Source of the DNA: Bacteroidota bacterium
GTDB lineage: Bacteria; Bacteroidota; Bacteroidia; Chitinophagales; Chitinophagaceae
Direction of reading: 5' to 3'
DNA: 42,520 nt
Assembly: GCA_963169885.1 (NCBI GenBank)
Contig: CAUJFR010000130.1
Coordinates: 1 to 42,520, forward strand
Every line of letters begins with the position of its first letter. Positions within the stretch are counted from its first letter, which is position 1. The translations under genes and the position numbers were made by a program. Shown here piece by piece: positions 1 through 42,520 of the stretch. A model generated the notes under the pieces. It did not search any database and was not told where the DNA came from. It saw nothing but the letters and a program-made list of their open reading frames with translations.

Positions 1-411
1 AACGGCTTTGCCGCCATCTTTGCCTTTCTGTTACCCGTATTAGCAAAGAAGTTTTCCCGGCCACATACCCATATGATTGCGTTGATTGCCGGTGGATTGG
101 GATTGATCTCTTTTTACTTTTTTAAAGACAAATACTTACTGATCATCAGTATGGCCGGCATCGGACTGGCCTGGTGCAGTATCCTGGCTATGCCCTATGC
201 CATGCTGACCAAATCGCTTCCTTCCCATAAAATGGGGGTTTATATGGGCATCTTTAATTTCTTCATTGTGATTCCCCAGATTTTGGCGGCAACACTCCTT
301 GGTTTCTTTTACCACCGGTTGTTTGATGGAAATGCTATCCTTACCATTGTACTTGGTGGCGCTTCTATGATTGTTGCAGCCCTGTTTACCTTACGTATTA
401 AAGACAAATAA
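1..411 (+). CDS. MFS transporter, C-terminal part (5' truncated by window edge); sugar-transporter-like
   Basis: Frame 1 is open from base 1 (NGFAAIFAFLLPVLAKKFSRPHTHMIALIAGG...) to TAA at 409-411; hydrophobic TM segments; lies directly upstream of a GH13 amylase. Confidence 0.75.
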   Translation, partial: NGFAAIFAFLLPVLAKKFSRPHTHMIALIAGGLGLISFYFFKDKYLLIISMAGIGLAWCSILAMPYAMLTKSLPSHKMGVYMGIFNFFIVIPQILAATLLGFFYHRLFDGNAILTIVLGGASMIVAALFTLRIKDK

Positions 412-415
412 TTGT

Positions 416-2290
416 ATGAAAAATATTGCTGTTATCGCCTTCCTGCTGCTGCAGGTATCGCTCTGTGCCCAGGATATTTATCCCGCCCATTGGTGGACGG
501 GCATGAAGAACCCTTCCCTCCAGATCATGGTACATTCGGACAGTTTTTCCTTTAAGAAAAATGCAGAAGTGATGGTGAAATATCCGGGTGTAAAAATTGT
601 AAAGACCGAAGTGGCAAAAAACCCTCATTATCTTTTTATAACTATCAATATCGCTCCACAAACAAAACCCGGAAAAATGGTATTTACCATTCACGGGTTT
701 AAAAACGACTGGACAATCACTCATCTGCAATACCAGTTAAAAAAAAGAAATGCAGAAAATGGCATATCACGTGTACAGGGTGTATATGCTAAAGATCTCG
801 TTTACCTGATCAAGCCCGACCGGTTCAGCAATGGGGATCCGTCCAATGATTTTTATGCGGATATGCGCGACCAGGGACATGATCACAACAATCCTTTTGA
901 CCGTCATGGCGGCGACCTGCAAGGCGTGGAGAATCACCTGGATTATCTGCATGATCTAGGTGTGACGGCTGTCTGGATGACACCCGTAGTGGAAAATGAT
1001 ATGGCCCGGACCATGGAAGGCGGAACATCACGAGCCACTTACCATGGGTATGCTTTCACCAATCAATACCAGATAGATAAGCGGCTTGGTGGTAATAATG
1101 CCTATCATTCGCTGATCAGCGCGGCGCATAAAAAAGGAATGAAGATCATCCAGGATGCCGTATACAACCACCTGGGCAAAGACCATTTCCTGATCCGCGA
1201 CCTGCCCGATAGCAGCTGGTTGAACCGCTGGCCTTCCTATACCAATACTTCCTACAAAGATCAGCCATTGGTGGATCCTTACGCATCGGCCATTGATTAT
1301 AAAACGGCGCTTGATGGCTGGTTTACGCCTTTCCTGGCAGATATCAATCAGCGTAATCCTTTTGTATCCAATTTTCTGATCCAGCATGCGATCTGGGCCA
1401 CCGAAGAATTCGGCATTGATGGCTGGCGGGTGGATACCTATTTCTACAGCGATCCCGTCTTCCTGAATAAAGTGAATGAAGCCTTGTACCGTGAGTTTCC
1501 CAAAGTGACGGTATTCGGTGAAGCCTGGGTGCAGAGTGTAACCAATAGTGCTTACTTCTGCGAGAATAATATCGCGGTTCCGTTTAAACATAACAGTCAG
1601 GGTGTAACCGATTTTCCGCTCTATTTTGCCACCAATGATCTGCTGAATCAAAACTATGGCTGGAATGAAGGTGCTAATAAATTTTACCAGGTACTGGCCC
1701 AGGATGTGCTCTATAAAAATCCAATGCGTAACTGCATTTTCCTGGATAACCATGACCTTGACCGTTTCTACTCGGTGATCGGGGAGGATTTTTCAAAATA
1801 TAAAATGGCCATAAATCTCCTGCTGACACAAAGAGGAATTCCCCAGTTGTATTATGGCAGTGAAATTCTGATGAAGAACTTTAAAAACCCTACCGATGCC
1901 GAAGTGCGCCGCGATTTTCCGGGTGGCTGGCCGGGCGATGCGGTGAATAAATTTACAGCTGCAGGACGTACAGCACAGGAAAACGAGGCATACGTCTATA
2001 TAAAGGCCCTGGCGAATTTCAGGAAAACGGCGAAAGCTATTGGTTCAGGCAAACTGATGCAATACCTGCCTAAAGATGGGGTGTATACTTATTTTCGCTA
2101 TGATAAAAATCAAACCGTGATGGTTATTTCGCATACCGGCGGTCAACCTTTCAGGCCGGACTGGAACTACCTTTCAGAACGAACAAACGGCTTTACCCGG
2201 CTCAGAAATGTAATTACCGGCGATGTTATTCCGATCACCGGTTTTGAAATCAAACCGAAAGAGAGTTTTGTATTTGAGCTGCTGAAATAA
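416..2290 (+). CDS. Secreted GH13 alpha-amylase family protein (cyclomaltodextrinase/neopullulanase-like)
   Basis: ATG at 416 gives signal peptide MKNIAVIAFLLLQVSLCAQ; GH13 motifs DAVYNHLG, GIDGWRVDTY, FGEAW, FLDNHDLDR. Confidence 0.9.
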   Translation: MKNIAVIAFLLLQVSLCAQDIYPAHWWTGMKNPSLQIMVHSDSFSFKKNAEVMVKYPGVKIVKTEVAKNPHYLFITINIAPQTKPGKMVFTIHGFKNDWTITHLQYQLKKRNAENGISRVQGVYAKDLVYLIKPDRFSNGDPSNDFYADMRDQGHDHNNPFDRHGGDLQGVENHLDYLHDLGVTAVWMTPVVENDMARTMEGGTSRATYHGYAFTNQYQIDKRLGGNNAYHSLISAAHKKGMKIIQDAVYNHLGKDHFLIRDLPDSSWLNRWPSYTNTSYKDQPLVDPYASAIDYKTALDGWFTPFLADINQRNPFVSNFLIQHAIWATEEFGIDGWRVDTYFYSDPVFLNKVNEALYREFPKVTVFGEAWVQSVTNSAYFCENNIAVPFKHNSQGVTDFPLYFATNDLLNQNYGWNEGANKFYQVLAQDVLYKNPMRNCIFLDNHDLDRFYSVIGEDFSKYKMAINLLLTQRGIPQLYYGSEILMKNFKNPTDAEVRRDFPGGWPGDAVNKFTAAGRTAQENEAYVYIKALANFRKTAKAIGSGKLMQYLPKDGVYTYFRYDKNQTVMVISHTGGQPFRPDWNYLSERTNGFTRLRNVITGDVIPITGFEIKPKESFVFELLK

Positions 2291-2291
2291 A

Positions 2292-3020
2292 TTACAGGAA
2301 AATATTCCAGACGGCCTGTTGTCCCCATGACCCCCAGTCACTGGTGGCTTTTTTCACATTTTCGATCAGATCCTTTCCCTGTTTCTTCTTGCCCTTCAAC
2401 GGCGGGGTAATACTGCTTTTATTGACATTGACAATATCCACTTTAGTGGCGATCCAGCTGCTGAACATTCTCGGAATCGTGATACCGAGGATCATACCGG
2501 GTAAGCCATTTAGTCCCATCGGACCACCGGATATCAGGATCTCGTCGGTATAAAAAGCAAAGACATATACACTGTCAAACAGGATGCCTACTGCTTTGCG
2601 GCAGTTGAATCCGGCAATTTCCCGGGTTTCATTCGGCACCAGTTTCCACTCAATGTGTGCCATTGAATCCGTGAGCAGGTAATGGTCGTCAAAAACAAAT
2701 TTCCGTTTGATGGAAGTGCTGGTTTCATAATCACTATACCATACATCTTCTTCCACGTTATTATTGAAGAAGGGAACCTTTGTCTTTTCATCCTGCCGGT
2801 CATACTTATATAACGACTTGTTATTGTCAAAAGTAAAACTGTACCAGGAGGTTGAAAACTGGGGAATTTTATCCCGGAACATGTCCGCCCATACACCTTC
2901 CCCGATGGATTTATGGTTGTTCATTCTCATTTCAAATTCGATGGTGCCGCTGCTGATGAATTGCTGGGCGTTTACCTGGGTGAGGGCCAGCAGCAGGAAA
3001 AGACTGAATATTTTTTTCAT
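2292..3020 (-). CDS. GLPGLI family secreted protein
   Basis: Signal peptide MKKIFSLFLLLALTQVNAQ and characteristic GLNGLPGMILGI motif; directly downstream of a TonB-type receptor. Confidence 0.85.
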   Translation of the reverse strand: MKKIFSLFLLLALTQVNAQQFISSGTIEFEMRMNNHKSIGEGVWADMFRDKIPQFSTSWYSFTFDNNKSLYKYDRQDEKTKVPFFNNNVEEDVWYSDYETSTSIKRKFVFDDHYLLTDSMAHIEWKLVPNETREIAGFNCRKAVGILFDSVYVFAFYTDEILISGGPMGLNGLPGMILGITIPRMFSSWIATKVDIVNVNKSSITPPLKGKKKQGKDLIENVKKATSDWGSWGQQAVWNIFL

Positions 3021-3037
3021 GGTTATCCGTTTAATAG

Positions 3038-5803
3038 TTAGAAGCCAGTGGCTGGTTTTCCGTTTTTAGAAATATTCCAGGTAAGGGTCAGCAACCAGAA
3101 GCGACGAAGGGTGGTGTAATAGGATTCCGTAAAACTGTAACTGCTGAAACTCCGGTTGAATCCCCGGTTCTGATTCAGGATATCATACACCCCGAATTTT
3201 ACTTCCAGGTCATTCCCTTTAAAGAAGCGTTTGGTGATATCCATATTCCATTTGGTGAAATTATTGTTTTGGGTAAAACGTTTGTCTTTCTGACGCAGTT
3301 CCGTATTGACATCGGTATGTATTTCAAATTTCTTAGGAAGATAAACCCGTCCGCTTGCCCAGCCTTCCAGTTGCCAGTATTTTACATTGGCGGCTGTATT
3401 GATACTTCCTTTGGAAACATTCCAGGTAAATTCGGGGCCAAAATCAAAATCAAATTTATTTTCCTTGTTCATGCTTGCATTCACACGAAGACCGGCATTA
3501 CGCGTAGTGGTGAGGTTTTTAGTCCCATTGATAAAATCTACATTCCTTGACAAATTAGCGGTAGGTCCTGCACCCAGTCGTACTTTTTTAATCTTAAAAC
3601 TATAGTCCGAGTATAAATTCAGGTAATATTGTCCGTCACTATTTACGGTCTGATAGGTTCTCCGTCCATCGCCATCTATGGTACTGGACTGTACAAAGGC
3701 TTTATCCGTCATGCTAAAGTTCACACTGGTCCATATTCCTTTTTCTTTAAGTACATTAAACAGGTTGAATCCGGCGCCAAAACTGTGACGGAAAGATTGT
3801 TTTAATCCCGGGTTGCCGATATACACATTCAGCGGATCCGTATTCACCGCTACTGGTTGCAATTGTTCCAGGCTGGGGGCCTGGGTGGAACCATTATAGT
3901 TTAACCGGAGACTGGTATTGGGTTTGAATTTATACTGATACATCGCCTGCGGAAAGAAATTGACAAAGTTGTAATTGGTATTGGTGCTGAGGGTTTTGTT
4001 CTTCTGTTTAAAATTACTGAAGCCGGCCGCCGCCCCGAATGAATAATTGTATTTCTTTTTATTGACCCTGAAATTCAGACCGGGTGTATTGACCAGCCGG
4101 TCAAATACAAAGGAATTACTCAAGGTATCCACCACGTCTTCATATTTACCATTACCGGATTTTTCAAAGGTCTGCCGGTCACTGGTGTTGCTGTTCCAGG
4201 CAATTGTATGACTTAGCTCCATATAAAAATCCTTGGCCAGCGGTTCTGTATAAGAAATTTTTGTGCTGATGCCTTTGGCTGTATTGTCCCTGATCTGCTC
4301 CTGGTCAATGGTATCCGTCCGGTCATGCAGTCCATTTGTGTAGTACTTATTCAGCGAATAAAGGAATCCGTCATTGCTGGAATTACTGAAATTAAGATCC
4401 GTATTGACGGACAGGGTCCGGGCTAGTTTCTTAAACTTATGTTTCCAGAGCAGGGTGGTATTAAAACTGTTATTATCACCGGTTGACCGGCTGTCGCGGC
4501 GACTGTTATTGATACTGTCAAGCGCTTCCGTCAGCATCTCACTGTAGGATGAACTGCTTGTTTCCGTATTTTTTTTATTTACCCTTGTGGTCCATTTCAG
4601 CGAATTCGCCGAATCGAGGAAGAAGTCCATCGTCAGGTTCAGCGCATGTTTGCTGTTCGAATTATAGCTGCTGCTGTTGTTCCGGCTGAGCCAGCTGCTG
4701 TCGGGTAAAAATGTGCGGGAGAAACTGGAATTTACCGCATCTGCATTGATCCGGCTGTACTTATATCCGGAGTTAAAACTCTGTTTATCATCTTTCCCGA
4801 ATTTATTGCTGTAATGCAAACCGCCGTTTATATTCCTGGGTATACCATTCCGGCCTCCCCAGAAGTTATCATCCCCGTCTCCACTCATACTGATCCACAT
4901 GCCTCCATCATCTGTCATGCCGGAACTCATGTTATCATTGCCGCCATAATTCTGGGCATCCTGCCAGTCCAGGTTGGTCTGGCCGGTATTGCTCATGATT
5001 CCATAAGCAGCGAGTTTACGCTTATTCTGGAAGGAATTAAACATGGCCGAATTGTTGTATTTATCTTTCAGTCCACCTCCGGCTTCTACTTTTCCGAAGT
5101 ATCCCTTCTTGGTTTTCATTTTCAGGTTGATCGTCTTATCCTTTACCCCATCATCAATGCCGGTGAATTCAGCCTGGTCACTTTTTTTATCAAATACTTC
5201 CACTTCTTTTACTGCATCTGCCCGCAGGTTTTTGGTGGCAATGCCAGGGTCGCTGCCAAAAAATTCCTCTCCATCCACCAGTACTTTTTTCACCCGTTCA
5301 CCCATAGCCGTGATCTTTCCATCTTTGTCCACCTGTATACCGGGTAAACGCCGTAACAATTCTTCCACATTGGCACCTGCTCTTACTTTAAAGCTATCAG
5401 CGGTATAGACCGTGGTATCTCCTTTAATACGGATCGGCGATCCGGTTTTGAGTATAACTTCCGCGAGTAATTTTGTTTTGGGGGTCATATACACCCGGCC
5501 AAGGTCCTTGGTACTTCCGGGCTCCACGCGAAGGGTATCAAAATAATCACCCATAAATGGGTGGGTGGCCAGCAGGATATAGGAACCGGGTTTAATATTT
5601 TCCAGTGTAAACTGACCTTCACGTCCAGCCCTGGCAAAACGAACCATTATCGAATCAGATTTTCGTAAGAGGGAGACCACCGCATTGGCTGCCGACTTTT
5701 TGTCAACAGAATCCGTTATCTGACCTTTAATGGTGGAAGACTGGGCATAGGTGGAAAGGGCTCCGGTTAGAAGCAAAAGGCCCAAAATGAGCTTTAATTT
5801 CAT
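3038..5803 (-). CDS. TonB-dependent receptor-like outer membrane beta-barrel protein with carboxypeptidase regulatory-like N-terminus
   Basis: 921 aa; signal peptide, IKGQITDSVDKKSAANAVVSLL N-terminal domain, plug-like VEELLRRLPGIQVDKDGKITAMGERVKKVLVDGEEFFG, long barrel-like C-terminus. Confidence 0.88.
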   Translation of the reverse strand: MKLKLILGLLLLTGALSTYAQSSTIKGQITDSVDKKSAANAVVSLLRKSDSIMVRFARAGREGQFTLENIKPGSYILLATHPFMGDYFDTLRVEPGSTKDLGRVYMTPKTKLLAEVILKTGSPIRIKGDTTVYTADSFKVRAGANVEELLRRLPGIQVDKDGKITAMGERVKKVLVDGEEFFGSDPGIATKNLRADAVKEVEVFDKKSDQAEFTGIDDGVKDKTINLKMKTKKGYFGKVEAGGGLKDKYNNSAMFNSFQNKRKLAAYGIMSNTGQTNLDWQDAQNYGGNDNMSSGMTDDGGMWISMSGDGDDNFWGGRNGIPRNINGGLHYSNKFGKDDKQSFNSGYKYSRINADAVNSSFSRTFLPDSSWLSRNNSSSYNSNSKHALNLTMDFFLDSANSLKWTTRVNKKNTETSSSSYSEMLTEALDSINNSRRDSRSTGDNNSFNTTLLWKHKFKKLARTLSVNTDLNFSNSSNDGFLYSLNKYYTNGLHDRTDTIDQEQIRDNTAKGISTKISYTEPLAKDFYMELSHTIAWNSNTSDRQTFEKSGNGKYEDVVDTLSNSFVFDRLVNTPGLNFRVNKKKYNYSFGAAAGFSNFKQKNKTLSTNTNYNFVNFFPQAMYQYKFKPNTSLRLNYNGSTQAPSLEQLQPVAVNTDPLNVYIGNPGLKQSFRHSFGAGFNLFNVLKEKGIWTSVNFSMTDKAFVQSSTIDGDGRRTYQTVNSDGQYYLNLYSDYSFKIKKVRLGAGPTANLSRNVDFINGTKNLTTTRNAGLRVNASMNKENKFDFDFGPEFTWNVSKGSINTAANVKYWQLEGWASGRVYLPKKFEIHTDVNTELRQKDKRFTQNNNFTKWNMDITKRFFKGNDLEVKFGVYDILNQNRGFNRSFSSYSFTESYYTTLRRFWLLTLTWNISKNGKPATGF

Positions 5804-5923
5804 GGCTTATGGTTGGTTTAGGTCAGGTTAAGGCTTTACAGGCCGCTAATTTCCTATGAAATTCTGTTTAATACAATGCCGTTCGTGTAATTTTAAGTTA
5901 AAACACGGAATAACCGGAAATAT

Positions 5924-7963
5924 ATGAGCGCTAAAAAGAATACGACTGCTGCTGATAAAGCCCGAAAAAAGAAATCTGTTGCTTCGCTGAAAGATAAATC
6001 CAGGCAACCGGTTCCATCATATAGTAAAAAATATGAAGAAGAGAATTTTGTAGATACCAGTTTACTGGTTTGGAATTACTCTTTACTTACTGATGAGGAT
6101 ATTCAGAATTACCAGCAAGGCACCAACTATCAGTTATATAAAAAATTCGGTTCTCATTCCATAGAAGTGAATAATACCTGGGGTATGTATTTCTGTGTAT
6201 GGGCACCCAATGCCACTGCTGTTTCCGTGAAAGGAAATTTCAATGACTGGAAGAATCATGAATATGCGCTCTATCCCCGTTGGGACAAGAGCGGGGTATG
6301 GGAAGGTTTTATCCCTGGTTTTAAACTGGGAGAAGCTTACAAGTATCATATTACAGGTTTCGGAAAAAAAGAACTGGATAAAGGTGATCCCTTTGCAAAT
6401 TTCTGGGAAAAGCGGCCACAGACCGCCAGTATTACCTGGGATATGCATTATGACTGGGAGGATAAGGAGTGGATGAAGAAAAGAAAAAAACACAATTCAC
6501 TGGAGGCGCCATGGAGTGTGTATGAACTGCACCTGGCCAGCTGGATGCGCCCTGACAAGAATGATGAGGAGCGCTATAACAGTTATGATGATATCCGCGA
6601 CCGGCTGGTGCCTTACCTGAAGGAAACCGGCTTCACCCATGTGGAGTTTATGCCATTAATGGAACATCCGTTCGATGGCAGCTGGGGTTATCAGTGTACC
6701 GGCTTCTTTGCAGCCACATCCCGCTTCGGCGATCCGCAGGGACTTATGCGGTTGATTGATGCGCTTCACCAGGCAGAGATCGGGGTGTTGCTGGACTGGG
6801 TGCCTTCACATTTCCCCTATGACGCACATGGGTTGTTCATGTTTGACGGGACTCACACTTATGAGTATGCGGATATGCGGAAAGGGTTTCATCCCGACTG
6901 GAACAGTTATATATTCAACTACAAAAGGGGAGAAGTGAAGTCCTTTCTGATCAGCAGTGCCCGTTTCTGGTTTGATCTTTTCCATATTGACGGGATACGG
7001 GTAGATGCGGTGTCTTCCATGCTCAAATTGAATTATTCACGTAAACACGGGCAGTGGGAGCCCAATGAATACGGGGGAGATGGCAACCTGGAAGCCATTG
7101 CTTTTATTAAAGACCTGAATGAAACCATCTTCCGTGATTTCCCGGATGTGCAGACGATTGCTGAAGAAGCGACAGACTGGCCGGGTGTGAGCAAGCCAAC
7201 ATTTGAAGGGGGATTGGGTTTTGGCATGAAATGGATGATGGGCTGGATGCACGATACCCTGGACTATTTCAAATTTGATCCCATTTTCCGGCAACACCAT
7301 CAGAATAAGTTTTCATTCAGCATGATGTATTACTATGATGAAAACTTCATGCTGCCCCTGAGTCATGATGAAGTGGTACATGGCAAAAGCCCGATGCTTT
7401 ACAAAATGCCCGGTGATGAATGGCAGAAATTTGCCAACCTGCGGCTCCTTTACACGTATATGTGGACCCATCCGGGCGCCAAACTGCTTTTTATGGGCAG
7501 TGAATTCGGCCAGACAAGTGAATGGAATTATAAATCAGAATTACAGTGGGAATTGTTACAATTCGATTGTCACCGGCTACTAAAGGATTGTGTGAGTGAT
7601 CTGAATAAACTGCTGCGCCAGGAATCTGCTATGCATTTTAACCAGTTCAGTATGGATGGGTTTGAATGGGTTGACCTGAATCACCGGGCGGAATCAGTGA
7701 TTGTGTATAAACGGAAGGGCAAGAAAAAAGGGGATGACCTGCTCGTTATCCTGAACATGACCCCATTGGTCAGGCAGGACTGGAGTATTGAAGTAATTGG
7801 AAAGCCTTATTCTGCAGAAATATTTAACAGCGACCGTACAATTTATTGGGGGGCTGGTGTCGTTTTTAACCCGGAAGTAAGATGTGAGCTGATCGACAAA
7901 GCAGAGAAAAAATACCGGGTGACCGTAAATTTACCGGCACTTGCGGGTTTAATACTGAAGTAA
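5924..7963 (+). CDS. glgB: 1,4-alpha-glucan branching enzyme (GH13)
   Basis: 679 aa; CBM48-like WAPNATAVSVKGNFNDW, GH13 motifs DWVPSHFP, DGIRVDAVSSML, EEATDWP, LSHDEVVHGK. Confidence 0.92.
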   Translation: MSAKKNTTAADKARKKKSVASLKDKSRQPVPSYSKKYEEENFVDTSLLVWNYSLLTDEDIQNYQQGTNYQLYKKFGSHSIEVNNTWGMYFCVWAPNATAVSVKGNFNDWKNHEYALYPRWDKSGVWEGFIPGFKLGEAYKYHITGFGKKELDKGDPFANFWEKRPQTASITWDMHYDWEDKEWMKKRKKHNSLEAPWSVYELHLASWMRPDKNDEERYNSYDDIRDRLVPYLKETGFTHVEFMPLMEHPFDGSWGYQCTGFFAATSRFGDPQGLMRLIDALHQAEIGVLLDWVPSHFPYDAHGLFMFDGTHTYEYADMRKGFHPDWNSYIFNYKRGEVKSFLISSARFWFDLFHIDGIRVDAVSSMLKLNYSRKHGQWEPNEYGGDGNLEAIAFIKDLNETIFRDFPDVQTIAEEATDWPGVSKPTFEGGLGFGMKWMMGWMHDTLDYFKFDPIFRQHHQNKFSFSMMYYYDENFMLPLSHDEVVHGKSPMLYKMPGDEWQKFANLRLLYTYMWTHPGAKLLFMGSEFGQTSEWNYKSELQWELLQFDCHRLLKDCVSDLNKLLRQESAMHFNQFSMDGFEWVDLNHRAESVIVYKRKGKKKGDDLLVILNMTPLVRQDWSIEVIGKPYSAEIFNSDRTIYWGAGVVFNPEVRCELIDKAEKKYRVTVNLPALAGLILK

Positions 7964-8077
7964 TTACGATTTGGTACTGAAATTGGTTGATAAAGAACGG
8001 ATTAAGCTTTGATTTGTCATTTCTGCGTTTTATCTTAGTTCCCCGGCTTTCACTTATGGAAGGCCAAAATTCATCCT

Positions 8078-9139
8078 ATGTTAAAAATATTCATCACTAC
8101 GTGTATGTTGCTGTCCGGCAGTCTGGTTTATTCTCAGACCGCGGTACACACGATTGTTGTGCCGGTTGATAGTGCCGATTTCTTTTTACAAAAAGGATTA
8201 ACGGAAAAGCAAAATGGCCGGCGAATGGAGTCCCTCAAAAATTTTGAGAAGGCAGTCCGTTACGATTCAAGCAGCAAATCCATCATTACTGAACTGGCAT
8301 CCGCCTATCATGATCTGCGGAAATACAACAATGCCCTGGTCATGTACAAACGCCTGATTGAAATGGGCGAAGAAACACCTGCTCTGTATAAACAAGTCTT
8401 GCAGCTTTGTTTCCAGATGAAGCAAAATGAAGAAGTGGTGAAATTTGCCAGCCGGTTGAAAAAACTGGATCCTTCGGAGAAAATCAGTTTCTATGTTGGC
8501 AAAGCCAATTACGAAATGGAAAATTACGGGGATGCACTCAAAGCTTTAAATGAAGCAGCAAAAGAAGATCCGGCCAATGCTGAAATACCGTATATGATCG
8601 CCCGCAGTTATGCGGACATGATGAATTACAAACTGGCGGTGCCTTTCTTTAAGAAAGCGATTGAACTGGATCCCAAACAAAGCTATTGGGTCTATGAACT
8701 TGGGCTGATCTGCTATGCGATGCATGATGACAAAAATGCGCTGAAGTATATCCTTGAAGCGGCCGATAAAGGGCACAGACGCGATAACGAATACCTGGAA
8801 AACCTGGCCATTGCCTACCTGAATGTGGGACAACTGGACTCCGGTGTGGCCATGCTCAATGAGATCCTGAAAAAAAGGCCAAGTGACATGAATATCCTGA
8901 ACATGGTGGCTGAAGCGTTTTATTACAAAGCCAAATATGATCAGGCCATGGAATACTGGGATCGGGTGCTCGAATACGACAAGGAAAACGCCACCGCCCT
9001 TTATATGATCGGCATGTGCTACCAGAAAAAAGGCGGACGGGAGAATACCGATAAAGGAATCACCCTCTGCGATAAAGCCATTGAACTCGACCCAAGCCTC
9101 GCAAATCTGAAACAGAAGAAGATGATGGCGGGACTCTAG
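8078..9139 (+). CDS. Tetratricopeptide repeat protein
   Basis: 353 aa; signal peptide plus serial TPR-like helices (e.g. AEIPYMIARSYADMMNYKLAVPFFKKAIELDP). Confidence 0.85.
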   Translation: MLKIFITTCMLLSGSLVYSQTAVHTIVVPVDSADFFLQKGLTEKQNGRRMESLKNFEKAVRYDSSSKSIITELASAYHDLRKYNNALVMYKRLIEMGEETPALYKQVLQLCFQMKQNEEVVKFASRLKKLDPSEKISFYVGKANYEMENYGDALKALNEAAKEDPANAEIPYMIARSYADMMNYKLAVPFFKKAIELDPKQSYWVYELGLICYAMHDDKNALKYILEAADKGHRRDNEYLENLAIAYLNVGQLDSGVAMLNEILKKRPSDMNILNMVAEAFYYKAKYDQAMEYWDRVLEYDKENATALYMIGMCYQKKGGRENTDKGITLCDKAIELDPSLANLKQKKMMAGL

Positions 9140-9178
9140 TCGGGAGTCGTGAGTCAGGAGTCGGGAGTAAACAGCCCC
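9137..9178 (+). repeat. Stop-anchored heptad block A: TAGTCGG GAGTCGT GAGTCAG GAGTCGG GAGTAAA CAGCCCC
   Basis: 7-nt period; first heptad starts with the TPR-protein stop codon (9137-9139); runs in phase into CAGCCCC. Confidence 0.85.
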
Positions 9179-9234
9179 TTCTTAGAGAATTTATTATATA
9201 ATTTGCTTTTTTTCTGTTAAATAACATATCAATT

Positions 9235-9268
9235 AAAAATGCCACCGATAACTGGTGGCATTTTTTTT
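9235..9268. terminator. Intrinsic (probably bidirectional) terminator between convergent TPR gene and argS
   Basis: Stem ATGCCACC-gataact-GGTGGCAT, A-rich upstream and T tract downstream. Confidence 0.8.
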
Positions 9269-9325
9269 ATTGATTATTCAAATATTTCACTGGTTTTGAC
9301 ATAAGCCTGCTTTCTTCTGAACGTT

Positions 9326-9374
9326 GCGACTCCCGACTCCCGACTACTAACTCCCGACTACGAACTACTAACTA
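9326..9374 (-). repeat. Stop-anchored heptad block B: minus strand TAGTTAG TAGTTCG TAGTCGG GAGTTAG TAGTCGG GAGTCGG GAGTCGC
   Basis: Exactly seven 7-mers; the first begins with the argS stop codon TAG (9374-9372). Confidence 0.88.
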
Positions 9375-11144
9375 CATTCTCTCAGGCACCCGTATTCCCA
9401 GCAATCCCATCGCCGAAGCAATCACATGGGCCGTCATTTCAGATAATTTTAAGCGCAATTGTTTTTTGGCTTCAGTCTCCGCAGTCAGCACATGGTGTTC
9501 GGTATAGAAGGAACTGTACAACTTTGCCACGCCAAAAATAAAGATGGCCAGTAAAGAGGGATTATGCTCTGCACAGGCCTGTTCGATTACATTCGGGTAT
9601 TGTTCCAGGGTAACGATCAGTTCCTTTTCCAGTTTCAGCAGATCGCCGGTATAAGCCGTTTCCGACGGTTTTTCCTTGCGCAGAATCGATTTGATCCGGG
9701 CATGAATAAACTGAATAAAAGGCCCGGTGAAGCCGTGAAAATCGATGGATTCTTCCGGATTGAAGATCATTTTTTTCTTTGGATCCACGCGTAGCAGAAA
9801 GAACTTAAGGGCGCCAAGTGCAATGGTATCATAGAGTCCTTTCAGTTCGTCTTCACTGAAGTCTTTTACCTTACCCAGTTCTTCCGTTTTGGCTTTTGCC
9901 ACATTGGCCATTTCTTCCACAATATCATCGGCATCCACTACGGTTCCTTCCCGGCTCTTCATTCTTCCTGAAGGAAGTTCCACCATGCCATAACTCAGAT
10001 GATGAATACCTGCTGCATAGGGCTTGCCCAGTTTTTGCAGGATCAGTTTCAGCACCTTCATATGATAATTCTGTTCATCTGCAATCACATAAATACTCTG
10101 GTCATAGCTGAATTCTTCATATTTCTGCTCGGCCAGTCCCATATCCTGGGTGATATAAACAGAAGTGCCGTCTTTCCGCAGTACCAGTTTTTCATCCAGC
10201 CCGTCTTCCGTCAGGTTGATCCAAACGCTGCCATCCTCTTTTTTATAGAACACACCTGTTTTAAGTCCATCTTCCACAAACTGCTTACCCAACAGGTAGG
10301 TATTACTTTCGTAATACATTTTCTGAAAATCCGCACCAATCCGGGTATACGTGGCATCAAAACCCGCATATACCCAACCGTTCATTTTCGCCCAGAGCTC
10401 CATGACGTCCGGCTTTCCCGCTTCCCATTCCAGCAGCATTTGCTGTGTGGCTTTCATAACCGGGGCTTCTTTTTCGGCTTCTTCTTTCTTCATACCGCCT
10501 TGTATAAGTACTTCTACCTGGCGTTTGTATTCGTCATTGAATTTTACATAATAATCTCCTACAAAATGATCGCCTTTAAGCCCGGTTGAAGCAGGAGTGG
10601 CCCCGTCAGCAAAGAGTTGCCAGGCAATCATACTTTTACAGATATGAATGCCCCGGTCGTTTACGATGCAACTTTTAATAGTATCATAGCCGGCTTCCTG
10701 GTGAATCCGGGCTATACTCCAGCCAAGAAAAATATTCCGCAGGTGACCCAGGTGTAGGGGTTTATTGGTGTTAGGGGAGGAGTACTCCACCATTACTTTC
10801 TTTCCGTTAGGGGCTTTCTTACCAAATGACGGGTTATTGTATTGCTCCTGCAATACGCTCAGCCAGTAAGCGTCGGTGATGGTTAAGTTTAAAAAACCCT
10901 TGATCACATTGTATGCACTGAATAATTCCGGGTGACGCTGAACCAGTGAAGTACCGATTTCCTGTCCCAGCTGTTCCGGTGATTTTTTTAGTTGTTTGAC
11001 AAAAGAGAACAGGACAAGGGTATAATCCCCTTCAAATTCGGGTTTGGTCGTGCTGATAGTCAGCTCGCCTTCTGTAAAAGCCTGTCCGTAAAGGTCAGTC
11101 AGTGTTTCTACGATCAGTGGTTTTATCTTGCTTACGATGTTCAT
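9372..11144 (-). CDS. argS: Arginyl-tRNA synthetase
   Basis: MNIVSKIKPLIVETL start (16th residue of the supplied ORF); VEYSSPNTNKPLHLGHLRNIFLGWSIARI class I signature; C-terminal LLGIRVPERM. Confidence 0.94.
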   Translation of the reverse strand: MNIVSKIKPLIVETLTDLYGQAFTEGELTISTTKPEFEGDYTLVLFSFVKQLKKSPEQLGQEIGTSLVQRHPELFSAYNVIKGFLNLTITDAYWLSVLQEQYNNPSFGKKAPNGKKVMVEYSSPNTNKPLHLGHLRNIFLGWSIARIHQEAGYDTIKSCIVNDRGIHICKSMIAWQLFADGATPASTGLKGDHFVGDYYVKFNDEYKRQVEVLIQGGMKKEEAEKEAPVMKATQQMLLEWEAGKPDVMELWAKMNGWVYAGFDATYTRIGADFQKMYYESNTYLLGKQFVEDGLKTGVFYKKEDGSVWINLTEDGLDEKLVLRKDGTSVYITQDMGLAEQKYEEFSYDQSIYVIADEQNYHMKVLKLILQKLGKPYAAGIHHLSYGMVELPSGRMKSREGTVVDADDIVEEMANVAKAKTEELGKVKDFSEDELKGLYDTIALGALKFFLLRVDPKKKMIFNPEESIDFHGFTGPFIQFIHARIKSILRKEKPSETAYTGDLLKLEKELIVTLEQYPNVIEQACAEHNPSLLAIFIFGVAKLYSSFYTEHHVLTAETEAKKQLRLKLSEMTAHVIASAMGLLGIRVPERM

Positions 11145-11177
11145 TTCGGGTGCTTTGGGTAGCAAATTTACGGGTTT

Positions 11178-11309
11178 ACAAGTTGACAAGTTTAGCGGTT
11201 AACTAGTTAAAAAGTTGAAAAGTTGACAAGGAACAGCCCACCCTTATTAACTTGTAAACTTTTCAACCTGTCAACCTGTTAACTTGTCAACCTGTTAACT
11301 TGTCAACTT
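11178..11309. repeat. Octad repeat element C: imperfect palindrome of 8-mers around ACAGCCCA
   Basis: Continuous 8-nt phase: acaagttg acaagttt agcggtta actagtta aaaagttg aaaagttg acaaggaa cagcccac ccttatta acttgtaa acttttca acctgtca acctgtta acttgtca acctgtta acttgtca; left and right arms are complementary in type. Confidence 0.82.
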
Positions 11310-11330
11310 TACTGCTTCCCCCTACCTTTG
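11300..11330 (+). promoter_or_regulatory. Candidate Bacteroidota promoter for the GtrA gene: TTG (11300-11302) N20 TACCTTTG (11323-11330)
   Basis: Matches the TTG-N19-21-TAnnTTTG consensus; the -7 box ends 6 nt before the ATG at 11337. Confidence 0.6.
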
Positions 11331-11336
11331 CGACTC

Positions 11337-11849
11337 ATGCGAAAGCACCTCCATACAGCCAGGGATTTTATCCTTCCCGTTATCGATTTCTTCTACCCCC
11401 CCTTCCGGCGGTTTATGAACCTTCAGACTTTCCGGTATGCGGCTTCAGGTGGTGGCAATGTGCTGTTGGGTTTTCTGATTTATACCCTCAGTTACAAGTT
11501 TTTATTTTTCGGGGAGGAGTTCGATTTTGGCTTCTATGCGTTTAAAGGACACGTGGCGGCGTTATTTGTTTCATTCTGTATTACTTTCCCGATCGGCTTC
11601 TTTATGTCGAAATATGTGGTCTTCAATGATTCCAATATGAAGGGGCATATTCAGCTGTTCCGGTATTTTATGGTTTGTATGTTTAACCTCGCCCTGAATT
11701 ACCTCTTACTTAAAATTCTGGTTGAACGGCTGGGAATGGATGCCATTCTCTCCCAGGTGATAACCATTGTGGTGGTGGTGGTGATCAGTTACCTGGCACA
11801 GCGGAATTTTTCATTTAAAGCTACCGCTGCAAATGATGATGAGGAGTGA
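11337..11849 (+). CDS. GtrA family membrane protein
   Basis: Four TM-like segments; RYAASGGGNVLLGFLIYTL and SYLAQRNFSFK end typical of GtrA. The supplied ORF starts at a TTG (11328); ATG at 11337 preferred. Confidence 0.8.
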   Translation: MRKHLHTARDFILPVIDFFYPPFRRFMNLQTFRYAASGGGNVLLGFLIYTLSYKFLFFGEEFDFGFYAFKGHVAALFVSFCITFPIGFFMSKYVVFNDSNMKGHIQLFRYFMVCMFNLALNYLLLKILVERLGMDAILSQVITIVVVVVISYLAQRNFSFKATAANDDEE

Positions 11850-11856
11850 TTTCCCT

Positions 11857-13287
11857 TTATAAACTCAGTTTTCCGGCATCCACTTTTACCTGCAGATTTC
11901 CTTCACAATTACTACGGATCACCAGGTGTTGTTGCATCGGGTACATCCGGATCAGGCGGATTTCATTGATGGTGCCATTGCTGCTGATGCCCGGCATCCA
12001 TTCCTGGTTAAGCTGCGTATTGATTGTTACTTTAGCACTGTCGATATACCCACCCAGTTCGAAACGGGCAAATTTCGTTATTTCCCGGGTGATTTTTTTG
12101 TCAAACAGCCAGCCGGCGGACCCCAGTAAAAAATTTTTTGTCTTGATATCGAAATCCAAATTGATGATCTCAATAACCCGTTTGTCCGCATCATACCATG
12201 GCTGCCCGGTCAGGTAGATCACTCCGTGGTTGGTTCCCGAAAAATGCAGCCGGATGATCAGTTTGTCAAAACCGCCACCGTAAATTTTACAGCTATCGAT
12301 GATAAACTGCTTTTTGACAAAAGCTTTTTTAAAATCAAAACTTTTACCGGCCACCTGTTGGCTCATGAGCTGACTGAGCGAGTCATAATTCAGCATGGCA
12401 TCGAGGAAAATAGTAAAACCCGGACGGGTGGCTACATTACTGATATGCGGTACCGGGGAAGGACTGTCTACCGGCTGCTCAAAACTGATGATCGGTCTGG
12501 CAGATAGTCCCAGAGAAACATAGAGTGAATCATTTTTGGCTTCCAGCCGGTTCAGGTGAACCGCCCGAGGATTCATTTTCAACCAGCCTAAGCCATAAAG
12601 GTTATAGGAAGTGTTCAGTTGATTCCAGATTTGCTGCATCCGGGGCTTCAGGTCGGTACTGCCATAGTTTTTATCGAGGTCTTTTTTTGCGGCATCCAGT
12701 TCGGCTACAAGGCCCTTCATGACCTGGTTGGTAATATTCTGTCCCCAAAAGCATACTTCACATTTGTCAACTGGTTGCGGTTCATTCCGTTTAATATCCA
12801 GTTTTACTTTATAATTGGTCATCAGGGCCAGGCTGTTGCTGAATGACACATTCACTTTTCGTTCCGGTTCATCAAAACCACAACGACAGGGTGGTGTCCA
12901 GGGCGTCAATGCAATTCCGTTGGTGCAGGCCCGGGTGGAACCCACAATTTTGTAATAGCCTGTAAAGCCAAGTTGCAGCGAAAGCCCGCTGGCCTTCATC
13001 TGCAGTTTGCTCCGGCGGAAGGAATATTTATACCGGGTATCACAGGCTTCCTGCACCCAGCCATTCGGATAGCCGGGAGAAGTAAATAAGGTGTCGACCG
13101 ACTTTTCGGCCATGGTATAAATGGGTTTCAGATCAATCTGAATAGGAATGTTCAATTCAGAATCAGGCAATGAATCCAACCGGAAATTTCCCGGCGAAAG
13201 ATCGGGATTGGCCGGATTGATCCGCTGGGCCATTAATTGGGTAAAACTGCAAAGGAGAATAAAAAGGAGGAACCGTATTTTGTTCAT
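11857..13287 (-). CDS. DUF4403 family secreted protein
   Basis: MNKIRFLLFILLCSFTQLMAQ signal peptide; ALMTNYKV.., CEVCFWGQNITNQVMKGL, LNLDFDIKTKNFLL resemble DUF4403. Confidence 0.65.
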   Translation of the reverse strand: MNKIRFLLFILLCSFTQLMAQRINPANPDLSPGNFRLDSLPDSELNIPIQIDLKPIYTMAEKSVDTLFTSPGYPNGWVQEACDTRYKYSFRRSKLQMKASGLSLQLGFTGYYKIVGSTRACTNGIALTPWTPPCRCGFDEPERKVNVSFSNSLALMTNYKVKLDIKRNEPQPVDKCEVCFWGQNITNQVMKGLVAELDAAKKDLDKNYGSTDLKPRMQQIWNQLNTSYNLYGLGWLKMNPRAVHLNRLEAKNDSLYVSLGLSARPIISFEQPVDSPSPVPHISNVATRPGFTIFLDAMLNYDSLSQLMSQQVAGKSFDFKKAFVKKQFIIDSCKIYGGGFDKLIIRLHFSGTNHGVIYLTGQPWYDADKRVIEIINLDFDIKTKNFLLGSAGWLFDKKITREITKFARFELGGYIDSAKVTINTQLNQEWMPGISSNGTINEIRLIRMYPMQQHLVIRSNCEGNLQVKVDAGKLSL

Positions 13288-13349
13288 GGCTGATGAGTGC
13301 CACAAATGTAGAAAAAGAAAACAGAAGGAATTGTGAAGAAATCAGTAAC

Positions 13350-13418
13350 AAGCGAGAAGCAAGAAGCAAGAAGGGAACAGCCCCAAAAGCCAGTCGGGAG
13401 TCGGTAGTCGGGAGTCAA
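13350..13418 (+). repeat. Heptad blocks D1 and D2: aagcgag aagcaag aagcaag aagggaa CAGCCCC, then cagtcgg gagtcgg tagtcgg gagtcaa
   Basis: Two adjacent 7-nt repeat tracts of different flavour; D1 runs in phase into CAGCCCC; D2 is followed by ACACCTTCTTAGGAGG. Confidence 0.82.
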
Positions 13419-13477
13419 TACACCTTCTTAGGAGGTTGAATCTAAAATCTCAAACTGCTACTTGTTTTACATACTGC

Positions 13478-13585
13478 CCTTGTCACCCTGCTTGTCCCGC
13501 CTAATGCGGGGAGTAGTCCCGCAAGTGTAATTTTTCAGGGTTTGTGAGAATATTTATGCGGGACGTATCGAAGGGTCGTACTTCT
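13478..13585. repeat. REP/MITE-like palindromic intergenic element
   Basis: CCCTTGTCACCCTGCTTGTCCCGC ... GCGGGACGTATCGAAGGGTCGTAC imperfect inverted ends with internal GCGGGG and TCCCGC. Confidence 0.5.
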
Positions 13586-14234
13586 AGCCTCGTACTTTTT
13601 CGCTGAGTTTCTCCATCATTCCCTCTACCCGTTTCACCCGTGTTTCTTCTTTTTTCGCCGTTACAATCCATTCGAGATATTCTTTTTTATGCGTGAAGGC
13701 CAGGTGATTGAAATACGCCAGCAGGGCTTTGTTTTTTTTCAGCGCAGCGGCTACATCCGGCGGCAGTTTCACTTCTTTGGTAGCCGGATTGACCCAGTTG
13801 AAAATTTCACGCGTTTCTTTGGGTTTGGCGTCTTTCATTTTATCGGCTTCGGTCTTACCCCTGAACCCGAAGACAGACCAGGTAGAATCAAAAGAGATGA
13901 GGTTGATCCAGGTCAGTTTATCTCCCTCAGCCAGCAGGCAATCCCATCCTTTGTCACGGGTAAGATCGGTCTGAATGCCGGATGTGCCTTTGGGATAATA
14001 AACCCAGACCGTTACCCCAGGACTGACCAGTTTCATGACCTTGCTCAATTCTTTTTCCAATTGTTCCCGGTTGGTCACAAACCAGTGTACCTGATCTGCC
14101 GCCACCCCCTTATCCATGATTTTTACCCCCTCCGGCAATTTTCCCAGGGTCTTTTTAAAATCCGCCGGGGCATGCAGAGTGAACAGGCGGAAGCCGGGTT
14201 TGATGCGGAGCTTATCGGCAAGTGGTGTAGACAT
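13584..14234 (-). CDS. YdeI/OmpD-associated (OmdA-like) family protein
   Basis: C-terminal FNWVNPATKEVKLPPDVAAALKKNKALLAYFNHLAFTHKKEYLEWIVTAKKEETRVKRVEGMMEKL. Confidence 0.75.
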   Translation of the reverse strand: MSTPLADKLRIKPGFRLFTLHAPADFKKTLGKLPEGVKIMDKGVAADQVHWFVTNREQLEKELSKVMKLVSPGVTVWVYYPKGTSGIQTDLTRDKGWDCLLAEGDKLTWINLISFDSTWSVFGFRGKTEADKMKDAKPKETREIFNWVNPATKEVKLPPDVAAALKKNKALLAYFNHLAFTHKKEYLEWIVTAKKEETRVKRVEGMMEKLSEKVRG

Positions 14235-14240
14235 GGGGAC

Positions 14241-14280
14241 TTGGTTGATAGGTTGGTAAGTTGACAGGTTCACAAGTTAA
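14241..14280. repeat. Octad tract: ttggttga taggttgg taagttga caggttca caagttaa
   Basis: 8-nt period, same AACYTGTY-type unit (minus strand) as element C; immediately upstream of the 13584-14234 gene start. Confidence 0.7.
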
Positions 14281-14361
14281 AAGTAAAATGTAAAAAGGTG
14301 AAATTGACCCTTTTTCCCTGTTCACATTTCCCCTCAACCCCCAATTTCTTATGATAAATCT

Positions 14362-14396
14362 GACTACGAACTACTAACTCCGAACTACGAACTTCT
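14362..14396. repeat. Heptad tract: gactacg aactact aactccg aactacg aacttct
   Basis: 7-nt period; reverse complement is the same TAGTTCG/TAGTTAG flavour as block B. Confidence 0.78.
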
Positions 14397-14476
14397 TCAA
14401 AAGACTGCCATTTTTTCACCTCAGCCCCTCCCGGCACAATGATTGACAATAGATAGCGAACTCAAAAATTAGAATC

Positions 14477-16387
14477 ATGGGAAAGATCATAGGAATCGAC
14501 TTAGGAACCACCAATAGCTGCGTATCTGTAATGGAAGGCAACGAGCCGGTGGTCATTGCCAATGACGAAGGACGCCGTACAACCCCGTCTGTCGTGGCTT
14601 TTCTGAAAAATGGCGAACGTAAAGTGGGAGATCCCGCTAAACGTCAGGCTATCACAAACCCCCATAATACCATCGCTTCTGTGAAGCGTTTTATGGGCCG
14701 CCAGTTTGGCGAAGTGACAGAAGAAATCAGCCATTGGAGCTACAAAGTGGCAAAAGGTGACAATAATACCGTTCGGATTGACATAGATGGCAGACTGTAC
14801 ACCCCACAGGAAATCAGTGCCATGGTGCTTCAGAAAATGAAGAAAACAGCTGAAGATTACCTGGGTCATGAAGTGACCGAAGCGGTGATTACCGTTCCGG
14901 CCTACTTTAACGACGCTCAACGCCAGGCCACCAAGGAAGCGGGTGAAATTGCCGGTCTGACTGTCCGCCGGATCGTAAACGAGCCGACTGCTGCCGCCCT
15001 GGCATATGGCCTGGACAAGGCAAAACACGACCAGAAGATCGCCGTATTTGACCTCGGTGGTGGTACATTCGATATCTCCGTACTGGAACTTGGAGATGGA
15101 GTATTTGAAGTAAAATCAACCAATGGTGATACGCACCTGGGTGGAGATGACTTTGATAAAGTGGTCATGGACTGGCTGGCCGATGAATTCAAGGCCGATG
15201 AAGCCATTGACCTCCGCAAAGATCCTATGGCCCTGCAGCGCCTGAAAGAAGCCGCTGAGAAAGCCAAAGTGGAACTGTCATCTTCTTCAGAAACAGAAAT
15301 TAATCTGCCTTATATCACCGCGGTAGATGGTGTGCCGAAACACCTGGTGAAAAAACTGACCCGTGCCAAATTTGAAGCACTGGCCGATAATCTCTTTGCC
15401 CGTTGCCTGAAGCCCTGCGAAGCCGCATTGAAAGATGCCGGTCTGAAAACTTCAGAGATTGACGAAGTGATCCTGGTGGGCGGTTCTACCCGTATCCCCA
15501 AAGTACAGGAGATCGTGGAAAAATTCTTCGGCAAGAAACCTAACCGTGGCGTAAACCCGGATGAAGTGGTGGCCGTTGGCGCCGCTATTCAGGGTGCCGT
15601 TTTAACTGGTGAGGTGAAGGATGTGCTGTTGCTCGACGTAACTCCGCTCTCCCTTGGTATTGAGACCATGGGTGGCGTTATGACCCCGCTGATCCCCAGC
15701 AATACCACCATCCCGACCAAGAAATCAGAAGTGTTCTCGACAGCCAGCGACAATCAGCCAGGTGTACAGATCCATGTACTGCAGGGTGAACGTAGCATGT
15801 CGAAAGACAATAAGAGCCTCGGTATTTTCAATCTCGATGGTATTCCCCCGGCTCCCCGTGGTGTACCCCAGATCGAAGTAATCTTTGATATTGATGCCAA
15901 TGGTATCCTGCATGTAACCGCCAAGGACAAAGGCACCGGAAAGGAACAAAAGATACATATTGAAGCTGGTTCAGGTCTGAGCAAGGAGGAAGTGGAAAAA
16001 ATGAAAGCTGAAGCCAAGGCCAATGAGGCAACCGATAAAGCCGAAAAAGAGAAAGTGGAAAAAATGAACCAGGCGGATAGTCTTGTTTTCCAGACTGAAA
16101 AGCAACTGAAAGAATACGGGGATAAAATCCCGGCAGATAAAAAAGGCGCTATTGAACAGGCTGCGGAGAAACTGAAAGAAGCCCATAAGGCACAGGATCT
16201 CGCCGGTATCGACACCGCCATGGCCACCCTCAATGCTGCCTGGACGGCCGCCAGTGAAGACATGTACAAATCCACCCAGGAAGGCGGGGCACAACCCGGT
16301 CCTGACGGCGGGGATCATGCGCACACGGCAGATGCGAATGCCAGTGCGGATAATGTGACGGATGTGCCGTATGAGGAGGTAAAGTGA
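14477..16387 (+). CDS. dnaK: Molecular chaperone DnaK (Hsp70)
   Basis: [42 protein letters not shown]; 636 aa full length. Confidence 0.98.
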
Positions 16388-16419
16388 TAAGTTGTAAGTA
16401 ATAAGTTATAAGTAAGAGC
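16385..16419 (+). repeat. Stop-anchored heptad block J: TGATAAG TTGTAAG TAATAAG TTATAAG TAAGAGC
   Basis: 7-nt period beginning at the dnaK stop codon TGA (16385-16387), leading into the terminator stem. Confidence 0.75.
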
Positions 16420-16445
16420 CCTGGCAGATTGTCGGGGCTTTTTTT
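16417..16445 (+). terminator. Intrinsic terminator of dnaK
   Basis: AGCCCTGGCA-gat-TGTCGGGGCT followed by TTTTTTT. Confidence 0.8.
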
Positions 16446-16479
16446 AGCAGTGCCTGGCGCAGCCGACGCTGCGAAATAC

Positions 16480-17097
16480 TCACACCCTCTTCAGCCAGCC
16501 CGTTACACTCAGCCGTTGCCGGTGGGTGACCATGACTTCATGTTCCAGTTCATCGCTTTTGAAAAACACAGCGGTACGGGAATGGGGGAGTATCTTTTCT
16601 GTATGATTGTCCTGGTAAATATGTAACTGCCCGCCATCCGCTTCGGTCCAGTCCTGATTTAAATAAGTAATGAGCGAGAATTTGCGGTGGCCATTGTTCC
16701 GGAACTGATCGAGATGACGTTTGTAAAAACTGTTGTTATTATATACTGCAAAATGAAATTCGCAGGCATTGATACCGGTATAACAGCTTTGGTTCAGACA
16801 GGCGATAAATTCATCGGCCAGTTGCAGGAACTCCTGTTCAAATGAATTGTGATTGCTTTTATCGAGCCAGTAGATCCGGTCATTCCGGATTTCTTCATGG
16901 ATTCCTTTGTTCTCTTTATTACCAATGCCGGCTGCTGTTAACAGACCGACATGTTGTAATGTAATAATATGTAATCGCAGGCCATTGGCCAGTTCTTCCG
17001 ATAAAAAAAATGGATCGATTCCTGTATTATGGCTGATATAGCTGTTGATCAGGGTATCGAATACATCTGGCAAAGTCAGATATGGGTGGCGAAGCAA
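16480..17097 (-). CDS. 2OG-Fe(II) oxygenase family protein (prolyl 4-hydroxylase-like)
   Basis: HLDQFRNNGHRKFSLITYLNQDWTEADGGQLHIY...ILPHSRTAVFFKSDELEHEVMVTHRQRLSVTGWLKRV: HxD, distal H and R motifs. Start appears to be TTG, overlapping the upstream ORF. Confidence 0.82.
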   Translation of the reverse strand: MLRHPYLTLPDVFDTLINSYISHNTGIDPFFLSEELANGLRLHIITLQHVGLLTAAGIGNKENKGIHEEIRNDRIYWLDKSNHNSFEQEFLQLADEFIACLNQSCYTGINACEFHFAVYNNNSFYKRHLDQFRNNGHRKFSLITYLNQDWTEADGGQLHIYQDNHTEKILPHSRTAVFFKSDELEHEVMVTHRQRLSVTGWLKRV

Positions 17098-17627
17098 TCC
17101 CTGTACAGGATACGTTCAGTGCCGGCCCTTTGTTTAAGAACGTTCATGATCTCTTCCATCTCCTGCTCTGCGGCAAAATATTCAAAGATGTATCCGTAGG
17201 TACAGCTTTCATAGTAGGCCTGGTAACTGTTGAGTCGGAAGGAGTAGGGCAGTGTTTTATAAAAAGCCGGATCGTTTTCATTATGTCCGGCCATGACAAG
17301 TAAACGGCATTCTGTATCCTTGTGCAGACTGGTATTGGTTTGTTCCAATGGCAGGTAACCACCGATGTGAACTACTTGTACCGGCATTTCATGGAAATAA
17401 CCGGCTTTGTCTGATTTGGTAAAGCTGAAATGCGTTTCGGTATCCGGCCAGATATGGAGGGATAGAAAATTGAATTTATTCCGGCTGCCGTTATCCTGCT
17501 GAAGCAACAAGGGTGCTTTTTTCCGGAACATTTCTTTTTTTGCATATTGTTCCCAGGCCGGAATAAATTTTTCCGATTCCAGGCGGGTTACAAATCCGAT
17601 AAAGTGTATTATACTATTTGACGTCAT
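17076..17627 (-). CDS. Hypothetical protein (183 aa), no family recognised
   Basis: ATG-initiated ORF between fasciclin and 2OG-oxygenase genes on the same strand; overlaps the downstream ORF by 22 nt. Confidence 0.7.
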   Translation of the reverse strand: MTSNSIIHFIGFVTRLESEKFIPAWEQYAKKEMFRKKAPLLLQQDNGSRNKFNFLSLHIWPDTETHFSFTKSDKAGYFHEMPVQVVHIGGYLPLEQTNTSLHKDTECRLLVMAGHNENDPAFYKTLPYSFRLNSYQAYYESCTYGYIFEYFAAEQEMEEIMNVLKQRAGTERILYRDCFATHI

Positions 17628-17644
17628 ACTGATCTTTAAATTAT

Positions 17645-18070
17645 TTAAGCGGGTTTCAGTTCAGGGGGCAGGTTGATGCTGTCAATACAATGGACCACAC
17701 CATTGGAACCCTGACGGTCTTTAGCCAGTATACGGGCATTGTTGATATAAATATCCCCGTCCCGGGTGGTGACCTGGAGTTCCTGTCCGCCGAGCGTTTG
17801 TACTTTTTGCCCGGTTCTGAAATCACGCTGCATTTTTTTTCCTTTGATAATGTGATAGGAGAGTATGGCCCGCAGCCGGCTGCCATCCTGCTTTAATAAG
17901 GTTTCAAACAAATCACCCTGGCTGAGTTTGCCAAATGCGAGATTGACCGGGGCCAGAAAGGTAAAAGGCCCTACGGCTTTTAATTCATCTTCCATTCCGG
18001 ATGCTTTTATCGCTTTCATAAAAGAAACCAGGTTTTTATCTGCCTGTGATAATTCGAGTACTGTTGCCAT
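17645..18070 (-). CDS. Fasciclin (FAS1) domain protein
   Basis: VGPFTFLAPVNLAFGKL...LSYHIIKGKKMQRDF...GVVHCIDSINLP FAS1 motifs. Confidence 0.9.
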   Translation of the reverse strand: MATVLELSQADKNLVSFMKAIKASGMEDELKAVGPFTFLAPVNLAFGKLSQGDLFETLLKQDGSRLRAILSYHIIKGKKMQRDFRTGQKVQTLGGQELQVTTRDGDIYINNARILAKDRQGSNGVVHCIDSINLPPELKPA

Positions 18071-18159
18071 AGTAATAGTTTATTGCAGCAAAAAACCGCA
18101 AGCAGGTACTGCTCAGGATCAGGCTGGTGCATGAATCGGATGTAATACGGAAAAGGGAA

Positions 18160-18190
18160 GAAATAAAGAGCTGAATCATCAGCTCTTTAT
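18160..18190 (-). terminator. Intrinsic terminator of the RRM gene
   Basis: AAAGAGCTGA-atca-TCAGCTCTTT hairpin downstream of the RRM gene on the minus strand. Confidence 0.72.
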
Positions 18191-18197
18191 GCTGGAA

Positions 18198-18467
18198 TTA
18201 CCATCTTTTATTTTCTGTGCGGGGAGCTTTTTCCCGGGCAACAGTCACGGACATGGCGCGTCCTTCGATTTCTTTCTGGTGCAGGTTCTTGATTGCTTCG
18301 TTGGCTTCGTTATCAGAAGGCATTTCCACAAATCCAAAACCACGGCTTCTGCCGGACTCTCTGTCCATGATCACTTTAGCAGAACTTACGGCGCCATATT
18401 GCTCGAATAAGGTGCGGAGTTCATTGTCTGCAGTGTGGAAGCTAAGATTAGAAACATACAAATTCAT
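18198..18467 (-). CDS. RNA-binding protein with a single RRM domain
   Basis: MNLYVSNLSFHTADNELRTLFEQYGAVSSAKVIMDRESGRSRGFGFVEMP: RNP2 and RNP1 motifs. Confidence 0.95.
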   Translation of the reverse strand: MNLYVSNLSFHTADNELRTLFEQYGAVSSAKVIMDRESGRSRGFGFVEMPSDNEANEAIKNLHQKEIEGRAMSVTVAREKAPRTENKRW

Positions 18468-18769
18468 AATACAATTTTTTAAATAAACAATAGAAAATAA
18501 GGTGAAAGGAACTGCTGCACGAAGTAGAGAGGAGAGGAATTAGTACAATGGATGTCTCTGTAACAATTAATGTCGATCAGAACTCAATGTAGGAAGAACT
18601 TATTTCACTAAAGTGAAGATACGCTTTTATACGGTCATTGCTGTTCCTATTTTCAAGCGGGATGAGTTTTAACATGTTTGCTTAAGAAAAGGAAGCTAAG
18701 AGGCTCATTCTTAGCCTTGTGACAACAGTTGTTTTTTTTGCTGTTTAACTGATCAATTATATTTGATGG

Positions 18770-19156
18770 ATGAAGTTTGTCATTTTTCTGTTATTATGGA
18801 GCGGCATTTCCCTGAATTCAAGTGCACAGGGCAAGAGCCGGGTACATGTTGTAACCACATGGGATAATCGTCAGGCAAGTCTGAAACTCAGTTTTTCTAT
18901 TAACGGGACTGTGTATAAATTCCTGCCGGGCAAATGTCTTGAATTGGAATTAACATCAGATAGCCTGCATGTGGTTATGACTGATACCCGCTGGGTTAAA
19001 AAAGAAACAGTGGATCTGCATATTCCCATCGATGATGATCTATATGTACATGTATTCTGGGGCAGAAAAACAGAAGATCCCAAATGGATGACCCGGGCGA
19101 TAGCCGAACAGGTCTGTAAAGCCTGTTTTGATGAGCTAAAGAAAAAATGCAGGTAG
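18770..19156 (+). CDS. Hypothetical small secreted protein (128 aa)
   Basis: ATG with signal peptide MKFVIFLLLWSGISLNSSAQ; no family recognised. Confidence 0.65.
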   Translation: MKFVIFLLLWSGISLNSSAQGKSRVHVVTTWDNRQASLKLSFSINGTVYKFLPGKCLELELTSDSLHVVMTDTRWVKKETVDLHIPIDDDLYVHVFWGRKTEDPKWMTRAIAEQVCKACFDELKKKCR

Positions 19157-19270
19157 CAAACTGATCTGAATCAATTACTTTTTCAGGAGATAAAACCGCT
19201 ATTGATAGTTTTGTTTTTTCACCATTGTATTTACGGTATCCGTTCTATATATTCGCATTCAAATTATTTT

Positions 19271-20020
19271 ATGAAAATTTCTGTTTTGACCGCGATAGCA
19301 TTTTTGCTGTTGTTTTCTTCCTGTGAAAAGAAACCGGCCTGTGCAGGTTCACTTACACTTACAGCCAATACCCTGACACCCACAGTGGGTGACAATATAG
19401 TCATCTCAGCTCCGGACCGTGGTACCACCAATGTCGTTTATCAATGGAATGGACCAGGAACCAATCTCACCAATCAATCCAATACACTTGAGATAAATGA
19501 TATTAAGCTATCCCAGAGTGGGGTCTATAGTTTGAATGAAGGAAACAGTGATTGTAATACATCATTGAGTGATACCATCCGTATCAATGTACAGTTAAAA
19601 CAGGAAACCCCGCCCTGTACTAATACCAACAATACGGCCACCCCGTCCAGTATTCCGGCTACTACTTTCACCACCGTGAATAAATCTTTCAGCAGTACCT
19701 GGAATACGATTGCGCTTGAAGCCAGTGGCAGCTTCGGTTATCCTTCCTATACGGTATTGTTCAACTCTTATAACGGAAATACAGAGCCACGGGATGGTGT
19801 TTATACCACAGCCGATGTAGCCATTTTTAATCCGCTGCAGGAACCCAATGAAGTGTCCGTCAGTTTTATCTATTCCAGCAATTACTTTCATTGCCGGCCA
19901 GGTAATAAAGTTTATGTGTCACATGTAAATGGCAAACTTCAGGTCAGTTTTTGCAATCTTGAGTTTTCGTCTCCGCCTTTTGTTACGTCAGTCTCTGCCA
20001 AAATCACACAGTTAAACTAA
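19271..20020 (+). CDS. Lipoprotein with Ig-like domain
   Basis: MKISVLTAIAFLLLFSSCEKKPAC lipobox; Ig-like VGDNIVISAPDRGTTNVVYQWNGPG...LSQSGVYSLNEGNSDC. Confidence 0.75.
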   Translation: MKISVLTAIAFLLLFSSCEKKPACAGSLTLTANTLTPTVGDNIVISAPDRGTTNVVYQWNGPGTNLTNQSNTLEINDIKLSQSGVYSLNEGNSDCNTSLSDTIRINVQLKQETPPCTNTNNTATPSSIPATTFTTVNKSFSSTWNTIALEASGSFGYPSYTVLFNSYNGNTEPRDGVYTTADVAIFNPLQEPNEVSVSFIYSSNYFHCRPGNKVYVSHVNGKLQVSFCNLEFSSPPFVTSVSAKITQLN

Positions 20021-20667
20021 AAGTAATTATAAGTAAGAAATTCATTCAGACTGAGCAATTTCATGTCCGCCGCCCCCCATTTCGGAAGATCCGCCTGTTC
20101 AGGTGCCGGTACCACCACACATTTCATCTTGGCGGCTTTTGCTGCGATCATTCCATTGAACGAATCTTCAAATACAATACAATCTTCGGGTAACACGTCA
20201 AGCGATTTGGCACATTCCAGGAAGACCATCGGATGTGGTTTGCCATAGGGGAGGTATTCGGCGGACGTGAAAACCTGGAACTGATCCCGGATATGTAGTT
20301 TATCGACTACTACATCTACCAATGACATAGGGGAAGATGTCGCTAATCCGGTTCTTATATTTTGCTTATTGAAAAAGCCAAGAATCTCCGTAACACCAGG
20401 CAAAGCAATGCCATTAGCTGCAATTTTTTCAATCGCTTTGCGGATTATCACCTGAACTGCTTCCGGTGCATGTGCAGGAGAAACCTGGTACTGCCTGAAC
20501 CAATGCGCCACCCATTCTTCCGTACGAAGTCCTGTGCTGGTATGGTATTGTTCAAGGGTCAGACTGATTCCAAATCCGGAGAGCGTCTCAATCCCGGCTT
20601 CCTGCCAGAGGGGCTCACTGTCTATCAGCAAACCATCCATATCAAAAATCGCCGCTTTGTATTGCAT
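20017..20667 (-). CDS. HAD superfamily phosphatase, HxpB/beta-phosphoglucomutase-like
   Basis: AAIFDMDGLLIDSEPLW, GLATSS, KPHPMVFLECA, CIVFEDSFNGMIAAKAAKM HAD motifs. Confidence 0.88.
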   Translation of the reverse strand: MQYKAAIFDMDGLLIDSEPLWQEAGIETLSGFGISLTLEQYHTSTGLRTEEWVAHWFRQYQVSPAHAPEAVQVIIRKAIEKIAANGIALPGVTEILGFFNKQNIRTGLATSSPMSLVDVVVDKLHIRDQFQVFTSAEYLPYGKPHPMVFLECAKSLDVLPEDCIVFEDSFNGMIAAKAAKMKCVVVPAPEQADLPKWGAADMKLLSLNEFLTYNYF

Positions 20668-20711
20668 CCTGCAAACTTTCATCAGTATATGCAGGTTTCC
20701 AAATAATCGGT

Positions 20712-21305
20712 TTACTTTTTCTTTTTCCCAAAGAAAATGCGGAAACCGACATTAAGGTTCAGTCCATGTGTATAGCCATTACCGCCGCCGGCTCCTCCAC
20801 CGGTATATGTCAGCTCCGAAAAGAGAGCGGTTCTGGGTCCTGTGAACCAGTTAAGGCCAACACCGCCAAAAGCAGTCCAATCACTGAATTTTGCGGTGGA
20901 TTTAAAACCACTGAAATCAGTGGTGGTCGTATTGGTCCGCATGTATTGTATACCGGCAACAAAATAGGGAACTACTTTATGTTTGGATTTCAGGTAATAC
21001 CGGGTGTACAGATTGAAGCCGTATGAGTTTCCCCGGCTGGAATAATTGAGATTGCCAAAATTGTCTTTGATATTCACTTTGTTGAAGTTGAGCACAGGTC
21101 CGCCACCCACTTCCCAGCGGTCTTTCAGCATATACCCGATATTCGGAGTGAATTTAAAATTGTAAGATTTGAAACGTTCTCTGGATTCAAAGTTAAGGTT
21201 AAAAGGAGCGTCTGTGGAAGTGCTGAGGTTCCAAGTGCCTTTCTCCAGCTGAGCAGAAGCTACGGAACAAATGAATAGCGGCAGAATGATCAGGATTGGT
21301 TTCAT
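20712..21305 (-). CDS. Outer membrane beta-barrel protein
   Basis: 197 aa, signal peptide, alternating barrel strands, FRIFFGKKKK end. Confidence 0.75.
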   Translation of the reverse strand: MKPILIILPLFICSVASAQLEKGTWNLSTSTDAPFNLNFESRERFKSYNFKFTPNIGYMLKDRWEVGGGPVLNFNKVNIKDNFGNLNYSSRGNSYGFNLYTRYYLKSKHKVVPYFVAGIQYMRTNTTTTDFSGFKSTAKFSDWTAFGGVGLNWFTGPRTALFSELTYTGGGAGGGNGYTHGLNLNVGFRIFFGKKKK

Positions 21306-21379
21306 GGTTTAATGTTTCCGCAAAACTATTTCCTGTTCTGTTAACAAAGAGTTGAACGAATGTTAAATCCACTCACCAT

Positions 21380-22051
21380 TCACTCCCTCACATCAAAAAT
21401 CGCTTCCCCCTCACTTCTGTCTTTTTTTGTATTGTACAAACGAATAATAACCCGGTCCTTTTTCGTAAGCTTAATCGTGTATTCTCCTCCTCCGTTTTTG
21501 ATTATCGTACCCTGTGATACCGTTACAAGCAGGTCTTCATCTTTAACTTTAAACGCTTTGATGGATACTTTGTTTTCCTTAGTGAGATAGAGTGCTCCGG
21601 GTGTTTCTGTTTCAATGTCCAGGCCTTCCACTTCCACCCGGAAAGTAACTGGTTGTTTCCGGTAGGCCCTGACCGGCCGACCTTTCTGTATCGCGGGAAT
21701 CCATTTGCCGGAGAGATGCAATGCCCGGATCACTTCCTGTTCCATACCATAGCCGTGATTCGTCAATGCTTTGAAATCAGTAATCGAACTATCCCGGTTG
21801 ACTATAAATTGTACCATAACGGTGTAAGTTCCGGCCGGGGCATTATTGTCCATTGGTACATCCCCTTTAACCGTTTTAGTCAGGAATTTCAACCAGGCTG
21901 ACGATCCGCCTGGGTAAGAAGCTTCCACTTCCACCCGTTCAAATTTTACTGTGCCGTCATTTTTGGTACTGTCATTTGCCAGGACCTGAGCATAAGAGCG
22001 GATAGAGAGGAAACTCAGCAAGAGAAAAGTAAATACGGGCCGCATTTTCAT
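21380..22051 (-). CDS. Secreted protein with TonB C-terminal-like (energy transducer) domain
   Basis: AGTYTVMVQFIVNRDSSITDFKALTNHGYGMEQEVIRALHLSGKWIPAIQKGRPVRAYRKQPVTFRVE. Confidence 0.72.
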   Translation of the reverse strand: MKMRPVFTFLLLSFLSIRSYAQVLANDSTKNDGTVKFERVEVEASYPGGSSAWLKFLTKTVKGDVPMDNNAPAGTYTVMVQFIVNRDSSITDFKALTNHGYGMEQEVIRALHLSGKWIPAIQKGRPVRAYRKQPVTFRVEVEGLDIETETPGALYLTKENKVSIKAFKVKDEDLLVTVSQGTIIKNGGGEYTIKLTKKDRVIIRLYNTKKDRSEGEAIFDVRE

Positions 22052-22147
22052 ACTGATAAGTTTTGGCCAAGATAGAAAATTTCTTTTTTTTCCTGATTGA
22101 TTTTAATCCGGACAAATCAAGCAGTACCTTGCAGGCAATAATTTTTT

Positions 22148-22540
22148 ATGGAAACAGAAATTTTCACCCTTTGCGATTTTGCGCAGGATAATCAATCCAA
22201 ACTCACCATCGTCGGCACGTTCGATAGTATTCAGGCTCCGCAGTTCCCGGTCACCCATCCCGGCTGTGCGATTGCCTGCCGCCTGCGTTTCGGGGTTAAA
22301 GAAACTGGTGATCATGAATTCAAAATTCAGCTGACAGACAGTACCGGCAAGGACCTGTTGCAGCCTGTTACCGGTGTCATTACTGTCCGGCCGCCGGTAA
22401 ATGGCCAGTTTGCGGCTGCGAATATTGTACTCAATTTTAATCAGCTCCAGTTTCCCCAACCTGGCCGTTATTCTTTTTCGCTGATGGTGGACGGGCAATG
22501 GGTGACCGGGCTGCCGCTGTTCCTGAATAAAATCGGTTGA
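22148..22540 (+). CDS. DUF6941-like conserved hypothetical protein
   Basis: METEIFTLCDFAQDNQSKLTIVGTFDSIQAPQFPVTHPGCAIACRLRF... SFSLMVDGQWVTGLPLFL. Confidence 0.6.
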   Translation: METEIFTLCDFAQDNQSKLTIVGTFDSIQAPQFPVTHPGCAIACRLRFGVKETGDHEFKIQLTDSTGKDLLQPVTGVITVRPPVNGQFAAANIVLNFNQLQFPQPGRYSFSLMVDGQWVTGLPLFLNKIG

Positions 22541-22603
22541 GTATCCGGTTGTCAGTGAATGTTAAATACGTTTTTATTATTTTTGGGCTGAAACCTTAAA
22601 TCT

Positions 22604-23632
22604 ATGAAGATGAGATTATCCCCCGGATTAATAAATATCCTTTTTGGTTCAATTTTTTTATTGCTGATTTTTATTTCTTGCACAAGAGAAGATGCCAGCC
22701 CTTCACTGGCAGGGGTGTATATGGTCGGTTATGAACGGGTTAACGCAATATCCGTTGCGAAGTATTGGAAAGATGGCACTGAATTTTCCTTAACAGATGG
22801 TAGTCGTCATGCATTTGCCAAGTCTGTTTTTGTGACTGATCAGGATGTATTTGTATGCGGGGAAGAATTCAACAGTGCGGGAATACGGGTGGCAAAATAC
22901 TGGAAAAACGGCCAGCCTGTTGAACTGGGAATCAATAGCTATGCAGAATCAATATTTGTTCATGGAAACGATGTTTATGTAGCCGGGGCTGAATATGCAA
23001 ACCCGAATATTATCCGGGCCGTCTATTGGAAAAACGGGATTGTTAACTATCTCACAACCGTATCCACCCAGGCTGAAGCCTGGTCAGTTTCAGTAGCGGC
23101 AGGGAATGTATATGTGGCAGGATGGGAGAAAGTCAATATACCATTTGTGCCACGGTATTGGAAAAACGGGACAGGATTCACGCTGGGAGGAGGCCCGATT
23201 TCTACCGGTTCGCTGAAAAGTGTCGCGATCGCAGGCACTGACGTTTACATGGCGGGAAATGAAAATACGGCAACTGTTTTTTCTCAGGCGGCATATTGGA
23301 AAAATGGCACCAAGACGGTTTTGGGGCCTTCAAATTCCGAGTCACAGGTAAATAGTATTTCTATATCCGGCGGGGATGTTTATGCGGCCGGGTATGAACA
23401 AACCGGGGGCATGAACTTTGCAGTTTATTGGAAAAACGGGGTGATGACCCGGTTGACTGATGGCAGTGAAGCGGCTACGGCCATGGATATTGAATCGAAA
23501 AACGGAGATGTTTATATAGCCGGCAGTAAAGGAGGCGCCATTCAAAACGCCGTTTACTGGAAGAATGGCACCCTGGTTCCATTGACCAACGGGGCTAATA
23601 ATTCCTATTGTTTGGGGATATTCATAAAATAG
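22604..23632 (+). CDS. Lipoprotein built of seven VYxAGxE...YWKNG repeats (predicted beta-propeller)
   Basis: Lipobox LLIFISC; seven ~42-45 aa repeats each with VYxAG and YWKxG. Confidence 0.75.
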   Translation: MKMRLSPGLINILFGSIFLLLIFISCTREDASPSLAGVYMVGYERVNAISVAKYWKDGTEFSLTDGSRHAFAKSVFVTDQDVFVCGEEFNSAGIRVAKYWKNGQPVELGINSYAESIFVHGNDVYVAGAEYANPNIIRAVYWKNGIVNYLTTVSTQAEAWSVSVAAGNVYVAGWEKVNIPFVPRYWKNGTGFTLGGGPISTGSLKSVAIAGTDVYMAGNENTATVFSQAAYWKNGTKTVLGPSNSESQVNSISISGGDVYAAGYEQTGGMNFAVYWKNGVMTRLTDGSEAATAMDIESKNGDVYIAGSKGGAIQNAVYWKNGTLVPLTNGANNSYCLGIFIK

Positions 23633-23736
23633 TATTTCCGCACGGAACGTAAATCGGAGATTACCTGTTTTTATTGCCAGTTAACGGACGTCTGGGCTGT
23701 CGCGAAGAATTTTTCACGTCTATTTCCCCAAACCTA

Positions 23737-23744
23737 TACTTTTG
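23737..23744 (+). promoter_or_regulatory. Candidate -7 box TACTTTTG upstream of speA
   Basis: TAnnTTTG match 43 nt upstream of ATG 23787; no clear -33 TTG seen. Confidence 0.4.
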
Positions 23745-23786
23745 TACGGTTTTAAGATTATCTGGCTCAACCCGTTCAACTAAAAA

Positions 23787-25187
23787 ATGACAAATTCCTA
23801 CCACGACCTCGTAAAGCAGACTTTTAATTTCCCCCAGGAAGGGATCGAAGTGGAAGATGGCAATCTTTCTTTCAATGGTCTTGACCTGAAAGCCCTGATC
23901 GCTAAGTATGGCACCCCGATGAAACTGACCTACCTGCCTAAGATCGGGATGCAGATTCAAAAGGCAAAGAGCATGTTTGCCAATGCATTCAAGAAACACA
24001 AGTACGAGGGTAAATATTATTATTGTTATTGCACAAAGAGTTCACATTTCAGCTTTGTGGTGGAAGAAGCCCTGAAAAACGAAATACACCTGGAAACCTC
24101 CTACGCATATGATATAGAGATCATCAAGAAACTCTATGCCAAGAAAAAGATCACCAAGGATATCCATATCATTTGCAATGGCTTCAAGGAAAAAAGCTAT
24201 ACCCGGCGTATCGCCAGTTTGCTAAACTCCGGTTTCAGCAATGTGATTCCGGTACTGGATAACAAGGACGAACTGAAGGACTATGCTCACTCCGTGAAAG
24301 TGCCTTTCAAACTGGGGATCCGGGTGGCAGCTGAAGAAGAGCCCAACTTCCCCTTCTATACCTCAAGACTGGGCATCAGGGCCAAGGACATCCTTGAGTT
24401 CTATGTGGATCGGATCGAAGGATATGAAAGCAAATTCCAGCTGAAAATGCTGCATATTTTCCTGAATAAAGGAATTAAGGATGATATCTATTACTGGAGT
24501 GAACTGAATAAAGTGATCAACCTCTATTGCCAGTTGAAAAAGATCTGTCCTGAATTGGATTCAATCAATATCGGCGGCGGGTTCCCGATCAAGCACTCCC
24601 TGGGGTTTGAATACGACTACCAGTTCATGATCAATGAGATTGTGCGCAATATCAAAGTGGCCTGTAAAAAAGCCAAAGTCCCAATGCCGAATATCTTTAC
24701 TGAGTTTGGCAGCTATACTGTAGGAGAGAGCATGGCGCACATTTATAGCGTAATTGCGGAAAAAGTGCAGAACGACCGGGAAACCTGGTATATGATCGAC
24801 TCCTCCTTTATCACCACGCTTCCGGATACCTGGGGAATCGGGGAAAAATTCCTGATGCTGCCGGTCAATAAATGGGACCATGATTATCAACGGGTGGTAC
24901 TTGGCGGTATCACCTGCGATAGCCACGACTACTACGATTCCGAAGAGCATATCAATGAAGTATTCCTCCCAAAGGTCAACGGGGACGGAGAACCTTTATA
25001 CGTAGGCTTTTTCCACACCGGAGCCTATCAGGACCAGATCAGTGGTTATGGTGGTATCAAGCACTGCCTGATCCCTTCACCAAAGCATATCATTGTGGGG
25101 CATGATAAAAATGGTAAGTTAGTGGACTGGGTTTATGCCAAGCAGCAAACGGCGCAAAGTATGCTGAAGATATTGGGATATAAATAA
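23787..25187 (+). CDS. speA: Arginine decarboxylase-like, PLP-dependent fold III decarboxylase
   Basis: YYYCYCTKSSHFSFVVEEALKN (PLP-lysine region), ELDSINIGGGFPIKHSLG, ITCDSHDYY. Confidence 0.88.
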   Translation: MTNSYHDLVKQTFNFPQEGIEVEDGNLSFNGLDLKALIAKYGTPMKLTYLPKIGMQIQKAKSMFANAFKKHKYEGKYYYCYCTKSSHFSFVVEEALKNEIHLETSYAYDIEIIKKLYAKKKITKDIHIICNGFKEKSYTRRIASLLNSGFSNVIPVLDNKDELKDYAHSVKVPFKLGIRVAAEEEPNFPFYTSRLGIRAKDILEFYVDRIEGYESKFQLKMLHIFLNKGIKDDIYYWSELNKVINLYCQLKKICPELDSINIGGGFPIKHSLGFEYDYQFMINEIVRNIKVACKKAKVPMPNIFTEFGSYTVGESMAHIYSVIAEKVQNDRETWYMIDSSFITTLPDTWGIGEKFLMLPVNKWDHDYQRVVLGGITCDSHDYYDSEEHINEVFLPKVNGDGEPLYVGFFHTGAYQDQISGYGGIKHCLIPSPKHIIVGHDKNGKLVDWVYAKQQTAQSMLKILGYK

Positions 25188-25214
25188 GCTAGAAGCGAGA
25201 GGATAGAAGTTAAA
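25185..25214 (+). repeat. Stop-anchored heptad block F-left: TAAGCTA GAAGCGA GAGGATA GAAGTTA
   Basis: 7-nt phase starting at the speA stop codon TAA (25185-25187). Confidence 0.7.
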
Positions 25215-25252
25215 AGCCAGATCACGAAAATCGAGATCTGGCTGTTTTTTTG
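25213..25252 (+). terminator. Intrinsic terminator of speA
   Basis: AGCCAGATC-N11-GATCTGGCT followed by a T tract. Confidence 0.82.
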
Positions 25253-25268
25253 ATAAATATTCTCAGGA

Positions 25269-25327
25269 GGGGCTGTTCCCTTCTAGCTTCTAGCTTCTCG
25301 CTTCTAGCTTCTCGCTTCTCGCTTCTA
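25269..25327 (-). repeat. Stop-anchored heptad block F-right: minus strand TAGAAGC GAGAAGC GAGAAGC TAGAAGC GAGAAGC TAGAAGC TAGAAGG GAACAGCCCC
   Basis: Exactly seven 7-mers starting at the stop codon TAG (25327-25325) of the minus-strand gene, followed by ACAGCCCC. Confidence 0.9.
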
Positions 25328-25699
25328 GCTATGCCGGCTATACCGTTTCCATTCCCTGATTTCAAACTTGCTGTACCGCGAGCGATCTACCTGGTTCTTA
25401 TCGAGGTAAAAGCGGTTGTCGAAACCTTTCCAGTAAAGTAGCCCCTGCTGTCCGCGATGAAAATAGTTTCCATTCGCATGTCGAGCCATGGTGAAACCAG
25501 GGTGAGGGGTAATGATAAGGGAAGCCCCGGCCAACTGATTATTGTATGAAGGTCTGGGTGCTGTGTGTTGACGGGAGACCGTGGGCGGACCGTCATTTCT
25601 TTTTTCTTTATTGGCCCAGACACGGCTGTGGCCACAACTGCTGAATACCAGTGCTGCAGTCAGCGCCAGTAGCGATGATAAAATAAATGTTCTTTTCAT
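25325..25699 (-). CDS. Hypothetical lipoprotein (124 aa)
   Basis: MKRTFILSSLLALTAALVFSSCGHS lipobox. Confidence 0.7.
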   Translation of the reverse strand: MKRTFILSSLLALTAALVFSSCGHSRVWANKEKRNDGPPTVSRQHTAPRPSYNNQLAGASLIITPHPGFTMARHANGNYFHRGQQGLLYWKGFDNRFYLDKNQVDRSRYSKFEIREWKRYSRHS

Positions 25700-25735
25700 G
25701 CATCTGATTTTTTATGGTGAGGAGATTGAGACTGT

Positions 25736-26077
25736 TTATTGATTATCCCGGGTTCGTTTGGTCCGTACCCCGCCACTGTTTCCGCTACGTTGTACAGGAA
25801 CCAGGGTATCGGTTGGCGTTTTTGCCGGACTATTCCCGGATTGGACGAGTATCACACTGTCAGTTGTTGTCACTGGTTTTGTTAAAGTAAGGACATCCGT
25901 ACCCGTACTCTCTTCATCCGGACCCAGAAACCGGACAGTCGTGGACGCTTGGCCGTTTGCCGGACCGGTCCGGGGGCCAAATACTTTACTGCTGTATTGT
26001 TTTCCCATCGCACAACTGGCGGCCATGGCCAGGATCAGCATGAGAATCACCGCTTGTAAAATTTTACTGGTTTGCAT
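25736..26077 (-). CDS. Hypothetical lipoprotein
   Basis: Internal ATG gives MQTSKILQAVILMLILAMAASCAMGKQYSS with lipobox; low-complexity Thr/Val/Asp tail. Confidence 0.5.
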   Translation of the reverse strand: MQTSKILQAVILMLILAMAASCAMGKQYSSKVFGPRTGPANGQASTTVRFLGPDEESTGTDVLTLTKPVTTTDSVILVQSGNSPAKTPTDTLVPVQRSGNSGGVRTKRTRDNQ

Positions 26078-26155
26078 GAGGAATGCCTTTATTTTAGTCC
26101 TGTGTACTTTTGTTATATCCAATTCATTTGCCATAAACTCTTAAAAAATGTTAGC

Positions 26156-26611
26156 ATGAAACAATTTTTCATAGTATTAACAGTACTGGCTTTCAGCATC
26201 AGCAGTAAAGCACAGACGGCCGAAGATTCGGTAAAAGCCGTGGTTACGAATCTTTTTACCGCGATGATTAAGTCTGATACCAGCTTGCTGAAATCCTGTT
26301 TTGCCGATAGTATGGTTTTGCAGACTATCGCCCGGGGTAAGAGCGGGGGAGCAGAAGTAAAAACTGAAACCGCCGCCACCTTTGTGAAAAGCATCAGTTC
26401 CCTGAAACCCGGGTCGGCCGATGAACAGATTACATTCGGAACGGTCCTCATCGATGGACCGCTGGCCCTGGTCTGGACACCCTACAAATTTTATTTCAAC
26501 GGACAATTCAGTCACTGCGGCGTCAACTCCTTTCACCTGGTCCGGTTCAAGGATGGGTGGAGGATTCAGTATTTGATTGATACGAGAAGGAGAACAGGAT
26601 GTGAAAATTAG
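26156..26611 (+). CDS. Secreted NTF2-like (SnoaL-like) protein
   Basis: MKQFFIVLTVLAFSISSKAQTAEDSVKAVVTNLFTAMIKSDTSLLKSCFADSMVL...ALVWTPYKFYFNGQFSHCGVNSFHLVRFKDGWRIQYLIDTRR. Confidence 0.85.
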   Translation: MKQFFIVLTVLAFSISSKAQTAEDSVKAVVTNLFTAMIKSDTSLLKSCFADSMVLQTIARGKSGGAEVKTETAATFVKSISSLKPGSADEQITFGTVLIDGPLALVWTPYKFYFNGQFSHCGVNSFHLVRFKDGWRIQYLIDTRRRTGCEN

Positions 26612-26650
26612 TCGGGAGTTAGTAGTTAGTAGTCGGGAGTCAGCAGCCCC
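26609..26650 (+). repeat. Stop-anchored heptad block G: TAGTCGG GAGTTAG TAGTTAG TAGTCGG GAGTCAG CAGCCCC
   Basis: Starts at the NTF2-like gene stop codon TAG (26609-26611); in-phase CAGCCCC. Confidence 0.9.
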
Positions 26651-26701
26651 TCCTTCGCATATTTTGCTAAATCAAAGAACTGATCTTTTTTTACGGGATT
26701 T

Positions 26702-26740
26702 GCAGGCCCCTATCCTGAAGGAGAGGGGTTGGGGTGAGGT
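26702..26740. repeat. Palindromic GC-rich dispersed-type repeat GGCCCCTATCCTGAAGGAGAGGGGTTGGGGTGAGGT
   Basis: CCCCT..CCT-ga-AGG..AGGGG hairpin followed by TTGGGGTGAGGT. Confidence 0.5.
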
Positions 26741-26745
26741 AAAGC

Positions 26746-26787
26746 TAGTCGGGAGTTAGTAGTTAGTAGTCGGGAGTCAACAGCCCG
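26746..26787 (+). repeat. Heptad block H: TAGTCGG GAGTTAG TAGTTAG TAGTCGG GAGTCAA CAGCCCG
   Basis: First 34 nt identical to block G, 137 nt downstream; not at a stop codon. Confidence 0.88.
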
Positions 26788-26844
26788 TTCTAAGTAGTAG
26801 TTTATAGTATGTGAAATTCTTATTCAACAAGAACTTTTAAAAGA

Positions 26845-26884
26845 AAGCACCAAACCTGCTTAGAAGGCTTGGTGCTTTTTTGTT
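26845..26884 (+). terminator. Intrinsic terminator
   Basis: AAGCACCAA...TTGGTGCTT followed by TTTT. Confidence 0.75.
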
Positions 26885-26951
26885 GTTTATATTTTGATTA
26901 TTCTTTGGATCTTGCTTGACCTCCGTAGCCTTGGCGAAGGAAGGGGAATAA

Positions 26952-26982
26952 AAAAATAGCCCTCCGTGGAAACGGAGGGCGT
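26952..26982 (-). terminator. Intrinsic terminator of hsp20 (minus strand)
   Basis: GCCCTCCGT-GGAA-ACGGAGGGC; minus-strand TATTTTTTTATT tail. Confidence 0.8.
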
Positions 26983-27026
26983 AAACCAAAACCAACTGCT
27001 TATGAGAAAAATTTGTATAAACTATT

Positions 27027-27470
27027 TTACTTTATTTCGATTGCCTGTGAAGCTTTGACTGTTACCTGCTTCGGAAGGTTTAATCGTAATATACCATTGA
27101 TGTAAGATGCTTCAATTTTAGTTGCATCTATTTTGTCATCCAATGTGAAAGATCTCTTAAAAGACCGGAAGCTGTATTCCTTGCGGATCTGCTTTTCGGT
27201 TTCGGATGTCTCAGTGGCCTGTTTTTCAGCTGAGATCGTGAGTAATTGCTGCTCCAGGTTCACCTTGAAATCGGCCTTTTCAAATCCGGGGGCCACTACT
27301 TCGAGTTCGTAACTCCCTGCTGTTTCTTTGACGTTTACCGGTACGGAATCCTTTCTTACAGAATTGTTAAAGCCATTGTTCAGCATCAATGGTAATTCAG
27401 TGAACAGGTCATCTACTAAATTGCTGAATGTTCCTTCAAAAGGTTTCCGGTTGAATTGTACGTATGCCAT
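27027..27470 (-). CDS. Hsp20/alpha-crystallin family small heat shock protein
   Basis: SVPVNVKETAGSYELEVVAPGFEKADFKVNLEQQLLTISAEK...SFRSFKRSFTLDDKIDATKIEASYINGILRLNLPK. Confidence 0.95.
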   Translation of the reverse strand: MAYVQFNRKPFEGTFSNLVDDLFTELPLMLNNGFNNSVRKDSVPVNVKETAGSYELEVVAPGFEKADFKVNLEQQLLTISAEKQATETSETEKQIRKEYSFRSFKRSFTLDDKIDATKIEASYINGILRLNLPKQVTVKASQAIEIK

Positions 27471-27686
27471 AATTGTTTAGTTTTTTAAATAAAAAATGAA
27501 TACGCAAGGGATTCGTCAAACCCTGTACCACCCGGTTTTTTATACCCGGACTGGCAGATTTGCCCCTTGCAGAAAGACAGAATTTCCGAAAAGAGGAATT
27601 TCTGCTGCCATATTTTCCTTTTGCCCATGCTGTTGCACAGCCGGTTGAACAAATTCTTTAGCTTTGTGTTTCATAAACAAAAAACT

Positions 27687-28103
27687 ATGTATCCAGAAGA
27701 AATAGTAATTCCGATGAAAGAGGAACTGACCGACAATGGCTTTTCCGAGTTGCTGACCGCTGGTGAAGTGGAAGCACAACTGACTAAAGAGGGTACCACC
27801 CTGGTCATGATCAATTCCGTTTGTGGCTGTTCTGCCGGAACCGCCCGTCCGGGTGTACTGATGGCGGTGGCAAATACCGAAAAGAAGCCGGATTTCCTGA
27901 CCACTACTTTTGCCGGTTTTGATGTGGACGCTGTGCGGACTCTTCGTATGCACCTGATGCCTTTTCCGCCGTCTTCCCCGGCCATCGCTTTATTTAAGAA
28001 TGGCCAGCTGGTACATTTTATTGAAAGACACCAGATCGAGGGCCGTTCCGCACAAATGATCGCCCAGAACCTGATCGGCGCTTTCCAGCAACATTGTAAC
28101 TAA
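27687..28103 (+). CDS. BrxA/BrxB family bacilliredoxin
   Basis: MYPEEIVIPMKEELTDNGFSELLTAGEVEAQL...NSVCGCSAGTARPG CGC motif. Confidence 0.93.
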   Translation: MYPEEIVIPMKEELTDNGFSELLTAGEVEAQLTKEGTTLVMINSVCGCSAGTARPGVLMAVANTEKKPDFLTTTFAGFDVDAVRTLRMHLMPFPPSSPAIALFKNGQLVHFIERHQIEGRSAQMIAQNLIGAFQQHCN

Positions 28104-28125
28104 ACGGATCAAATAGATTCTAAAG

Positions 28126-28156
28126 AGCTGTTTCTTTATTGAAACAGCTTTTTTTT
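28126..28156 (+). terminator. Intrinsic terminator of bacilliredoxin gene
   Basis: AGCTGTTTC-tttatt-GAAACAGCT followed by TTTTTTT. Confidence 0.88.
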
Positions 28157-28171
28157 GCCCCTTTAATTTTT

Positions 28172-28270
28172 AAGTACGAAGTACAAAGTACGAGGTACGA
28201 CTGACGTACCTTGAGCCATAAGTTCTTTGGAGGGGCTGTTCCCTAACACCTAACAGCTAACACCGAACAC
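28172..28270. repeat. Composite heptad element I: aagtacg aagtaca aagtacg aggtacg ... GGGGCTGT ... ccctaac acctaac agctaac accgaac
   Basis: Two 7-nt tracts of different flavour on either side of an inverted ACAGCCCC (28232-28239). Confidence 0.82.
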
Positions 28271-28357
28271 CCCTCCCTTTACCGTTTATACCCATGTCGG
28301 GCCGTTTTGTCTTTTGAAGCAGGCTCTTTAGTATATTCGCCTCTATTAATTAACGAC

Positions 28358-29539
28358 ATGTATCCTAATCTATATTACGCATTCAGGGACTTATTTGGAG
28401 TGGAATGGAAATTTCTACGTTTTGTCAATTCCTTTGGTTTTTTTGTGGCCATAGCTTTTATCGTGGCTGCGATGGTGTTGACCACTGAACTGAGACGTAA
28501 GAGCAAACAGGGTTATTTTCAGCCCACTGAAATGCAGATGATGGTCGGGCAACCGGCTTCACTTTCAGATATTCTGCTCAACTTCTTACTGGGTTTTTTA
28601 CTGGGCTACAAAATTGTCGCTCTTTTTATACTGGATAATTCAGCCACCGAAGATCCGCAGGCTTTTATTTTTTCGCCGTTGGGCAGTTGGCCTGCCGGTA
28701 TTGCCATGGGTTTATTATTTGCCGGGTTGAAATGGTATGAAAAGAATAAACAAAAACTCAGCAAACCAGAAAAAAGAACCGTCCGCATCTGGCCGCATGA
28801 CCGGGTAGGGGAGATCACTATTATTGCCCTCGTATTCGGACTGGCAGGAGCTAAACTCTTCGATATTTTTGAAAACTGGAGTGATTTTCTGAAACGGCCT
28901 TCTGATTATATTTTTTCTGCCAAGGGACTTACTTTCTATGGAGGATTGATCTGTGCGGCCCTGGCGATCTGGTGGTATGCGAAGAAGCATAAGATAGGTT
29001 TCTGGCATTTAAATGATGCGCTGGCTCCAACCATGATGCTGGCTTACAGTATGGGCCGTATCGGTTGCCAGGTTTCCGGCGACGGAGACTGGGGCATCGA
29101 AAATCCAAGACCCAACCCGTACAGCTGGCTCCCTGATTGGGTCTGGTCTTATAATTATCCACATAATGTAAATGATGTAGGTGTGCCCATCCCGGGTTGT
29201 ACCGACGATAAATTCTGTTCTCAGTTACCAGTGCCTGTATATCCAACCCCTTTATATGAAGTAATATTCTGTTTTCTGCTGTTTCTGGTGCTCTGGTTTT
29301 TGCGCAAAAGATTGAAAGTACCCGGATATATTTTCGCTATTTACCTGATGCTGAATGGGATGGAGCGCTTTTTGATAGAAAAGATCCGGGTAAATAACCC
29401 CCTTGATATACTGGGTTTTCATCCAACACAGGCGGAAGTGATCTCCAGTCTTTTGTTTTTAAGCGGATTAGGGCTGTTTTTATGGTTGCGCCAAAAAGCA
29501 AAAACAACAAAGCCCACAGAACCACTCAAAAACAATTGA
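28358..29539 (+). CDS. lgt: Prolipoprotein diacylglyceryl transferase
   Basis: LTFYGGLICAALAIWWYAKKHKI...GRIGCQVSGDGDWG...PTPLYEVIFCFLLF; ATG at 28358. Confidence 0.92.
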   Translation: MYPNLYYAFRDLFGVEWKFLRFVNSFGFFVAIAFIVAAMVLTTELRRKSKQGYFQPTEMQMMVGQPASLSDILLNFLLGFLLGYKIVALFILDNSATEDPQAFIFSPLGSWPAGIAMGLLFAGLKWYEKNKQKLSKPEKRTVRIWPHDRVGEITIIALVFGLAGAKLFDIFENWSDFLKRPSDYIFSAKGLTFYGGLICAALAIWWYAKKHKIGFWHLNDALAPTMMLAYSMGRIGCQVSGDGDWGIENPRPNPYSWLPDWVWSYNYPHNVNDVGVPIPGCTDDKFCSQLPVPVYPTPLYEVIFCFLLFLVLWFLRKRLKVPGYIFAIYLMLNGMERFLIEKIRVNNPLDILGFHPTQAEVISSLLFLSGLGLFLWLRQKAKTTKPTEPLKNN

Positions 29540-29700
29540 TATTTGTCAATTTTTTATAAAACAAGACAATTTTCTTTTTTCGCGCCAAACCCTTACCTGT
29601 AGCAGATTTCATCCGATTGGCCCGGAATTGGCAACGATTGCGTGAAAGACTGTTAGTAATTTTTCATTACAGAACGCTATGAGAAACCATAACTTATAGG

Positions 29701-29708
29701 TATCTTTG
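29701..29708 (+). promoter_or_regulatory. Candidate -7 box TATCTTTG of the sigma-factor gene
   Basis: TAnnTTTG match 109 nt upstream of ATG 29817. Confidence 0.5.
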
Positions 29709-29816
29709 CAGACGGTCTGGGACGGTAAATTCTTCTATCTACAATTAACTATCCATTTGCAACAATCTGCAAACAAGGGCCGTCTATTATTCGTTGATAT
29801 TTAAACTTCTTAAGTT

Positions 29817-30692
29817 ATGCGGCAACTTAAAATTGCTACCCAGATTACAAACAGGGACTCCCAGGCAGTGGAAAAGTACTTACAGGAGATCTCGAAGATT
29901 TCGATGATCACTCCTGAAGAAGAAACCACACTCGCTCAGCGGATTAAAATGTTTAACCGGAATCCGGTTGATTCCCAGCGTGCATTGGATAAACTGGTGC
30001 AGGCCAACCTCCGTTTCGTGGTATCTGTGGCCAAGCAATACCAGCACCAGGGGTTGTCACTCAGTGACCTTATCAATGAAGGAAACCTCGGTCTGATTAA
30101 AGCGGCTCAACGCTTTGACGAAACCAAGGGTTTCAAATTCATTTCTTATGCCGTATGGTGGATCCGTCAGTCAATCCTGCAAGCTTTAGCCGAACAGGGA
30201 CGTCTGGTTCGCCTTCCACAAAACAAAATCGGTACATATAACAAAGCTAACAAAGCCTATATGGCTTTCGAACAGGAGCACGAGCGTGAGCCTTCTACTG
30301 AGGAACTGGCTGAACTCCTGGAAATGAGCGAAACCGAGATCAATAATATTTTCCAAAGCAATACCCGTCATACCTCCCTGGATGCCCCCGTGCACGAAGC
30401 GGAAGATGTGGCTATGGGTGACCTGCTCGAAGGCAGCGATGATACGGATGATGATGTGATGAAAGATTCCCTGCGTAATGAAATACGTCGGGTGCTTAAG
30501 TCATTGTCTCCCAGGGAAGCTGAAATCGTTAACGCGTATTTTGGTTTAGACGGGGAGAACGGAGTTACGATCGAACAGATCGGACAGAAATATGACCTGA
30601 CCAAGGAGCGTATCCGTCAGATCAAGGAAAGAGCTATCAAGCGCCTGCAAAAAGCCCGTTATTCCAGTGCATTAAAAGCCTATTTAGGTTAA
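29817..30692 (+). CDS. rpoD: Primary RNA polymerase sigma factor (RpoD/SigA family, Bacteroidota type)
   Basis: MRQLKIATQITNRDSQAVEKYLQEISKISMITPEEE...YAVWWIRQSILQALAEQGR...LTKERIRQIKERAIKRLQ. Confidence 0.96.
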   Translation: MRQLKIATQITNRDSQAVEKYLQEISKISMITPEEETTLAQRIKMFNRNPVDSQRALDKLVQANLRFVVSVAKQYQHQGLSLSDLINEGNLGLIKAAQRFDETKGFKFISYAVWWIRQSILQALAEQGRLVRLPQNKIGTYNKANKAYMAFEQEHEREPSTEELAELLEMSETEINNIFQSNTRHTSLDAPVHEAEDVAMGDLLEGSDDTDDDVMKDSLRNEIRRVLKSLSPREAEIVNAYFGLDGENGVTIEQIGQKYDLTKERIRQIKERAIKRLQKARYSSALKAYLG

Positions 30693-30726
30693 TGAAATCT
30701 TAAAGTCTTGGGTTAATAAGAAATAG

Positions 30727-30763
30727 TTCCGGTCCTCAGGTTTTGAGGCCGGAATTTTTTTTT
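30727..30763 (+). terminator. Intrinsic terminator of rpoD
   Basis: TTCCGGTCCTCA-GGTTT-TGAGGCCGGAA followed by a T run. Confidence 0.85.
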
Positions 30764-30797
30764 AGAACCAACTATCTTTATAGCTGTTATCTATACT

Positions 30798-31682
30798 ATG
30801 AAAGTTTTATCCGGTGCATTTCTTTTACTGGCATTCCTTCAACTATCCTGCGAGAAGTCAGTCAGTTTCAAGCTGGATAATGTAGCTCCCAAACTGGTGG
30901 TGGAAGCGACAATTGAAAACGGACAAGCCCCCATTGTCTATCTTTCCCGTAGTCTGGCTTATTTTTCAACGCTAAACCCGGATTCCCTGTCAGCCAGTTT
31001 TATCCGGAATGCCGAAGTCTGGGTTGCCAACAGTACCCGTACACACAAACTCCGCTTGTATACAGTTCCATTAGGGGCTGGTTATAATGCCTACTATTAC
31101 TCAACCGACTCTTCCAGTCTCGCCACGGCCATAACCGGAGAACTCAATACCAGTTATTCCCTCCGCATTCTCTGGGAAGGAAAAGAATATACCGCCACAA
31201 CCACAATTCCCAATACAACACGTAGGATTGATTCCCTGTACTGGAAAGAAGCCCCGGCTGGCAATATCCCTTATAAAGTGGTGGTGATGGTACGGGCCAC
31301 TGATCCCCGTGGCTATGGCGACTATATCCGCTATTTTACCAAACAGAACCGGGATCCTTTCTATCCGGGACTAAATTCCGTTTATGACGATCAGGTGATT
31401 GATGGTACCACCTACGAAATACAGGTAGAACGTGGAATTCTCCGAAATGGAATAGCTGGTGAAACCTATAGCTTTTTTGATAAAGGGGATACCGTAACCT
31501 TGAAACTCTGTAATATTGACAAAGCCACATTCGACTTCTGGAGAACCATGGAATTCACTTATTCCAGTGTCGGTAACCCTTTTTCTTCCCCCACCAAAGT
31601 CATGAGCAATATCAAGGGCGGGGCACTTGGCTACTTCGGTGGCTATGCGGCACAGTTTAAAAGGATCGTAATACCACAATAA
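30798..31682 (+). CDS. DUF4249 family lipoprotein
   Basis: MKVLSGAFLLLAFLQLSCEKSVSFKLDNVAPKLVVEATIENGQAPIVYLSRS...ANSTRTHKL. Confidence 0.78.
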   Translation: MKVLSGAFLLLAFLQLSCEKSVSFKLDNVAPKLVVEATIENGQAPIVYLSRSLAYFSTLNPDSLSASFIRNAEVWVANSTRTHKLRLYTVPLGAGYNAYYYSTDSSSLATAITGELNTSYSLRILWEGKEYTATTTIPNTTRRIDSLYWKEAPAGNIPYKVVVMVRATDPRGYGDYIRYFTKQNRDPFYPGLNSVYDDQVIDGTTYEIQVERGILRNGIAGETYSFFDKGDTVTLKLCNIDKATFDFWRTMEFTYSSVGNPFSSPTKVMSNIKGGALGYFGGYAAQFKRIVIPQ

Positions 31683-31706
31683 GGTTGAGGTAAGAAGTAA
31701 AAACCC
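31680..31706 (+). repeat. Degenerate stop-anchored heptad tract M: TAAGGTT GAGGTAA GAAGTAA AAACCC
   Basis: Begins at the DUF4249 stop codon TAA; weak KAR-N4 periodicity. Confidence 0.4.
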
Positions 31707-31908
31707 GTAAAAATCCAGTTTACCATAAATATTATAATTATTGTATGTTCGATTCTGAAATAAAAAGGTGATTTGAATCAAAAATATAGTTAATGCTTTT
31801 GAAGTGGAAAAGTTTTACCAATATGAAAAATGATGTATATATAATAATATATTTAAATATGTTATTATATTGTTTACACTATATCCTAGAACAAACTAAA
31901 ATTGTTAC

Positions 31909-31916
31909 TACCTTTG
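31909..31916 (+). promoter_or_regulatory. Candidate -7 box TACCTTTG of the AT-rich island operon
   Basis: TAnnTTTG match 31 nt upstream of ATG 31947; no well-spaced -33 TTG seen. Confidence 0.5.
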
Positions 31917-31946
31917 CAAACTATAATTTTATAGGGCCAAATATTT

Positions 31947-32582
31947 ATGAATAAGTCTATTGCAGTTAAAAATATAGTATTTGTTGGATTTTTTCAGCCT
32001 TCAAAATTTGACAAATTCTTTTTTATAAAAAATGGTCTTGTCAAAGAAGACGAGATTTTAGAACCATCTGTATTTAGTCCTGAAGTTGTACAATTTAGAA
32101 CAACGGGTGTTTCTATAGCAATTTTATTAAACCAAATAATTATTCATCAAGTTGATATTTTGCAAGATAGAATTGATGAAATTGCTCAAAAACTGATACA
32201 ATCAAGTGATTTAGAAATTACAGCAATTGGGATAAACATTACATGGAACCTATCCCCGGATGAAAGTTTAGAAAACTCTACAAAAAATTTCTTTTTGAAC
32301 GAAAGAAATGAAATGTTTAGTAAATTTTTTAATTCGGATAATGTAATGTATGGTGCTTATGTGAGCAAAGACATTAGTGGTGGGAGATTGAAGCTTGAAA
32401 TAAAGCCCCAAGTTTCAAAACGATTGCACGACAACATAGAGATAGCTCGTTTTATTAGTTTTGCATTTAATTATCATTTTGATCATGATAAAAGTAAAAA
32501 TTTTGATACTTTGTTAAATGCTGTAAAAAACTACAAAAACTTTATCAAGGAAAGTGAAGAAATAATGTCCATTTATGGGTAA
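31947..32582 (+). CDS. Hypothetical protein (211 aa), AT-rich island gene 1
   Basis: ATG ORF; no family recognised; overlaps gene 2 by 8 nt (ATGGGTAA). Confidence 0.75.
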   Translation: MNKSIAVKNIVFVGFFQPSKFDKFFFIKNGLVKEDEILEPSVFSPEVVQFRTTGVSIAILLNQIIIHQVDILQDRIDEIAQKLIQSSDLEITAIGINITWNLSPDESLENSTKNFFLNERNEMFSKFFNSDNVMYGAYVSKDISGGRLKLEIKPQVSKRLHDNIEIARFISFAFNYHFDHDKSKNFDTLLNAVKNYKNFIKESEEIMSIYG

Positions 32583-33072
32583 TGAAACAAATATTATTTT
32601 ATATGCTGAAGATGCAACTCAGCCTATGTTTAAATATTTTAATGCAGAGTATGAAGCGTGCAATACTCAGCCAGATAAGTACTTGCTTGCCATTATGCAG
32701 AATGGCGATGTAAAGGCTATTAGCGGGCATTTGCATGCCAGCGTAACAAATATATACCAATTAATTAATAATCATGTTGACAAAGAAAAACTTTTCTTAA
32801 CGGCTGTCGATAATTTAATTAAGAAAAACGATTTTTTACAATTGTCAATACAACTTGACCAAGAATTAATTTCTGAAGATGAATTTAGAGAAGAACTTGA
32901 ACGAAATGAAGTCAAGTATTTAATTAAAATGAACCCAGATTTTAAACTGGTAGATTTTAATTTAGTCACAGAAATTCTATCTAAATTAAACAGACAATTT
33001 ACAAGTGATGATGCATCGGAATTGTTTTCTATTCCTTTAGAACATATTAATAATTATTTAGACACAAAGTAG
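32575..33072 (+). CDS. Hypothetical protein (165 aa), AT-rich island gene 2
   Basis: ATG ORF overlapping gene 1; mostly helical-looking acidic protein; no family recognised. Confidence 0.75.
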   Translation: MGNETNIILYAEDATQPMFKYFNAEYEACNTQPDKYLLAIMQNGDVKAISGHLHASVTNIYQLINNHVDKEKLFLTAVDNLIKKNDFLQLSIQLDQELISEDEFREELERNEVKYLIKMNPDFKLVDFNLVTEILSKLNRQFTSDDASELFSIPLEHINNYLDTK

Positions 33073-33092
33073 GCCAACGCACAAATAATTAT

Positions 33093-33488
33093 ATGAAGCA
33101 TGTTCATGAAAGTTGTTCTATTGAGTGTCAAGGTGCCAAAATTATTTCAAGAGATATACGCAGGTCTGCATATATAGAAATAGCACCTATTGGGAAATGT
33201 ACAACCTATAAGTGTAGATTAAATTCAGAAGCACTAATAGTTAAAGAACTGCCGCATCCTAAGAAACCTTTCTATAGAAGCAATTCTCAAGTTGATATTG
33301 GAACTCAACTTGAATGCGAGACGCTATTTTTGGCTGTTAATTCATTTAAAAGCTTAAAAATTGAAATTATCAATCATTCAGGAAGGCATAAGGCACAAAC
33401 TACAAATACAAATTCTTATACATTTGCAGAAATTACTAAACAAATTCCCAATATTCCTAATGTCTTAACTCTCCCAGAAGTAAAATAA
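33093..33488 (+). CDS. Hypothetical protein (131 aa), AT-rich island gene 3
   Basis: ATG ORF 20 nt downstream of gene 2; no family recognised. Confidence 0.65.
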   Translation: MKHVHESCSIECQGAKIISRDIRRSAYIEIAPIGKCTTYKCRLNSEALIVKELPHPKKPFYRSNSQVDIGTQLECETLFLAVNSFKSLKIEIINHSGRHKAQTTNTNSYTFAEITKQIPNIPNVLTLPEVK

Positions 33489-33774
33489 TTGTTTGTTTAA
33501 AAGTTGAGGAATAAAAATAATGGTTAGGCAAAAATCTTTAAACTAATTAGTTGAAAAAATAGTTTATAAAATTATTGATTATTTAAAAGCGGTAATGAGG
33601 GCTTTAAAAGTGCCATTTAGAAAATTTTCGCTACTAAACAACGTCGTTCAAGTTGATGTCAAAAATCCTTGCATAATTTTTTTATTAACTCTATGAGCCT
33701 TAATACGTTTTTAAAATACCGTACACTTTAGGACTATCTCAACCCTCTGCTTTCATCTGTTCCCGCCTTTTCCT

Positions 33775-33782
33775 TAATTTTG
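33775..33782 (+). promoter_or_regulatory. Candidate -7 box TAATTTTG upstream of trxB
   Basis: TAnnTTTG match 38 nt upstream of ATG 33820. Confidence 0.45.
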
Positions 33783-33819
33783 CCAACTGACCACCTTTAA
33801 CCGGTCATTTATTTATACC

Positions 33820-34761
33820 ATGGATGCCACAGAAAAAGTACACTGCCTGATCATTGGTTCAGGTCCTGCCGGATATACTGCCGCTATTTATGCCAGCCGT
33901 GCTGGTCTCAATCCTGTTTTATACCAGGGAATTCAACCCGGAGGGCAGCTGACAATTACTACCGAAGTGGAAAACTATCCCGGCTATCCGGAAGGGATCC
34001 AGGGTCCTGAAATGATGGTGCATTTTGAGAAACAGGCGGCCCGTATGGGTGCGGATATACGTTACGGTCTGGCTACTGCTGTTGACTTCTCAGGACCTGT
34101 ACATAAAGTACAGATCGATGAGGAAAAATGGATCGAAGCCGATGCAGTGATTATTTCAACCGGTGCCTCCGCTAAATGGCTGGGACTGGAAAGTGAGCAA
34201 CGCCTCAATGGTTTTGGCGTTAGTGCCTGCGCGGTTTGTGATGGTTTCTTTTTTAAAGGAAAAGAAGTGGCGATTGTGGGAGCAGGTGATACGGCCGCCG
34301 AAGAAGCACTCTATCTTTCCAAGATCTGTTCACAGGTGCATATGATCGTACGCCGGGATGAAATGCGTGCCAGTAAAGTGATGCAGGAAAGAGTGAAGAA
34401 CACCCCGAATATTAAAATATACTGGAACAGTGTAACTGATGAAGTACTCGGCGACAAAAAAGTACATGCCGTACGTATTCATAATACAAAAACGGATGTG
34501 AAAGAAGAAGTACCGGTCAGCGCCTTCTTCGTCGCCATCGGCCATCAGCCCAATTCCGGTATCTTCAAACCCTTTATCGATATGGATGAAGCGGGCTATA
34601 TCAAAACCATTCCCGGTACCAGCAAGACCAATGTGGAAGGGGTGTTTGCATCCGGTGATGTGCAGGATAAAATTTACCGCCAGGCAGTGACCGCTGCCGG
34701 CAGTGGCTGTATGGCCGCCCTGGATGCAGAACGTTACCTCAGCGCTAAAGGTCTTCACTGA
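33820..34761 (+). CDS. trxB: Thioredoxin-disulfide reductase
   Basis: CLIIGSGPAGYTAAIYASRAGL...ACAVCDGFFF CxxC...GVFASGDVQDKIYRQAVTAAGSGCMAALDAERYL. Confidence 0.96.
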   Translation: MDATEKVHCLIIGSGPAGYTAAIYASRAGLNPVLYQGIQPGGQLTITTEVENYPGYPEGIQGPEMMVHFEKQAARMGADIRYGLATAVDFSGPVHKVQIDEEKWIEADAVIISTGASAKWLGLESEQRLNGFGVSACAVCDGFFFKGKEVAIVGAGDTAAEEALYLSKICSQVHMIVRRDEMRASKVMQERVKNTPNIKIYWNSVTDEVLGDKKVHAVRIHNTKTDVKEEVPVSAFFVAIGHQPNSGIFKPFIDMDEAGYIKTIPGTSKTNVEGVFASGDVQDKIYRQAVTAAGSGCMAALDAERYLSAKGLH

Positions 34762-35123
34762 TGCCGGCTGTAATGTCTATCGAACTGCGTGATCTGCATT
34801 TCCATGCATTTCATGGCCTCTATCCGGAGGAACGGAAAACAGGAAATGATTTCCGTGTGTGGCTACAAGTGGATTATACACCGCCGGAAGAAGTAATCAC
34901 GGCTATTGAGGATACGATTAACTATGCCATTCTTTTTGACTTGGTGCAGAAAGCGATGCAAAACCCGGTTGAATTACTGGAAACCTTAGTAATGGAGATC
35001 GCCGGCAGCATCCATGTCCGTTTTCCCCAGGTCATTAAAATCAGTATTTCGGTTCACAAACTGCATCCGCCTATTGCCCGGTTTACCGGGGAAGTAGGGG
35101 TGAAATATGAAAAGGAATATTAA
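34761..35123 (+). CDS. folB: Dihydroneopterin aldolase
   Basis: IELRDLHFHAFHGLYPEERKTGNDF; start overlaps trxB stop (TGATG). Confidence 0.9.
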   Translation: MPAVMSIELRDLHFHAFHGLYPEERKTGNDFRVWLQVDYTPPEEVITAIEDTINYAILFDLVQKAMQNPVELLETLVMEIAGSIHVRFPQVIKISISVHKLHPPIARFTGEVGVKYEKEY

Positions 35124-36481
35124 AATACTTTAGCCTTCCAACGGCCACTGCGGATATACCAGAGGGAGGGGACAAAAAGGCAAAGCCAGTAAAGCCACTC
35201 ACTCATCCAGCCGATATGAATCGGCAGAAAGAAATACTCATTCACCAGGTATACATAGGATGAATACATAATGATCGCAAACAGCTCGATAAGGAATGTG
35301 ATCTTTGTATTGCCGGTTCCGGTAACTGCACTCAGCAGAATGATCGAAAAAGACATCAGGATCATCGCCGCGGTAACCACCCGAAGCGATGGCAGCGCTG
35401 CCTGAATAAATACCTCTCCCTGGCCAAAAATGGATAAAAAGGTCTCCGGAAAAATATTGAGCAGCGTACAGGCGATCAGCGCCCAACCCGAACTCAGCCG
35501 TACGATGCGGATGATCAGGGGCACCACCTGGTCTTTCTTATTCTGACCTATCACATTACTCACCATGGCATTGGTGGTGGCGGCAAAGGCCCAGGTCACA
35601 CATCCAAATACCCCGAAGATGTTCCGCATTACATTCGACACTTTCAGGGCCATATCCCCATGATGCTCGGTCAATAAAAAGAAAAACTGCCAGCTGATGA
35701 TACTGATCGCATGCTGGAACATGAGCGGGGCAGACATCGAAAAGATAAGCGCGCTGTTTTCCTTATTCCACCGCATGTCTTTAAATAAACCAAACCGCTG
35801 ACTGATTCCTTTCCAGCGGATCACCAGGAAGATGACAAACATGCCTACGAATTCTGCAATCACCGATGCAATGGCCGCCCCGTTGAACCCGAGTTCTGGT
35901 AAGCCCCAGTGACCAAAAATAAGCAGGTAATCCAGACCTACATTGGCCAGGGTTTCCGCCAGTGTGCCGGCTACCAGGTAACGGCTCTGGTTGGTGCCGA
36001 CCAGGAGCGCATTCCGCAGCTGGTAGATATACAGAAAGGGGAGCCCCCAGATCCGGATACGCAGGAAACTGACGGCTTTTTCCTGCACAGCAGGGTCATG
36101 TATAATCAGGCTGAAAATAGCAGGCGTAAGCACCCAGGTAATTATAATACCCGCCACAGCCACCAGCAACCCGATCAGAACCCCCTGGGTAAAGAGTTTA
36201 CCGATTTCCTCCGGCCTGTTTTCCCCGGCCCTGCGGGCTATCAGGGCCTGCAAGCCATTGTTGAGTCCATAGCCGATCGCGGCAAAAATGAGGTAATAAA
36301 CCCCGGTTATCCCTGCCACGGCCAAGGCATAAGTGTCCCCGTTGTAATGCCCCAGGAAAATATTATTGATAATAAAATTCAACTGGGGAATCAGGATGGC
36401 CAGACTGATGGGCAGGGCGATCCGGAAGATCTGCCGGTTGCTGATCCCCACCTGTAATTGGCTATGTTTGTTGGCGGACAT
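35120..36481 (-). CDS. MATE family efflux transporter
   Basis: 453 aa, 12 TM-like segments; GVYYLIFAAIGYGLNNGLQALIARRAGENR. Confidence 0.88.
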   Translation of the reverse strand: MSANKHSQLQVGISNRQIFRIALPISLAILIPQLNFIINNIFLGHYNGDTYALAVAGITGVYYLIFAAIGYGLNNGLQALIARRAGENRPEEIGKLFTQGVLIGLLVAVAGIIITWVLTPAIFSLIIHDPAVQEKAVSFLRIRIWGLPFLYIYQLRNALLVGTNQSRYLVAGTLAETLANVGLDYLLIFGHWGLPELGFNGAAIASVIAEFVGMFVIFLVIRWKGISQRFGLFKDMRWNKENSALIFSMSAPLMFQHAISIISWQFFFLLTEHHGDMALKVSNVMRNIFGVFGCVTWAFAATTNAMVSNVIGQNKKDQVVPLIIRIVRLSSGWALIACTLLNIFPETFLSIFGQGEVFIQAALPSLRVVTAAMILMSFSIILLSAVTGTGNTKITFLIELFAIIMYSSYVYLVNEYFFLPIHIGWMSEWLYWLCLFVPSLWYIRSGRWKAKVF

Positions 36482-36548
36482 GGTAAAAAGGAGGCAAACC
36501 TACGATATTTAAATTTTTGTCTATTATTGCACGAATTGAAAACCGATT

Positions 36549-37355
36549 TTGAAACAGTTATTTACTATAGAAAATAATCCGGAAACAGCCGTTCAGCCCG
36601 TACTTTCCCTCCGGCTGGGAAACCACCACCTGGGGTATTCCATTACCAGTCCTGATGGAGATAAGTTGTACAGCCTGGCCTATTACCGCACCGAACAAAC
36701 TGATACCGCCGCACTGGAAGAATTACTGGCACAAACACCCGCATTGCACAACCAATTTTACAGTGTTCAGGTGGCCTGGGATTTTACCGGTAATGCCCTG
36801 CTATCTTCAGTAGAACATCAGCCGGAAGAATCCGGTACGATGCTCAGGGCTTTATTCGGAACAAACGGACAGGAAGAAGTGATCACGGAGAATATCAGTA
36901 ACTGGCAATTATTCAATGTGTACGCCGTACCGGCCGGACTCCTGCAAAAAATAAAACAACAATACCCGGCTGCACAGAGCCGTCACCAGATCTCCCTTTC
37001 CATTAAACAGGTAATTGCCGCCACGGAAGAAGGAAATATGTATGTGGATTTCCGTCCGGATGATTTCACCGTGTTACTGGTAAAATCAAGCCGGCTGTTA
37101 CTGGCACAGACCTATACATACTCCACACCGGAAGATGTGGTGTATTACCTGCTTAAAATATGCAGCCGCCTGGGGCTTTCCCAACAGGAATTGCAGTTAC
37201 AGGTATCCGGACTGATCGATAGTAATTCTGCATTGTATAAAGAACTTTACCAGTATTTCCTTCATATCGGATTCCGTGAATCCGGCTGGCAGGGAAATGA
37301 CTACCCGGCCCATTTTTTTACCACCCTTAACGACCTGGCCCGATGCGCATCATAG
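36549..37355 (+). CDS. DUF3822 family protein
   Basis: 268 aa; actin-like-fold-like sequence; adjacent to rsmD as commonly seen in Bacteroidota. Start appears to be TTG. Confidence 0.7.
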   Translation: MKQLFTIENNPETAVQPVLSLRLGNHHLGYSITSPDGDKLYSLAYYRTEQTDTAALEELLAQTPALHNQFYSVQVAWDFTGNALLSSVEHQPEESGTMLRALFGTNGQEEVITENISNWQLFNVYAVPAGLLQKIKQQYPAAQSRHQISLSIKQVIAATEEGNMYVDFRPDDFTVLLVKSSRLLLAQTYTYSTPEDVVYYLLKICSRLGLSQQELQLQVSGLIDSNSALYKELYQYFLHIGFRESGWQGNDYPAHFFTTLNDLARCAS

Positions 37356-37888
37356 GAGGTGAACATGGCGGACGAAAATTCAACCCGCCCACGAATATGC
37401 CCTATACCCGTCCCACCACGGATATAGCCAAGGAAGGATTATTCAATGTACTCCAGCATAAAATGGATTTCGAAAACCTCAAAACACTGGATTTGTTTGG
37501 CGGTACGGGCAGTATCAGTTATGAACTGGCTTCAAGGGGTGTACCGGACCTCACCATTGTGGAGAAGGACCATGCGATGTTTGATTTTATTAAAAAAACA
37601 GCAGCGGCATTAAAACTGGAAAATTTCAAAATAATCAAAATGGATGTGTTCAAATACATCCAGCAATGTACGGAGCGCTTTGATTTCATTTTTGCCGGAC
37701 CACCGTATGCGCTCACCAATATCGACGACCTGCCCCGGCTGATTTTTGAAAAACAGTTACTGAATAAAGAGGGCCGCTTCGTCCTTGAGCACACGCCCCG
37801 GAATGATTATAAAGCCACCCCGTTTTTTGTAGCGGAACGGAACTACGGTACCACTGTATTCTCTACTTTTGTAGAGGACAGGGACTAA
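37343..37888 (+). CDS. rsmD: 16S rRNA (guanine(966)-N(2))-methyltransferase
   Basis: MRIIGGEHGGRKFNPP...RPTTDIAKEGLFNVLQ...LDLFGGTGSISYELASRG...FIFAGPPYAL. Confidence 0.92.
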   Translation: MRIIGGEHGGRKFNPPTNMPYTRPTTDIAKEGLFNVLQHKMDFENLKTLDLFGGTGSISYELASRGVPDLTIVEKDHAMFDFIKKTAAALKLENFKIIKMDVFKYIQQCTERFDFIFAGPPYALTNIDDLPRLIFEKQLLNKEGRFVLEHTPRNDYKATPFFVAERNYGTTVFSTFVEDRD

Positions 37889-37890
37889 CT

Positions 37891-38460
37891 ATGACGAAGA
37901 AAGCACTCCGTAATTATTACAAGGAAAAAAGAAAGGCACTGACCACTGGTGAACAGTCGAGGCTGGATGATCTCCTGCTGATACAGTTCCAGCAGGCGGA
38001 TATCCCTTTTGTAGAAACCCTTTTTTCCTATTGGCCGATGGCGTCCATGCGGGAACCCGATACCCACCTGTTTGCTGATTTTTTGGAGTTCAGGAATCCG
38101 GAACTCCGGGTAGCCTATCCGCGGATCACAGTGGATGGAAACACCATGATTTCAGTGTTGACTGATGACTCCACCCGTTTTTTGCAAAATGGGTTTGGTA
38201 CCTACGAACCGGAAACGGGTGAAATCCTGTCTCCTGACACAATCGATATCATATTTGTACCCCTGCTTTGTTTTGATAAAAAAGGCTACCGTGTCGGCTA
38301 TGGAAAAGGCTACTATGACCGCTACCTGGCCGCTTGTAATCCGGATTGTATCCGGGTGGGATTCTCCTATTTTGAACCTATAGACGAAATCCCGGATAAG
38401 CACGAATTTGACGTACCTTTAAGTCTTTGTATGACGCCTCAATCGATTTATGTTTTCTAA
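37891..38460 (+). CDS. 5-formyltetrahydrofolate cyclo-ligase
   Basis: FVPLLCFDKKGYRVGYGKGYYDRYLA motif. Confidence 0.92.
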   Translation: MTKKALRNYYKEKRKALTTGEQSRLDDLLLIQFQQADIPFVETLFSYWPMASMREPDTHLFADFLEFRNPELRVAYPRITVDGNTMISVLTDDSTRFLQNGFGTYEPETGEILSPDTIDIIFVPLLCFDKKGYRVGYGKGYYDRYLAACNPDCIRVGFSYFEPIDEIPDKHEFDVPLSLCMTPQSIYVF

Positions 38461-39523
38461 TTTTTTTCTCAAATCCTTCCGGATCTTTTTACTGCCGTTC
38501 GCCTTACTGTACTGGGCGGTAATTGCTGTCCGCAACTGGTTCTTTGATAAAAAAATACTGGGATCCAGTACGTTTGGCCTTCCATTGATCTGTATTGGCA
38601 ACTTATCCGTGGGTGGAACAGGCAAATCTCCCATGGTAGAGTACCTCGTTACGGGACTCAAAGACCAATACAGGGTAGGCACCCTGAGCCGGGGATACAA
38701 ACGGAAGACAAGGGGCTATGCGCTGGCGAATGAAAAGACAACCGCTCTGGAAATCGGGGATGAGCCGATGCAGTTTCACCTGAAGTTTCCGGAAATCCCT
38801 GTTGCTGTAGGTGAAGAACGGATAGAAGCAATCCCGCAGTTGCTGCATGACCGCCCGGATACTCAGGTTATCATTCTGGATGATGCGTTTCAGCACCGGA
38901 CCGTTAAAGCCGGTCTTAATATTCTGCTCACGGATTATAATAATCTCTTTACCCGTGATTTTTACCTGCCTACCGGAGATCTGAGGGACCTGAAAAGCAG
39001 CTATAAACGGGCCGAAGTAATTGTGGTGACCAAGTGCCGCAAGGACCTGGATGAAACGGAAAAGAAAAAAATTATAAAGGAAATTTCACCCATTCCCGGA
39101 CAACAGATCTATTTCACCTGTATTGATTACAGTCGTCCCTATCATATCATCAGCAAGGAAGAAAAAGGACTGGAATCACAAGTGGAGATTTTGCTGGTCA
39201 CGGGCATTGCCAATCCCCGTCCGCTAAAAAAATTACTGGAAGGGCACAGTAATACTTATCAGATGTTGCAGTATGCGGACCATCATATTTTCACGATCGA
39301 TGATTTAAGGGATATCCGGCAGGCCTATGCTAAAATGAATTCAAGGGAGAAAGTAATCCTGACCACTGAGAAGGATGCGGTACGGTTGTTGAAGTTTGCA
39401 GAAGAAATCAGGGAATTGCCCCTTTATGTAGTACCGGTCCGTCACCGGTTTTTGTTTGACGAAGGCCCGGCTTTTGATAAGCGGGTCAGTAATTTTATTA
39501 AAGAGTTTAAAAAAGAGGAGTAA
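38450..39523 (+). CDS. lpxK: Tetraacyldisaccharide 4'-kinase
   Basis: CIGNLSVGGTGKSPMVEYLV P-loop; ILDDAFQHR; LTTEKDAVRL. Confidence 0.94.
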   Translation: MFSNFFLKSFRIFLLPFALLYWAVIAVRNWFFDKKILGSSTFGLPLICIGNLSVGGTGKSPMVEYLVTGLKDQYRVGTLSRGYKRKTRGYALANEKTTALEIGDEPMQFHLKFPEIPVAVGEERIEAIPQLLHDRPDTQVIILDDAFQHRTVKAGLNILLTDYNNLFTRDFYLPTGDLRDLKSSYKRAEVIVVTKCRKDLDETEKKKIIKEISPIPGQQIYFTCIDYSRPYHIISKEEKGLESQVEILLVTGIANPRPLKKLLEGHSNTYQMLQYADHHIFTIDDLRDIRQAYAKMNSREKVILTTEKDAVRLLKFAEEIRELPLYVVPVRHRFLFDEGPAFDKRVSNFIKEFKKEE

Positions 39524-39526
39524 GAT

Positions 39527-41539
39527 ATGGGAAGAAAAAATTCCAATAAGAAAAAAATAAAAGAAAGATCATCCTCCGGCCGTGTGGTAAAGGGCGTGAT
39601 CGATATTACCCGTTCCGGTATGGGCTTTGTAACTGTAGAAGGAATGGAGGCTGATATCATGGTACGGCCGCAGGATTTCAATACAGCTCTCCATGGTGAT
39701 ACGGTAAAAGTGGCGGTAAAAGATACGGATGGCCGTGGACGGCGATTACAAGGTGTGATCCGGGAAGTACTGAACCGTAAACGCACCGAATTCATCGGGA
39801 ACCTGCAAATGAACAAGGGCTTTGCCTTTTTCATTTCTGAGTCAGATAAGCCAATGCCGGATATTTTTATCCCGCTTTATGCCATTGGCAAAGCTAAAGA
39901 TGGTGACCGCGTGGTGGTTAAACTGCTGGAATGGGATAATGAAGGAGATAAACGCCCCGTTGGGGAAGTGATCACCATACTGGATGCGGAGAATACCAAC
40001 GATGCCGCGATGAAAGAGATCCTGCTTGATGGCGGATTCCCGCTTCAGTTTTCTGAAGAAGCGCTGGAAGTGGCTGCCCGCATTCCGGATATAATCGGGG
40101 AGGATGAAATCAAAAAAAGAAAAGATATCCGCGGGATTTTTACCATCACCATCGATCCGGTGGATGCCAAGGATTTTGATGATGCGATTTCTTTCCGGAA
40201 ACTGAAAAACGGTTATTTCGAAATCGGTATTCATATTGCCGATGTAAGCCATTACCTGGAGCCCGAAACCCCGCTTGATAAAGAAGCTTACGGACGTGCC
40301 ACTTCAGTATACCTGCCGGACCGCGTGAATCCCATGTTGCCGGAGCATATTTCAAATGTGCTTTGTTCCCTTCGGCCAAATGAAGATAAACTCACGTTCT
40401 CCGCCATCTTCCAGCTGAATGCAAAGGGCGAAGTAAAACAATACTGGCTGGGAAAAACCGTGATCCATTCCGATCACCGGTTCACCTATGAAGAAGTACA
40501 GGAGATCATTGAAGCAAAAGCAGGGCTGCATGCCGAAGAAGTGCTGACCCTGAATGATATTGCACAGAAACTACGGAAGAAGCGGTTTAATAACGGGGCC
40601 ATTAATTTCTCCTCTCAGGAAGTGCGTTTCAGACTGGATGAGAAAGGGGATCCCATCGGTATCATGATCAAAGAAAGTAAAGAAGCCCATCAGCTGATTG
40701 AAGAATATATGTTGCTGGCCAACCGGACCGTGGCAGAAAATATTTCAAAATTAAAGATTAACGGCAAACCCCTGCCTTTTCCGTACCGGACACACGATGA
40801 TCCGGATGAGGAGAAGCTGATACCCTTTGCGGCATTTGCCAAGAAGTTCGGACATACTTTTGATACCAGTTCACCTGAAGCCATCGCGACTTCCTTTAAC
40901 CAGCTGTTAAAAGATGTGAATGGGAAGCCGGAACAGCATGTACTGGAACAATTGGGTATCCGTACAATGGCCAAGGCAAAATATACGACGGAGAATGTGG
41001 GGCATTATGGCCTTGGCTTTGAACATTATTGTCATTTTACTTCACCTATCCGCCGGTATCCGGATGTGCAGGTGCACCGGATTCTGTTTGATGTATTGAA
41101 CAACACGATTCAGCCTGATAAGAAGATGGAAGAAAAATGCAAGCACACCAGTGAACGCGAACGGGCGGCGATGCAGGCAGAACGGGATTCCAACAAGTAT
41201 AAACAGGTGCAGTATATGCGCAATTATATGGGCGAGGAATTTGACGGGGTGATCAGCGGGGTGGCCTCCTTTGGATTCTGGGTGGAGACCGTGGATCACA
41301 AATGTGAGGGACTTGTCAGCATCAACAGCCTGCTGGAATACGATGAGTTCAGGCATGTGGAAGCCGAATATTGCCTGCTGGGTCACCGCAGTGCCAAAAC
41401 CTTCCGGATGGGTGATAAGGTCCGGATAAAAGTGGTGGGCGCCAACCTTGGTAAACGGCAACTGGATTATGAATGGGTGGTTTCCGGCGAATTCGCCGAA
41501 GAAAAAAGCACCCGGCAAAAAGGTAAAAAACGTAAATGA
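39527..41539 (+). CDS. rnr: Ribonuclease R
   Basis: 670 aa; TIDPVDAKDFDDAISF, HIADVSHYL, YCHFTSPIRRYPDVQVHR, C-terminal S1 domain. Confidence 0.95.
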   Translation: MGRKNSNKKKIKERSSSGRVVKGVIDITRSGMGFVTVEGMEADIMVRPQDFNTALHGDTVKVAVKDTDGRGRRLQGVIREVLNRKRTEFIGNLQMNKGFAFFISESDKPMPDIFIPLYAIGKAKDGDRVVVKLLEWDNEGDKRPVGEVITILDAENTNDAAMKEILLDGGFPLQFSEEALEVAARIPDIIGEDEIKKRKDIRGIFTITIDPVDAKDFDDAISFRKLKNGYFEIGIHIADVSHYLEPETPLDKEAYGRATSVYLPDRVNPMLPEHISNVLCSLRPNEDKLTFSAIFQLNAKGEVKQYWLGKTVIHSDHRFTYEEVQEIIEAKAGLHAEEVLTLNDIAQKLRKKRFNNGAINFSSQEVRFRLDEKGDPIGIMIKESKEAHQLIEEYMLLANRTVAENISKLKINGKPLPFPYRTHDDPDEEKLIPFAAFAKKFGHTFDTSSPEAIATSFNQLLKDVNGKPEQHVLEQLGIRTMAKAKYTTENVGHYGLGFEHYCHFTSPIRRYPDVQVHRILFDVLNNTIQPDKKMEEKCKHTSERERAAMQAERDSNKYKQVQYMRNYMGEEFDGVISGVASFGFWVETVDHKCEGLVSINSLLEYDEFRHVEAEYCLLGHRSAKTFRMGDKVRIKVVGANLGKRQLDYEWVVSGEFAEEKSTRQKGKKRK

Positions 41540-41554
41540 TCCCTATATTGGCCT

Positions 41555-42520
41555 ATGCAAAGTTTTGAATTACTCTCACAGAAATTTGCCTTTCATTTTG
41601 ATAAAGCGCATTTCCCCGAAGCGCCTTCGACCCTTTACCAGCCCAATGAATATTTTCTGAAACTGGGCGGGAAACGGGTGAGGCCGGTGCTTTGCCTGAT
41701 GGGGAATGAACTGTTTGATGATATCCGCGAAGATGCCTGGGAACTGGCCACTGCGGTGGAACTCTTTCACAATTTCACGCTCATTCATGATGATATCATG
41801 GATAAAGCACCCTTGCGCCGGGGGATGCAAACCGTACATACAAAGTACGGGGAGAATACGGCACTCCTGGCAGGAGATGTGATGCTGGTGAAAGCGTATG
41901 AATACCTGAGCCGGATTGATGGGGATTTCCTGAAACCGATCTTACACCTGTTTAACCAGACGGCCCGGGAAGTCTGCGAAGGCCAGCAATGGGATATGGA
42001 TTATGAGAAACAGGAAACCGTACACCTGGATGAATACCTCCGGATGATCGAATTGAAAACCTCTGTATTGCTGGCGGCCAGTCTCAAAATGGGCGCCATC
42101 CTTGGCGGCTCCGGGGAACGCAACCAGAATCTCTTATATGAATTTGGCCGTAAACTCGGTATTGCCTTCCAGGTACAGGATGATTACCTGGATGCCTTCG
42201 GCGATCCGGAAAAATTCGGCAAGCAGGTGGGGGGCGATATCCTGGCTAATAAGAAAACCTTCTTGCTGATTCATGCTCTGGAAACAGCCAATGCCGGGCA
42301 GCTGGAAGAACTCAAACAATTAATTGCCGGGAATCCCCCGGATAAAGTGGAGCAGGTACTCCGGATATTCAAGGACTGCAAAGTGGATGAATGGGCCATT
42401 GAATTGAAGAATAAATACCTGGATGAGGCTTTCCAGCACCTCGATGATATTGCAGTGCTGTCGAAGCGGAAACAACCCCTGACCGACCTGGCCAGGTTCC
42501 TGGTACAGCGGGAACATTGA
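41555..42520 (+). CDS. Polyprenyl synthetase family protein (geranylgeranyl/farnesyl diphosphate synthase type)
   Basis: GGKRVRPVLCLMG, LIHDDIMDKAPLRRG (DDxxD), FQVQDDYLDAFGD (second Asp-rich motif); TGA at window end. Confidence 0.93.
   Translation: MQSFELLSQKFAFHFDKAHFPEAPSTLYQPNEYFLKLGGKRVRPVLCLMGNELFDDIREDAWELATAVELFHNFTLIHDDIMDKAPLRRGMQTVHTKYGENTALLAGDVMLVKAYEYLSRIDGDFLKPILHLFNQTAREVCEGQQWDMDYEKQETVHLDEYLRMIELKTSVLLAASLKMGAILGGSGERNQNLLYEFGRKLGIAFQVQDDYLDAFGDPEKFGKQVGGDILANKKTFLLIHALETANAGQLEELKQLIAGNPPDKVEQVLRIFKDCKVDEWAIELKNKYLDEAFQHLDDIAVLSKRKQPLTDLARFLVQREH

Follow-up and report, generated by a model that had tools for sequence, protein, structure and literature searches.

Palindromic arrays whose arms stutter in units of 7 or 8 letters are numerous in a Chitinophagaceae MAG and in its relatives, and they crowd at gene ends. 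A sequence-only reading of one 42,520-nucleotide stretch of this genome (the window) had described them as heptamer repeats that begin on stop codons and whose unit changes from gene to gene. It was right about the enrichment at stops and about the variable unit, but it missed a deeper rule: to see the arrays as a stop-codon device as such is wrong, since what is invariant is their polarity and inverted pairing. The unit is locus-specific and the architecture is common; no single fixed sequence is being dispersed.

The genome statistics come from 600 kb of contigs of the MAG, chosen without regard to repeats, with genes from a simple codon-usage caller whose stop positions are reliable and whose start positions are less so. 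Noncoding tandem arrays number 69 at period 7 and 17 at period 8, with 0-2 at each other base period; a shuffled-sequence control gives a constant 4-5 arrays at every period, which runs of N probably account for. Over the 101 arrays in these 600 kb, period 7 is dominant, the median is 4.4 units, and the units include AGTCGGG, AGAAGCK, AAGTACG, AATGAGT, AAAAGTA and GTTGACAA, among others. The shared 7-nt spacing with variable unit proposed for the window thus holds genome-wide, together with an 8-nt period, and the suspicion that this is not the dispersal of a single repeat is borne out. Another genome (G028, 260 kb) holds 5-7 arrays, too few for array statistics.

Regardless of gene direction, the G-rich strand of the arrays starts at the gene edge and points inward into the spacer, so that arrays come as inverted pairs, a purine-rich (R) array on the left and a pyrimidine-rich (Y) array on the right: 48 pairs are R-Y and none is Y-R. 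This arrangement is in the majority in every class of spacer, arrays being present in 24/60 convergent, 71/303 tandem and 13/95 divergent spacers. Arms at the same locus match each other better than permuted arms (12.0 versus 7.7, reached in 0 of 5000 permutations), and in more than half of the R-Y pairs the flavours are unmatched and pairing is poor. The gap between paired arms measures 21-125 nt (10-90% range) and contains YCTNAGR in 18 of 48 cases, for 1.4 expected. Whole elements have a folding advantage over shuffles (median z -2.6); the gaps by themselves have none over controls, which led us to reject a gap hairpin as the nucleator of the arrays.

How, then, should the stop codons be understood? 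Genome-wide, a stop codon is found no more than 30 nt from 37 of the 101 arrays, against 9.0 expected (P=2.4e-14), which confirms the enrichment suspected from the window; gene starts have 14 arrays for 10.1 expected (P=0.13, not significant). The G/purine-rich strand is in sense in 32 of the 34 near-stop arrays with clear polarity. TAG ends 11/27 of the genes whose stop carries an array and 61/371 of the others (Fisher P=0.004), indicating that the array often supplies the stop codon. However, the arrays contain 313 stops and column-shuffled units 286, a count reached by 61 of 1000 shuffles, and the proportion with R-strand stops in all three frames (48/93) equals that of column-shuffled units. 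Stops being no commoner than composition gives, stop-codon anchoring is probably a by-product of the arrays. The pattern KAR-N4 of the sequence-only reading arises because the units are purine-rich, C-poor and T-containing.

Within the window, the TPR gene (8078-9139) ends in a TAG at 9137 that opens an R array of AGTCGGG flavour (9137..9185, plus strand; TAGTCGG, GAGTCGT, GAGTCAG, GAGTCGG, GAGTAAA), which runs in phase into CAGCCCC and the half-palindrome CAGCCCCTTCTTAG. Its inverted partner, of the same flavour, starts from the argS stop (TAG 9374-9372; 9327..9374, minus strand), and a terminator-like hairpin stands between the two. Further on, a degenerate R array of AGAAGC flavour (25190..25216, plus) follows speA, and its inverted partner (25262..25330, minus), a CTCAG-GAGGGGCTGTTCCC half-palindrome with an AGAAGC-flavour array, supplies the stop (25327-25325) of the lipoprotein gene 25325-25699. 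The NTF2-like ORF takes its stop (26609-26611) from the first unit of an R array of AGTCGGG/AGTTAGT flavour (26609..26654, plus) that continues in phase into CAGCCCCTCCT; a second copy, 90% identical, lies at 26746..26794 (plus) and is followed by CAACAGCCCGTTCTAAG. In these four genes (TPR, argS, lipoprotein, NTF2-like) the stop indeed forms the first bases of the repeat. The same had been said of dnaK, wrongly: the R array of TAAGTTA flavour that overlaps its stop (16381..16415, plus; followed by an intrinsic-terminator-like hairpin) has the TGA (16385-16387) at the end of a unit, AAAGTGA. For speA, the degenerate array is present but starts 2 nt after the stop. Other arrays are away from stops (11163-11309, 13346-13416, 14363-14393 and 28172-28271). 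These are an R-Y pair of GTTGACAA-flavour 8-mers that encloses GGAACAGCCCACCC between divergent genes (11163..11309, unstranded), an R array of AGAAGC flavour followed by GGAACAGCCCC (13346..13373, plus), an R array of AGTCGGG flavour followed by CAATACACCTTCTTAGGAGG (13391..13434, plus), a Y array in the 5' spacer of dnaK, of AGTTAGT flavour when read on the minus strand (14363..14393, minus), and a hybrid R-Y element (28172..28271, unstranded) with a left arm of AAGTACG flavour, GGAGGGGCTGTTCC, and a right arm of GGTGTTA flavour. Rfam families at gathering scores give no match in the window.

Several flavours continue into AACAGCCCC..CTNAG; CAGCCCC, seen at the end of some arrays, is part of a half-palindrome ending in CTNAG. 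The half-palindrome AACAGCCCCTYCTNAG stands behind several flavours, and hybrids of two flavours are joined at CTNAG. The heptad phase into CAGCCCC noted earlier applies to the AGTCGGG flavour but fails for AGAAGC (AAGG GAACAGCCCC). The CTNAG-ending half-palindrome is common in the genome of the MAG, and the other genera sampled in the family almost lack it: the module has 23 matches in its own genome, 0 in the reversed control and mostly 0-3 in other genera.

The arrays also occur in frame inside HisS, IleS, ValS and PdxJ, where the polarity and inverted-pair rule holds as well. In ValS, palindromic inserts of about 55-80 bp, whose unit varies between genomes and sites, occupy the same loops across species, while the sites of other species are empty; at loop 207, three genomes carry three different inserts and seven have little or none. 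Arm pairing exceeds that of shuffles in 6/6 ValS inserts (0-1 of 500 shuffles reach each). The PdxJ array seems to have arisen by substitution, with length unchanged. We rejected the idea of a genome-wide dialect copied into genes: the pattern of one ValS array (G294) is found only once in its own genome, hence no simple dialect rule applies. Outside ORFs, the ArgS protein ends in PERM* (once PQRM*) in all 81 cases, while the flavours at the convergent site differ between species, and the same is true of a gene with the fixed protein end SRFDD*. Many orthologous sites have no array. Some arrays look inherited rather than inserted, such as the ATGAGTGA array shared at one site by L087, L089 and L118. 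On the one supported sister pair, L072 with an array and L086 with none, a single ancestral argS array is rejected.

We favour, at about an even chance, the explanation that the arrays belong to a class of small palindromes dispersed through the genome, whose heptamer arms are prone to slippage. Each element would have two arms around a short centre, often YCTNAGR and sometimes a terminator; every arm would be built from about four degenerate units of 7 nt (or 8 nt) in tandem, with the G/purine-rich strand in the 5' arm and a pyrimidine-rich 3' arm. Copies would arise when an arm pair or a half is inserted or copied into spacers or, in frame, into tolerant protein loops; slippage and unequal exchange would then lengthen, shorten and homogenise the arms, shifting the flavour, and the arms would extend to the edge of the adjoining coding sequence. 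Neither 7 nor 8 being divisible by 3, a purine-rich array often has stops in all three frames, and a gene whose end is reached would therefore terminate within the first units. In favour of this explanation are the polarity, the better match of same-locus arms, YCTNAGR in the gaps, the half-palindrome behind several flavours with its hybrids, the in-frame arrays and ValS inserts, the different flavours at convergent sites whose protein ends stay fixed, and a stop content not above column shuffles. The data show the period, the polarity, the pairing, the half-palindrome and hybrids, the enrichment at stops and the in-frame copies with their empty sites; actual mobility, the enzyme behind it and a turnover of the arms by slippage are what we infer here. 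No target-site duplication was found, nor a close empty site at the DNA level. A RAYT/Y1 transposase as mobiliser is rejected: no partner transposase was found, no arrays flank the Y1_Tnp genes, and one genome (G179) has 39 array matches and no Y1_Tnp family member. A single MITE family with a conserved core is likewise rejected, the centre not being conserved across flavours; an all-against-all comparison of the masked spacers of array loci found other repeats and no common core. Also against our explanation are the many copies that are half-elements, the arrays that look inherited and the PdxJ array.

Growth in place, without mobility, is an unlikely but serious alternative: polymerase slippage would expand chance 7/8-nt duplications nucleated at hairpins or terminators, selection would halt the arrays at gene edges, and quasi-palindrome copying would make the inverted partner. 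It is consistent with flavours differing between species, with unit number and order varying among arrays at one orthologous site, and with the terminators that arrays flank at the argS site of the window, L065, L067 and L072; moreover, a polymerase-footprint account of heptamer excess has been proposed (as cited in PMC4692102). It does not predict the one-sided polarity, the recurrence of one unit and half-palindrome at dozens of loci within a genome, or the compact palindromic inserts in ORF loops. A role at the RNA level, in which selection would maintain the R-Y pair as a hairpin at 3' ends or as a transcription boundary for both directions, keeping structure and leaving sequence free, strikes us as rather improbable. 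The frequency of arrays in convergent spacers, their 3'-end enrichment and the folding of whole elements all speak for it, and Xanthomonas repeats often coincide with transcript starts or stops (PMC4692102), but divergent spacers and ORF interiors show the polarity too, poorly pairing arms are the majority, the gaps on their own do not fold better than controls, and many orthologous sites do without arrays.

Two further ideas can hardly be retained. A translational stop cassette, in which a stop in each unit together with the 7- or 8-nt period places a stop in every frame, would explain the three-frame arrays and the excess of TAG; it is very improbable, because stop number and three-frame coverage equal those of column-shuffled units, so that selection for stops is unsupported, and because arrays also lie in frame inside ORFs and at gene starts. 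In addition, a survey saw no sign that bacteria select for additional 3' stops (PMC6764699). The G-quadruplex account put forward for Xanthomonas and Nostoc (PMC4692102) has in its favour the same placement and the number of about four units; with four GGG tracts in only 4/101 arrays, and four GG tracts in 21, it is refuted as a general explanation here and we give it next to no credence.

Dispersed heptamer arrays of a few fixed units are familiar from the STRR of cyanobacteria, for which we know of no polarity rule. The closest known systems are the heptamers GGGAATC and GGGGA(C/T)T of Xanthomonas and Nostoc, with a mode of four units and convergent inverted pairs (Rehm et al. 2015, PMC4692102); their G-rich strand lies near a stop in sense or near a start in antisense, with the nearer ORF on its own 5' side irrespective of ORF direction, and they overlap stop codons, are rare in ORFs and are fewest between divergent genes. 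Arrays of about four heptamers, gene-edge polarity, convergent inverted pairs, overlap with stop codons, rarity in ORFs and the low frequency between divergent genes are thus common to both. In contrast, the present arrays have many units per genome, also period 8, no GGGNATC-type unit, mostly no capacity for a quadruplex, a CTNAG-ending half-palindrome, palindromic copies in frame within conserved enzymes, and flavours changing between species. The placement rule for heptamers was already known there (PMC4692102), for one unit and with a quadruplex explanation. The TAACTGA repeats of Beggiatoaceae, Cyanobacteria and some Bacteroidetes (MacGregor 2015, PMC4679880) are also intergenic heptamer arrays, whose stops in the forward frame limit gene overlap; they have one fixed unit, mostly just upstream of starts in the Beggiatoaceae genome, and almost no inverted repeats, whereas here the units are others and the enrichment is on the stop side, with none significant at starts. 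Rickettsia palindromic elements, tolerated as in-frame inserts in metabolic genes according to a review (PMC10969869), resemble our six ValS inserts, but form conserved-sequence families of ~150 bp without heptamer arms. MITEs and REP/BIMEs are likewise small, dispersed, inverted repeats in spacers, and the pairing of R-Y arms above permuted arms or shuffles recalls the terminal inverted repeats of MITEs; the arrays differ in lacking a conserved core across flavours, in their variable length and in that no transposase association, including the RAYT of REP/BIME, was found. A search of the literature by literal sequence found none with these units. It is possible, and we say so only tentatively, that palindromes with 7/8-nt tandem arms of strict purine-to-pyrimidine polarity form one class across phyla, defined by architecture rather than sequence and made and spread by one process (for example an enzyme that would write or copy short tandem units at hairpins), with Xanthomonas GGGAATC as a single-flavour case.

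Bacterial heptamer repeats have so far been described sequence by sequence and explained case by case, by quadruplex, regulator binding or slippage. A single rule of placement and polarity covers the many units of this genome, also in essential genes, and we therefore argue that the architecture, not the unit, is the conserved trait. The quadruplex account becomes testable and is disfavoured, and the anchoring on stop codons receives a simple reason. Finally, the sites of presence and absence in aminoacyl-tRNA synthetases can be used to track the gain and loss of arrays.

The window (contig C130) belongs to a Chitinophagaceae MAG of 3.6 Mb in 494 contigs, 84% complete. We sampled 600 kb of it as contigs picked by number, blind to repeats (C1-C89 minus those named by repeat searches), and kept separate the contigs reached through such searches. 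Noncoding self-similarity in this sample gave a base period of 7 in 69 arrays, of 8 in 17 and 0-2 for each other base period, periods 14 and 16 being multiples of 7 and 8 and not base periods. Few arrays lie in coding sequence. The sequence-only reading had described heptad arrays anchored at stop codons, and this enrichment is clear in the 600 kb: 37 of 101 arrays have a gene 3' end within 30 nt where the spacer on offer predicts 9.0 (P=2.4e-14), with no significant excess at gene starts (14 observed, 10.1 expected). Its description of the arrays stood overall; minor points needed correcting at dnaK, at speA and in the phase into CAGCCCC. Gene-3'-end arrays with clear polarity are in sense (32/34), the starts of sense arrays peak from -10 to +9 about the stop (26 of the 47 within -20 to +119), and TAG is used 2.5 times more in array-bearing genes than in others (P=0.004).

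The G/purine-rich strand (R, defined by composition; Y is the pyrimidine-rich one) points from the gene edge into the spacer, and neighbouring arrays form 48 R-Y, 11 R-R, 20 Y-Y and 0 Y-R pairs. Since left-R and right-Y prevail in convergent, divergent and both tandem spacers, polarity is independent of gene direction. At 80 argS loci of other family genomes we counted 7 R-Y and 0 Y-R pairs, with periods 7 and 8 present and almost none of 6 or 9. Arms of one locus share their unit sequence, or flavour, more than permuted arms do (0/5000), and more than half of the arm pairs are unmatched. Flavours include AGTCGGG/AGTTAGT, AGAAGCK, GATGTCA, GGTGTTA, AAGTACG, AAAAGTA and AATGAGT, besides the 8-mer GTTGACAA, whose array is followed by CAAGG..TYCTNAG. 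One common half-palindrome, (C)AACAGCCCCTYCTNAG, stands behind several R arrays; halves of different flavour meet at CTNAG or close to it (in the window at 28172-28271, and at positions 2863 of L192 and 1668 of L200, two other stretches), and YCTNAGR occurs in 18 of 48 R-Y gaps against 1.4 expected. In the stretch L176 (310-550), a tandem duplication of about 71 bp in four copies, each with an AATGAGT-flavour array and each ending at a gene stop, is a larger-scale duplication of an arm.

Arrays turn over while the sites that they occupy stay put. In all 81 genomes argS codes for a protein with the ending PERM* (PQRM* in one), and the DNA 3' of it holds anything from just a terminator to R-Y arrays in several flavours; L072 has an array at argS that its supported sister L086 lacks. 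A second convergent site carries arrays of several flavours in 5 of 11 readable genomes, three of which have in common an 8-mer array differing in unit number. Slippage in place, around hairpins, is an explanation of the arrays that we find rather doubtful; a structure selected at transcript ends seems to us more improbable still. Above both we rank the reading that the arrays form a class of elements that are small, dispersed and palindromic, with heptamer arms prone to slippage; we give it about an even chance. What the data establish is the period, the polarity, the pairing, the enrichment at stops and the in-frame copies, whereas mobility and an enzyme behind it are inferred.

Conserved proteins of this genome contain five in-frame arrays, of which those of HisS, IleS and ValS fall in variable loops in alignments with nine relatives. 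Loop 207 of ValS bears palindromic R-Y inserts of GATGACA, ACGTGAG and AAGTCAG in three genomes (G005, G028 and G323, respectively) and little or no insert in seven others; loop 450 has further palindromic inserts. All six ValS inserts tested pair better than shuffles, of which 0-1 in 500 did as well, and in all six the left side is richer in G and the right side in C. These palindromic inserts, for which neither a target duplication nor a close empty site at the DNA level was found, are the best evidence for insertion, and they exclude a purely translational-stop role. A short palindrome, CCTGCC..GGCAGG, also in frame, looks like another small dispersed one: it occurs in HisS of G028 (L416) and in PdxJ of G323 (L418), where it breaks up a heptamer array. 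The same HisS has a 41-residue insertion and an altered neighbouring region relative to its relatives, without 7/8-nt periodicity.

Selection for stop codons within arrays is not supported (313 stops against 286 in column-shuffled units, reached by 61 of 1000 shuffles). Their number is at composition level because a unit that is rich in purines, poor in C and contains a T brings stops in any case, and a period of 7 or 8 rotates these through all frames, so that once an arm reaches a gene, the gene terminates within the arm's first units. A quadruplex explanation is excluded for the majority of arrays, only 4 of 101 having four GGG tracts. Y1 transposases are not associated with the arrays, and Rfam gave no family matches in the window at gathering scores.

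Rehm et al. (PMC4692102) described the heptamers GGGAATC and GGGGA(C/T)T of Xanthomonas and Nostoc, of about four units, which form inverted pairs, overlap stops in sense and lie closer to the ORF on their 5' side, in any ORF direction; quadruplex formation was demonstrated in vitro and no function found. Our arrays share their placement and architecture, whereas the unit diversity, the period of 8, the CTNAG half-palindrome and the in-frame copies set them apart. TAACTGA arrays, with forward-frame stops, also occur in some Bacteroidetes (MacGregor, PMC4679880).

Independently of the heptamer arrays, this genome has a second dispersed repeat family, whose phrases are of the CACGAAAGG / CACGGAT type; its members measure tens to hundreds of bp, are 75-85% identical and lie on both strands (L171:953-1408, L151:7376-7720, L177:4942-5922, L142:11292-11724).

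In viral contigs of IMG/VR, AGTYRGK arrays of 3.5 units occur in 85 stretches (L323-L402), either phage DNA or host flanks. Four Bacteroidota genomes (G680, G632, G407, G612) give many reversed-control matches and 0 to the AGTYRGK pattern itself, which suggests that they carry abundant repeats built on different units of their own. Allowing one mismatch, the module GGAACAGCCCCTCC has 23 matches in this genome and its reversed control none. It is rare in other genera, most of which give 0-3 matches, and there the reversed control yields similar numbers. AGTYRGK arrays, by contrast, in dialects including AGTTAGT, AGTCAGG and AGTTGGT, are present in 89 of 399 genomes of the family and, phylum-wide, in 33 of 297. 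The CAGCCCC piece is thus a local trait, and the arrays are a general one.
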